Made by a program: the position numbers and the translations under genes. A stretch of 64,000 nucleotides of DNA. Source: Dactylorhiza incarnata (taxonomy: Eukaryota; Streptophyta; Magnoliopsida; Asparagales; Orchidaceae). Below, one piece after another: positions 1 to 64,000 of the stretch. A model generated the notes under the pieces. That model saw only the letters and a program-made list of their open reading frames with translations. It was not told where the DNA came from and made no database searches. Location of the stretch: contig JAWHQI010000068.1 of assembly GCA_033032865.1 (NCBI GenBank), positions 5,456,001 to 5,520,000 on the forward strand. The letters are read 5' to 3'. Each line of letters opens with the position of its first letter. Position 1 is the stretch's first letter.

Positions 1-39
1 GCCGCTATGCAATGCTTCGCTCGGTGGGATGGAAGACTA

Positions 40-195
40 CGTAGGCCTTGAACGCGCTACTTCGTAAGGGCGGATGGACGAGTAGGCAAGAGGAACGAAC
101 TATGTAGGCCTTGAGCGCGCTGCTTCGTTAGGCGGGATGGAGTACGGGCCGCGATGCCACGCTTCGGTAGGCGGATGGACGAGTAGTCTAGTGGA
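40..195. repeat. Degenerate tandem repeat in the downstream part of LTR H
   Basis: Three imperfect copies of a roughly 55-65 bp unit containing gtaggccttgaacgcgc, cttcg and gcggatggacgagtag. It lies downstream of the LTR promoter, in the R/U5 part, as do the tandem repeats in LTRs E, C1, C2 and D. Confidence 0.6.
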
Positions 196-810
196 GTGAG
201 GGTCGCAAGCACCTCTTCAACAAGCACGCCACTAGCAATTGCTAGTGCGGCACACGAACGTGACGGCGGAATGGAAATGGACGGCGGCGCACCTCAAGCA
301 ACTCAAATAGATAAATTACACAAACACATAGACATGAAATATATATGTAAATATAACTAATTCAAGTGCCACTTCATCATAATAATGAGATCTAAAACAT
401 ATACACATCAATAAGAGAAGAATAAGGCAAGAAATTGAACGAATCTGAAGTCTCGTTGTAGATTCACGGTTGGAATTGTCGGGTTGTCAATCCGCGTCCA
501 AGATCGGTCCGCAACTACGTCCGGGGTAGAGAGAGCTGTCACGACTCTCCAATGGACCCGTCTTCTTCGTGTCACAATCCGGTAGAGGTTGCAAACTTCC
601 TCTTGCTCGATGGAGATGGCGGCTAGATCTCTCTTTGAAGCTCTTGGATGAAGGAGGAGGCCGAGAGGAAACTCCGGCTCAAGATTGGCGTGAAGAACAA
701 GCCCGGAGCACCTCTAGATGGTGGACGGCGATGGAGGGGCGAAGTCGGACGAACTGGAGTAGAAAACGGCGGAATACGGCGGGCTCTCTGACCTAAATCG
801 CGAGCAGGGA

Positions 811-817
811 ATTTATA
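811..817 (-). promoter_or_regulatory. TATA box of LTR H
   Basis: CCTATAAATTCC on the minus strand, immediately downstream of the hairpin cluster and upstream of the GC-rich leader, the usual LTR promoter position. Inferred from position and sequence only. Confidence 0.6.
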
Positions 818-835
818 GGCGCTGGAATTAAATAG

Positions 836-1096
836 TGCGCACGGTCAGTGGCGCACGACCAGTGGTCGTGCGCACTAGAATCCTGTGATCGTGCGCCTGC
901 TGGGTGGAACCTGCAAGATACGAAATTTATAAAATAAAATGTTCGCGCGACTAGTGGCGCACGACCAGTGGTCGTGCGCACTATCGTAGGTGGTCGTGCG
1001 CACTGCACCAAACAGAACTCGTGAAAAAGGGTTAAGTGCACACGATCAGTGGCGCACGACCAGTGGTCGTGCGCAATAGAACCGGTGATCGTGCGC
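836..1096 (-). repeat. H hairpin cluster in U3
   Basis: Three identical 23 bp hairpins at 851-873, 957-979 and 1052-1074, each with arms GCGCACGACC and GGTCGTGCGC around an AGT loop. Half sites (GATCGTGCGC, GGTCGTGCGC) lie between them at about 885, 988 and 1085. Unit identity against diverged spacers suggests selection, conversion or recent amplification. Confidence 0.85.
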
Positions 1097-1369
1097 AGTG
1101 TTCCTGTGCAGAATTGCACCGGGAACACCTGCACGACTCCCATTCCAGCACAACCACCAATCTAGCCACTGAAGGTGGCACTTAACAATACATGAAAGCT
1201 AATGATGAAGATAAACAAGAAATAACACCAAAACGGGCCTAAAAGTGCACTTAGCTTGGAATAACAGGTAGAGAACAAATATGAGTGATTATGGATCTAA
1301 AATGTAGTGCATTGACTCAAATACCGGCCCAGATGAGTCCATAAATGTGTATATAAATGGGACTCATCA

Positions 1370-1973
1370 AGAATCTCTCTCTCCACGATTCCACCTACGT
1401 CGCACCGAATGGAGAAGCACCCTTTCTTCCTTGGAGTCGCACCGCGGAAGTCTCGCCGGAGTCGCACCGAAGAGGATGGAGGGAGGCGGCCTTGGAGTCA
1501 CGGGCCTTGGAGTCACACCAAGAGAGGGGGGCGGCAAGGGGAAAGCACCACCTTGGCCGAAACTTCCCAAGGGGGGATTTAGGGTTTGCTTTAATCTTCA
1601 ATGCTCATTCCATCATAAGGACCCCTTTAAATAGGAGTTTACACAAAATAATAACCATCCATGATGGAGATGAAATCTCATCCATCCGCATGGTTAAATA
1701 CACACCAACATGAATGTAAAATTCAAAATTAAAAATTACAACCATTTTAATAAATATAAAATTATCATCATGAAATAATTTTATATTTATTAATATAAAA
1801 TAAAAGTGCATGCATAAAAAGTTTAATTCTTCATGGCGGTTTTGGCGCGCCGCGGGCGGAGATTATAACGCGGATTTCCAACAGCATCATCATGGAGCCT
1901 CAGATCTTTATGGCGCAGCGCCTCGGCAGCCGGGTCATCATCATCAAGGAGTGTCGGAGGGGACGCGCCATCA
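1370..1973 (-). repeat. 3' LTR of E, interrupted by H
   Basis: Closely matches 7772-8356 with a few small indels. The part homologous to 7145-7771 is absent here because H is inserted at 1369/1370. It begins on the minus strand with TGATGGCG directly after the PPT. Confidence 0.9.
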
Positions 1974-2476
1974 ATCCTCCCCCACTCAAAATCAAGCATC
2001 TCCGATGCGTGGTCCGAAATGTAGCGGCGGAGAAGATCAACATTCAGTCGTTGAAGCTCTGTCGCGAGGACCCAAGAATGGTCTGAAGGAGGGCGATTAC
2101 GCCAAAGGATGAGGAAGCGGTAAGTAGCACCCTCCGAGGTAGTAAGTGGCTCCACAGACAGTATCATGTCCGGAGTGAGAAAAGTCTTCGGAAATCAGGG
2201 AAACATATCAACAGTAGGAATAAAAGTATGCGACTTACCATCCGGTGAAATACCTGTGGGAACCGATAGAGAGAGGTCATCCGTACTACCACTCCCCAAC
2301 CCATTAGAAGATTTGGTGGAAGGAGAAGACGTCAAGGAGCTCAACTAATGTGGAGGCAATACGAGCATCGTTAAATCCGAGACGTTAAAAATAGGGGAGA
2401 TTCCCCATTCGGCAGGCAAATCCAAAACAAAAGCGGTTTCACCTATTTTCTTGATGATCCGAAAAGGGCCGGCGCG
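1823..2476 (-). pseudogene. E pol C terminus: GPF module and chromodomain-like tail
   Basis: After the stop at about 2477 the integrase continues with RAGPFRIIKKIGETAFVLDL, a GPY/F module, then after a decayed linker the segment YRFLILWRNRPPSDHSWV near 2100, which has the strand and aromatic pattern of a chromodomain-type targeting module (known in chromoviruses to steer integration to chromatin). The frame ends in the LTR with an Arg-rich tail. One stop and a frame change separate the parts, so it is not a usable reading frame. Confidence 0.75.
1974..1987 (-). promoter_or_regulatory. Polypurine tract of E
   Basis: GAGTGGGGGAGGAT on the minus strand, ending at the TGATG of the 3' LTR. It lies inside the end of the pol frame, so the pol C terminus runs into the LTR. 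Confidence 0.85.
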
Positions 2477-3307
2477 CTAAGGTGCTAACTTTCTAACGGT
2501 GCCAGATGGCAATCGTTCGGGAACTAATCGTACTAAGACCAAATCGTCAACCTTGAAGTGTGACACTCTCCGATGTATATTGGCGTGTGCCTGATAAAAA
2601 TCATACTGAGCAATCAAGGTAGCTCGTATACGTGCATGAAGGTCATGAATATGTTGGGCAAACGATTGTGCAAATTGACTTGCCTTGTATGTTGGGGGCA
2701 AGGGAACCAAGTCAAGAGGCACAGGGGCCTTGTACCCGTGGACAATCTCATTTGGCGACAAACCGGTGGACCAATTTTTGGAATTGTTGTAGGCTAACTG
2801 AGCGTGGGGAAGAATAAGATCCCATGTGCCTTTATGATCACTCATGAGACATCTAAGAAGGTTCCCTAGGCTCCGGTTAACCACCTTAGTTTGCCCATCG
2901 GTTTGAGGATGATAGGAGGATGAAAACAATAGTTTGGTACCCATTAGGATCCAAAGTGTCTTCCAGAAGTAGCTCGTATACTTAACATCCCTATCCGAGA
3001 CAATTGTCTTTGGCACTCCTCGGTGACTAACGACTTCCTTAAAATATAGCTTTGCGATATGAGATGCGTCGTCGGTTCTAGTACATGGTATAAAGTATGC
3101 CATTTTGGAGAACCTATCCACAACTACGAAGATAGAATCGTGACGACGAGAAGTGGTGGGTAGGCCTAAGACAAAGTCCATGCTCACATCCTCCCAAGGT
3201 ACGGATGGTATTGGCAACGGAGTATATAACCTGACGTTTGTTTTGGTGCCCTTGGAAACTTGGCAAGTACGGCAACTACTCACTACACGTCCTACCATTG
3301 CCTTCAA
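2477..3307 (-). pseudogene. E integrase core
   Basis: Integrase would insert the cDNA into the host genome. Visible: CRTCQVSKG of the HHCC zinc domain; catalytic core with Asp in MDFVLGL and Asp in SDRDVKY; and TDGQTKVVNRSL, where the third catalytic residue, normally Glu (TDGQTEV), is Lys. The frame is shifted relative to the RT frame near 3310-3380, inside the zinc domain, and stops at LAP followed by TAG near 2477. Family assignment is secure; activity is very unlikely. Confidence 0.9.
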
Positions 3308-5796
3308 CTTTGGCCAATAAAACTTTTCCTCAACCAGGGTGATAGTCTTATCTCTACCGAAAGGCCACTCAACCCGCCACTATGCAGTTCCCAGATGATA
3401 TGGAGACGTAGAGATGACTGCGGAATACATAATTTCCCATGCCAAAAGAGGTAACCATCCTTGATAACAAACGCAGTAATAGTGGTGGGGGAACTATCCT
3501 GGGCAGATAGGTAAGAATCCTGAAAATCCGGGCATATAGCGTACTCATCTTTGATTCGCTCGAACCCGACAACGTTAACCTCCATAGTGGTGACTAAAAG
3601 GGATAGGCGACTAAGAGCATCCGCAACCCGATTGTCCACTCCCTTAAGGTGTTTGAGATTAAAAGTGTAACCCTGTAGGAAGGATACCCACTTGGGGTGA
3701 CGCGGGCTGATTTTATGTTGGCCATTGATAAATCGTAATGCTTCATGATCGGAGAGGATCACGAACTCCTTAGAGAGGAGATAATTCTGCCAGTGGTGCA
3801 AGCATCTAATGACTGCATAAAATTCCCTATCATAGTTGGAATAATTCAATTTAGCGCCCGCCAACTTTTCACTAAAGAAACTCACAGGGTGCCCTTCCTG
3901 ACTCAATACACCTCCTATCCCCACGCCCGAAGCGTCACAAGTAAGCTCAAGGACTTTCGAGAAATCAGGTAGACGTAAGACGGGTGCCTCAGTCTTAAGC
4001 TCTTTGATGCGTTGGAAAGCGAAGGTGGCGGACTTCGTCCAAGTAAACTCACCTTTTTTCATGCAGTCACTAATGGGGGCCATGATGTTGCTAAAGTCTT
4101 TGATGAAACGGCTGTAGAAAGTTGCCAACCCATGGAAGCTCCTCACCTCACATATCATGGTCGGCACAGGCCAGTCCTTAATCACCTTAACCTTGCTAGG
4201 GTCGACTCTAATGCCCTCCGTTCCAACGATGTAGCCTAAAAACTCCACCTCCGTAACATGGAAAGTGCATTTCTTGAGATTCAGAAATAAAGTTTCCTTC
4301 CGTAGGGTGGAAAGAACCACTCTCATGTGGGAGATGTGCTCGGTGGTAGTAGTGATATAAACCAAGATGTCATCGAAGTAGACAACTATAAACTTCCCCA
4401 TGAATGGCTGAAAGACATGCGTCATCATCCGAGAGAATGTGCTGGGGGCATTGGATAGCCCGAAGGGCATCACAAGACACTCGTATAACCCGTCCTTAGA
4501 CTTGAACGTCGTCTTCCACTCATCTCCCTCGCGGATCCTTATCTGGTGATAGCCGCTCCGTAAATCTAACTTAGAAAATATCGTGGCGCCAGACAAGACA
4601 TCTAGAAGGTCATCTAAGCGCGGTATAGGAAATCGGTACTTGATAGTGATTTTGTTGATAACGCGGCTATCAACACACATCCGCCACGTACCATCCTTCT
4701 TGGGGGCAAGAAGGGCTGGCACCGCACAAGGACTCATGCTAGTCCTGATGAATCCCTTTTTCATCAAATCCTCGATCTGAGTCTGCAGCTCTTTGTGGGC
4801 CGCGGGATGAAGCCTATATTGGGGTTGGTTTGGCAGGGACAAACCCGGAATGAGATCTATCGCATGTTGTATGTTCCTCAAGGGAGGTAACACAGAAGGC
4901 AACTCGTCTGGGTACACGTCCATATATTCATCCAAAAGTGCTCGTAACTCCCTAGGCAACTCCTCCAACGCTTCTGATTCACCCTTCGCACTCAGAAGAA
5001 CTAAAGCGTACATAACTCCCTCAAGAAAAGGATCTCTCACAAACTCTCTCCTACCAACTAGGCTTAAAGCCTTCCTCTCGGCCGGGACAGTAGTGTCCTT
5101 AGCCAAAGCTACCGGCTCCTTCGGAACGGTCGATCTCAATGTGATGGTCTTACCGTTGAATTTGAATTCATAAGTATTGGCTAGACCAAAATGTGTGACG
5201 TCACGGTCATAAAGCCAAGGGCGGCCTAATAACACGTGGCACGCGTCCATGGGAAGAACGTCACACCAGACCTCATCCGCGTAAGATTTAAAGGTAAGAG
5301 GGACCAGGCAACGCTTACTAACCCGGACGGTAACCTTGCTAATCCAAGCTAACTGATAGGGTGTGGGGTGTGGTTCTGTGGTCAGATTCATACGCTTAAC
5401 GACGTTCTCAGAGATAACATTCACACAGCTACCGCTATCTATAATGAGCTTGCACAGCTTGTCACCACTCTTAAAGATCAGAGAAAAGATACTCGTCCTC
5501 CTCCAGTCATCTAGTGGACGTGGAGTGGTCAGAATACAACGCATCACCATTAGGGGGGAATCGTCTTCCAAATCGCTTGGGACCCCTTCGGGGTCGCTCT
5601 CCTCAGCGGCCTCATACACATAATCAGTATAATCAGCGGCCATGTCTAAGAAAGCAATGACCTTAGTCTTAGTTGGGCAGTCAAAGGCATAGTGGCCTTG
5701 AACACCGCAAGAATAACACATGGTATTGGCCTTGCTAACTTTCCCAATGGGAACACGCTCACTCGTTGGGTTCCTAGTGTTCCTAGCTGTGATCAC
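3304..5796 (-). pseudogene. E pol: zinc knuckle, protease, RT, RNase H, start of integrase
   Basis: An open stretch of 830 codons. Order from the N end: CCHC knuckle CYSCGVQGHYAFDC (about residue 27), aspartic protease with IIDSGS (about 118), reverse transcriptase with KLDLRSGYHQIRI and catalytic FDDILVY (about 478), RNase H starting at CDASGVGIGG with a later DHEAL, and the first part of the integrase zinc domain. It is in the same frame as gag, separated from it by one TGA at 5857-5859, as expected for the single gag-pol frame of chromoviruses. It runs out of frame within the integrase zinc domain, so the polyprotein is broken. Confidence 0.93.
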
Positions 5797-5856
5797 GACG
5801 GATTTAGACTCGGTGGTTCTAGATTTTCCCCTGTCTAGATAGGTGGAAGAAGACGC

Positions 5857-6705
5857 TCAAACGGTGGTCTTATTCCTCGTGTGGGAATAACGGGAGTGAT
5901 CCTTGGCGGCTAAGTGTTTTTCAATGTCCAGGGCGGCATTGAAAGTCGTGTTCAGATCTGTGTGCCCGTAGCGCAAGAGCTTCTGCTGGATGTCGGGTTG
6001 AAGCCCCTTACGAAACCTGGATAATGTGACCTCTGGGGGTTGCCTAAGCTCGCAACGCACCATACGGTCTTTCAACTCTCCCATATACTCAGCCACCGAA
6101 TTTGAACCTTGCCGCAGGGTGGCTAGTTCATCGAACATTTGGGTTCGGTGGTAAGCGGGAACGTATTGGTCGGTGAGCAAATTTTTCATCACCGCCCATT
6201 CGATAGGTGGGACTTCCTGTCCGACTCCCAACTTCCTTTCCTCATTCAGCCAAAAGGTTTTCGCACGATCTGTCAACTTCATGCGGGCGACTTGGACCTT
6301 TTGGAGATCCGTGAGATTGTGCCACTGGTAGTAACATTCCATATCAACTACCCAGCTAAGGAAGACCTGGGGGTCTCCCATGCCATCGTAGGTGGGGGCA
6401 TCAATCTTGATGGCTCTAGTGATATCGAAACCACGCTCGGGGCGGCGTTCTCGAGGAGGCACTTGGGGATAGCCCCCATTAGAATCTGAATCAGTGACCG
6501 GTTGGTGCTGGTTGGGCCCCTCAACATCACCGGGTGGTGGTGGCGGTCCTCCTTGATTCCGTAAGATTTGTTCTAACATCGTCCTAAGGTCAGTCAGCTC
6601 GGTGCGTAGGCCTTCTATGGCCTCGGTGTTGGGATCGTTGTGCTGATTCGCGGCCATCCTAGACATAGACGGTGTCGTGTACTCCGTGCCTAGCATAGTT
6701 CGCAT
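5857..6705 (-). CDS. E gag
   Basis: Gag forms the particle and packages the element RNA. 282 codons from ATG at 6705; an N-terminal helical segment and Pro-rich linker (GGPPPPPGD) precede a Retrotrans_gag-type core with APTYDGMGDPQVFLSW near residue 105 and a helical end. The frame stops at TGA 5857-5859 and the same frame goes on into pol, so this is either one nonsense mutation in a fused gag-pol or, less likely, programmed readthrough. The leader 6706-7126 precedes it. Confidence 0.9.
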   Translation of the reverse strand: MRTMLGTEYTTPSMSRMAANQHNDPNTEAIEGLRTELTDLRTMLEQILRNQGGPPPPPGDVEGPNQHQPVTDSDSNGGYPQVPPRERRPERGFDITRAIKIDAPTYDGMGDPQVFLSWVVDMECYYQWHNLTDLQKVQVARMKLTDRAKTFWLNEERKLGVGQEVPPIEWAVMKNLLTDQYVPAYHRTQMFDELATLRQGSNSVAEYMGELKDRMVRCELRQPPEVTLSRFRKGLQPDIQQKLLRYGHTDLNTTFNAALDIEKHLAAKDHSRYSHTRNKTTV

Positions 6706-7126
6706 TCAGGTTCAGGAAAATTTTGGGAAGATGATTTTTCCTAGGGCTGTAGCTAGATTGAACATAGGATATTTTTATAGATTCCTGATGTGCGTAATAC
6801 GTGGATCGTTAAAATTTTTTTTTTTCTGAATTTTGACAAACATTTCAGATTTCAGACCGCTATTCGCACACCACCTAGACGTATTTACGACGGTTCCAAT
6901 TTTCAGGCCGACCTAACGAGGACGAATCAAAAAAGTTTCAGTTTTAATGTTGCTGGAAACACGTGCAGGAAGGTACAGAAAAAAATTTCAGATTTTTCTG
7001 ACATGTTTTAAATTTCTGAGTTTTTACTAAACGCAGACCAATCCGAAAATTTTCATATTTTCCTATTGATTTGAACGACCAACAAGGATCACAGCGAGGA
7101 TGTTTGCAACGTGGGAGTTGAAACGA
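6706..7126 (-). other. E untranslated leader
   Basis: Between PBS and gag start. AT-rich, without a recognisable frame or strong hairpin. It probably holds the packaging signal, which I cannot locate. Confidence 0.6.
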
Positions 7127-7141
7127 CCGGCTTTGATACCA
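7127..7141 (-). promoter_or_regulatory. Primer-binding site of E
   Basis: TGGTATCAAAGCCGG on the minus strand, three bases downstream of the LTR end CATCA. Complementary to the 3' end of initiator tRNA-Met with one mismatch (A for G in TGGTATCAGAGCC). Confidence 0.88.
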
Positions 7142-7144
7142 AAT

Positions 7145-8356
7145 TGATGTAGGGGTACCGTGACGACGTGGACGTTACTCTAACAGACAACATTCATCAC
7201 AGAAAATAACATAACAAGAAAGAGCTCCGACCAAAGCGAACGAAAAGGGGTCGGTTGGCTCTCCAAATCTGATAGATAAAATATGCGGGACTCGATACAA
7301 CGTCCTTAGGACCTACCTCTCTGACAAGCACACAACTCATCGTAAGCCGGACTCGATTCAACGTCCTTAAGACCTACCTCTCCAACAAGCACAGAACTCA
7401 CCGCACCTACACAAGCATCTATTCCATCAATCGATTCATTCAAAACACAGCGGAAATTTTCCTGGAGCGGTGGTGAACATTCAAGTGGCGATAAAGCGTT
7501 AGTTGAGATTAACTCCCTTGTTAGCGCCAAGTGCGCCAATCTTGGAGAGCAAATCAAGGCTAGGCCAAGCTTCGCTCCCGCACCGGATCTACCCGATCCG
7601 AACAACAAGAGATTCAATAACAACACTTAGATTTCAGAATTTTGCAAGCGAGAAAATTAAAGCCACGGATAAAACGATTCGACAAAACCTCCACAAACTA
7701 AGCGTAGAAAGAATCACTAGCAAGAAGAGGGGTTACCCAACCAAAAAGATGAACACACAAGATAAGGTGGGAGAATCTCTCTCTCCACGATTCCACCGAC
7801 GTCGCACCGAATGGAGAAGCACCCTTTCTTCCTTGAAGTTGCACCGCGGAAGTCTCACCGGAGTCGCACCGAAGAGGATGGAGGGAGGCGGCCTTGGAGT
7901 CACACCAAGAGAGGGGGCGGCAAGGGGAAAGCACCACCTTGGCCGAAACTTCCCAAGGAGGGATTTAGGGTTTGCTTTAATCTTCAATGCTCATTCCATC
8001 ATAAGGACCCCTTTAAATAGGAGTTTACACAAAATAATAACCATCCATGATGGAGATGAAATCTCATCCATCCGCATGGTTAAATACACACCAACATGAA
8101 ATTAAAAATTCAAAATTAAAAATTACAACCATTTTAAATATAAAATTATCATCTTGAAATAATTTTATATTTATTAATATAAAATAAAATTGCATGCATA
8201 AAAGTTTAATTCTTCATGGCGGTTTTGGCACGCCGCGGGCAGAGATTATAACGTGGATTTCCAACAGCATCATCATGGCACCTCAGATCTTTGTGGCGCA
8301 GCGCCTCGGCAGCCGGGTCATCATCATCAAGGAGTGTCGGAGGGGACGCGCCATCA
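7145..8356 (-). repeat. 5' LTR of E (1.2 kb)
   Basis: TGATG at 7145 and CATCA at 8356 form 5 bp terminal inverted repeats. Its right half matches the left copy at 1370-1973. A TATA-like TATTTAA lies near 8012-8018. No palindrome cluster of the kind seen in the other LTRs is evident. Confidence 0.9.
7288..7400 (-). repeat. Two-copy 61 bp tandem repeat in LTR E
   Basis: Copies start at 7288 and 7349 (ggactcgat...caacgtcctta...gacctacctctc). It lies in the R/U5 part. Confidence 0.8.
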
Positions 8357-8391
8357 GGCCTACTGATCCAACAAGTGGTATCAGAGCCAGG
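8357..8391 (+). promoter_or_regulatory. G 5' LTR stub and primer-binding site
   Basis: The 5' LTR ends ATCCAACA at 8373; PBS TGGTATCAGAGCCAGG follows at 8376-8391, complementary to initiator tRNA-Met. The stub ggcctactg before ATCCAACA does not match the 3' LTR end (gcgcacaccc), so the two LTR ends differ. Confidence 0.85.
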
Positions 8392-8422
8392 TTATTCTAA
8401 ATCGGTCTAACAACCGGGAATA

Positions 8423-9880
8423 ATGACGTCTCATGATCTCGCTTCTATTAGTGGGGTAAAGTTTTATGAAGAAGAAAAATCTCTTAAACCACCTTTATTC
8501 GAAGGGAGAAATTATAAAGGGTGGAAACTTTTTATGGAAAAGTTTATTAAAAATTTAGATATCAATGCATGGGATATTACAATAGTTAGACCAGCGAATG
8601 AATCAAATAAACAGGAACGTCATCTAAATGCAAATGCTTTAAATAGTATATTCTGTGCTTTATCTCAAGAAATTATCAAATTGATATATTGTTTTTCTAG
8701 TGCATACAAAGTATGGAAATTTCTTGAAGAAATGTTTGATTATCCATCTACAGGTATGGAACAAACGCAAGAAGTAGAGAACATACAAGATTGCACAAAT
8801 GGTCAAAAAGCTCATCTCATGATGGATCAATGGAGTGCACATCATGTGGAAATGAAGAAATCTTATCTTTGGAAGAGGAATGTCAAATAGATGAAGATAA
8901 CAAAGAAAATCTATGCTCAAATCTCACAACATCCAAAAGCACTGTAAGAAAATCAAATCCTCTTATTGTTTGCAATTCTATTTCTACTTTACAATTGCTA
9001 CAAATTTAAAAGCGCAAAAATTAAGAAATTACAAAGTGCGAATTGTAAATTGCGCATAAAATAAAGATTTAAAAGCAAAAGTTAAAGTAGAACCAAATTC
9101 TGATTTATCTAGTTTTTCCCATGAAAATATAAAACCTTGTTTTGATTGTAATAATAGCAAAGAAAAATTCATGGTTTTTGAAAAAGAACTATTAATTGTA
9201 AAAGAACATAATGAAAAATTATCCTTAGAAAATTTATCTTTGAAAAGTGTTTGTGCTACATGCAAAAGTTATAAAATTAAAATTATAATCAAAAAGATGG
9301 ATGAAACATTTGAGGAATTTAGAAATAATTATCAAACTCATATCGACTCTGTTGTTTCCACTCTTAAAAATAGCACAAGTGCCTATAATAAAGCTAGACA
9401 TAATGTGATGATCAAAAATGATGAATTAAAATAAAAAATCAACTTGCTTATGAAAATTATAAATACAAATTCACAATATCAAGCTATATCTACAAACAAG
9501 TTGAATATGAATATGAATATCTTAACTTAGCCTAATAATGAGAGTAAGAAACACAAAGTATTTGTAAATCAAAATCAAAATCATCATTATTTACAAAATC
9601 ATGTTTCTCCCAACTTAAAATTAAATTTACACAAATTTCCTATAAACGATACTTTCAATTATAATCTTTAAAATAAAAATAATCACAATGGAATTTTGAT
9701 GTATATAACACTAAACCAAGGTTTGAATGGAGACCCAAAATTAAAAACGAAACATTAACTTCACATGAAAGGACCCATTCATCACTATCTACCCACAAAC
9801 CAACACGATATATTTGGGTACCCAAAGGAATCACCATGCTTGGTCCCCTTTGGATACCTAAATCTTTTGTTCAATAAGAT
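8423..9880 (+). pseudogene. G gag, decayed
   Basis: ATG at 8423 opens 155 codons with the copia gag (UBN2-type) signature: PPLFEGRNYKGWKLFMEKFI near residue 27, ALNSIFCALSQE near 75, and KVWKFLEEMF near 100. Downstream, frames shift repeatedly: an acidic segment, a coiled-coil-like part (9171-9434) and a final IWVPKG motif near 9810, characteristic of the gag end in Sirevirus-like elements. No zinc knuckle is visible. Confidence 0.82.
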
Positions 9881-10340
9881 ATCATTAAATACATGAAGTA
9901 GAATTCTTTTAAAATCATAAATTCAAATTTCTACTTCATAATATGCTTCAATGACCTTTATCTTATTTTTTGTTTTCTTATTTCTAAAAGCTAGCATGGT
10001 ATGGTCATCATATAGACACAAGATTTTATCACTTAAAAATTAATAAATCAAATTATCAAATTTAATGTCATACTTTTTATTTCTGATGACCAATCTATCC
10101 TTCCTAAACTCATTGCCTATATATATATCATATAAAATGAATTCAAAATTTAGTATGTGATATTGAAATCTCAAATCATATGATTTCAAATTTATACCAC
10201 TTCATATGATTTCAAATTTGCTTAAACATCTCCACTTCTTATGATTTCAAATTTATAAATAAAAACGTAAGACAAAATTTTCAAAATTGCTAAAGAAGGA
10301 CCAGATAAAGATAGCCAAACATCCAAAAAAAACCAAATTA
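9881..10340. repeat. AT-rich stretch with short tandem repeat
   Basis: No gene seen. At about 10140-10260 the phrase CATATGATTTCAAATTT recurs four times with variation. Confidence 0.6.
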
Positions 10341-10347
10341 AACAAAA

Positions 10348-10395
10348 TATGTAGCGCTAGCACTAGCTGGTAGCGCCGAAACTAGCAGAAAGTGT
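10348..10395. repeat. Internal GCGCTAGC cluster of G, left
   Basis: gtagcgctagcactagc, ggtagcgcc and actagcag in 48 bp: the same motif as the U3 cluster of the G 3' LTR. It lies just downstream (minus sense) of the antisense frame. Confidence 0.65.
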
Positions 10396-10554
10396 CCAAG
10401 AACATGTTTTCAACTCCTGTATTTTTACACAAACTCAAATATAAGTTACCCCCAAGACATTCCTATTCCCCTAATCAGTCTCATCTATCTCCTCCACACT
10501 GGGACTTGGGGATCATCATTTGTGACTCCTCCAAATCAAATGACGTGGTGGATC

Positions 10555-11511
10555 CTATGTTGGGCTATCCCACTCCCTACGCTCCGGTGTCGATGTATTT
10601 AGCTTTAAGGACTTAATCATAAACTTCACCATCTTCTTAATACTGGAAACATCTTCTTCCACTCGCATCATCCGCTCTCCCATATCTTCTCGAAAAGATT
10701 CAAATGAATCATCTCGAGTCCCTCGGGATGATGCTCCTCGCCAGAGTGCTGGTTGAGTGAACGCAGATGGCTCATCCGGGAGTGATGTCACTCGAAGGTG
10801 TGTGGTGTTGTAGATAGAAGAAAAGCAATCCGTTAGATAAAAACCAAGCTCAATAGAAGGGTACATCGTTAGAATGACCCTCTATATGATGCCACCGAGG
10901 GGCAAGTTGATATATCGCTGGCGGGAAGGTTGCAACAACTTATATGAGTAACAAATCAATGAGAGTAACAGGTCAGCCACATCAAATCTCTCCTCCTCCA
11001 GAATGAAATACGAGACATAGCTTAGCTATGTTGTGACCTTCATTGTATCACCTAATTTCAGCATAATAGTATGGCGTAATACATCCTAAACTACAATGCC
11101 GTCTACTGTAAGTGTCGACACAGATGAGGTCAGACTCATGCATGCCCTATTATGCAGTACCAAATTCACCTGAGTCCAATCTCTATCAACCCTGAACTTC
11201 TCAACTATCTCCAAACTTTTGGGATGCTCTGTCAATTAGAACTCCGCCCTCAGTTTTTCATGTGTGATAGCAACCATATGCCCCTGCACTTGGGACTGCA
11301 CTCCCCCATCCAGATCAGTCTGCGATGGGTCTTCCAAATGTCCATAAAACTCTTGAATGAACTCTAAGGAAAATGCATCCGAATGAAAAACATTATTACT
11401 TCTGACGTGTCAAACAACTACATTATATGATGGTGTCGTGGCAGGGAAAATTCCACAACATAGGGGACACCCACCGCTGCAGCCGCCACAGCCAGTTCTG
11501 CACTTTTCTTC
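10555..11511 (-). pseudogene. Antisense frame in G, downstream part
   Basis: Runs opposite to G. Readable segments include FIQEFYGHLEDPSQ near 11340, RACMSLTSSVS near 11130, an aromatic part near 10990-10870 and a C-terminal acidic heptad-like helix (MMRVEEDVSSIKKMVKFM) near 10680-10620. At least four stops and one frame change interrupt it. Its 5' end is at 24852-24828, moved away by F. The layout (basic N end, helical core, C-terminal coil) resembles the putative plant transposon protein domain often carried by Athila/Tat elements, but I cannot confirm homology by eye. Function unknown. Confidence 0.5.
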
Positions 11512-11689
11512 TGTAACATCCCTCAAATAACTAGACCCCTAGAGTGATTTTTCATGACTAGGTCATGACAAAACCCTAGGAAGCATAAAAGACCATGTGA
11601 ACTTAGGCAAGAAGGAGGAAAACCACTATGGTCTGCAAATAGTAGTTTCTAGTTAACAAGCCTAGGGTTAGACTTTAGGGCCTCACCTT

Positions 11690-12170
11690 GACCCTTTGAC
11701 CCCAACATAGCATACCTAACCATTTAGGGGTTCCCTTACAGCACCAAGGACCCATTGGGGTCAACCAAAGAGGCCAAATTGACCAAAGTCAACCCTAACC
11801 CCAAATTGGTCAAAGTAGCCTAATTAGGGTCAATTGACCTCCACCATGCCAAATTGACCTTTCCCCTACCCTTATATGGTTCTTAGTGACTCAATAAACG
11901 AAAACGCTCCATCATGGGGCCATCAATTTGGCCAATTTGACCTAAGTCAACTATAGCCCTATTTTGGTCAAATTGCCCTAATGTGGGTCAATTGACCTCC
12001 ACTTTGCCAAATTGACCCTACTTAGACCTTCCTAACCCTTAGGGGAGGCGAATGGGTCACTAACCACCCATTGGGGCCAACCCAAATGGTCAAATTGACC
12101 AAAGTCAACTCCACCCTAAATTTAGGTCAAAATGACCTATTTTGACCTAATCAAGCCCAATCCACTTGGA
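11690..12170 (+). repeat. F U3 cluster of TTGACC/GGTCAA motifs
   Basis: Dense inverted TTGACC and GGTCAA; perfect GGTCAATTGACC palindromes at 11828-11839 and 11986-11997. The core TTGAC is the W-box recognised by plant WRKY factors, so a stress-responsive enhancer is possible (inference). The right LTR repeats the cluster at about 20385-20845. Confidence 0.75.
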
Positions 12171-12519
12171 CTAGACTCAATTGAGGTGGTCCACCACCTA
12201 ATGGGCTTGGTAATTACTAAAATTGCCATTCAATTTTAGAGAATTCGGCCAGGAGAGATAAAATCCCATTTTCCCCAAAAATGGAGGAGAGAGAGAAAGA
12301 GAGAAGTAATGGCATTCATGGCCAAGGGGAGGCCAAAGGTGTTGGAGTTTCTGAGGTGATCTCAAAGCAATCAACAGTTAGTCTTACTGCCAACACAATA
12401 TGAGCCTATAGGGTCGCACATAAAAGCGTTCGGAGAAGTTGGAGAAAGGATTGTGTTGGCCTTACTCATATTGGATATGAGTGGAGGACCAATCCTGTGA
12501 CTGCTTGGAATTAAGTTGA

Positions 12520-12850
12520 GAATGTCTCAACGGGAAATCATTTAAAGGGTTTAAACGAATGAGTATTTACTTGACAAATTCGGCTAAAGGGTTTAACTGA
12601 AATGCATCAAATTCGGTTAAATGGTTTAACCGAATTAGCTTGATTCGACAAATGAAATTCGGCTAATATGATTAACCGAATTATAACAGATTCGACTAAA
12701 GGGTGTAGCCGAATCATGTCAGTTCGACGAAAGGGTTTCAACGAAATGATATTGCCGAATTTGTATATACGAATTCGTCGAAATGGTTTCGCCGAATCTG
12801 AGTCGAATTCGGTTATACTGATTAGTCAAATTCGGCGAATGTAAATCTGG
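12520..12850 (+). repeat. S U3 hairpin cluster
   Basis: Six hairpins of the form AATTCGGNNAAA-TGG-TTTNNCCGAATT. The one at 12610-12636 has perfect 12 bp arms and a TGG loop; others at about 12656-12682, 12690-12715, 12722-12746 and 12771-12797 carry paired or single changes. The cluster ends about 50 bp before the TATA box. Confidence 0.88.
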
Positions 12851-12895
12851 ACAGAAATGTTCTAGTCTGCGGATAGCCTGATTTATGCGTTTTAG

Positions 12896-12903
12896 TATAA
12901 AAG
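12896..12903 (+). promoter_or_regulatory. TATA box of S
   Basis: TATAAAAG directly downstream of the hairpin cluster, fixing the plus orientation of S. Confidence 0.75.
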
Positions 12904-13404
12904 GGCAACCAGTTCAAGGTTTACGTAGACTTAATATTCTTCGCGATTTAGACGAGAACGACTGACCGGAACAGTTCCGCGCGAGGGTGTCTCGTTCTTC
13001 TCATCCGCCGATCGTCTTCCACCGCCGCTAGTCGCCGTCGTGGTCGCTACCTCCCCTGGATCGGATCTAGCAGTCCGTGGGGACGTTGAGAGCTTCCTTC
13101 TCCGACCTAGTTCTTGTACGAGAATAAGCTAGGGTTCTCCTTCGCTTGTGTGGACTTCTATAGAGGGATCGATCCATTTTGATTCTTGAAGAACTCAAAG
13201 ACAGATTTTGGATTTCTCTTTGGAGCACCTTGGTTGAGTGTTGACTCAATCACGCAAAGGTACTTTGTATTTCGATTTGATTATTCTCTTGAATCATGAA
13301 AATCGCTAGATCCGTTAGATTCTTTTGGGTTGTTCTTGTTATTATTTCCGCTGCGCATATTCGATATGTGACCCCGTTAGGGGTATAGAAAACCCAACAA
13401 AAGG

Positions 13405-15752
13405 CTCTCCCAATTGATGGGGATTCATCTCCCCTGGATGTTACAAGAATTTTAGGAGTCTTTCCAGCCCACATGGGGGCTGAAATGGGGAGTTTTCACC
13501 ATGGCCGAACACCGCAGCCAACGACGTCTGGCTCCAAGATGGTCTGGTTCTTCTCCTCTTCTCTAGTGGATAGATCTACATCAAAAATCGGCAAGGATTG
13601 GGGCCAATTGGTTCCCAATCAACATGGCCGAAATCTCCATTTTGGAGGTTTTTCTTCTTGTCTAAACCACCGGTTCCGGCCACCACAGGGCGGCCAAGGC
13701 CCCCCATCGCTGACCACCACCTCAAGGAAGGTGGTGGTGGCATTGGCCGGCCGGGGAGGGGCGTGGGTGGCCGGGAAAACCACTTCCAAAACTGCCCAGG
13801 TCAGAGTAATCTCAGTCGTCGGCTAGAGGAAGAAGAAAGTGGGATGCCGTCCATTTCTGCATCAAGATGAGTGCTGCAGTTTTGTTATATTATTTTGTAT
13901 TTTTGTCTTTTATTTTGCTGTACATAGATTAATTTATTAAAAATACTTAGGCCCCTCTATAGAAATAGTGGTCAACATCAAAGTTGTATCCCTTGGAGTC
14001 TACTTTATTCAGCCCAAAAAAGGTTCTGTAGCTCCCTGTAGGTCCATTTTGGTGGGACTGGTCCCTAGTGTAGGACAGCCACCCTTTCTTGAATAACTTT
14101 TGATTGGGTTATGGGATTGACTTGAAAATTGAAACCTAGGCTATTTGTACTTGCACCCATAATATATCCAAAGATGGGAATTTTAGAAGAACCTTTTATA
14201 AGGTTTTTGTAATGATTTAATAAATTAAATATTAATTAATTATTGGGTCAAATGACCTCCAATGCCCTCCAAATTTTGGTGGGTACTTCTTAGGGTTATC
14301 ACCTGACTCTGGTAAAAATCTCATCCCAATTGGGACTGATTTTGTTTGGAAATTGGTTAACTCAAGTTGGGTCTTATTAGGTCAAAATTAGGGCATGGTG
14401 TTTATCTTGGGATATTGTGGTCAAATCTCCTCACCATGAGGTGAAACCTTGGCCACTGGTTTAGGGTCACTCAAAACACCCCCATGAGTGGTTTGGGGTG
14501 GTTTGGAGGTGGGCATGCCATAGAACCCTAGTCTTACCCCTTGGGGTGCATATAGAGCTTTGTGAAGGACATGTGGTCAAAAGCTATAGAATGGCCATGG
14601 AATTTAGGATATATGTTCATGGGGTGTGATTATGCTCTAGGAAATTTTGAGAGAATTTTAGGAGTACTTATTCCCCTAAATTAGGTCATAACCCCTTTAG
14701 AGAAATTTCTTATAAGAGATATTAACATGCTCAAATGGTCTTGGATGATGATGAAACCTTGGTAGTGCCTTCATAATCATATTATAGGCCTCTGGTAGTT
14801 TTTGTGTAATTTATTAAATGATTTAACCAGTACTTCATTCTCAAGGCACCTATTTTGTCTTAATCTTAAAAAACATAATTGAGGCTCCTAAACTCTCTAG
14901 AAAAATGTGTAACTTGATGATAGGACATATCAGAGCACTAGGAAGATCTGTGAATTTTTATATAATTTTTGGAGATTGTTATCAGTAGGCTACTTCACAA
15001 CATGCTCATATTAGGGTTTCTTTGGAATATTTATTTATGTGGTTAATATGCTTTATAAATTCGAAAATTTGGCTTGAGAACTTTTCTAATCCATATAAAT
15101 GTCTGGTAATATTCCCATAATTTTTAGACAAGTATTGTTGGTGGTTGCTTCTTTAATTTCCAATTTTGGTTAAATATTCATTATTATAATTAGAGGACAA
15201 TTCCTGATTGTAAAATTGTGACACTCTGGTTTACTGTTATTTTGGCATGATAGATTTATCCTAATTATATGAGAGCCATATCATAAGGATACCTTACACT
15301 TCATGCTCATATTCATACTTGGCAAATATTGGAGAAATGATAATAAATGCAAATAATTAAGGAAAAATATGATTCTCTGGATTTAGTTTTGAAACATCAT
15401 GATTGACCTCCAGTAAATATCTTGATTCAGTTGGATGAATATTTGGAGTGCTCCTACTTATTAGCTTCATATAGTTAGTTGGTCTGCATATAGTAAAAAT
15501 GTGAAACTTGGGTATTTATGGGCCTACCTAGTGGAAGTGGCATGTAGTTGGTGTGCATGGTCAGGATGAAGAGGATAAGGTCATCAAAGAGGAGTTTAGG
15601 AGATGAGAGTGCTGGGTGAGCTACGGGTAAGGTCGTGCTTGGGATTGACGAAAGATCGTCTTTCCCCTAGCGTGTCATAAACCACATAGGGTTAATACAA
15701 GTGAAACGGTAAGAGGGCTATGCTTATGGGTAGATACCAACAACACTAAGTG
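13405..15752 (+). other. F 5' LTR, central part
   Basis: Continuation of the LTR after S. Non-coding; open frames here have no retroelement or host-gene features. Nothing else is seen up to the shared module. Confidence 0.65.
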
Positions 15753-15843
15753 TCTTGAGAAAGGGGGCATTGGGGAGTCAGCCCATTATAATTCCAAGTA
15801 CCGTAGTGAGCCCCTTACAGGGTAATCCTCGGGAAGTCCAAGA
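15753..15843 (+). ncRNA. Shared 90-nt module, copy in F 5' LTR
   Basis: 91 nt from TCTTGAG to GTCCAAGA. It shares with copies in A and G the landmarks TCTTG, GGG, CCCAT, AGTACC, GTGAG.CCC, CAGGGTA, CCTCGGGAAGTCCAAGA. UCUUG and CAAGA pair at the ends; GUGAG with CUUAC can form an inner hairpin. ncRNA is a tentative class: nothing shows an independent transcript. Confidence 0.6.
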
Positions 15844-17264
15844 TAAACCATAAATTGTAGGGATAAGTTAACGTACAAGATTAACTTAATAATGCACACA
15901 CCCACACCCCGTAGTTACGAGAGGTTAGTTGGTTTGGTTGTACGAGCGGTAGGCTCGGTGGTTGAAGCAGCAGACTAGTTAGTCCGGTGAGCTTGTGACT
16001 CAGTAATGCTAATTGGTACGGACGGGTTGGTCCGGCGAGCCGTTGGCTCAGAAGGTAATGATGACGGGCAGGATAGCCCGAGGAGTTTATGGATCGGGTT
16101 ATAGTAGAACATGTTTGCATGTGCATGAAGGTGGTGGGTCTTTGGTATTTGACTGTCGTTCACACCGACGTCAATACGTTGACTCGGTAAGTGTGGAATT
16201 TGCACTTAGCCATAAAAGTCTGGTGGTCCAGCCAGTAAGAGTACCCAGATGCTCCGCGGTTTTGCATTGAGGCGTAGGATAGGTCTAGGTTAGGTAGTGT
16301 GAATACAAACCTAGAGGTGGGCGAGGCCTAACCCACCGCTTCCGTTTGCCACTATGGGAGTATCCTGGGAATCTTGCTGGCTCCGAATAGGGGGAACTAA
16401 TGGTATGTGCGCATAGAGTCGAAGTGTGTGAGTTGCACTTATATGAACATAGCATAAACTACATAACTCTGTATGTCATGGCATAAACATTGCATTTCAA
16501 CCCCTACCCCTATCGTATAAATTGGTTATGGAACTCTTTATATGATAAGCCTTGCTAAATGACCCCTTGGTCTAGCGGTTTGTATGGGCATTCCTATAAA
16601 TCAATGGTTACTTTTATATTATATACTTGTCTTTATTTACTGCTCTTTAATTGCTCTTTACCATGCTTTATTTATTGCTTCAAATGTATATATATACCTG
16701 AGTAGTGGTAGATATTTCCTGTAGACTAGATCCGCCGTCATCTGCTTTGTTTTATACCCCTTGCTGTCCTCCGCTGCATGCTCCCACACGGTGCCTAGGA
16801 GCCATTGGGGGTGGGGTGGGGAACATAAGGCTTAGTCTTTTGACTAATGGTCGGTGTACCATATCATTTTAGGGGATCGAGGAGACGCAACAGCACTAGA
16901 GGACATTGTAGGTGGAGGCGGGCCAGTCTAGTATAGGAGCACAGAATTCTGGATCAGTGAGTGATTAATAGTTAGCTTCCGTGAGTGATCTTGTAGTGAG
17001 GACATGATGTACAGGGCATGAGCCCTTTACTATTGTAACTTTGTTATTTCAGTTATATTATGTGGACATTTATTATATATAGCATGTGATTTGTGGACTT
17101 GAACTTCTATTTGTTCGTTTATTCTTTTCTTTTTCTGTGATCGATATGGCTAGTAGGATTGGCGTTTTGTAGTGGCGACCTTCCCAAGTGATGGTTTCAC
17201 CACAAAGCGGCAGTTCTGGGCATAAGACCCAGGTTTTTTTTAAAAAAAATGGGGTCTTACAAAG

Positions 17265-17280
17265 TGGTATCAGAGCCAAA
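17265..17280 (+). promoter_or_regulatory. Primer-binding site of F
   Basis: TGGTATCAGAGCCAAA three bases after the LTR end TCTTACA; complementary to initiator tRNA-Met. Confidence 0.93.
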
Positions 17281-19190
17281 CCTCGATCTGAATAAAAGAA
17301 GTCCACAAACGCTGGGCCACCCCATGCGAGTTTAGTTTGAGGACAAACTAAGCTGCGGAAGCAATGGTTTGCCCATATGGGGAAATCACATGAAAAAGTC
17401 CACATTTAACTGAACCTTTTGGCAAGTTTTCTTTTGTTGCCTGCGGCGAACCTTGGCCCCAGCAGGGAATACCTCTGGCTACATAGATCTCTTTAGATAA
17501 TCCTTTAGTTAATGAGTTAGACTAAACCCCACCAGGACACTTGACTTACCATGACAATTTATATCATGCCCTAGTCCTGAAAGAGACCATTGATATAAAT
17601 TCGATTAAGGTCCGAGGATACCCCAAAGATATTGGAGGAAGAGCTTAAAGCCGGAACGACCACCTAAGCCATAAACTCTAATAATGATACTTCACATACC
17701 AAGGATTATCCACACTGAAAGGACTGCCTCAAGGAAATTTGATGCATAAGCAGAATGGTATGAGACTCGTGGACTCAATTCTCGTATCGGTGACATGATT
17801 ACATTGAGACAACCACCACGACAAACACCGAGGGTCAGATAAGAATTCAAGTTCAGACGAGACCCGTTTGGCATTGGGTGATATATTGACCCTGATAAGG
17901 TTGTCGTAGAAGGCACCTGGAAGAGTCTAAGGTGTGGAGTATACCAATGAGTCTCAAGATAGAACCCCAAGTCTAAGGTTGTATGCCCTAAGGATTGTTT
18001 GCATACCTAGGACGAATATATCATAGTGACACCGAAGATACTTAGCCCAAAATGGATAGTGGCTTATCTTTTGTTTATTGGGGCTTACCTTTTGTTTATT
18101 GGGCAAATTAGTTACTAACTTGGGTTTCCATTGGATCTAATTTAGAATATGTTGCGTCGTAAACAAAGTGATTTTGAGGTCGATCTTATTCAACGTTACG
18201 CAGACAAAGATGAGATGGTGTAACAATAGGTCTGGAATGATGATCTGAAGTATTACCAAGACAATGAAAGGACATCGTAGATCGAGCAATGACTTGACCT
18301 TAGTCGAAGCATTAGAAATGTAAAGTTGCTAGGTTTAGTCACTTAGGGATGCAGTAGCCTTTCTGGAAGTTGGGAACTGAAATTAGGTCGTGCAAGCTTT
18401 AGTTATATTTGAAAGTTCTGGTAGTTTGGGGCTTTCGGAAGTGATTAACTTATGATTCGTTATTAATCACGCCCTATCATGGTAGAAGATTTTAACTACA
18501 CTAATAACCCTTATACCTTGGGAGCTATGATGACGGATAAGCAGTGATCTTAGACGGTAACTTATTGGAATTAGAATATAGTGTTTGAGTTTATTATGAT
18601 AAGAACGATCTAAGTTTATCTTACTTTGGACCATCCGAAAGTGATAAAGACTCGCATATGTGGAAGTGATAAGAATTTGGTGAAATAAACGTGGTGATAC
18701 TTCCTCGATGAAATTGACTTGTGAAAAACCTTAGGGTTTCAAAAGATTTTACCCATATACCTTATGAATCAAACTCCATATAGAAAATTATTGGGAGCCA
18801 TCTTACAAACATTGATATTAGTAAAGATTGGTTAACATATACTTATAAGGTTCACAAGTGCACCACCATAAAATTTAAGGATGATTGGGACGCCTGATGA
18901 TCTGATCAGTCCCACCAATGGTAAGAACTAGATAAGTTGTAGAGTGGGGATGATTGATCACTCGGATGTACTTGAAGGAATAAGAACCTAAACATGCGGA
19001 GAAAACTTTATAGAAGCGTTGTCTACCCATATAAACAAGAGCTTTAGTCACTGGAAAAATGGTGTATTTCGGAGCGTGTGTCTCCCCAGAATAAAGAAAG
19101 ATGTCGTAGGTTTGTGATGCACGGTCAGGTCTGTAGACTGGTGAAAACCAAGTGCAAGAATATTTAGGGAACTACCACAGTCACTGCCCA
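17281..19190 (+). other. F internal region, unrecognisable
   Basis: Where gag, protease and RT would lie, I find no motif in any frame. The phrase CTTTTGTTTATTGGG occurs at about 18070 and 18096 and resembles the sequence before the right LTR (20186-20200), hinting at internal rearrangement. Confidence 0.55.
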
Positions 19191-20095
19191 TGTTAGAGTG
19201 GAAGCTCAAAGATATAATTATGGATTTCATACATAGGTTACCACATCCCCACTCTGGGTACAAGTTTGTTTGGAACATCGAGGATAAATTGACCAAGATA
19301 GCAAGGGTCACCCCGGGCTGGAAGGACACTTTCATTGGTGTTTGATGGGATTTGTTGAGCAGTTTGTCTGTTATCATGGTGTGACCAGGACGATCGTGTC
19401 GAAGTAGGATGGACGGTGTACTTCCAAAAAGTGAAGATCAGTTCAGGCTTATCTGGGCTCTTAGTTGACGTCAGCACAGCTTTCCACCCTCAGAGGGACG
19501 GAGGCGCATGACTCCACTATCTTGGATCCAGGATGAGGATCCCAAGGCTCTCGGCTCAGAATTTATGATGGACATAGATACCTAAGTGCGACTGATTTGA
19601 GTTAGGATGTTGGGGACCAGAGATGCCAGGTCAGGTATTACGATGCGTGGTATCGTCAAGTATTGTTCCAGGTTGGAGACCCGGTGTTTCAGAAGATACA
19701 TCCGATGCAGGGAGTCTTGCGGGTTCGCAGGCGAAAGAAGCTCAGTCTGAGATAGATGGGGCTCTACAGGATCCCTGTGTGGATCAGCCCGTTTGCTTAT
19801 AGACTGGAGTTTCCGCCGGAGTTAGCGGGATTGCACGACGTCTTCCATGTCTCCTCCTTTAGGAGAGCTCTACTACAGCCGGAGAAGCAAATTTCTACTA
19901 TAGGTGGCCCGATAACCTCCGATCGATTGATTCACCTAGAGCCGGTCCGGATAGACCACACCGAGGTGCGAGTCTTGCGGCGCAAGGAGGTTCCGCTGGT
20001 CAAGGTCCTGTGGAGAATTCATGGATAGGAGAAGCTTATCAGGGAGCCACTAGAAACGATGCAGCAGAAATATCCGGAGCTTTTAGCTTCAGGCA
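19190..20095 (+). pseudogene. F integrase and C-terminal end, decayed
   Basis: Fragments in several frames: WKLKDIIMDFIHRLPHPHSG near 19200 (first catalytic Asp in MDF), HGVTRTIVS near 19375, STAFHPQRDG near 19475, then an open piece 19756-20028 with AYRLEFPPELAGLHDVFHVS and VLRRKEVPLVKVLWR, and METMQQKYPELL-like residues near 20055. This order is the integrase core, GPY/F module and chromodomain-like end of Tekay/Del elements. Many stops and frameshifts; not functional. Confidence 0.87.
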
Positions 20096-20200
20096 TAATT
20101 AGTCTCTTATGGGATGTTGCATACAATCACTTGCGGTAGAAACCCAGTAGGCCTAACCTAAATTTTGAGGACGAAATTATTATTTTTGTTTATTGGGATT

Positions 20201-23200
20201 TGTAACATCCCTCAAACAACTAGACCCCTAGAGTTATTTTGTCATGAATAGGTCATGACAAAACCCTAGGAAGCACAAAAGACCATGTGAACTTAGGCAA
20301 GAAGGAGGAAAACCACTGTGGTTTGCAAATAGCAGTTTCTAGTTGAAAAGCCTAGGGTTGGACTTTAGGGCCTCACCTTGACCCTTTGACCCCACCATAG
20401 CATACCTAACCATTTAGGGGTTCCCTTAGCGCACCAAGGACTCATTGGGGTCAACCAAATAGGCCAAATTGACCAAAGTCAACCCTAACCCCAAATTGGT
20501 CAAAGTAGCCTAATTAGGGTCAATTGACCTCCACCATGCCAAATTGACCTTTCCCCTACCCTTATAAGGTTATTGGGGACTCAATGGACCAAAAATCTCC
20601 ATCATGGGGCCACCAATTTGGCCAATTTGATCTAAGTCAACTCTAGCCCTATTTTGGTCAAATTCCCCTAATGTGGATTAATTGACCTCCACTTTGCCAA
20701 ATTGACCCTACCTAGACCTTGCTAACCATTAGGGGAGTCCAATGGGTCACTAATCACCCATTGGGGCCAAACCAAATGGTCAAATAGACCAGAGTCAACT
20801 CCACCCTAAATTTAGGTCAAAATGACCTATTTTGACCTAATCAAGCCCAATCCACTTGGGCTAGACTCAATTGAGGTGGTCCACCACCTAATGGGGTTGG
20901 GAATTTATAAAATTGCCATTCAATTTTAGAGAATTCGGCCAGGAGAGAGAAAATCCCATTTTCCCCAAAAATGGAGGTGAGAGAAAGAGAGAAGTAATGG
21001 CATTCATGGCCAAGGGGAGGCCAAAGGCTCTCCCAATTGATGGGGATTCATCTCCCCTGGATGTTACAAGAATTTTAGGAGTTTTTCCATCCCACATGGG
21101 GGATGAAATGGGGAGTTTTCACCATGGCTGAACACCGCCGCCATCGTCGTCGGGCTCCAAGAAGGTCTGGTTCTTCTCCTCTTCTCTAGTGGATAGATCT
21201 ATATAAAAAATCGGCAAGGATTGGGGCCAATTGGTTCCCAATCAACATGGCCGAAATCTCCATTTTTTGAGGTTTTTCTTATTATCTAAACCACCGGTTC
21301 CGGCCAACACTGGCCAGCCAAGACCCCCCATCGTCGGCCCCCACCTCAAGGAAGGTGGTGGTTGCATTGACCGGCCGGGGAGGGGCGTGGGTGGCCGGGA
21401 AAACCACTTCCAAAACCACCCAGGTCAGAGCAATCTGAGCCGTCGGCTAGAGGCAGAAGAAAGTGGGATGCCGTCCATTTCTGCATCAAGATGTGTGCTG
21501 CAGTTTTGTTATATTATTTCGTATTTCTGTCTTTTATTTTGCTGTACATAGATTAATTTATTAAAAATACTTTGGCCCCTCTACAGAAAAAGTGGTCAAC
21601 ATTAAAGTTGTATCCCTTGGAGTCTACTTTATTGTAAAATTTGTTTTAGCCCAAAAAAAGTTCTGTAGCTCACTGTAGGTCCATTTGGGTGGGACTGGTC
21701 CCGAGTGTAGGACAGCCACCATTTCTTGAATAACTTTTGATTAGGTTATGGGATTGACTTGAAAATTGAAACCTAGGCTATTTGTACCGACACCCATAAC
21801 ATATCCAAAGATGGGAATTTTAGGAGAAACGTTTTCTAAGGTTTTTGTAATGATTTCATAATTTAAATATTAATTAATTATTGGGTCAAATGACCTCTAA
21901 TGCCCTCCAAATATTGGTGGGTACTTTTTAGGGTTATCACCTGACCCTGGTAAAAATCTCAGCCCAATTGGGACTGATTTATTTTGGAAATTGGTTAACT
22001 CAAGTTGGGTCTTATTAGGTCAAAATTAGGTCATGGTGTTTATCTTGGGATATTGTGGTCAAATCTCCTCACCATGAGGTGAAACCTTGGCCACTTGTTT
22101 AGGGTCACTCAAAACACTCCCATGAGTGTTTTTGTGTGGTGTGGAGGTGGGCATGCCCTAGAACCCTAGTCTTACCCCTTGGGGTGCATATAGAACTTTG
22201 TGAAGGACATGTGGTCAAAAGCTATAGAATGGCCATGAAATTTAGGATATATGATCATGGGGGTGTGATTATGCTCTAGGAAAATTTGAGAGAATTTTAG
22301 GAGTACTTATTCCCCTAAATTAGGTCATAACCCCTTTAGAGAAATTTCTTATAAGAGATATTTACATGCTCAAATGGTCTTGGATGATGATGAAACCATG
22401 GTAGTGACTTCATAATCATATTATAGCCCTCTGGTATTTTTTGTGTAATTTATTAAATGATTTAACCAGTACTTCATTCTCAAGGCACCTATTTTGTCTT
22501 AATCTTAAGAAAAATAATTGAGGCTCCAAAACTCTCTGGAATATGTGCAACTTGGTGATAGGACATATCAGAGCACTAGGAAGATTTGTGAATTTTTATA
22601 TAATTTTTGGAGATTGTTATCAGTAGGCTACTTCACAACATGCTCATATTAGGGTTTCTTTGGAATATTTATTTATGTGGTTAATATGCCTTTATGTGGT
22701 TAATATGCCTTTATAAATTCTAAGATATGCCTTTATAAATGTCTGGTAATATTCCCATAATTTTTGCTCCTAATTGTAAAATTGTGACACTCTGGATTTA
22801 CTGTTATTTTGGCATGATAGATTTATCCTAATTTTATGAGAGCCATATTATAAGGATACCTTACACTTCATGCTCATATTAATACTTGGCAAATATTGGA
22901 GAAATGATAATAAATGCAAATAATTAAGGAAAAAATATGATTCTCTGGATTTAGTTTTGAAACATCATGATAGACCTCTAGTAAATATCTTGAGTCAGTT
23001 GGATGAATATTTGGAGTGCTCCTACTTATTAGCTTCATATAGTTAGTTGGTCTGCGTATAGTAAAAATGTGAAACTTGGGTATTTAAGGGCCTACCAAGT
23101 GGAAGTGGCATGTAGTTGGTGTGCATGGTCAGGATGAAGAGGATAAGGTCATCAAAGAGTAGTTTAGGAGATGAGAGTGTTGGGTGAGCTAAGGGTAAGG

Positions 23201-24827
23201 TCGTGCTTGGGATTGATGAAAGATCGTCTTTCGCCTAGCGTGTCATAAACAACATAGGGTTAATACAAGTGAAACAGTAAGAGGGCTATGCTTATGGGTT
23301 GATACCAACAACACTAAGTGTCTTGAGAATGGAGGATTTGGGGTGTCATCCCATTATAGTTCCCCGTACCGTATCGAGCCCCTTACAGGGTAATCCTCGG
23401 GAAGTCCAAGATATACCATAAATTGTAGGGATAAGTTGATGTATAAGATTAAATAAATAATGCACACACCCACACCCCATAGTTACGGGAGGTTAGTTGG
23501 TTTGGTTGTACGAGCAGTAGGCTCGGTGGCTGAAGAAGCAGACTAGTTAGTCCGGTGAGCTTGTGACTCAGTAATGCTTATTGGTATGGACGGGTTGGTC
23601 CGACGAACCGTTGGCTCGGAAGGTTATGATGACGTGCATGATAGCCCAGGGAGTTTAAGGCTCGGGTTATAGTAGAACATGTTTGCATGTGCATGAAGGT
23701 GGTGGGACTTCGGTAATGGACGATCGTTCACACCGACGTCAATACGTTGACTCGGCAAGTGTGGAATTTGCACTTCGCCATGAAAGTCTTGTGGTCCAGC
23801 CAGTAAGAGTACGCAGATACTCCGCAGTTTTGCGTTGAGGCGTACGATAGGTCTAGGTTAGGTAGTGTGAATACCCACCTAGAGGTGGGCGAGGCCCAAC
23901 CCACCGCTTCTGTTTGCCACTATAGGAGTATCCTGGGAGTCTTGCTAGCTCCAAAAAGGGTGAACTAAAGGTCTGTACGCATAAAGTCGAAGTGTGTGAG
24001 CTGCACTTGTATAAACATAACATAAACTGCATAACTCTGCATGTCATGGCATAAACATTGCATTTTAACCCATACCCCTATCGTATAAATTAGTTATGGG
24101 ACTCTTTATACAATAGGCCTTGCTAAACGACCCCTTGGTCTATAGGTTTGTATGGGAATTCCTATAAATCAATGGTTACTTTTATATTATATACTTGTCT
24201 TTATTTACTGCTCTTTAATTGCTCTTTACCATGCTTTATTTATTGCTTCAAATGTATATATACCTGAGTAGTGGTAGATATTTCCTGTAGACTAGATCCG
24301 TCGTCATCTTCTTTGTTTTATACCCCTTGCTGTCCTCCGCTGCATCCTCCCACACGGTGCCTAGGAGCCATTGGGGGTGGGGTGGGGAACATAAGGCTTA
24401 GTCTTTTAGACTAACGGTCGGTGGACCATATCATTTTAGGGGATCGAGGAGACGCAACAGCACTAGAGGATAGTGCAGGTGGAGGCATGCCAGTCTAGTA
24501 CAGGAGCACAGGATTCAAGATCAGTGAGTGATTAGTAGTTAGCTTCCGCGAGTGATCTTGTAGTGAGGACATGATGTACAAGGCATGAGCCCTTTACTAT
24601 TATAACTTTGTTATTTCAGTTATATTATGTGGACATTTATTATATATAGCATGTGATTTGTGGACTTGAACTTCCATTTGTTCGTTTATTCTTTTCTTCT
24701 TCTGTGATCGATATGGCCGACAGGATCGGCATTTTGTAGTGGCGACCTTACCAAGTGATGGTGTCACCGCAAAGCGGCGGTTCTGGGCATAAGACCCGGG
24801 TTTTTAAAAAAAAATTGGGGTCTTACA
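20201..24827 (+). repeat. 3' LTR of F
   Basis: 4627 bp, TGTAACATCC...TCTTACA, preceded by ttattgggatt in place of a long PPT. It provides the empty site for S. Confidence 0.94.
23321..23411 (+). ncRNA. Shared 90-nt module, copy in F 3' LTR
   Basis: Partner of the copy at 15753-15843, 91 nt, with about ten differences; the ends TCTTG and GTCCAAGA are unchanged. Confidence 0.6.
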
Positions 24828-24852
24828 TCTTCGCTTTAGATCGAGGAGCCAT
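24828..24852 (-). pseudogene. Antisense frame in G, start codon part
   Basis: ATG at 24852 (minus) opens MAPRSKAK; after removing F and one TCTTC copy the frame continues in phase at 11506 as KSAELAVAAAAVGVP before its first stop. A basic N end followed by an Ala-rich stretch. This shows that the frame existed before F landed in it. Confidence 0.6.
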
Positions 24853-24895
24853 CTTCCACATTATTATAAGAAAAATAAAAATTAAACAAGAATCA

Positions 24896-24966
24896 CTAGC
24901 GCTAGCACTAGCATTAGATCCAGGCGCTAGCACTAGCGCCTGCAGTAGTGCTGGCACTAGTCCTAT
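24896..24966 (-). repeat. Internal GCGCTAGC cluster of G, right
   Basis: tagcgctagcactagc, then ggcgctagcactagcgcc (a near-perfect hairpin) and agtgctggcactag, 45 to 115 bp upstream of the antisense start codon. Same motif as the G U3. Confidence 0.75.
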
Positions 24967-25049
24967 GATCTAAAACACTAGATCTACCTACTATGCAATG
25001 TTACCGAATCCTAACCTTCTCAAATAGCTACATCCAAGAATCCCACATG

Positions 25050-25420
25050 TTCTAGGTAAAATAAAAACTAGAAATCTTCATAAAAATTCAAAATGTAAAA
25101 CAAAAATCATAAAAAATAGTGGAGATCCTATTTTGATCTAACCTTCTTCTAGATCCATCATCAAAATCAAAAGTTTTCTTAAATGAGTTCTTAAATCTTC
25201 ATCACAAACATCAAAATCAAATCTTTAAAACAAGAATCATAAAAATGATGAAGATTTGTCCTAGTTCCTCTCTTTAAAAAACAAAAAGATCAAACATCTT
25301 AGATCTATGATCTAAACCACTTGATAACTTCAAATATCTTCATCTTTAACATCAAAATCAAAGTTTAAAATAAAAACCATAAGAAATGATGAAGATTTAC
25401 CTTAGATCTATACGTGGGCT
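25050..25420. repeat. Degenerate tandem repeat in G
   Basis: About three copies of a 110-130 bp AT-rich unit containing catcaaaatcaaa, aaacaagaatcataa and atgatgaagattt. Confidence 0.6.
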
Positions 25421-25494
25421 GTGCTATCTGATAGGTTTTTTGGAAGAGCTTGAGGTGTAATGGCCGAAATGATAAGGGAAAGGAGATTTAACTA

Positions 25495-25531
25495 ATGCAG
25501 CGCTATCGTTAGCGCGGGCGGTATCGCTTGG
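25495..25531. repeat. Further GCGCTA hairpin in G
   Basis: gcgctatcgttagcgc (arms GCGCTA/TAGCGC with one central change) followed by gcgggcggtatcgc; same motif family as the U3 cluster. Confidence 0.6.
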
Positions 25532-25788
25532 TTCTAATTTTCTGTATTTTTAAAATTTTAGAAAATCCCTAAAAATATGCTCTATTATATGTACTACTTA
25601 TTTTTGCATTTCTGTCTTGAATTGATTTTTGGAAAAAAAAATACAAAAGCCAAATTACAAAAAATATTTTTTACTCCCTTTCTTTGTTTATTTGTTTGAT
25701 TTCTATTTCTATATGCAAAAATCAAATACAAAAATATAAAAAAAGAATTATCAAAAATCATTTTTTTAAACTTTTCTATTTACATGTA

Positions 25789-25878
25789 TCTTGTGAAAGG
25801 GAGATTTGGGCTATCATCCCATCACATCCCCTAGTACTTGGTGAACCCCTCACATGGTAGACCTCGGGAACTCCAAGA
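25789..25878 (+). ncRNA. Shared 90-nt module, copy in G
   Basis: 90 nt from TCTTGTGAAAGGGAG to AACTCCAAGA in the 3' untranslated part of G. Over most of its length it matches the A copies (GCTATCATCCCATC, CCTAGTAC, GAACCCCTCAC, ACCTCG.GAA.TCCAAGA), although G is copia and A is gypsy. Ends UCUUG/CAAGA pair; GGUGA/UCAC can form the inner hairpin. Confidence 0.65.
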
Positions 25879-27240
25879 TCAATTATAAGTGTTCAAACTT
25901 TAAAACAATTTTATAAAATCTAAAAAAAACTGTATGGATTTTATTGTTTATATCAAGCATGATTTCATCTTTCATTTAGACCTTCTACAATGTTGGAATT
26001 CATTTTTTTCAATCTACTTTGAACATTATTTTTATCATGCTTTGATATATCTAATCACATGTGCATAAATTGTATTGACAAAGTGTTGTGTAAAACTAAG
26101 CGTAGCATGCCTCTAATAATGAGTAAATGTTTTATGTTTGATAATGATCTTTCTTCACGCACTTATTTTGGCAAAGTTTACATGTGCTTCTAATCTAAGA
26201 ATGCTTGCCTGTGTATTGTAATTGTACAATGAATTAAATTTGCACAAGTATCTTACCTACAGTACTTTTATTTGCACTCTTAAAATTAAGAAAAGTGGTT
26301 GTGCTTTTAAAACTTCATTGGTTTGCAAAACAAGTGTATTCAGAGAGCTTTGTACAAAACAAAAAAAATGAATGAAATAAAATGACAAAGATAACTCCAC
26401 CAAGCACTACTTGAACCTCCTAATAAGTCTTAATGAGCATTGTGAGGTTGAGAACCTTGGAAAGAATAGTAAAGTGTCTTGTGCAAACCATAAATTGTTT
26501 CTTTACACCACTTGGTCTTTTCAATGTGCGATGAAGGGTGTTGAAGTAAATTATTTGTGTTTTATTGTGCACTTTACTCTACATTTGTCTTGTATTTTTG
26601 ATTAAATCATTTATTTACTCTCTTCAAAATACACTTATGTGCACACCATTATCTTCCATAACACTTCTTCTCATGAGAATTGGATCCTAATGCTAAATTA
26701 TATACTCTCTTTATATATAAAATGCACTAGATAACCTAGCATGCTCTCTACAATGTTTGGTATGTTTTGAGTTTGTGGATTACAATAACATTGTAGTAGT
26801 TTCTTTTTTGATATCTTTTTTCATGCTTGGTTATTTTATGGTAATCTTTAAAGACTAAAAGAAAAATGATTTACAAAAACATCTTATTCTTTTGGACTTT
26901 CACTTATATTTCTTCTTATGAATCGTCATGTTTACTAAAAGATGTTTCTTGTATTTCTATAAGTCTCCCGCAACATTACCATATAACTTTTACCTTGTGT
27001 TTTTTATGCTTATCTCAAGTCTTAAAACTCAGAATTCCTTTTCTTTAACAAAGTGGCAGACTTGCTTGGTAATTTTTATATTGTTCTCTTTATGCTAAAA
27101 AACTCTGATCTATTTCTAAAAATTTTAATGCTTAAAACTCCTTATCATTTCATTTCCTCTAAAAAGCTTGATCATGCCTTATCTTTTTATCAAAAAATCC
27201 TCTTTTTGTGTTTATTGCTTCCTTGCCCACTTTTGCAAAT
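25879..27240 (+). other. G 3' untranslated region
   Basis: AT-rich, with short frames of no recognised type. Perhaps the remnant of an env-like or pol region, but no motif supports this. Confidence 0.5.
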
Positions 27241-27244
27241 AACA

Positions 27245-27512
27245 AAAGGGGGGAGAACTAACATGATAAATATTAATTGCTATCAAATGGGAAAACTAAC
27301 ATGACTAATGATTAAGATGATCGCTTAGATATTAGGGGAGCATTCACATGGGGGGAGCATGTATTTAGGGGAAGCAATTCTATATACTTATATCGACATT
27401 ATCCTAAGTCATCACTTTCACACACACACACACACACAAGTAGGTTTCATCATCCTTATATATTAATGCTCAGATTTATCATTAATGGATTTGTTATTAT
27501 CAAAAAGGGGAG
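27245..27512 (+). promoter_or_regulatory. Multiple polypurine tracts of G
   Basis: Purine tracts aaaggggggag (27245-27255), aggggag (about 27333), atggggggag (about 27348), aggggaag (about 27367) and the terminal aaaaaggggag (27502-27512) before TGTTGG. Repeated PPTs are described for Sireviruses. A (CA)9 run lies at about 27420-27438. Confidence 0.8.
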
Positions 27513-27514
27513 TT

Positions 27515-28603
27515 TGTTGGAACAGGGTCTTCCACATCTCCTAGGTTTGAGAATAACAAATCCTATGTGTATTTCATCTTGTGTGCTTAAGTGTGCAGGA
27601 AATAAGTCCATATGACTCAAGGATAACATAAGAAAGTTGCCCCAAGATTTGAACCCAAAATTCCAACATGCACACTAGCGCCAGTGGTAGCACCTAGCGT
27701 AGGCGCTAACTATGATTAGCGAAATTCCGGGAGCATCTTTAGATGGATTTAGCGCCAGACGGTAGCGGATAGCACATGCGGTAGCGTGAAACACAAGAGG
27801 CAAGGCGGCAGATTTTCCCTGGAATGAAAGATATGCGCTCACAGAATAATTCTATATCGGGATAGCGTCGGCGCTAGCGCTAGCGCAGGCGCTAGCGCTC
27901 ACTCCTATAAAAGGAGGACTCTTCTCTCGTTTTCCTTACACAAGTTTTATGGAGGTTGAGTGCTAGAATTCTAGAGCCTTATTCTGCTGAAAAGTGATCT
28001 CCCACCAAAGTAACGTGAATTTCTGAAGGAGGATTTCTTCACGTCGTATCCGACCGAAGATCGCTTCATCAACGCTTATACTACAACGGTCCTTCGTCTC
28101 AAACTTCAGAAGTTCTTCAGAGGGAGATTTTAATATTAATGTCATTTAAATTCACATCTTTTCTTATTATCATTTAGTAAATTCGCATCGTGTTGATGAC
28201 TAGGTCTGGGTAGGACTTAGGGTAGAAATTCACCTCGTGTTGGCGACTGGGTCTATGGTGTAGATCTACGGGGTGTTCGAGGCCATTTCTGAGGAAGGAT
28301 TGGCTAGAGCGGCTTGAGGCCATATCCTGGGAAGGATAGGCTAGGGCCACCGGTTCGTGAGGATACGATTCGGGATAGAAAATGAAAATGAGTCTATTAT
28401 TATTCGCCTCCGATTTCTAGCGTTATAAGAAATCAAGTTTTGTAAAGTGTTCTTTTCATATTAATAAAATGATGTCTCATTTTTATTTGCTTAATTTCTT
28501 ATCATAGTCTCTTATATTTTCAAATATAACAAAATATATCGTAGGTTTTTAAAACCCTTATTCACCCCCCCCCCCCCCTCTAAGGGCGCACACCCATCCA
28601 ACA
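27515..28603 (+). repeat. 3' LTR of G (1.09 kb)
   Basis: TGTTGG at the start and CCAACA at the end. Contains the U3 palindrome cluster, TATA box 27906-27913, repeats in R (aggccat, ggctag phrases at about 28280-28345) and a C14 run at about 28565-28578 in the TATTCACCC...CTCTA context shared with the copia LTRs C1 and C2. Confidence 0.9.
27673..27913 (+). promoter_or_regulatory. G U3 palindrome cluster and TATA box
   Basis: Motif GCGCTAGCGC and partial forms (tagcgcc, gtagcg, ggcgcta) from 27673, densest at 27871-27898. TATAAAAG follows at 27906-27913, itself within CTCCT-ATAAA-AGGAG. Confidence 0.82.
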
Positions 28604-29304
28604 CCTCCCCCTCTCCAAATTGTTAAAGCCTAAACTCAAGGAGACCACTGGAATTTATAGGAAATAATTCCAAGTTACACGCCCCTGGTCACGGGCGTGA
28701 CTGGGGTGCGTGTAAGCACTGTTCATCTCAGCTTCGACAATGGCGTGGGTCTTGCGTGATGGCACAATGAAAAAGGGAAATAAACGCCTGTGTAATGTTG
28801 GTCACAGACATGTAATCTAGCAGCTTCATTAAATGCGGCGTGGGTCTAGATGATGGCATGGCGGTGAGCAGAGATCATGCGCAAATGTCACGGGCGTGAC
28901 TTCTGGGTCACGAGCGTGACTTGGGTTGACTTCTCGACGACATCTCCACTTCTCGACGGCAACATTGCTGGCAGGATCCTATGTTTACACGCCACAGGTC
29001 ACGGGCATGACCCTTGGGTCATGGGGATGACTGGGGGGCGTGACTTGCTGTGAACGAGCTCAAATGTGCGACACCAATTCTGGACTAGTGTTTAGGTTAC
29101 ACGCCCCTGGTCATGGGCGTGACTGGGGGCGTGTAATGCAATTTTCCCAAATTTGTCCCAAAATTCTGCAAAAATAAACATAAGCCAAATTAGAATCCAA
29201 TTTTATAAAACTATGTATAACCTAAAAATGACATGAAAAAGAAAAATTCAAATTAAATAATTACTAAAATTTCTATTAAAAAGTTATATAAAAATTACTT
29301 ATCA
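28604..29304 (-). repeat. 3' LTR of A, interrupted by G
   Basis: Matches 38701-39413 closely. The remainder should lie left of the window beyond G. TATA box (CCTATAAA) at 28654-28661. Confidence 0.9.
28675..29140 (-). repeat. A U3 hairpin cluster, 3' LTR copy
   Basis: GTCACG-GG-CGTGAC hairpins, two of them set inside an outer stem TTACACGCCCC/GGGCGTGTAA (28675-28715 and about 29097-29138). Several copies have single decayed CpG sites. Confidence 0.85.
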
Positions 29305-29321
29305 AATACCCCCATACTTAA
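29305..29321 (-). promoter_or_regulatory. Terminal polypurine tract of A
   Basis: CTTAAGTATGGGGGTATT on the minus strand, directly before TGATAAG of the 3' LTR; same phrase as B at 56309-56325. Confidence 0.88.
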
Positions 29322-30445
29322 GGTTTTGCTATTCCAGAGCAAAAGTATGAGACATAATTTATAAGACATTCATAAAAATTTCTAATTATAAACTAAAATT
29401 TCATGAAAAGTAACTTATGAATAAATTCTAGGAGGAGTTAAGTCCTAAATTATGATGATGATTTGAAAAGAGGGAAAGTGTTTAGGAAAGAACTTCTCAA
29501 GATAATTAATTAGTTAACAAAATTATAGAAATTAATAAACTAGATTAAATTAAAATTATATGAACTCTATCATAAAAGAAACTTAAGGAAAAGTAACTTA
29601 CTAAATATTGCTCTCTCCATAGTTTAAACTAAATCTAGATCAAAGATAATTGGCGAAGGGGGATTTCACAAAATTTGGCATAAGAAGAGATTTTTGAAAC
29701 TCAAAATTTATTTTCTAATTTGTATATGTTTAGGAGTAATGAATTTTATCCTCTTACTCCATGCCATATAATCTCTTATAATTCTCTTCAAATAAAAACA
29801 AAAAATGTATATGTTTAGGAGTAATGAATTTTCTCCTCTCACTCCATGCCATATAATCTCTTAAATGAATTTGGGTGCATATGTTTGGGGAATAATCGAT
29901 TTTATCCTCTTATTCCCATGACATATGATCCTTTAAAATATGTTTTCTTATGCCATCAAAAGTGGTGGGTAGGAAAAATTTCTAGCATATAAATTAAATT
30001 ATGTTGAGAGCAAATTCTAGTAAATTTAAATTTCCTAAGATCTATAAAGCTAAAAGAAAATATAATAGAAATCTAAAGTGGTTTAACAAATTTACTACAA
30101 AACGAAGCCATTTAAAATAAAAAGAGAAGTCATGCTTAAAAAAATTCTCTAATCAAGCTCAAATCATAAATTGATTCTTAAAACAAGATTACCTAAAATT
30201 TAAATTTAATAAACTATGATAAACAAAATTTTAGCCAATTAAAAACCTAAAAATGCTTTTAAATATTCTCAACTAGATTTCTAAGAACTCACAAAAACAA
30301 CAAGTAGGGGTTTTATAAAAAATTTGGGTTTTCTGTTTTATGTTTTTTTTCATATATTTTTTTGGAATTTTTGATATATTTTTTTTTCGGATTTTGATAA
30401 TGAAAGAAAGGAAAATAGTTTTAAACCCAACATTTTTTTGTTAAT
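29322..30445 (-). other. A spacer between the two PPT motifs
   Basis: AT-rich; no coding motif. In Athila elements this is where an env-like frame can lie, but none is seen. The phrase atatgtttaggagtaatgaattt occurs twice in tandem-like fashion at 29720-29850, with a third diverged copy near 29880. Confidence 0.6.
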
Positions 30446-30535
30446 TCTTGGACTTCTCGAGGTATAGCCCATGAAGGGTTCTCAACGGTACTAGGAGGTG
30501 AGATGGGATGATAGCTCAAACGTCCCTTTCCAAGA
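30446..30535 (-). ncRNA. Shared 90-nt module, 3' copy in A
   Basis: 90 nt on the minus strand, TCTTGGAAAGGGACG to AGTCCAAGA, between pol and the 3' LTR. The closing stem UCUUGGA/UCCAAGA is 7 bp. About 14 differences from the leader copy, none in the closing stem. Confidence 0.65.
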
Positions 30536-30665
30536 TTTAAATTTATTATTTTCTATTTTTTTTGAATTTTTGGGTTTTACATGTGCTTAAATAAAAGAAA
30601 ACATAAGAAAACATTTTTTTTTTACAGATTTTCTAAATTAAGAACTACATTTTTAAGAGCTATTT

Positions 30666-30702
30666 ACACCCCCATACCTAAAGTTAAACATTGTCCCCAA
30701 TG
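30666..30702 (-). promoter_or_regulatory. Internal PPT-like motif of A with CATTG.CAATG palindrome
   Basis: Minus strand: CATTGGGGACAATG then, 7 bases on, TTTAGGTATGGGGGTG. The same pair of motifs occurs in B at 39871-39906. Confidence 0.7.
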
Positions 30703-31039
30703 ATTAAAACAAAGTATGAAGTAAAAAAAGTAAATAATGTGCAATACAAAAAAAAGAAATGCAAGATAAAAGAGAAAGAAGAAGAAGGAAAAAGGGCCTC
30801 CCTGATTTTGAGGATCCGGGGGGAAGCGGCGGTTACCTACAAAACATGTTAAAGAAGAAACAAAAACAAGAGAAAACAAATAAAAAGATAACTTTGTGGT
30901 GCCTCCCAAAAGCGCTTTATTTAAGGTCGCGTAGCTTGACCCAATTGGCGCTCACGATATTGGTGGAAGAATTATTGAATCACTCTTTTCGTTCGAAAGA
31001 TCTTCTGGAAGATATTACTTAAGGCGGTGCCCATTTACT

Positions 31040-31972
31040 TTGAAGGAACCTTTTTCCGGGTGGGAAATTCGGATTGTCCCATAGGACCAAACCTCTTTAA
31101 CAATAAAGGGTCCGAACCATCGAGATTTTAGCTTTCCCAGAAAATGGCGAAGGCGAGATTTTAGTTTTTGAAAATTTTATATTTTTATCGTGGTAAAACT
31201 TTCTTCGCTCCTTTAATAATTTGTCGCCTTCGTACGCATTCGCTCGCCACTCATCTAATTCATTCATTTGAAATTTCCTTTTCTCGACCGCTAACGTAGA
31301 ATCGAGATTTTGAAATTTAAGCGCCAAAAATGTGCGGTCTTTTAGTTCGACCAGAAGATGAAAAGCCTTGCCATAAACCAATCGATATGGTGCACAATCG
31401 ATATAGGTCTTGTTCGCCGTTCGATAGGCCCATAACGCGTCATCGAGCTTAAGCGCTCAGTGCTTCCGATTAATAGAAATAGTTTTTTCCAAAATCAACT
31501 GTAATTCTCGATTTACGACTTCGACTTGGCCGCTCGTTTGTGGGTGATAAGCAGTGGAGAGTTTGTTCCTGACACCATATTTTGCTAAAAATTTTGTGAA
31601 TTGGCTATTGCAAAAATGGGTACCGCGATCACTAACTATAGCACGATGCGTACCAATTTGATAGAATATATTTTTTAAGAAGTTAATGACAACTCTCGCA
31701 TCATTGGTGGGGAGAGCTTGCATTTCTGCCCACCTTGACACGTAGTCGACCGCAACGAGAATGTATTTGTTTGAAAAAGAGGGAGGGAGGGGACCAACGA
31801 AATCAATACACCAAAGATAAAAAATTTTGTATTCTAAGAAAATATTTTGGGGCATCTCATCCCGGCGGAAGATGTTCCCCGACTGCTGGAAGCTGTCGCA
31901 AGCACTCACAAGGGTGTGAGCATCTTTGAAGAGTGTGGGCCAATAAAAGCCCGCCTTCAGCGCCTTCCTCAC
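31040..31972 (-). pseudogene. A integrase
   Basis: Open piece 31457-31972 holds FYWPTLFKDA of the zinc domain, CIDFVGPLPPSF (first Asp), SDRGTHFCN (second Asp) and TSGQVEVVNREL (third residue Glu kept). The zinc domain has SFQQSG where CxxC-type residues are usual. After a frame change, 31097-31381 gives the C-terminal part (AFHLLVELKDRTFLALK). Athila-type integrase, decayed. Confidence 0.87.
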
Positions 31973-32042
31973 GGTTCAGTTCGCTTGATAATGACCACCG
32001 GTTGGTCCCTCGTGACAATGCCGTAAATTTTTTATACCTTCC

Positions 32043-32744
32043 TCAATCGAAATGCATCTTCTCACTACCTGGTTTGCACAAACACGGAATAAAAAGGGGT
32101 TCCTCACAAAAATAATTCTTTAAATCAGAAAAGAATTTCTTCTTTTGCTGACTCGAGAATTCTGTTGGTAGGACCCGGGCTACTAGATAATTAGCCAAAT
32201 CCGCAAACCAGGGGGTGGAAGATGTATTTAAATTTTCGAGAGTGAGGAGGCGCTCTTTAGGGAATTTATCATTAATGTTGACTTCTATTAACGCTTCCGT
32301 GGCGGGATTTTCTAAACAGGAAAGATGATCGGCCGTCAAGTTTTCGGTTCCCCTTTTGTCCCGGATCTCTAGATCAAATTCCTGCATGAGGAGGATCCAT
32401 CACAAAATATGGGTCTTGGCATTCGATTTACTTAAAAGATATCTAAGAGTGGAGTGATCTGTGAAGACGATAACTTTTGAGATAGTGATGTACGACCTAC
32501 ACTTATCAAAAGCAAAAACAATTGCTAGAAGCTCCTTCTCAATAGTGGTGTAGTTTTCTTGTGCCGACGTGAGTGTCTTGCTTGCATAATGAATTGGGTG
32601 GAAATACTTACTCACCCGTTGACCTAATACAATGCCTACCACAATATCACTCGCATCACACATAATTTCGAAGGGTAGCGACAAATCCGGCGCAACTAGA
32701 ATCGGAGAATTTATAAGCTTTTCTTTGATAAGTTTAAAGGCCAA
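32043..32744 (-). pseudogene. A RNase H and linker
   Basis: RNase H degrades RNA of the RNA-DNA hybrid. IMCDASDIVVGIVLGQ (first Asp) and KELLAIVFAFDKC (Glu), then FTDHSTLRYL (Asp), in 32400-32744; after a frame break, LEIRDKRGTENLTADHLS in 32043-32387, the RNase H end and linker to integrase. Confidence 0.87.
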
Positions 32745-33942
32745 GTGGAATTCATCATTAAAATGGAAAGAAGATTCTTTTGCGAGAAGATGAGTAAACG
32801 GCTTCGTGATTTTGGAAAAAATTTGTACAAAGCTCCGATAAAACCCTGCGGTCCTAGGAAACTCCTAATAGCTTTTACATTTGCTGGAGGGGGGAGTTTT
32901 TCGATTACTTCGATCTTGGCCCTATCAACCTCGATCCCTTTGCCCGATATTTTATGGCCAAGGTCTAATCCTTCTTTGACCATAAAATGGCATTTCTCCC
33001 AATTAAGAGCAAAAATTGTTTCCTCACAACATTGTAGCACCCGCTCGAGATTTTTTAAACAATTTTTGAAAGAGTTTCCGAAAACGGAGAAGTCGTCCAT
33101 GAAAACCTCCATCACTTCCTCTACTAACTCGTCGAATATCGCCAACATACATCTTTGTAATGTAGCCAGCACGTTACAAAGACCAAATGACATCCTTCAA
33201 TATGCGAAGGTGCCAAAGGGACAAGTGAATGTTGTTTTCTCTTGGTCGTCGGGCGAAATAGGGATTTGAAAGTATCCCGACAAACCATCGATAAACAATA
33301 GTAGGAGTGACCTGAAAGGTGCTCTAAGATTTGATCGATAAAAGGTAACGGGAAGTGATCCTTACGGGTGGAATCATTTAGTTGTACGGGTTGGGATCAA
33401 TTCATTATTTTCATTTGCTACTACCGTTATGCCGCCTTTTTTTGGCACGACTTGTACTGGGCTAACCCAAGTACTATACGATATCGGGTAGATGATTCCC
33501 GCATCTAAATTTTGATAACTTCAGCCTTAACAACTTCTTTCATATTCGGGTTTAGCCGTCGTTGAGACTGGACCGTGTTGCGGGAATTATCCTCGAGGAA
33601 GATTTTATGAGTGCAGAAGGAAGGGTTAATACCCTTGATATCCGATATTTGCCACGCAATTGCGTGTCGGTGATTGCTTAAGACTATAGTCAATTCAAAA
33701 ATTTCCGGATCCCTAAGTTCGGATGACACAATAACGGGTAGCTTAGAGTCTTTTTCTAGAAATAGATACTTTAGGTGAGGAGGGAGTTGTTTCAATTCAA
33801 GGACGGGTGGTTCTTCATATGAAGTTTTAATTTTCAATTTTTCTAAATATAGTGGTTCGGGTGGTGTGGAGAGAGAGACTTCTTCTTCAAGACAAAAGTG
33901 CTTGGCGTGCTTAGAATCAGTACACAATGTGGAGACTAACAC
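32711..33942 (-). pseudogene. A reverse transcriptase
   Basis: 33505-33942 holds the linker before RT (SNHRHAIAWQISDIKGI), and 32711-33193 the palm with catalytic FMDDFSVFG. Between them the frame is lost: compared with element I at 63300-63345, about 40 bp coding the WRMCRDYRKLN motif are missing near 33383. RT function is destroyed. Confidence 0.87.
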
Positions 33943-33981
33943 GGGAAGTGAATAAAACTCGTTCTCAAAACATTCTTCTAA

Positions 33982-34440
33982 TTAGTAGCACGAATCGTCT
34001 TTCTCTAAGGTGTTTCGCATCGAGGGATTTATACTAAAAGTAACTTCATCGTCTCCAACCCGAAGGAGGAGCTTTCCGTTACTTACATCGATAATTGCGG
34101 GCGAGGTGGCAAGGAAGGGGAGGCCGAGTATGAGGGGTACTTCGGCATCCTCTTCGATATCAAGAATGACAGTCCACCGGGAAGATGAACTTGTCAACCT
34201 TAACGAGCACATCCTCCACTATCCCTATTGGATATTTTAATGAACGATCGGCGAGTTGAATACTCATTCGAGTGGGGCTAAGTTTCCTAGGCCTAAATTT
34301 TTGAATAACAAAAAAGGCATGGTGTTGATGCTTGCTCCAAGATCCGCTAAGGCGTGCATTATTAATGAATTGCCAAATAGACACGGGATGGAGAACCGTC
34401 CCGGTCATTTGCTTTTTGAGGCAATTTGTTGAGTACAACC
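33982..34440 (-). pseudogene. A protease region
   Basis: LADRSLKYPIGIVEDVLVKV followed, one frame over, by EVPLILGLPFLATSPAIIDV: the conserved Athila/Tat segment at the aspartic protease. The active-site D(T/S)G is not clear. A small frameshift lies near 34180. Confidence 0.8.
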
Positions 34441-35187
34441 GTGGAGCATTCTGCGTATAAGGAAATATGCAAAATATCTTCCAATATCTTCTTATTCAAG
34501 AGCAACTCCTTAAGATATTTTGCATACTTCAGCATTTGAGAGATAGCCTCGCAGAAGGGTACATTAATATGAATTTGTTTTAAAATTTCTAAATTTTTTT
34601 TGTAATTTTTCTCAGCGCACTCGCTCGTAAGCTTAGATGGATACATAATATTTGAACTAGAAGTGTGCGTATCTAGCGTAGCGGGCAAAATTTTATGATA
34701 AAATAGGAGTAGGAGGAGGAGGAGAAAGTGGAGAGGAAGTTACCTTGGGTTTGTCCTGTTTTTAAACCACCTCCTTCCCGCTTAAGAGTGTGATCACGGT
34801 CGCGCTCTCCCTTGGATTTGGCTCCGTATTCCCATGTAAAGTTCCTTGCTGGCGCTCGGAGAACATTTTTGCTAGCTTCCCCACTTGATTCTCTAAATTT
34901 TTTATCGATTCGGTGAGGTTCTGAATGTTTGATTCATTAACAACAACATATTTTGCAAAGACCTCTTCAAACGGAGAGTGCTTTTGCGGTGGAAAACCGG
35001 GTGGATTAAAGTTTGGAGGGGGAGTTGGGTTAAGAAGTTGATTCGGAGGTTGATTCATATTTAAAGGACGCTGAGTATTTCCTTGGTTGCTCCACAAGAA
35101 ATTCGGATGGTTCCTATAACCCGCATTGTAGGTGTTGTTGTACGGAGCGGAGTTCGGGTTATAAGAAGGCCGAGGTGGACTTCCCAT
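34362..35187 (-). pseudogene. A gag C-terminal half
   Basis: 34762-35187 opens with a Pro/Asn-rich segment containing YRNHPNFLWSNQGN, the conserved Athila gag phrase, then a coiled-coil helix (IKNLENQVGKLAKMF). 34362-34688 carries an amphipathic Lys-rich helical part. No zinc knuckle is visible. Confidence 0.8.
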
Positions 35188-35295
35188 GTAGTCAACCTAC
35201 TCTTCCACTTGGAGGATTAGAGGCAGAGGAAACAGACATCTCTGCCACTTGCTTTAGTAAGCGCTCAACTTCTAAAGCTAAATTAGAAACAACGT

Positions 35296-36174
35296 CTATT
35301 TCAAAAATTCTGGTTGGCCAAAAATTCTGGTTGGCTTATTAGGCCATGCTCGGGGCAAGTTCCATTGATAAGCATTCATGTCCATTTCCTCAAATAACTC
35401 TTGAGCGGCCTCCAGGGTCTTTTTATTTAATGTACCCTCGGCGGCCGCATCAATCATTTGCCTAGTTTGGAAATTCAAGCCATTATAAAAGATTTGCACT
35501 TGTTGCCAAGTAGTAAGTGCGTGGTGAGGGCATCTACGCAAAAGCTCCTTGAAGTGCTCCCATGTATCATAGAGAGTCTCTGAGTCAATTTGCATAAATG
35601 ACGCAATATCTGTTCGCAATTTGGCGATCTTTGCAGACGAGAAATATTTAGTGAGAAATATTTCTGCCATATCGGCCCATGTTGCTGCACCATTTGAGCC
35701 AAACCACTGCATGGCCCTAGACCACAAATAAAAGGGAAAAATATGTAATCGAATGGCATCATCGATGATGCCATTGATTTTAAACGTGTCACATATTTCG
35801 AGAAAATTAGAAATATGATAGTTTGGATCTTCGTCCGGCTGACCATCGTAGGTCACTTATTGCTGCACCATTTGTATGATGCTAGACTTGATCTCAAAAT
35901 TATTATTCGCCACAGCGGGTCGAACAATACTTGATTGCCTGCCTTCTAGATTCGGCTGTGTATAATAGGATATGGTCCGTTGTGCAGCCTTATTAGGATT
36001 TAACGCGTTAGGATCAGGAAGATTAAGATTGGGATCCAAATTTGTTGTGTTAGTGTCCCCGATCGACTCTTCGAATGATAAATGTATTTCCTGATCACGA
36101 GAATGGCAGCACAGCGAAAGGGTTCGCTCGATCTTTGGATCAAAAGGAATATTCAAAGCGCTACCTTGGGTCAT
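35296..36174 (-). pseudogene. A gag N-terminal half
   Basis: ATG at 36174. One frame with a single stop near 35857; the second part is a Retrotrans_gag domain: PNYHISNFLEICDTFKING, RLHIFPFYLWSRAMQWF, and TWEHFKELLRRCPHH. The N-terminal part is Asn/Pro-rich. The leader with the shared module precedes it. Confidence 0.87.
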
Positions 36175-36294
36175 ACACTAAAAAGGATAAAGGGAAAGAA
36201 GAAAGAGAAAATAGAGAATAATAAAACTAAAAATAAATAAAGAGGAAAACTTGATTATTATAAATTTTTTTTTCTTTTAGGCGGATTAAGTTAG

Positions 36295-36384
36295 TCTTGG
36301 ACTTCTCGAGGTATACCCTGTGAGGGGTTCTCACCGATACTAGGAGGTGCGATGTGATGATAACCCAAACGTCCCTTTCCAAGA
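36295..36384 (-). ncRNA. Shared 90-nt module, leader copy in A
   Basis: 90 nt on the minus strand between PBS (36486) and gag ATG (36174). Closing stem UCUUGGA/UCCAAGA; inner hairpin GUGAG-AACCC-CUCAC. The position after the PBS is where packaging or dimerisation signals of retroelements usually lie, so such a role is a fair guess. Confidence 0.68.
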
Positions 36385-36485
36385 TTTAATTTACACCCTT
36401 AAGATTTTCGAAATTAGAAAAAGTAAAATAAAATAATATAATAAAGTTAATAGCTATCCTCTTTTCAAAATATCTATGCAAAAGC

Positions 36486-36504
36486 TCCCCGACAACGACA
36501 CCAA
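36486..36504 (-). promoter_or_regulatory. Primer-binding site of A
   Basis: TGGTGTCGTTGTCGGGGAG on the minus strand, six bases after the LTR end TATCA. It equals TGGCGCCGTTGCCGGGGA with three C-to-T changes, all at CpG or CCG sites, as expected from methylation decay. Confidence 0.88.
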
Positions 36505-37156
36505 AAACTTGATATAGAAATTTCAGATTTAAGTTAAGCGTTGGATTAAAGATGTTTTCCAAAACTATATCCGATAAAGGCAAGTGTACCTCATCGTCTA
36601 TAATATTGGATATTTTGAAATACCATGGTCGTATTCCTCGGGGAGCGTTGATTACTTGTACTTCGAGGAGGTCACTATTACCTTATCTAATAGATTTTTT
36701 AGGTTTTGTTTTACTTAGCTAAAAGAGAAAATTTGCAAACTAAAAGTAGCCGGTGCAAAACGATGATAAAAAGATTAGTGCTCAATCTTAAATCACCATG
36801 GAGTGAGAATAATCAAGTGAAAGAAAAATAAATCTAATTCCATTTTAATTAAACTACTTGACCGTGGAGGTTCCCGAAGCTTGAACATGCCTCTCTCGAG
36901 GTTAATGCCCAACTAAGTTTAGGAAAAATCAACCGAACTCTCGTTCTATAATCGATTTCCTAAAACTTGCTTTACGTTGTGAACATCACTATTGGATTTG
37001 ACTCCAATTCGGGAGATTTATGTCATCCTCTCTTGAGGGGTGCGTGCAACTCTCTTTACCCTCGAATGATTGATTCATACTTTGAGCCTCTCGGCTAGCT
37101 AAGTATGAAAATCTTGTTAAATTTTCTATTTGAATTGTTTAGGAGTAAGCAGGAGT

Positions 37157-38335
37157 TGCATCAACTTAGTTATAGCCAAACAACCACAATGCCACACAGC
37201 AACACAATAGACTTTATTGAATCACAAAACTTTATTACAGTGCGATACATACATGGCGAGACATGATTCATAAGAATCACGGAGGAGAGAAGAACAAAAC
37301 ACACCAAAAAACAAATCTGGCGGCTTGACAAGCTAAGACCGCATAGACCGCTGAACTCCAGAGACCGCTCGACTTGACCTGAGATCGCACGAACAGAAAA
37401 TAGGCAAGATGACCTGTACTGCAAGACCGCCATCTCAGATCGGACGAACTGGAGCTTATTGAGTTGATCAGAGAACATAAGTTGTCTCCAGACTGCAACT
37501 CAGATCGCCTAACCGCTGAAGGTCGCCTGATCGCCGAGCTTGCTGCGAACAACACAAGAACAACATAAACTAGTTCATAGACATGCCGTTGCCGAACAGT
37601 TTATTCAAGCAGCTGGAAAATCACCAAGGAAGGAGACCGCAACCTGCTGAATGCAAACCTGCAAACACAACAAACAGTCAAATCGCTTCCGAGACCTCCC
37701 GACCTCAAAGTTGAGACCGGACGAAACAACCCAGGCTCTACTTCTTACAGTTCTCGTTATGAATGACAGGCCATGCACCCCTATTTATAGGCGAGAAGAC
37801 GGATGTCGTCACCGCCGCAAGAGATACAATCACCACCCATCAGATAGCCAGCGGTCTTACAAAGCAGACCGCGCGATCACACCACTTGAACAACATCCTA
37901 TCCAAGACTGCAAGTCAGCAGCAGACCGCGCACAAGCCGCGCAGACACAAACCACTCCTTCCTTAGATTAACAAGGACAACCCAAGAACATCTGGCCGAC
38001 TTCAGACAAGTCGCCAGATCACCCAGCATAATTCGCTCGGTCACAACGGTCACTCAAGAACAGACCTCCCGGTCTTCCACAAAGAAGATAGATCAACCAA
38101 GCAGAGCAAACCGAAAGAGACTGGAACATACAAGAACAAACTGGCCATCACAGCAGACCGCCAGAAGCAGACTGGCAGTGCACCAACATAGAGACCGCGT
38201 GGTCTCTACGATCACCAAAATACAGACCGCTGGCCACCTTCCACTCCACTTCAAAAATTTCAACAAACCTAAGCGAAAACCATACATCAAAAATATGGCC
38301 TCACTAGGCAAAAAACAAGGGTAATTCAAGTGTTA
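37157..38335 (-). mobile_element. Probable solo LTR J in the A 5' LTR
   Basis: Base composition changes abruptly at both ends. Minus strand: palindromes with AGACC/GGTCT in U3 (AGAGACC-gcgt-GGTCTCT at 38190-38207, AGACC-tccc-GGTCT at 38062-38075), TATA box CTATAAATAG at 37781-37790, then a transcribed part with two AATAAA signals (37213-37218, 37231-37236). No coding. The exact ends and a target duplication could not be fixed; the other A LTR needed for comparison is outside the window. Confidence 0.6.
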
Positions 38336-38769
38336 AAAGAAACGGAAAAAGAGAGCTTAGGAAATCATAAATTGATTATCTCATCCTCGGATCATTTCGA
38401 TCGAGCACTAATGAGAATTAGTTAATCATAGTGGAGGGGAAAGAGAAAGAAAAGTTAAATTGCATGAAGGAAAAGTTACTAAACAGAAAGAGAGAATGAA
38501 CAAAAACAAAACAATTTTTTATTAATAACAAAAGTGATTACAAGCATGAAAGGAGATTACAAAGCTAGAAAAAATTAAGGCTACAAGCTTACACTAGACT
38601 ATTGCGAAGAAATAAAACTAGAACATTGCATGACATGAAGAAAAAGAGAGAACATGTAAGGGAAAAACAAGAAAAACCTCACTAACAACTATAGTAGCAC
38701 CTCCCCCTCTCCAAATTTCCGAACCCTGAACTCAAGGAGACCACTGAAATTTATAGGAAAAAATTCCAA

Positions 38770-39243
38770 GTTACACGCCCCCGGTCACGGGCGTGACTGG
38801 GGGGCGTGTAAGCACTGTTCATCTCAGCTCCGACAGCGGCATGGGTCTTGCATGACGGACGACGGAAAAGGGCATTACACGCCCGTGTAATGTTGATCAC
38901 GGGCATGTAATCTGGCGGCTTTATTAAATGCGGCGTGGGTCTAGATTGCAGCGCGGTGGTGAGTAGAGATCATACGCGAATGTCACGGGCGTGACTTATG
39001 GGTCACGGGCGTGACTTGCGTTGACTTCTCGACGACATCTCCACTTCTGGATGGCAATAATGCTGGCATGATCCTATGTTTACATGCCCCAGGTCACGGG
39101 CGTGACCCTTATGTCACGAGCGTGACTGGGTGGGGGGGGGGGGCGTGACTTGCTGTGGAAGAGCTCAAATGCGTGAAACCAATTCTGAACTAGTGTTTAG
39201 GTTACACGCCCCTGGTCACAGGCGTGACTGGGGGGCGTGTAAT
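38770..39243 (-). repeat. A U3 hairpin cluster, 5' LTR copy
   Basis: GTCACGGGCGTGAC at 38784-38797 inside an outer stem TTACACGCCCC/GGGGCGTGTAA; further copies at about 38982, 39002, 39093, 39113 and 39215. It lies next to the TATA box at 38751-38758. A G-run of 13 at about 39130 interrupts it. Confidence 0.87.
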
Positions 39244-39413
39244 GCATTTTTCCCAAAATTGTCCCAAAATTCTGGCAAAATAATCATAAGCTAAATTAGG
39301 ATCCAATTTTATAAAAGAACTATTTATAATCTTAAAATGACAAGAAAAAGAAAAATTCAAATTAAATCATTACTAAAATTTCTATTAAAAAGTTATATAA
39401 AAACTACTTATCA

Positions 39414-39495
39414 AATTCTATCCTCATAAACAAAAGCTTTTACTAGAGCGCACTCTCTAAATTTTACCTATCAAGTTTTTGGCGCCGTTGCCGGA
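39414..39495 (+). promoter_or_regulatory. B 5' LTR stub and primer-binding site
   Basis: Last 60 bp of the 5' LTR, six spacer bases, then TGGCGCCGTTGCCGGA (39480-39495), the Athila/Tat PBS type (complementary to a tRNA-Asp end by family knowledge). About 83 percent similar to the other LTR end. Confidence 0.85.
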
Positions 39496-39907
39496 GATTT
39501 CTGTTAATATTTTGAAAACAGAAAACGCTATTTATTTTATCCTTATCCTTTTTCTGTTGCTTTATAAACCAAATATATATATAATAAAAATTCAAAAAAA
39601 CACCAAAAATATTACATTCCTTATCATTATAAACTTTAAGAAATCCAAAAAATCACAAAAAAATGAAAAACTTTAAAAAGGCCTTATTTAAATATTTTAA
39701 AGTTATAAAGTTTTATTATTGTGTTTTAACGTGTTTTGCAGGTGTTCATACGGTCACCCGGTCTCAAAATCAGGGATGTGCCCATTCCCCCTACTATTTT
39801 CTTTTTTGTCTTTTATTTTTCCTCTTTTCATGCTTTTGTATATATATTTATGTTCCTCCTATTTAATTTCAACATTGGGGACAATGTTGGCTTCTAAGTA
39901 TGGGGGT
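39496..39907 (+). other. B leader and internal PPT-like motif
   Basis: No gene. AACATTGGGGACAATGTT (39871-39888) and CTAAGTATGGGGG (39893-39906) repeat the motif pair of A at 30666-30702; gtctcaaaatcaggga near 39760 also has its match in A near 30800. C2 is inserted directly behind the PPT motif. Confidence 0.72.
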
Positions 39908-40052
39908 TGAAAGTGCACAGTGTGCCTCTGAGTATTCTCTAAAGGGGGGGGGGGGGTGAATAGAGTTTTAAATATTTTTTATCCTATTTGTGCACACACA
40001 ATAGAAACACTAAGTGATTATGCAATCAGACAAGCCAAAGACAGAATAAGAT
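39908..40052 (-). repeat. C2 LTR tail fragment
   Basis: About 145 bp nearly identical to 53210-53346, except for a longer G run (about 14). It ends abruptly against C1 sequence. Confidence 0.85.
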
Positions 40053-40057
40053 ATTTG

Positions 40058-40223
40058 GATGTTTTGAAATCTATTTGATGTACCCTTTAGGTATCTTAAG
40101 ATTCTCTTGACAGAGACAGAGACATGATGAGATAACTTAGGTGATTTGGCTGTTTTGAAATCTTTTTGATGCACCCTTTAGGTATCTTAAGATTCTTTTA
40201 TAGAGACATGATGAGATACCTTA
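40058..40223 (-). repeat. Two-copy duplication at the C1 edge
   Basis: Two imperfect copies of about 80 bp (tgttttgaaatct...tttaggtatcttaagattct...gagacatgatgagata), starting near 40058 and 40148. The first part resembles C1 LTR sequence at 45053-45076, the rest the RT end, so a template switch or end-joining event joined LTR to pol. Confidence 0.65.
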
Positions 40224-41045
40224 GGGTTCACCTGATATATAGCACAGACACATGCGACAAACATTATGTCAGTCCTACTTGAAGTTAGGTACAGAAAAGA
40301 TCCAATCATGCATCTGTACTTGGTTTCATCAAAGGGTATTCCCTTCTCATCCTTGACCAGAGACACATTGGTTCCCATTGGAGTCTTCATAGAAGAAGCA
40401 CTCTCTAATCCAAATTTCTTGACTAGCTCTTTAGTGAACTTGGTATGTGAGATGAATATTCCATCTTCAGATTGTTTTAATTGGAGACCTAGGAAATATT
40501 TGAGCTCACCCATGCTGCTTATCTCAAACTTTCCCTGCATCAAGTTGGCAAACTTTTTTGCTGAGATTGTCATTTGTAGAACCAAAGATAATGTCATCTA
40601 CATAGATCTGTACTAGAAAAATCTTGCCCTTAACTTCCCTGAGGAACAATGTCTTATCAATCTTTCCCCTGGAGAATTTGTTCTCAATGAGAAAGCTTGA
40701 CAGAGTCTCATACCCGGCTCTAGGTGCCTGTTTTAAGACATATAAGGCCTTTCTAAGAAACTATACGTAGTTAGGATGAGTATAATCAACAAAACTTGAA
40801 GGCTGTTCTACATAGACTTCTTCTTTGAGGTCACCATTCAAATAGGCTGACTTTACATCCATTTGATAGACTTTGAATCCTTGGTAGGCTGCATAGGCCA
40901 AGAACAGTTTGATGGCTTCTCGTCTGGCTACAGGGTCAAAAGTCTGATCCATGTCAATTCCCTCCTCCTGTCTATAGCCCTTTTCCACTAGCCTTGCTTT
41001 ATTCTTATAGGGGCAAAAGTATTCATAAGCTTCCATACTTTGCAT
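40187..41045 (-). pseudogene. C1 reverse transcriptase
   Basis: Open pieces 40761-41045 ([40 protein letters not shown]) and 40187-40597 (SSMGELKYFLGLQLKQSEDG, IGSFLYLTSSRTDIMF); the catalytic YVDDIIFGST lies between them near 40600 in another frame. Copia RT order is intact but frames are broken; the RNase H is absent. Confidence 0.85.
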
Positions 41046-41304
41046 CTCTTAAACTGGTTCAGCTTCTCCTAAATTGCTGCAATCCAAAAATGGTCCTGAT
41101 TTGCTTCCTCAAATTTCTTGGGTTCAATTTGAGAGAGAAAATTCAGGTACAATGCTTCATTCATAGCTCTGCTCCTTGACAACACTCATTGGTTGACATC
41201 TCCTATTATTTGCTCTTGAGGACGATCTATTACTTGTCTCAACGCAACTGGCAGCATTCTGGGGATTTTTGCTATGACAGGTTCTTCAGGTTGCATTTCT
41301 TCTG

Positions 41305-42300
41305 TTATTTTTGAGCTTTCGACACATCTTCTTCAATTTCAACTGTTACTAAATGGTTTTTATCATTAACTGAGGTCTCAGCCTTGTCTTCAATGGATAA
41401 CTTTTCCATTTTCTCTATTGTACCTGCATTCACTAGAGAACTAGACCAACCTTTATGTATAAGGCTAGTCTCATCAAATACAACATGTACAGATTCTTCA
41501 ACAATTTGGGTATTGATGTTGTACACCCTATAAGCCTTGCTATAGGAGCTGTAGCCAACAAAAATACCCTCACTGCTTTTCTAAGCAAACTTGGTTAGCT
41601 TGGATTTCCCATTATTAAGGATATAACATTTACTACCAAAGATCCTGAAGTAGGATAAGGTAGGTTTTCTGCCTTTCATCAGTTCATAGGGAGTCTTCTT
41701 GTGGTCATTGATGATGGAGGCCCTGTTTACCACATGACAAGCAGTATTGACAGCCTCTGCCTAGAAATATTCTGGTAGAGAGGAGTCACTTAGTATTATC
41801 CTACTTGCCTCTATCAAGGTTCTATTTTTCCTTTCTACAACCCCATTCTGTTGAGGAGTTCTAGGGGAGGAAAATTCATGGGAGATACCTAGTTCTTGGC
41901 AGAATTCTGTCATGGCCCCTGACTGAAATTCTGTACCATGGTCACTTCTGAATTTGACCACAATACAGTCCATCTCATTTTGGATCTGCCTGACAAAGTT
42001 CTTCAAGATATCTAAGGTATTTGACTTCTTTTTAAGGAAGAACCCCAAGTGAACCTTGAGTAATCATCAACTACTACAAGGGTGTAAGTCTACCCTCCTA
42101 AGCTGAGAACTGACATAGGACCAAACAGATCCATGTGCAATAGAAATATGCACCTAGAGGATTCTTTGTTAGATATGCTCTTAAAGCTGGTCCTTGTCTG
42201 CTTCCTAAGTTGGCAAGCTTGACAGTGACCTTCCTTGATGCACTTAATATTAGGTCCATTTCTAACTAGGTCTTGTGAGAAAAACTTGCATATAGTCTTA
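41305..42300 (-). pseudogene. C1 integrase
   Basis: Core with SDHGTEFQSG (second Asp) and PQQNGVVERKNRTL (Glu kept) in 41761-42048; C-terminal part with SVHVVFDETSLIHKG in 41305-41526. CQACQLRKQT, the zinc domain end, lies near 42215. Several frame breaks. Confidence 0.83.
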
Positions 42301-42317
42301 TAGTTAATGTGTGCAAG

Positions 42318-42770
42318 TCACTTGTGCCATTGTACACAAAGAGCCTCTTTGTCATTAGCTACAAGAAGCATAGGCATGAAAGAATTTGCATTAAAGAAAT
42401 TTATGCAGTAAATGTTACCACTCCTAGTGCCAGTTAAGGTAGCTTCGGAATTTAAAGACTTCTTAATTAAACACTTATCCTTGTGGAAAATGATAACAAA
42501 ACCTAGATCACAAAGCTGACTTATGCTTATAAGATTGTGTTTCAATCCCTCAACATAAGCTACCTATGTGATGGTAACTAGGCCATTAGAAATATTACCA
42601 TAAACATTAGTCACACCCTTTTCTGAACCTCCAAAGATCACTGTTGGTCCATTCTCCACATAGGTGAAGCTTCTTAGATACTTCCTGACTCTAGTCATGT
42701 GCTTGGAGCAGCCATTGTCCAAATACCAGATTAGAGACTGGTTGGCATTTGGACATACTTACATGAAAAG
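42318..42770 (-). pseudogene. C1 protease and gag-pre-integrase domain
   Basis: Protease motif DNGCSKHMTR near 42710 (copia DSGCSRHMT with Asn for Ser), then GSEKGVTNVYGNISNG and LKHNLISISQLCDLGF (42318-42545). Homologous to D at 58244-58631. Confidence 0.82.
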
Positions 42771-42932
42771 TTAATTACCCTTAGGTACCCAATTTGGTTT
42801 GGGTCCTTGGTTCCTATTAAGAAGATAAAATGGAACACCACACCACTGAGAGTTATGCACTCTCTTTGCAATGGGTCCTGTTGGGTTGAACTAACAGTCC
42901 AGGGAAAAGAGCCCTACATTCCCACAACACCA

Positions 42933-44832
42933 TCATTCATATCTATTATATCTTCTCTTTTGCCTCACCATCTGAGTGGGGTGGGAGTGCTGGTGAGCAG
43001 GAGAGAAGACAATTGACCAAACAAGTCTTGGGTGAACCTCACAGGTCTGGAGTGGAGCTGGTCTCACCAATTGTTGGTTCACCTTCTTGGGAACAGGCTT
43101 TGTAGAAGCAGCCCTTCGCTTACTCTTGAGTGTTGTTGCCATTGGTCCATGGGCAGAAGGACCTGATGCTAACACCTTCTTAAGAGAAGGTTGAGCTTCA
43201 GAGCTTTTGTCCTTGACAGTCTCCTGATTGAATCCTATACCAGCTCTGAATGATCCAGAGAAGATATCAATAATGGGCAAGACTGTCTTGGGCATAGAGA
43301 AGCTTGCAACAAGTTTCTTCTCAGCCAGCAGCATCTCCTCAAGGTCCTTAATGACCTTTTTCTTCTGACCCAATTCAACATTCTTAAGCTTTATGGCTTC
43401 CTTGAATATGTCCACTTCTTTGCTCATGGCAGTCAGCTTTTCAGCTGTCTCCTTGAGCTCAGACTGGGCACCCTTCAAGGAATCTAACTTCTTGGTCTAC
43501 ACTTTGAGGAGTTTCTTACAATTCTTGAAAGCTTTCCATAAAGTTATATACTGCTTTATTAAGTCAGATTCAACTTCATATTGGAATATTGACGTTGTGT
43601 TGTTGGCAGCAGACATACTCTCATCATCATGCAAAGAGTCTGCCACTGATTCAAAATCAGAGATAGATAGATGAGCTTTGATAGGTATCTTCCCAGGAGA
43701 GATGTCATCCTGGGTGTCCTCATTTATTGTCATCAGGCCAATCAGTGCTTCTTCCTCAGTATCTGTGGAATTTGAATCAGAATCACTTAGAGATCTAATT
43801 TTCATTGCTACAAACTCTATTTCATGTTTCTTCTTATCCCTTGACCTTCTCTTATCTTGATAATTCTTTGATTCTCTTCTCTTAGACAAACAATCAGCAG
43901 CTATATGACCTGTTTTATTACACGAGTAGCAAACAGTGTTAGCAAAATCAAATTTACCAGGTTTTGATTTATACCTATCCTCCTTTGAGGATTTATATCT
44001 GTCATGTTGATCAAATCTTCTGGAGCTTGAAGAGGAGGGTCTGTAGTTGCCTCTTCTAGTTCTTCTGGAGATCAGCTTCTTGAACTGCTTAGAGAGAAGG
44101 GCCATCTCTCTATCAGTATTATTAGAATCCGATGTGCTGGCATCAGACTCTTTACTGCTCTCTGATTTGTTCTGGTATGCAGGAGTTTTATTCTTGGACC
44201 TTCTTGTGCTCTCAGCCATGAGAGCCATAGATTTTTCTCTAGAGCTCCCCTTTGAGCTTTCTTCTTCAACTTTCCTAGTGTTGAGCTGAAGTTCATGGGA
44301 CAACAACTTCCCATACAAGTTCTTGGGCTCCAAGATGCCCAGTTGACCCATCTCTCTGATGGCACAAATTTTAATATCCCATTCCTTAGAGAGGATCTAA
44401 GGAACTTATCATTTAGGTCAGAGTTTGTGAATTCTCTGCCATAGTTTTTCCGCCCATTTACTATTTTGAAAACCTCTTATGACAGCTAGAGATGGTTTCA
44501 TTCTTGCCTTGCTTGAAGGCTTCATACTCCTGATTGAGGAGGGATTTCCTATCATCCCTTACCTTTTCAGTACCCTCCATATAGACGATCAGGGAGTCCC
44601 ACATATCCTTGGCCGTCTCACAGTGAATGAGGTTCTGGAGGGTTGAATCGTCAATGGCACTTACAATTATATTTTGTGCCCTCTTATCTAGGTTTGTCAA
44701 GGAAAGCTCATCCTTGGTCTTGTCTGCATACTTCTTTGCCACTTTTTGAGTTGGATCAATAGTAGATGCAGTCGTTGGGATAAAGAGACCCTCTTTAACA
44801 GTTATGTAGACTCTGAGATCAGCTGTCTCCAT
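42933..44832 (-). pseudogene. C1 gag
   Basis: N part 44461-44832, UBN2-type (KRAQNIIVSAIDDSTLQNLI, CETAKDMWDSL); middle 43497-44351, Ser-rich with CCHC knuckle CYSCNKTGHIAADC near residue 142; C part 42933-43478, a long Lys/Glu coiled coil (KEVDIFKEAIKLKNVELGQK). Two frame breaks. A large gag with coil behind the knuckle is also seen in C2 and D. Confidence 0.85.
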
Positions 44833-44982
44833 AAATAACCTTACTCTTTCCTTTCAGATAGGAAAGTTCTCCTTTGTGCAGATTGGAAGTTGCATGGCTC
44901 TCATTTCTCGATGCTGATCATCTCCAGCCATATTGAATCATTCCGAGATCTAGATTTGACGGTTAAGTCACATTCTGATCAA

Positions 44983-44998
44983 CCTCCTTCTGATACCA
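44983..44998 (-). promoter_or_regulatory. Primer-binding site of C1
   Basis: TGGTATCAGAAGGAGG on the minus strand, two bases from the LTR end CTAACA. Initiator tRNA-Met type; compare C2 TGGTATCAGAGGGAGG. Confidence 0.88.
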
Positions 44999-45000
44999 CT

Positions 45001-45589
45001 TGTTAGGTATGGAACGATCACCTAGAAGGGGGGGGGGGGGGGGGGGGTTAAGTGATTTGGCTATTTTGAAATCTATTTCTACAGAATGTATATATTCTAA
45101 CCACAACACCAAAATACAACTAAGAAAATCACACCACACAAAACCAGATGTTTAGAGGTTCCTCAAGATGAGGTGTCTTGAGTGGTCCTCTGTCCCGCTG
45201 CGCCTATCTAGCAGTATGCTAGACTCGACAAAATCCGCCAATATACAGGCCCACAAGCCTTACAACTTGGACCCGCAAGTCCTACAGCGTAGGACCGCAA
45301 GCCCCTACTGCACTATGGTCTGCAAACCCGACAATCAGGCCATCAAGCCCCCACACAGCACAAACCCACAAGTCTTGCCTCTTGTACCCGCAAGTCCACT
45401 GCCCTGGCCCGCAAGCCTCATAACTCTCATGACATGCATACTCTTTCCGACGATATTTGTCACCAAGACATTCTTTGTACTTGGCTTCCATGAGATGATA
45501 AAACTACGAAAGTAATCAAATCCATAGTGAAGTTCTCTTGAATTGGCGACTTCTTCAAATCAGGAATCATGAGAGCAGGATTCCCAACA
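45001..45589 (-). repeat. C1 LTR, R/U5 part
   Basis: Plus strand starts TGTTAGGT and reaches CCCAACA at 45589. It has a G20 run (45028-45047) and repeats of cccgcaagtcc at 45240-45420. A promoter is not seen before 45589, so either this is a shortened LTR or the LTR continues to 47689 and includes the frame at 45785-47223. Confidence 0.65.
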
Positions 45590-45784
45590 ATAAACACAAA
45601 TACAAACAAGACATACATAAACAATATGATATCGTAGAATGAAATATATCTGATATAACTGAATATCTAATTTGATATAACTGAATGTTTATCAGAGAAA
45701 ATTACCAAAGTCATGAATTACTTTTTCTCCCTGAGGAAAGTTGTCAAGGACTCATAGACCTTCATGGATTTCCTCTCAACATAA

Positions 45785-47223
45785 TTATAGTTTGCTGGAA
45801 TGGATTTTTTCTGGGTTCTTCTGAATTCTTTCATATCCTTTGAAAAGTTTTTCCAGACTAACGTCTATTCTAGAATACACATCACTGAGCTTTGATCCCA
45901 AGCTGATGACTTTTGCAGTCAGAAAGTTGATTTCTTCTAAGTCTATATGCCCAGCATTAGGATCTGGTACTATAAACGTTGACCAAGGAAGACCTATCCT
46001 CTGGTTAATAGGGATTACGCATTCAAGGCGATCATTATTTTCTTTTGATATGGCAGGTCTTGTAAGTCTTGATTTTTCCAAGACCCTTTGTACATTTTTG
46101 CCCTTTATCCCCCTAGTTTAGCCTAAGGGTTCTTTGCAACATATTTAGAAAGATTAAACAGAGTGCTGAGAATTTTGAATGCCTCTTCTAATTGTTCTTT
46201 TTCCACAACCTCTTTACCCTTATTCAGTCTTTCAATAAACAATCTTATCTTTTCTCTAGCTCTCTTTGAGAAGCTTCAAATTCATATTTATCTTTTTCTC
46301 TGATTTCATTTAGAGCATTGTCAAGATCTGGATAAACATATTCCTTCATTGTATTTTCAGGAATATCAACTTTCTCATAAGTCTTGTAATACGATTTGTC
46401 CCTTTTTATACATTTCTTTGTTTAGTTGTATACCTCTCCCAGATTGGTATATTTCTTCCATATCCTCTTCCTCTTTCATCTCATCCTCTGAAATATCTTC
46501 CTTGCCCTCTTCCTATGTTTGAGGGTCTTCCTCTGAGGCAGGTGCTTGGGCAGTTGGAGTGGGTGCTGGAAGGAACTGAGCTAGTAGTGGAGATGATGGT
46601 ACAGATTTTGGTACCGGGTCAGTAGACTCATATATTGGAATAGATGTAGAGACCTGGTCAACATGCTTGACGAGGGATGGAGCTATTGTAGATTCTTCAT
46701 AGTAGGTCAAGAACCCCTGTGTCTTAGGGATGGACAGGTTAGTTGACTCATTTTACAGTTGCACACATTTCATGTAACCAATGTCATCTGAAAAGAGATC
46801 ACTCTCTCCCTGTTTTGATGACTCCCCCTGTATTAAGGGCAGGCTTCTTGGAGGAGAGGAAGATACTGGGAGCAAAAGAAGCTTGAAGGAGATGGCAGGC
46901 TCTCCTTCAGACACAAAGGATAAAGTGAGAGCTGTAGTGTATTCTGAGTCTTGAGGTGGTTGCCTGCTGATACACTTCTCCCCCTGCTTTATATCATTGA
47001 TCAAAGATATAAAGACATCGGCAGGCAATATTGACAATCTCATCTCTGCATCAAGGGCCTTTATTTTAGTCGTGAGGTCTCACAACCTTCTGTGTTGGGC
47101 GCACAGCTTGCGATTGCATTACCTCAAGAAGTCAAGGTAAAGAGCACTGAACTGAGAGAGTAAGGTATCGAGGGCAAGATCAACTAGTTCGATAACATCT
47201 CTTTGATTCGGAGGAGACGCCAT
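45785..47223 (-). pseudogene. Decayed ~480-codon frame of unknown function between copia LTR parts
   Basis: ATG at 47223 in a good plant context (caATGGCG). The frame stays in phase to about 46510 through four stops (TAA near 47120, TGA near 47083, TAA near 46750, TAG near 46510), with coding character throughout: an N end MASPPNQRDVIELVDLA, helical and hydrophobic middle, a Pro/Ser-rich linker (FLPAPTPTAQAPASEEDPQ), an acidic run (EDISEDEMKEEEDMEEI), then after frameshifts a charged helical end (LFKGYERIQKNPEK). No retroelement domain recognised. Upstream are a pyrimidine-rich leader and the 47405-47633 hairpin cluster. It may be an LTR-borne frame, an extra frame 3' of C2 pol, or a captured host gene. 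Confidence 0.55.
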
Positions 47224-47404
47224 TGAAATTCTGTGAGAAGTACCTGTAGTGAAACATAAAGAGTGAGGTAGAAGGGAAAATGTAGGAGAGTGAAAGGGAG
47301 AGAGGTCGAAAAGCACAAAAGGTTGTATGCCTGAGTTGATTTGAGTAGATGAGTCGTCGCAACTTAGGGTTATATTCAAAGTAATGTTGAAAGGAAATGA
47401 ATTC

Positions 47405-47689
47405 ATCATGCCAAAACATGTCGATGCCGCTTCAGTGCGCAAATTTGCAAATTCGACGTAATGTCGAGAAGAATTCGACGTGGCTCCAAATATAGTCAGC
47501 AACCATGATGTCGATGTAAGTGTCGATATATATTCGACGCTACGTCGAGTGCTATTTGAAGGAACTATCCCAATCTGCTCTCGAAGATGATGTCGAGTAT
47601 AAATCGACGGTGCGTCGATTGTTATTCAACGCAGCTCTGATTTAAACAGTTAAAATTTTTCCTGAAATGTTTTGCTGTTATTCCCAACA
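47405..47689 (-). repeat. U3 start and TCGACG hairpin cluster behind C2 pol
   Basis: Minus strand begins TGTTGGGAATAAC at 47689, right after the pol end and ataaaaaag. Unit TGCGTCGA-N7-TCGACGCA: 47611-47633 has it with one change (TCAACGCA). Other units near 47420-47600 are partial. The same unit occurs in the C2 5' LTR and gag. Confidence 0.75.
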
Positions 47690-47699
47690 ATACTTTTTT

Positions 47700-49226
47700 A
47701 TAAAAAAAAATTTGACTACATAATGTAGTGGGAAATAGAGGGCTCCATCAAGCATTCCCTGTGCATTAATGAAAAACATGTGCTTACTTTCATCAAGTGG
47801 CTTAGTAAAAATGTCAGCCCTTTGAATATCAGTGGAAATGTATTGAAAGTTGATCTTACCCTTCTCAACATTGTCCCTAATAAAGTGGTGCCTTATCTCT
47901 ATGTGCTTAGTTCTGATGTGGAGAAAAAGATTGGAAGCTATAGAAATAACACTAGAGCTGTCACTGAATATTGTGGAATTGACATGAGAAAAGTTGTAAT
48001 CTAATAACTAATTTTGCATCTACAGTATTTGTGAGCAGCAGCTTGCTGCAGCTATATACTCAGCTTCAGTTGTAGAAGTGGAGACTGTAGTTTGCTTCTT
48101 GCTAAACCAAGAGATTAGTCTAGCACCTGGGAATTGAGATGTTTCTGAGGTTCTTTTTCTATCCAGCCTGCATCCAGCATAGTCTGCATCAGAATAACCA
48201 CCTAATTCAAATACAGATTCAGCTGGATACCACAAGCCAAGTTCAGGTGTACCCTTTAGATATCTGAGTATCCTTTTTATAGAACTCATATGGGATTCCT
48301 TGGGGTTAACCTGAAACCTAGCACATATACAGGTAGCAAACATTATATCTGGTCTGCTGGCTGTCAAGTAGAGAAGACAGCCAATGGCTGCTCTGTAAGT
48401 CTTTTGATCAAAGAACTTACCCTTTTCATCTCTATCTAATACATCATTAGTAGCCATGGGGGTTTTCATAACAGAGGCATTTTTCATCCCAAATTTCTTT
48501 GATGAGTTCTCTAGTATACTTGCATTGAGATATGAAAATGCCATCTGCATTCTGCCTTACTTGAAGGCCAAGGAAATATGATACTTCCCCCATGCTACTC
48601 ATTTCAAATTTGGATAGCATTAGGTAAGCAAACCTTTTGCATGGAGATTGATCTGTGGACCAAAATATAATGTCATCTACATATATTTGTACTAGCAAAA
48701 GCTGATTCTTATGTGCTCATATGAAGAGTGTTTAATCCACTTTCCCTCTTTCAAAGGAGTGTTCTAGAAGGAAAGTGGATAAGGTATCATACCAAGCTCT
48801 TGAAGCTTGCTTGAGGCCATACAGTGCTTTATCTAATCTATATACAAAAGAGGGAAAAAATGGATTGACAAAACCTGGGGGCTGCTCCACATACACTTCT
48901 TCCCGAAGAGTTCCATTTAGGAATGCATTCTTCACATCTATCTGATAGACTTTAATTTTCATGTGGGCTGCATATATAAGGAACATTCTAATGGCCTCCA
49001 GCCTTGATACTGGAGCAAATGTCTGGTTGAAGTCAATCCCCTCCACTTGCATATATCCTTGGGCCACAAGTCTGGCCTTATTCCTGATTATGACTCCTGT
49101 TGAATCCATTTTATTTTTGAATACCCATTTGGTGCCAATGACTAGGTAATTCTTTGGTCTTTCAACCAATGTACAAACCTTATTCCTCTCAAATTGTGTA
49201 GCTCTTCTTGCATAATAAATATCCAT
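47700..49226 (-). pseudogene. C2 reverse transcriptase and RNase H
   Basis: [22 protein letters not shown] and [20 protein letters not shown] (48732-49226), catalytic YVDDIIFWST (48447-48698, with Trp for the usual Gly), SMGEVSYFLGLQVRQNADGI. RNase H: YSDADYAGCRLDRKRTSE and STTEAEYIAAASCC (48020-48550), then TKHIEIRHHFIRD and DIFTKPL near 47800. Near-complete copia order, with frameshifts near 48480 and 48730. Confidence 0.88.
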
Positions 49227-50319
49227 TGAGGATCAATATCTGCTTTTTCAAACTTCTTGGGTTCATATTGAGAGAGGAAACATTGCAACATTGTTTCACT
49301 TGTTAGCTGTTTCCTTTTCTTAACTCCAACGGTCAAATCTCCTATAACTTGTGTTGAAGGATAATCCTTTAGGGTCATCCTGGATTTTGTTGAGTTATTA
49401 AGGAGATTTTCTTCTTCCTGAAGAGCCACTTGCTCAGTGACAGTGGGAGCACTATCTTCATTCACTAGAATGATCTCAGTGGATGGTAGTTCAAGTGCTG
49501 TAATTCCCTCTTCATCTGCTATAGAATCTTCATCTAAATCAGTCTCAACTTTCTGTTTTCCTTTATCTTGACATACTGATGGATGGTCCATGATGCCGAG
49601 TCTTTCAACCTGATCTTCTAGCTGGTCTTCTTCCTGTAGACCAAAGCTGGTGGAAGTTTCCTTCCCCTTATAAAAATGTTAGTTTCATCAAAGACCACAT
49701 GCATTGACTCCTCAATGTTGAGAGAGCTTTTATTGTAGCACCTATAGGCCTTGCTTGATGAGGAATATCCCAAAAATATCCCATCATCAACCTTCTTGTC
49801 AAATTTGGCAAGATGACTTTTCCCTAAGTTAAGGATAAAGAAGGTACAACCAAAGATCCTAAAGTAAGTGATTATAGGTGCCTTTACCATCAATAACTCA
49901 TAGGGAGTCTTCATATTTATGTTGTGAATGAGACTTCTATTCAGACCATAGTTGGCAGTATTCACTCCCTCAGCCCAAAAGGACTCTGGCAAGTTGGATT
50001 CAGCCAACAATGTCCTTCCTGATTCAATTAGGGTTCTATTATTCCTTTTAGTCACCCAATTTTGTTGGGGGGTTCTAGGAGCTGAAAAGCTTTGTATTAT
50101 TCATTCACCCTCATATAATCTACACATAAACTGATTTTCAAACTCAGTACCATGATCACTTCTGATCACAACAACCTGAGTCTTGAATTCAGATTGAATT
50201 TGTCTAATGAATCTTGAGAGGACCTTAAAGGAGTCTGACTTAGCTTTTAGAAAGAACACCCAGCTGAATCTAGAAAAATCATCTACAATAACAAGAGTAT
50301 AGGACTTACCTGCTATGCT
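49142..50319 (-). pseudogene. C2 integrase
   Basis: TPQQNWVTKRNNRTLIES near 50050, where copias have NGVVERKNRTL: the catalytic Glu is Lys. Then FWAEGVNTANYGLNR and GIFLGYSSSSKAYRCYN (49618-50055) and a C-terminal acidic part (49142-49591). The DDE core before 50060 is in broken frames. Confidence 0.85.
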
Positions 50320-50967
50320 CTAAGTGGATATAGGACCAAATAGGTCCATGAGCAACAGGAATAGGATTCTGGGAGAATCATTCTTACCAATTGGTTTGAA
50401 TGATGATTTGATCTGCTTTCCTAGTTGGCAGGCTCTACAGGGATGGTATTTATTGAACTTACCTATTGGTAAGCCTCTTACTAGGTTAAGCTTAGAGAGT
50501 TTGGCAATGGTCTTAATGTTAAGGTGACTAAGTCTCCTATACCACAACTCATTGTTTTCTAACTGGGAGTTAAACAAGCAGATCTCTGACTTTGTATACT
50601 CAAAGTCTACAACATAGACCTTACCTTTCCTAACACTAGTCAATACTATTTGGTTAGTTATAGAACTAACTATATGACACAAAGACTTAGTGAATATAAC
50701 TTTGTATTCACCATCACAGAGCTGGCTAATACTAATTAGATTATGTTGGAGACCTTCAACATAAGCTACCTTAGAAAAAGAGACTTCCCCAATCCTGAGC
50801 AGACCATACCCTTTGGTTTGACTAGAGTAGGAATTCCCAAAGATTACCTTAGGCCCTTCCTTGGCCTTGTAGTTTTTCAGCAGTTCTTTTGCTCTAGTCA
50901 TATGCATGGAGCATCCACTGTCCAGATACCACTGCCGGTTTGTTGTTGAACAGACTCCCTTCTGCAC
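50320..50967 (-). pseudogene. C2 protease and gag-pre-integrase domain
   Basis: 215 codons: WYLDSGCSMHMTR, the copia protease active site (Asp-Ser-Gly), GLQHNLISISQLCDGEYKV, then LWYRRLSHLNIKTI and CRACQLGKQIKSSF, the HHCC zinc domain of integrase. Well preserved. Confidence 0.9.
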
Positions 50968-50973
50968 ATGAAA

Positions 50974-51420
50974 TCAAACATTAGTATAGACCCTCACATG
51001 TGTTCTCTTTCTTCTATCATCATATGGAGTCATGAAAGAATAATATGGTTTTTCAGTATACCCGTTAAGGTGAAGAAGTGATGCATCATTATGCCAGCAA
51101 TGTTTGGCTATATGCCCAAGTTTAGAACAACAGAAACATCTAGGAATAAAGGTAGAGATTGGTTTAGATGTTTGATAAATTCTTGCAGGAAACATGCATC
51201 GAGAAGAAATCGACGCATCTTTAGAGTTGCGTTGAGTGTAATTCGGCGTGTCTGCATAACTCATTCGATAATAACTTAATACAGAGTATTGGTTGCGTCG
51301 AATATAATTCAATGCATCCTCATACTTGCTTTGAATTGATGTCGACACATATGCAGAATTCCGTCGAGTTGCATTCGACGCATCTTTAAAATTGCGCCGA
51401 GTTTTATTCGACGTATGATT
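50974..51420 (-). pseudogene. C2 gag, palindrome-coded repeat and second zinc knuckle
   Basis: In one frame, the hairpin unit TGCGTCGA-N7-TCGACGCA codes a peptide repeat: TSNKTRRN, ASNATRRN, ALNYIRRN, TPNYTQRN, ASISSRC within about 80 residues, followed by a CCHC knuckle CCSKLGHIAKHC. CGTCGA-N7-TCGACG at 51362-51380 is the clearest DNA unit. A basic repeat before a knuckle could bind RNA (inference). Confidence 0.75.
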
Positions 51421-53040
51421 CTTTTTATTAAGACTTTTATTATTTTTATTTGCCTTCTCTAAGGGGTGCTTACCTAATATTCATGGTTGATTAGTAATGT
51501 TTACCCTATTAAATATAGTTAGTTTATTAGGGTTATTATTATGATCTTCACATGATCCTAAGTTGTTATTAGGTCTAGACCTAAATAATGTTACAGGATT
51601 TTCCCAAGCAAATTTGCTAGGGATTAGTGTGCTAGTGGATGGTAGTGATTCTAGATCAAGATGATCAAATTTCTTGGAGTGATTTTGTGAAATATCCTTA
51701 AGCTTCTGACTCCTTCCATTGAGGGAGTCCTCAAAGGCCTTTTCCTTTGTGAGTTCTTTCTTTAAATCAGAATTTTCATTATCTAATATGTATATTTATT
51801 TTTCTTTCTTAAACAATAGATCTCTCAGATCATAGTTGACTGGGTAGATATTATCTTTTCTGAGGACTTCTAGTTCTGTTCTAATTATTTTAAGTTCCTT
51901 TTGGCTATTAGTATAATCTTGACAGAATTCTTTAAAACAATCTTCAAAATCTTTTGAGAAAAAGTCAAAATCATCAAAGATTGTTACCTCATTCTCAGAA
52001 GTGGAATCTTCCAGAGCCATTAAATAGGCTTCTTCAGGTCCACACTCTTCATTAATATCAGATGAGGAGGAGCTTGACTTAGAGTCTGAATCACTCCAGG
52101 TTTCATTTATGAAACCTTTTCCTCCTTTCTTATCTTTCCTCCTAAAATATTTCTTTTTGTGCTCCTTCCTTTGCTTGTTGCTTTTGTTCTTTTCTTACTC
52201 AGGACATTTAGTGGCAAAGTGGCCTGGTTTTCTACAAGAAAAGCAGATAAACTCATGTTTAGGAGTTTTGTCATACCTTGGCTTGCCTGAACTCCTCTCT
52301 TTCCTTCTTGAGTCCTCTGTCCTGACCCATCTCTTGAATCTTTTAGCTAAGAGATTAAACATCTCTTCTTCAGAGGTGGAGGGCTCTGCTTCAGCTGTCT
52401 TTAATGCAAGAGTCCTTTCTTTAGGAGTTGATATTCTCTCCTGGGCTACTGAATCAGCCCTACTTTTCAGTAGATGCTCATAGAACTTGAGCTTCCCTAG
52501 TAGAGCATCGGTTGATATTTCTCTGAGGCATCTAGAATCTCTAATGGCCCAGATTCTAGAGTCCCACGTACTTATGAAGCACATGAGGAGCTTGTCATTA
52601 ATTTCTGTCAGATAAATTTCTTTGTCAAGCCCTCTCAGCTCATTTATGATGAAGCTGAACCTGTCATACATTTCAGTTGTACTTTCATCAATCTTTTTCT
52701 TGAAGTTCTCATATTGGGATATGAGAAGTGACTTCTTGTCTTTTCATTCATCTAAGTTGCCTTCAACTAATCTGGAGAGAGATTCGCAGATTTCTTTGGC
52801 AGAGTTGCAATCAGCAACTTTTTGAAATATGTCATCTGGCATAGTTGAGACTGGGATATTCATGGCCTTGGCATCACATGCCTTGACTTTCTTCTCAGCA
52901 TCAGTCCATTTTACTCTGGGGATTACAGTTTGTGTAACTTTTCCACTAGCATCTTTCCTTACTAGGATTGGGGGAATGTAATGATGACATTTAAAATATC
53001 TTCATCAATAGAGTTTATATAGAGTTTTATTCTGGCCTTC
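51421..53040 (-). pseudogene. C2 gag main part
   Basis: From the N end: AEKKVKACDAKAMNIPVS and YDRFSFIINELRGLDKEI of the UBN2-type core, first CCHC knuckle CFSCRKPGHFATKC near 52215, an acidic segment, a coiled coil (51796-52020, KELKIIRTELEVLRKD) and a Lys/Asn-rich linker leading to the repeat segment. One TGA near 52745 and later frame breaks. Confidence 0.82.
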
Positions 53041-53191
53041 CGGAGTGTAAACTTATTCTACACACTGGTGGTCTAGTTGATGCATAATACTTAGAACTCA
53101 TTTTCTTTAGAAAATAGTTTTAATTAATTTTAAAATAAAGAAATGAGAGTAGGAGATCATTTGATCAAGGTGTTAACCTATTAATGATGAA

Positions 53192-53207
53192 CCTCCCTCT
53201 GATACCA
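53192..53207 (-). promoter_or_regulatory. Primer-binding site of C2
   Basis: TGGTATCAGAGGGAGG on the minus strand, two bases from the LTR end CTTTCA. Confidence 0.9.
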
Positions 53208-53498
53208 ATTGAAAGTGCACAGTGTGCCTCTGAGTATTCTCTAGAGGGGGGTGAATATAGTTTTAAATATTTTCTATCCTATTTGTGCACACACAATAAA
53301 AACACTAAGTGATTATGCAATCAGCCAAGCCAAAGACAGAATAAGATAAATACAGTTTGCTAATAATGAAGACAGAACAAATAAATAGGGACAATCCATA
53401 AAATCAACACACAAGACACAAGGATTTTTATAGAGGTTCCCCAAAATGTGGGTACTCATCTCTTCTACCTCTCTGGTAGGATTGCACAACCTATACCT

Positions 53499-53616
53499 GA
53501 GTCTTTTGATAAGGAGACTCTTAGAACCACTGAGTTTTTTGATAAGGAGACTCTTAGAACCACTAAGTCTTTTGATAAGGGGACTCTTAAAACCACTGAA
53601 TCCTTTGGAAGAGGGA
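53499..53616 (-). repeat. 33 bp tandem repeat in the C2 LTR
   Basis: Units at 53499, 53532 and 53565 plus a partial fourth at 53598 (gagtcttttgataaggag...cttagaaccact). As 33 is a multiple of three the opposite strand stays open, which explains the repetitive short frame there; I do not regard that as a gene. Confidence 0.9.
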
Positions 53617-54237
53617 TTAATAAAACTCTTTACAGTTGAAGAAGAAAGTAAGAGGGAGAAGAAAAATAATTTTGTTCTCAGAATTCTTTAGAAGCTCTGA
53701 TGCTGCTTCTATCTTTCACATGATCTTAAATGATGAACCCTTGCTTATGATAGTGATGATTTAATAAGGTTGTTTTTCTTGATCCTTTTCCCTGAGCACT
53801 TCTTGAAATTGAACTGTTGTATGATGATGAAGAAGAAGCGGTTGTATGTATGCCTGTGCAGAGAGAGCACTTCTGTATTTATGTCTTTTAGGGTTTAAGG
53901 AGAAAGAAGATGAAGACCCTATTCGACAGACAGAATAATGTAATAACTCTATTTTTTTTCTTTTTCCCTTTTTGCCAACTTATTCTGTATGATTGGAATT
54001 TCAAAAACCTTTCTTCTTTTTGGCTGTCCTGGAAAGGAATTCACCTAATTTTCTTTCTTCTTTTGTTCTTGACCCGTCAATCCATTTTGAATACCTTCCA
54101 AAAATGATTTGCTGTGTCTTAAAAAGCTCCATACCATTCTTGGCAATAAACGAGCCGTTGGAGAACTGTCTCTAGCCCGGTGGTCCTTCTGAAAAGCTCT
54201 CAGAAGGACAGTAGAAAAAGCTTTCTCTTTTTGACTG

Positions 54238-54600
54238 TATTTGACGTTGCGTCGACTTCATCATTCTTCATGTCGATGCTCCTCTGAGTTCTTATCGACA
54301 TAGATTCGAATTCCTTTTTAGCTTTAGCTAAACTCAGATGTCGACGTTACGTCAATTCCTTATCGACGTGTCCGTCTAGTTGAAGCCTTGAACTTGAGCT
54401 TTTATCTTCTGCGTCGAATTATAGTCGAACTTGCGTCGACTTCTTAGATGGCTTCGACAAGCTCTTCCTTATGCGTCGGACCCTTTCAAAGTTGCGTCGA
54501 CTTGACGTATACTTCGACATACTGAATAAGTTTCTTTGACTTCTAGTCAGAGTTACGTCGATATCAAGTTGAAGTTGCGTCGACTTTCATTCGACGCAAG
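54238..54600 (-). repeat. C2 U3 hairpin cluster
   Basis: TTGCGTCGA-N7-TCGACGCAA is perfect at 54575-54599; further whole or half units near 54245, 54345, 54410, 54430, 54495 and 54560. Confidence 0.87.
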
Positions 54601-54782
54601 TCTTAACTTAACTTATTCTATGATTGTCTTGACTTGGTCTTGACACTCGAAGGTGAGTGTGACATCCTAAGACATCTAATAACCAAATTACTCTTACTAT
54701 ACATTGTGGGTAAAATAACCTAAGAAGTAAAATTACTTATAGTTAATTTGTTAAGTTAAATCAAAAGGAGTTTTTCCCAACA

Positions 54783-56308
54783 AGGGTGTTTTACCCTATT
54801 TTGTAATTGTTCTCCCTCTCTTTTATTTTAGGAAAAAACAAAAAAAAAATAGAAAAACCAAAAAATAGATGTTTTGCATTTCTTTTCGTAATTTTGTTTT
54901 TTTATCTTAAGTTTGTTTTTTTCTTAAGTATTAATATGTATGTAAATATGCATATTTGAAAAAACAAAAGAAAAAAAGATAATATTTCAAAAATTCAAAA
55001 AAAAATTGATATAACAAAATCCAGAATATAAAAAATTAATATTTCAAAAATTCCCAAAGAAAATGATGAAAATTTTTTTCTAAAAAAACCCACAAAAATA
55101 CTTATGTATGCATTTTTTTCTTTGTTTCCTTTTGTATTTTTGTTTTATATTAAGTATTTTTTTCTTTTTCTTTTTAATAAGTATTAATATTTGGCAAATT
55201 TTAAAAAAATGATGAAAAAAACTTTATTGAAAAAAAACTTAGAAAACCCCCAAAAACTGATGAAAAAACTTAGCAAAAAAATCCAAAAATAGAATAAAAC
55301 ACCTACTTAGCTTTTTGTTATTTTCAAAGCTAGGTTGAGTTTATTTATAAGCATTTTCATTATTTTTGATTTGCTACATCTTTTATTTTTATCATAGTTT
55401 TTAGATTTAAATGTTTGGAATTTTAGTTGTAAAGAACACATTATGAATTTAAATTAATTGGAGAAAATTTGTTTTAACTCTACTTCTAGTTTACTCTAAA
55501 TAGCTTCATTTTGTATTATATTGGCAAACCATCCTTAGATTTTAAATATTTTTACTTCAAACCTGTGAAACTTTAAGAATATTCTAATCTACTAATAAAT
55601 GCTCTCAAAATGTTCTTAATTTATAAACTCTAGAAATTTCTTGCTTACCCCTTATCACTTATCCCATTTACTTGGTATTTATATTTTAAAAGATCTTATG
55701 TCAATGAGAATAAGATTTCATTCCGTAAACATAGGCACCCAATTTTATTAAAAGATTATATGTTATGGAAATAAGATTTTCGTTCCCTAAACATATAAAT
55801 TTTGGGTTATTTTTTGAAGATTGAAAAAATTTATTATGGGAATAAGATTTCATTCCCTAAGCATATTCAGATGAAAAATAATAGTGTGGGGTGAGATGAT
55901 AAAATTCATCACCCCTAATCAAAAATCTCTACTCTTACCAAGTTTCCCCCACCCCTTAGACAATAAAATTGAAAAGTAGATATAAATTAAAAAATTTGGG
56001 AGAGCATAATTAGTAGGTTTTATTCATTCTTAAAAGTTTCTTTTAAAGTTAAAGTTTTTATAATTCAATTCTAATCACGGTGCTAGTGATTGCAAATATT
56101 TGTTCACTATTTAGCTAACTTTAGAAGCCTTGTTGGCTAAACTTTTTCGCTCTTTTTTTAAATCATTTTAATAATTTAGGATTTACCTCTTTAATTCTCC
56201 AAAGCTTATTTCAAGCTTACTTTTGATTAAATAAAATTTTAGTAACTTAGAAATTTTATTAGTGTCTTATAGGTATCTCTCTTACTTTTTCTCTGTAATA
56301 GAAAAAGC
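54783..56308 (+). other. B internal spacer between PPT motifs
   Basis: AT-rich, no gene. Phrases such as ataagattt-cattccctaaacatat recur around 55690-55870. It corresponds in position to 29322-30665 of A. Confidence 0.65.
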
Positions 56309-56325
56309 CTAAGTATGGGGGTATT
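56309..56325 (+). promoter_or_regulatory. Terminal polypurine tract of B
   Basis: CTAAGTATGGGGGTATT directly before the LTR start TGATGAATAG. Confidence 0.88.
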
Positions 56326-56490
56326 TGATGAATAGTAATTTATGCATATTTTCTATATAGCTATTGTATAGTTTTATTTAAAATTGTGAATTTTATATGT
56401 AAATTAATGAATAAATTGCTTGTTTATATTTATTTTCATCTCTAACTTAATTTTTCTAGTTTTTCCTAAATTTTTTGTTTTTTTTGTTAG

Positions 56491-56989
56491 GTCACGCCCT
56501 TGGGTCACGCCCATGACCAAGGGCGTGTCAACTTAAGTACCAAATTCCACCTCTCAGCAGTTTTTGTCTCGACGTCTCAACGAATGTAAAGTCACTCCCT
56601 CGGTCAAGCCCGTGACCAAGGCCATGTACTGTGTCACGCCCGTGTACTGATCAAGATGGCACACTGTGCCTTCAAGCCGATCGTCTTAACGTCTCGACGA
56701 ATTTACAAAGTCATGCCCATATCAAATATGTCACGCCCGTGACTTGTCAAAGTCTTCCAGAACCGCAATGACATGCCAGCCATCCTGCACAGTTGCTGCT
56801 GCCGCCCGCCGATCAAGGTCACGCCCGTGACATTTGGTTCACGCCCATGTTCGGCCACCTCTCCCGTCAAAAGCTTGTGGAACCTTCCAGAACTGCCAAC
56901 TTTTTGGCCCCCAAGCAAGCCAAGAATTATACGCCACCAGTACACGCCCCTGACCAAGTGCGTGTACTGCAAATTTTTGCCTATAAATA
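56491..56989 (+). promoter_or_regulatory. B U3 hairpin cluster and TATA box
   Basis: GTCACGCCCGTGAC (56730-56743) and forms with one or two changes at about 56491, 56505, 56601, 56633 and 56818; TACACGCCCCTGACCAAGTG at 56940. In the transcription sense this is the same motif as in A. TATAAATA follows at 56982-56989. Confidence 0.84.
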
Positions 56990-58048
56990 GAGGCCGACCC
57001 CCTCATTAATTTCTCCTCTTGGATTACCCTTTTTTTGTTGTCTTCCACAATATTTCTCCAATTTTGGTAATTTTCTTTTTTATTATCTTTTTAAATGTTT
57101 TGTAATTTTATTTCTTAGTTTAAAAGTAATTTTATTTCTTCTAACCCCTTTATTATGGAAATAAATAAGTTTAGTTTGAATTTCGTGCATTTTCAGTATT
57201 GTAATTTTAATTTCATAGCGTAGTTTCAATTCTGCAATTTCCTTTCTGTCATGCAATTTTAATTCCTAATTTAGTTTCAATTCTGTCATTCAATTTTAAT
57301 TCCTAGCTTAGCTTCAATTTCTGCAATTTTAATTCCTGCATTTTCCCTTTCTTTAGCTAAGTTGATTTATTGCCATAATATTGATTTCATTTTCTCTTTG
57401 GTTCAATTTTATTGGTCTTCGTATATTTCGTTCTTTTCTTCCTTGACGCGACAAAGATTAGAGCCGAATATTATGTGTTCGTTTATTTTCGTTTCAAAGC
57501 GATTTCTGTTTTCGTTATTTTCCGTTTTCGTTGATTTCCATTTTTCGTTAATTTCCATTTCTAGCTTAGATTTCAATTTCTTGCGATTTCATTTGATTGT
57601 TTTGTTTTGTTTCCTTTTTTTATAGCTTATGCAATTATCTTTAATAGCATAGTTTGATTTATTGCTATGCATTTATTTCCTATCTATCTATTTGGATAGA
57701 AGTTGCTCACATATTTATTTCCCCTCTACCTATTTTAGTAGAGATTACACTTCTGTCTTTTAATTATGCAACTTCATTTTCAGTAATTCTTTTTAAGTGT
57801 AGATTCTTGTTTTTATTTATTTTAGTTTTAGTTAGCCTCAATTCACGCGATCTTTCGATAGAACAATAGTTCATTTTCTCGAAGTAGAAGTACTCAACAG
57901 ACCTGAGTCTAAATACGACCTTGATAATTTTCTAAAAATATCCTATATTATACGCGATAAGGTATACTTGCCTTTATCGAAAGAGTAGTTTCGATAACCA
58001 AAACAAAAACTCTGCAGAAAGCTTTCCTTTTTTCTTTAACTTAAATTT

Positions 58049-58067
58049 TTCGGCGCCGTCGCCGCCA
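58049..58067 (+). other. PBS-like sequence inside the B 3' LTR
   Basis: TTCGGCGCCGTCGCCGCC followed by tcgatattttgaaa, resembling the true B PBS TTTGGCGCCGTTGCCGG and its following ttaatattttgaaa at 39479-39515. It lies 177 bp before the LTR end. Confidence 0.65.
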
Positions 58068-58243
58068 TGTAATCGTCGATATTTTGAAAGAATGAAAGAC
58101 CATTACTTCTATCTCTCGAAGTAGGATAATGGTCAGTTTCTCGAAGTAGGAGTACTCACAAGACACCTCAAAAATGCCCGCCGAATTTTATCCTCATCAA
58201 CAAAAGCTTTGCCTGCAACACACTCTATAAATTTTACCTATCA

Positions 58244-58631
58244 CAGACGCTCCATTTTCTACAAGACATACAAGTTTATTCCTTTTAATGCAAATAAAAT
58301 TTAAGCAATAAATATTGCCACTCCTAGTGCCTGTTAAAATAGAGTCAGAGTTTTGGGAATCCTTGATCAGACACTCATCCTTGTGGAAGGCAACAGTATA
58401 TCCCAAGTCACATAGTTGACTTATGCTAATGAGGTTATATTGTAACCCTTCAACATAAGCTACCATTTTTATAGTGATACTACCATTAGTAATCTCACCA
58501 TAGCCTTTGACTACACCTCTGTCAGATCCACCAAATTTGACTTTGGGTCCATCTTCTACAGGTGTAAACTCCTTCAAGAGGCTTCTAGTTCCAGTCATGT
58601 TCCAGGAATAACCACTGTCCAAATTCCACAC
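58244..58631 (-). pseudogene. D protease and gag-pre-integrase fragment
   Basis: WNLDSGYSWNMTG (copia active site, with Tyr for Cys), FGGSDRGVVKGYGEITNG, LQYNLISISQLCDLGYTV, ending at LVENGAS where B begins. Codons left of 58244 belong to the B LTR. Confidence 0.87.
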
Positions 58632-58949
58632 AAGAGTCTTGGTAGTTTTTGGACATACCTACAAGATAGCTACGCCTCCATAGGAACCCATGCTTTCTTA
58701 GGTCCTAAGTGCTTGCTAGAAAAAGGTATAAATGGAAGATTAACAACCTGCCTTCTAATTCTCATGCGGGGATCATTCTGGACAGTTGGATTGAACTAAC
58801 AATCTTAGGAAAAATGCCCTACTTTACCACAACACCGACATTCAAATCTATTGTATCTAGATTTTCTTGTTGCACTTGGTCTGACTGGGTAAGGTTGTTG
58901 TGTGACAGCTAACCCTCCCTTCTTAGGCACTAAAGAATTTTTCCCAGTA

Positions 58950-60720
58950 TGAGATTTCTAAATGCTTTCACAGGAAAATTCTTTTAGGATACTGATAGAG
59001 CACTCTTCCCAAAGAAAGTCTGTCTTTTACTTAGCCAAGTAGAAGGGATCTTAAGACCACCCTCTGTCATATAGCTCTCTTTGCATCAATAGATTATGCT
59101 ATGATCATAGGGGTTTGAGGGTATGACTACTTTTCTGAAGACTGACTTTCCTTGAGCTGATTTCCCACTATCTTCACCTTGACAATAGCCCAAACCTTTC
59201 TTATTTGTCTGTGAAAAGCCATTAAGGGAAGAACAATTTGTGTCTTGGAATAACTGACCACAATTTTCCTTTCCTCTAAGATCTTATCCTCCAGCTTTTT
59301 TATTCTATTATTCTTATACTTAAGGACTTCAGTTAGAGTACTGGTGCTTAGTGTAGACATTGATAATTTGGCCTTTTCTTGATCTAGTTCAGTTACCTTC
59401 TCAAGCAATTAATCTCTCTTGTCACTTAAGGAGATGATCCCAGTTGCTTGTGCCTTACATAGATATTTTGCTTTCATAAGTGCTTCAAGCAGAGCACCAA
59501 ATTTCTCAATGTATTCAAAGTCATCTTCTCTTACTATTAAAGAGGAGCAGACATCTGAATCTGTGTCAGATATGGTTGGAGAGGCTGTAGGAATTACCTG
59601 GTTGTGATGGGATTCATCATAACTTCCTTCTTCTGAAAAGGCCATAGCCGCTATATGACTATCTGATGCTGATGAGGATGACTCAGTGCCGCTGTCACTA
59701 AGTTTTCTCACTTTCTTGGCTATAAAGTTGTTCTCCACCTTCCTGCTCTTTGAGTGCTTTCTATATTCACTCTTCTTTTCACTTCTATGGACACTCAGCT
59801 ATGATGTGTCCAGGCTTCTGGTAGCTATAACAAATAATATTAGAAGAGTTTTTTTGTTGGATTTAGAACCATACTTGTCAGATTTGTGTCTGGTCCCAGA
59901 TTTGTCTTCTCTTCTTGAACTGGAGGTAGAAGATTCATGCCTCCTGTTCCCTCTTCTTCTATTTCACAGTAGTTTCTTGAATTGTTTGGTGAACAAGGAG
60001 AGTTCACCAACTGAGAGATTAGAACATGAATTACTGAAGATCTCATCTCTTGAGATGCAAACAGCCTCCACAACCTTGTGCTTCCTTGAAGTGTCAGCTT
60101 TGAATTCCACTGTCCTTTCTCTGCTGTGAGCCTTAGAGTTCTCCTCTTCTGATTTTCTGGTATTCAACTGCAGCTCATAAGGTAGGAGTTTGCCAAACAG
60201 CTACTGGGCTCCATGTTTCCTAGATTGCCAACTTCTCTGATGGAACAGAGTTTCATATCCCATTCCTTGTTCAGAGATCTCAGGAATTTATCATTGAGCT
60301 CATAATTTGTGAACTCTCTTTCATAAGTTCTAAGCCCATTCACAATTCTGAAGAATTTTTCATAGCGGGTAGCTTTGTTGTCCTTGTCTTGCCTAAAGGA
60401 TTAATATTCCTGATTCAGAATGGATTTTCTATCATCCCTAACTTCTTTCTTTCCTTCCATGTAGATAAATAATGAATTCCACATTTCTTCGGTTGTTTTG
60501 TAATGGATTAGGTTCTGAAATGTGGAGTTATAAATTGCATTCAAAATTATATTTTTGGCTCTCTTGTCCATGGTGACCAAGTCTACTTCATCATTAGTAA
60601 ACTGAGACAATGTCTTAGGAAAAGGGATTGCTATTGGATCCATAGGAATAGTAATTGGAACATAGGGTCCCTTTTCTACAATAAAGTAGAATCTAGGATC
60701 CGAGGCTTCCATGTACAATT
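58950..60720 (-). pseudogene. D gag
   Basis: N part 60401-60718 with KRAKNIILNAIYNSTFQNLI and TTEEMWNSLFIYMEG (UBN2-type; clear homologue of C1). 59409-60167 gives a Ser/Arg-rich part and an acidic segment; 59127-59408 a coiled coil (LEKVTELDQEKAKLSMSTL). The knuckle is decayed. Many frame breaks. Confidence 0.8.
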
Positions 60721-60867
60721 TGATCCTCTGCTTTCAGATGGGAAAATTTTCTTTGGTGTAGATGGGCAACTTCATTGAACTCATCTCCTTGTGATGCTCA
60801 CCAACCATAGTTTGCTAATAACCCAAAATAGTTTAGGGATCTTGTTCTAAGTTGTTAGGCCTTTGAA

Positions 60868-60884
60868 CTCAACCTGCTTTCCAA
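60868..60884 (-). promoter_or_regulatory. Decayed primer-binding site of D
   Basis: AATTGGAAAGCAGGTTG on the minus strand in the position and with the outline of AATTGGTATCAGAGGGAGG. Several changes. Confidence 0.55.
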
Positions 60885-61230
60885 TTGAAAGATCTATGTT
60901 TGACTAAAGTGCACCTAGGGTGGGTGATTAGGTGATTTCAATGTTATTTAGTCCTTTAAATTTATTTAGCACAATACACAAGCAAGCCAGAAAACACACA
61001 GAGATTTATAGTGGTTTCCTTCAAGACAATGTGTCAAGAGGTAGTTCACTATCCCTCCCACCTATCTAGCAATGTGCTAGACTAGGCAACTTCTACAAAC
61101 ACTCAGATTTATTTTACAATATAGTAGAACTTACAACTCAGACCACAAGGGGTTCTACCTCATCCCTCACACAAAAAAGCTTACACTGAGGTTACACAAA
61201 GCCTACCAATAACTCAGACTTTGCAAGTCC

Positions 61231-61346
61231 TACCAAACTCAGATCTTCACCAAGATCCAACCAAACTTAGATCATCACCAATATCCTATCAAACTTAGAT
61301 CTTCGCCAAGATCCTACCAAACTCAGACCTTCACCAAGATTCTACC
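61231..61346 (-). repeat. About 30 bp tandem repeat in LTR D
   Basis: Four units of taccaaactcagatcttc-accaagatc with small changes. Confidence 0.85.
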
Positions 61347-61914
61347 CAAAGAAAGGTTGTTTTGATGTTACAGAAGAGAAGGCTTCAAAAATAAAGCTTT
61401 TACTGAATGATCTTCTTCTTCTTCTTGCTGATGTAGCCTCAGAGATCTTTAGAATCACCAAAGATTTCTTTAGAATCTTCTTCTGAAAAATATCAGAATG
61501 AACTTCTTGTACAGGAAGAAGATTCTTTCTTTGATCTTCACAACACAACAATGAGGACTTCTTGTTCAGCACACTTTTGTCTTTTTTTTATTGTAAGTGT
61601 GAGAGTGAGAAAATAATATCTGTCTTTAGAATTCGAAATTTTCTCTATTTATATTCCTCTGCACTTAATTTGGCCATTAAGGAATATAGACTGAAATGGC
61701 AGAATAATATGCCATAAATGCTTTTTGCCATTTTGGGAACTTGCATAATATAGAAGTATTAGAGATTCTTCTTTAATTGTTGTGTAACGGCTTGATATGC
61801 AAAGAATATATCAATAATTATTCCTTGATTTGTGCACAAGATAGGTGGTGTGAACATTCCCTGTATAACAAGTTCCATGAAATCTGTGCATTAAATGAGC
61901 TCTACAACTATCAA

Positions 61915-62300
61915 GATGATAAACTTCCTTCAAGCTGATATTGTCTTGATCATCTAGGCGATACAAAGTCTTCAAGACAATATCTTCTTGATCATCTTTA
62001 TGATATAAGGTCTTCAAGATGACATCGTTGACATGCTCCTTTCTTCAAGACTTAACATAATCTTCTTTACGATATGAGTTCTTCTAGACGATATCGTCGA
62101 GATGTTTCTTTCTACATGACTTATTTTTAATCTTCAAGTCGATAAGGATTCTTCAAGACGATATTGCTGAAATGCTATCTGTACGATTTAACTTGACTTT
62201 CTCAACAATAATTCTTCTTTAAGACGATATCGTCTAGACTGTCTCGATGATTTTTTTTTTGTCTCAGCAATTTTTCTGCTAAAGCTCAAGACGATATTTG
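61915..62300 (-). repeat. D U3 palindrome cluster
   Basis: Perfect GACGATATCGTC at 62087-62098 and 62223-62234; partial forms (cttcaagacgatat, gatatcgt, cgatatgag) about every 30-50 bp. The cluster ends about 260 bp before the TATA box. Confidence 0.82.
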
Positions 62301-62461
62301 ACTTAGTGGTTTTTCACTTCAATTATAGTTTTGATACTTAGAATATAGTGTTGATATATATGTCACATCATGAACTAAAACACACATAAAAAATAACTTT
62401 GCTTATCTATACTTGTGTTCCTTCTTCAAATCTAGGAATATTGAAGGCACAATACCCAACA

Positions 62462-64000
62462 AGCTCCTTCTCGATGGTGGTGTAATTCGCCTATTCCAAC
62501 GTAAGTGTCTTGATAGCATAATAAATTGGGTGTAAGTACTTGTTTACCCATTGGCCTAATATGGCGCCTACCGTAATATCACTCACGTCACACATAATTT
62601 CAAAGGATAGTGACCAATCTGGTGCGACTAAAATATGGGAATTTATAAGTTTAAAAGCCAAAAAACATTCTTCATTAAAAATAAAGGAAGATTCTTTTTT
62701 GAGAAGATAGGTTAACGACTTCCTGATTTTAGAAATTTTTTGTATATAACACCGATAAAACCCTGCGTGGCTTAAGAAACTTCTAATCGCTTTAACATTC
62801 ATTGGAGGGGGGAGTTTCTAGATAACTTCGATCATGGACCTATCAACCTCGATCCCTTTGCCCAATATTTAATGGTCGAGGACTAATCCTTCTTTAACCA
62901 TAAAATTGCATATCTCCCAATTGAGAGCTAGATTCATTTCCTTACAATGTTGAAGCACACGCTCGAGATTACTTAAACAACTTTGAAAAGAATTTCCGAT
63001 GATGGAGAAGTCATCCATGAAGACTTCAATCACTTCCTCTACTAACTCGTCAAAGATTGCTAGCATACATCTTTGGAATATAGGTGACGCGTTACAAAGG
63101 AAAAAAGGCATCCTTCGATAAGCGAAGGTGCAGAAAGGATAAGTGAATGTTTTTTTATCTTGGTCGTCGGGTGAAATATTGATTTGGAAGTATCCCGACA
63201 AACCATCAAGGAAATAATAGTAGGAGTGACCCGAAAGGCGTTCCAAGATTTGATCTATAAAGGGTAACAGGAAGTGATCTTTTCGGGTGGCATCATTTAG
63301 TTTCCGATAATCTCTGCACATTCGCCAACCCGTAACAGTATGAGTTGGAATTAATTCATTATTCTCATTTGCGACCACTATTATGTTGCCTTTCTTTGGA
63401 ATGACTTGTACTAGGCTAACCCAAGTACTATCTGAGATTGTCTAGAAGATTCTCGCATCTAAAAGTTTAATAACCTCAGCCTTAATGAATTCTTTCATAT
63501 TCGGGTTGAGCCATCATTGAGGCTGTACTGTGTTGTGGGAATTATCTTCAAGACAGATTTTGTGAGTGCATAAAGAGGGGTTAATCCCCTTGATATCAGA
63601 TATCTGCCACGCCATTTCATGGCAGCGATTACTTAAAACTAGAGTCAATTTAGAAAATTTTGAATCGCTTAGCTCGAATGATACGATAATGGGTAGCTTA
63701 GAATTTGTTTTTTAAAAAGAGATAATTTAGATGAGGAGGGGGGGGGGGGGGAGTTGCTTTAACTCTAAGATGGGTGATTCTTCATAGGAAGTTTTGATTT
63801 TCAAAATTTAAATTTGTAGTGGCTCGGCCAATGTGGGGTAAGAAAGTTCTTCTAAACAGAAGAGTTCGGCTAGCTTGGAATCATCACTAGAAGAGGAGAC
63901 TAAATCGGGAAGCGAATAAAAATCATTCTCAAAACATTCTTCCAAGTAGAAACATGAATCGTCATTTTCTAAGGTATTTTGCATCGAGGGATTTATGCTA
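62462..64000 (-). pseudogene. Element I: Athila-like pol (RT, start of RNase H)
   Basis: 62869-63378 holds GWRMCRDYRKLNDATRKDHF, FLDGLSGYFQINISP and catalytic FMDDFSIIGN; 62491-62802 the RT end and RNase H start (IMCDVSDITVGAILGQ). 63380-64000 is the protease-RT linker in broken frames with a G run at 63738-63752. Same family as A (compare 32500-34030) but a separate insertion. It is cut at 62461 by D and runs off the window. Confidence 0.9.

Follow-up and report, generated by a model that had tools for sequence, protein, structure and literature searches.

A discrete 90-nt non-coding cassette in three unrelated LTR retrotransposon lineages of the orchid Dactylorhiza incarnata

Copia and gypsy elements are generally taken as separately evolving lineages, and short domains common to otherwise different repeat families are known from SINEs, the Angio-domain being an example. 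The orchid cassette described here differs from the Angio-domain in that it lies inside LTR elements, and neither a SINE body nor a SINE tail was recognised next to it. In retroviruses, the constitutive transport element is a small 3' cis element present in unrelated retroelements, a likeness that holds at the level of general description rather than of compared sequence or structure.

Cassandra retrotransposons carry a 5S rDNA-related sequence in their LTRs (PMC10853983) and, as presented in that source, have in common with the orchid elements a discrete conserved non-coding module at a fixed place. The orchid cassette, however, gave no 5S match, occurs in three unrelated families, and is located in the leader, in the 3' region or in the LTR. 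The conserved non-coding motifs of sireviruses, described as polypurine-tract copies and CGG-CCG repeat boxes of a single genus (PMC2829016), are likewise found upstream of the 3' LTR in a copia lineage, whereas the orchid cassette is a 90-nt module common also to gypsy elements. Finally, BARE2 is a plant LTR element that is unable to make its own Gag but keeps packaging and dimerisation signals (PMC3735527); these are cis-acting signals, a function that for the orchid cassette would be putative, and the excerpt of PMC3735527 considered here does not mention sharing between copia and gypsy elements.

The cassette and its host elements

A discrete non-coding cassette is present in three unrelated LTR lineages of the orchid. 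In the window, i.e. the whole stretch of 64,000 nucleotides that was analysed, the five copies of 90 or 91 nt reported in the initial annotation are found where it had placed them (Table 1) and can be aligned end to end. Searches with single copies (nhmmer, 64-kb window) recovered the other lineages at E-values of 1.4e-7 to 6.3e-13 and rendered no further window copy (next matches, E > 1), nor did a structure-aware model find an additional one there (next match, E 0.14). The edges of the cassette are sharp in strict BLAST, and in a loose BLAST of the three elements it was the sole F-G, F-A or G-A match at E < 1e-5. Of the seven landmarks that had been proposed for all copies, TCTTG is letter-perfect in the five, but the other six are not: AAAGGG is broken in the 3' LTR of F, TCATCCCAT in the 5' LTR of F and the A leader, and CAGGGTA in G and the 3' copy of A; CTAGTACC is intact only in the 3' copy of A and GTGAGNCCC only in the 5' LTR of F; and G reads AACTCC at the last landmark, of the CCTCG type. 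One frame is open in both A copies and encodes similar peptides, but the reading frame is not kept from lineage to lineage, since copies are either 90 or 91 nt long, and translated frames of a typed consensus of the module gave nothing in a protein search.

Table 1. Cassette copies and host-element features in the window.
Feature	Position	Strand	Remarks
Module copy, 5' LTR of F (Tekay/Del-like gypsy), 91 nt	15753..15843	+	
Module copy, 3' LTR of F, 91 nt	23321..23411	+	genome matches too
Module copy, 3' untranslated region of G (copia, Sirevirus-like), 90 nt	25789..25878	+	genome copies too
Module copy, 3' region of A (Athila-like gypsy), 90 nt	30446..30535	-	3' copies in 7 other Athila elements
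Module copy, 5' leader of A, 90 nt	36295..36384	-	genome copies too
Element F	11512..24827	+	start TGTAACATCC, end TCTTACA; flanked at either end by a 5-bp target duplication, TCTTC
PBS of F	17265	+	
Chromovirus-like integrase end of F	19756-20025	+	SH3_Tf2-1, E 6.5e-8
G, 5' part	8376..8887	+	Met-type PBS and gag-like frame (Retrotran_gag_2, E 1e-3, below curated cut-off)
G, 3' part	24828..28603	+	polypurine-tract cluster by eye; 3' LTR about 27515-28603
Element A	28604..39416	-	limits approximate; 5' LTR about 39416-36510, 3' LTR about 29307 down to G edge 28603
Athila-type PBS of A	36486..36504	-	3 mismatches to an Athila PBS
Gag frame of A	35296..35856	-	Retrotrans_gag, E 7.1e-15
Integrase core of A	31457..31975	-	rve, E 3.1e-18

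The names Tekay/Del, Sirevirus and Athila are labels that we take over from the initial annotation or from general knowledge rather than from a reverse-transcriptase tree. The PBS of A is presumably of the Athila type, as judged by comparison with an Athila PBS sequence, and the A-leader copy begins 120 nt downstream of it (minus strand, 36504), which places this copy inside the 5' leader, before gag. For G, assignment to copia finds no support in a pol gene of its own, none having been seen among frames read by eye and three frames analysed with Pfam, and a protein search with its gag-like frame gave no match at the cut-off; but its relative L028 carries, upstream of the module, a copia RNase H frame (59% identity over 118 aa to the frame adjoining RVT_2 in a window element), and the G family is for this reason considered copia.

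All copies examined in the three lineages are in the sense orientation of their own element, in agreement with the initial annotation. Because the copies represent only three or four independent placements, the probability of finding sense copies alone by chance is 1/8 to 1/16.

Copies across the genome and their relationships

A 28-place pattern, which spans only the opening third of the cassette, rendered 2,689 + 2,652 = 5,341 exact matches in the 3.27-Gb assembly, and the reversed pattern, as a control, rendered none. TGA follows GAAAGGG at about 60 of the 100 places listed, as counted by eye, and in none of the 30 G or 30 A-leader copies that were fetched. With the G copy as query, 40 of 2,055 first-look candidates were scored (92-100% identity) and the best 30, including the window copy, were fetched, all of which form one group with G by both their upstream and their downstream flanks. 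With the A-leader query, 40 of 3,179 were scored (93-100% identity) and 30 fetched, again including the window copy; by the downstream flank all 30 group with the A leader, and in 28 of them a PBS starts 106-134 nt upstream. The upstream flanks from this query are AT-rich, and by them G and A copies were lumped together, with L051 standing alone. For F, 40 of 202 candidates were scored (89-100% identity) by module match alone, and they included three close same-strand pairs, 5.3, 7.6 and 11.4 kb apart, a spacing as expected of LTR pairs. In the copies fetched, the cassette is thus at a fixed inherited place in the A and G families, for which the shared flanks exclude a recent chance landing; the paired matches indicate that it is probably inherited at a fixed place in the F family also.

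Among 14 Athila elements that were fetched further, 7 have a second module copy, always in the same sense; 8 of the 14 extend across the 3' site, and all 7 are among these. In L077 the 3' site appears empty, but it was rejected as such, since a deletion that removed most of the module together with about 148 nt of flank explains the missing copy. Mean distances were 0.044 among leader copies (a value biased low by the way in which copies were selected), 0.096 among 3' copies, 0.13 between leader and 3' copies of different elements, and 0.09-0.17 within an element, and the leader and 3' copies of Athila make up largely separate, position-specific groups. The two Athila copies match over 98 nt, about 8 nt beyond what is shared with other lineages, which is the trace that one duplication inside Athila would leave. 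An inference based on the window only, namely that both copies were identical when A inserted (LTR distance 0.119, module distance 0.121), was withdrawn, since the two position-specific groups make that equality a coincidence. Near the corresponding place, no module is seen in two Athila relatives of the window, namely A0 (PBS at 39479) and the 3' region at 55230-56743; internal deletion seems to have affected A0, and in the other the homology begins just past the module site, so that loss is as likely as original absence.

Over 91 columns, near-fixed differences amount to 4 between the leader and 3' copies of A, 6 between A leader and G, and 8 between A 3' and G, and, with F represented by its two window copies only, to 12 between G and F, 14 between A leader and F, and 15 between A 3' and F. 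The modules of A and G are therefore nearer to each other than either is to F, at odds with the gypsy and copia classes, and because of this discordance plain descent fails as an explanation, as the initial annotation had argued on other grounds. Exchange of the cassette between gypsy and copia elements is well supported.

Folding, known repeats and insertion as a passenger

It had been proposed that the cassette is a structured RNA, with paired ends and an inner hairpin serving as a packaging, dimerisation or RNA-fate signal, which we now consider unlikely. The complementary ends are there, with 5 bp in the five window copies and 7-8 bp in Athila, but the inner GUGAG/CUYAC stem is out of register between F and A, with a shift of two columns between the F 5' LTR and the A leader. 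The consensus energy of the five window copies was reached by 12 of 500 column shuffles (14 of 500 with three copies, 27 of 500 without the F 5' LTR), a suggestive result, but the antisense strand gave 85 of 500 and the inner hairpin by itself 83 of 500. Invariant columns are 29 of 38 paired and 23 of 53 unpaired ones (15 of 24 paired without the closing stem, p 0.11), and of the columns with near-fixed differences between groups 1 of 19 is paired, tests that are partly circular because the structure was chosen on the same sequences. Most changes in helix 3 are compatible with G-U pairing, and 2 of the 24 pairs that RNAalifold finds for the window copies show a double change, but with an unfavourable covariation term (+1.44). 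Folded singly, none of these copies is clearly better than its shuffles (z of 0.62, 0.25, 0.10, -1.09 and 0.16). Among 64 copies (56 distinct) no double change affects any of the 19 named pairs, or any of the 22 pairs in RNAalifold's own structure, and no measure stands above shuffles; with 63 distinct copies the energy was reached by 49 of 200 shuffles in sense and 87 of 200 in antisense, and in three balanced draws of 11 by 3, 27 and 9 of 200 in sense and 13, 27 and 14 in antisense. With fold energies like those of shuffles, no double change among the 56 distinct sequences and both strands alike, the folded-RNA idea is not supported so far.

An origin from 5S rRNA, the cassette being an internal promoter as in Cassandra, is extremely improbable and was rejected. 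By eye, its 3' end resembles GGGTGACCTCCTGGGAAGTCC of what we take to be the plant 5S sequence, and 13 and 17 of 1,000 shuffles scored as well as the two F copies. Under stricter scoring, however, 50, 145 and 271 of 1,000 did so for G, A 3' and A leader; the typed consensus scored 22 against 5S and 22 against its reverse complement; and no 5S was detected at E<=10 in the four copies scanned, or at gathering cut-offs over the window. Known Rfam families were also rejected, since none matched the module at gathering scores (at E<=10, the four copies other than that in the F 5' LTR gave matches far below cut-off only, for example mir-492, E 0.0019, 22.3 of 76 bits). As for tRNA-derived SINEs, no tRNA was called in the window, and A and B boxes or a tail were not found by eye. 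In IMG/VR, 13 contigs shared only a 17-mer tail of the module, a longer pattern gave 0 matches and two pol proteins had no relatives, and GTDB genomes gave 0 module matches, both collections possibly omitting records near the window. Literature searches by sequence and topic found no such module described, which does not prove its absence.

It can also be the case, although we lean against it, that the cassette is a functionless passenger, a short dispersed element (MITE- or SINE-domain-like) that was inserted by chance in the founder of each family and amplified along with it. Terminal inverted repeats of the kind used to recognise MITEs are present, 5-8 bp long (TCTTGGA...TCCAAGA), and conservation reaches 90% or more in 13 of their 14 columns; complementary ends of 5 bp, lying no more than 3 nt from the edges, occur in 28 of 1,728 90-mers of the window (3 of 1,728 with 7 bp). 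Both A sites and the G site have AT-rich surroundings, the folding signal is alike on both strands, and the A leader copies are flanked, one base off each edge, by an 8-bp repeat that is imperfect, with 7 letters in agreement, and would fit an insertion. By eye, however, no exact target-site duplication was seen at any of the four placements, all four are sense and non-coding, and no copy was seen outside these families among the 60 best matches and the seven Athila 3' copies with flanks; the 60 fetched copies, best matches only, all lie at two fixed places by their downstream flank. Module diversity is lower in the G and A-leader sets, in samples biased because copies were picked by module similarity. 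The one constraint test with copies chosen independently of the module, at the 3' Athila site (seven fetched copies and window A), gave a diversity of 0.098 for the module, whereas other 90-nt segments averaged 0.131 and 133 of 610 of them were equally low, i.e. no significant constraint, as a passenger would show.

A proposed transferable cassette

The most likely explanation, with a hitchhiking passenger close behind, is a transferable cis-acting cassette whose function we infer. For its full form, a cassette of ~90 bp acquired as a unit by at least three LTR families and kept at fixed sense sites, we see an even chance. The ancestors of the Athila-like gypsy, the Tekay/Del-like gypsy and the Sirevirus-like copia would each have acquired it whole, a single duplication inside the Athila-like lineage would have given rise to the leader and 3' copies, and the families would since have passed it on at fixed, sense, non-coding places. 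Template switching between co-packaged RNAs could account for its spread, as could insertion of a short element that had inverted ends, and it may have been retained because it serves the transcript as a cis-acting signal. At the leader site, 106-134 nt after the PBS start, one would expect a packaging or dimerisation signal, and at the 3' sites an export or stability element.

It is possible, if doubtful, that the cassette acts as a cis-acting 'passport' by which unrelated gypsy and copia transcripts gain entry to the same step (packaging, export or protection). If so, selfish elements would evolve by trading regulatory modules across superfamilies. The fact that copia and gypsy elements both have this module fixed, at defined places and, among the copies examined, all in one orientation, points to non-coding exchange between superfamilies. 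To our knowledge, little is known of packaging and export signals in plant retrotransposons, and one 90-nt piece in several hosts provides a handle on what their non-coding parts do.

The cassette and its host elements in the window

The non-coding sequence of 90/91 nt shared by three LTR elements of the window is a real and discrete cassette. The statement of the initial annotation that its five copies align end to end was borne out over 90/91 nt, and each single copy used as a query against the window recovered all the others, with E-values of 1.2e-18 to 3.3e-19 within a lineage and of 1.4e-7 to 6.3e-13 across lineages. Further copies in the window were found neither in these searches, in which the next matches have E > 1, nor by a structure-aware model. 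With strict BLAST the similarity ends a few bases from the TCTTG...CAAGA edges; with loose scoring the module is the sole F-G, F-A or G-A match at E < 1e-5, and this match reaches up to about 140 nt into the flanks.

The host elements are F (Tekay/Del-like gypsy), G (Sirevirus-like copia) and A (Athila-like gypsy), the lineage names being provisional and in part those of the initial annotation. F carries the module in both LTRs and G about 1.6 kb ahead of its 3' LTR. Apparently G is of the copia type, with interruptions by F and a gypsy element (about 790-8361). For the open gypsy pol frame (3304-5853), the closest proteins come from the orchid Platanthera zijinensis (best 87% identity, 86% query coverage).

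Features of the window
Feature	Coordinates	Strand	Description
Element F	11512-24827	+	Long LTRs, TCTTC target duplication, Met-type PBS (primer-binding site), decayed chromovirus-like integrase end
F LTR repeats	11742-12123; 20432-20813		Three direct repeats each, period 158 bp
Element G			gag-like frame, polypurine-tract cluster, 3' LTR
Element A	28604-39416	minus	Athila-like; PBS at 36504; gag, RT and integrase matches
A leader module	36384-36295	minus	5' leader of A
A second module	30535-30446	minus	3' region of A
Direct repeats	53464-53626		Period 33 bp, four overlapping copies

Of the 91 sites in the two F modules (15753-15843 and 23321-23411), 11 are different, and there are three adjacent doublet changes; the LTR K2P distances are 0.063-0.067, and conversion by another subfamily possibly accounts for the module divergence. 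An Rfam snoR71 match at 35515-35622 (+; 43.7 bits, cut-off 40), antisense within the A gag frame, is possibly due to chance or a captured snoRNA. A0 (39456-39912, +), an Athila relative, has a leader start that agrees with A at 71%, followed about 150 nt further by sequence resembling the A 3' region, and is apparently internally deleted; window searches found no module in it.

Copies elsewhere in the genome

Searches of the 3.27-Gb assembly containing the window gave direct evidence that the cassette is inherited at fixed sense sites in two families. The G module yielded 2,055 first-look candidates, 40 of which were scored (92-100% identity) and 30 fetched, including the window copy; all 30 cluster with G on the upstream as well as on the downstream flank. 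The assignment of the family to copia comes from locus L028, in which a frame that terminates some 450 nt before the module shares 59% identity over 118 aa with a window frame adjoining RVT_2. Unlike loci L017, L021 and L027, whose frames up to 1.5 kb upstream of the module resemble, by eye, the G frames at 9060-9874, L028 has a copia RNase H frame, and the family perhaps comprises a non-autonomous and a pol-bearing form.

The A leader query gave 3,179 candidates (40 scored, 93-100%; 30 fetched, including the window copy). All 30 share one downstream-flank group; the AT-rich upstream flanks merge G and A copies, leaving L051 alone, and are therefore uninformative in that grouping. An Athila-type PBS lies 106-134 nt upstream of the module in 28 of the 30 (0-4 mismatches in 21). 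About 7.4 kb downstream was fetched for 14 of the 30 loci, and seven of these 14 carry a second module in the same sense 4.7-6.0 kb further. The 3' region across the module site was recovered in eight, these seven and L077, where most of the module is deleted along with flank. In a tree the leader copies group away from the 3' copies that were fetched; the window 3' copy and the L077 leader copy are placed near the base.

Fixed sense inheritance probably extends to a third family: the F query gave 202 candidates (40 scored, 89-100%), among which three one-strand pairs, known from positions alone, lie 5.3, 7.6 and 11.4 kb apart, as LTR pairs would. A 28-place pattern covering only the opening third of the module has 2,689 forward and 2,652 reverse exact matches genome-wide (reversed control, 0), and 36 matches were obtained for a 35-place pattern in which C or T precedes TCTTG (control, 0), among which there are several sequence types, so that types other than A, F and G exist. 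Among the module-start matches, two that belong to a rare type (GGGAACTTTGGGG; G000:C88:2264045 and 2273507) lie 9.5 kb apart on one strand, and are perhaps an LTR pair or the leader/3' pair of a further family.

Transfer, folding and constraint

Pairwise module distances are 0.19-0.22 between A and G, with F set apart at 0.30-0.41, and near-fixed differences follow the same pattern; plain descent therefore does not account for a module shared by one copia and two gypsy lineages. The cassette has moved between superfamilies. The two Athila placements have 98 nt in common, an excess of about 8 nt over the other lineages that agrees with a single acquisition and a single duplication. All copies examined have the same sense, as had been claimed for the five window copies, but this bias alone is weak evidence because the independent placements number three or four.

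The initial annotation had read the cassette as a folded RNA with paired ends and an inner hairpin. Fold energies of the five window copies are near the shuffle mean (z of 0.62, 0.25, 0.10, -1.09 and 0.16), and RNAalifold gave double changes in 2 of 24 pairs; its covariation term is unfavourable. For the five copies, 12 of 500 column shuffles in sense and 85 of 500 in antisense reached the observed energy; the numbers were 49 and 87 of 200 for 63 distinct copies, and 3, 27 and 9 (sense) and 13, 27 and 14 (antisense) of 200 for three balanced draws of 11 copies. Across 56 distinct sequences the proposed structure is paired in 94.0% of cells, with double changes in none of its 19 pairs and no measure above shuffles; RNAalifold's own structure for that alignment has none in 22. 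With such energies and no double changes in either structure across the 56 sequences, the folded RNA as originally stated is improbable. The complementary ends are real (13 of 14 columns conserved at 90% or more) and as compatible with inverted DNA ends as with an RNA stem. One of 19 near-fixed group-difference columns is paired, in a structure chosen partly on the same sequences, and this scarcity is suggestive.

Module diversity is below flank diversity in sets picked by module similarity, a comparison biased by that choice. At the 3' Athila site, where seven fetched elements and the A of the window were selected independently of the 3' module, the module has a diversity of 0.098, compared with 0.131 on average for other 90-nt windows; values as low occur in 133 of 610 windows, and the module is gap-free. 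These values are no firm evidence of selection on the module. An imperfect repeat beside the leader copies, and the limited weight of A0 and of a relative near 55 kb as cases lacking the module, leave the following odds as they are. That the cassette is a passenger hitchhiking with its hosts is a possibility, on the doubtful side, and a putative cis-acting role in the elements that carry it is, in our judgement, an even prospect.
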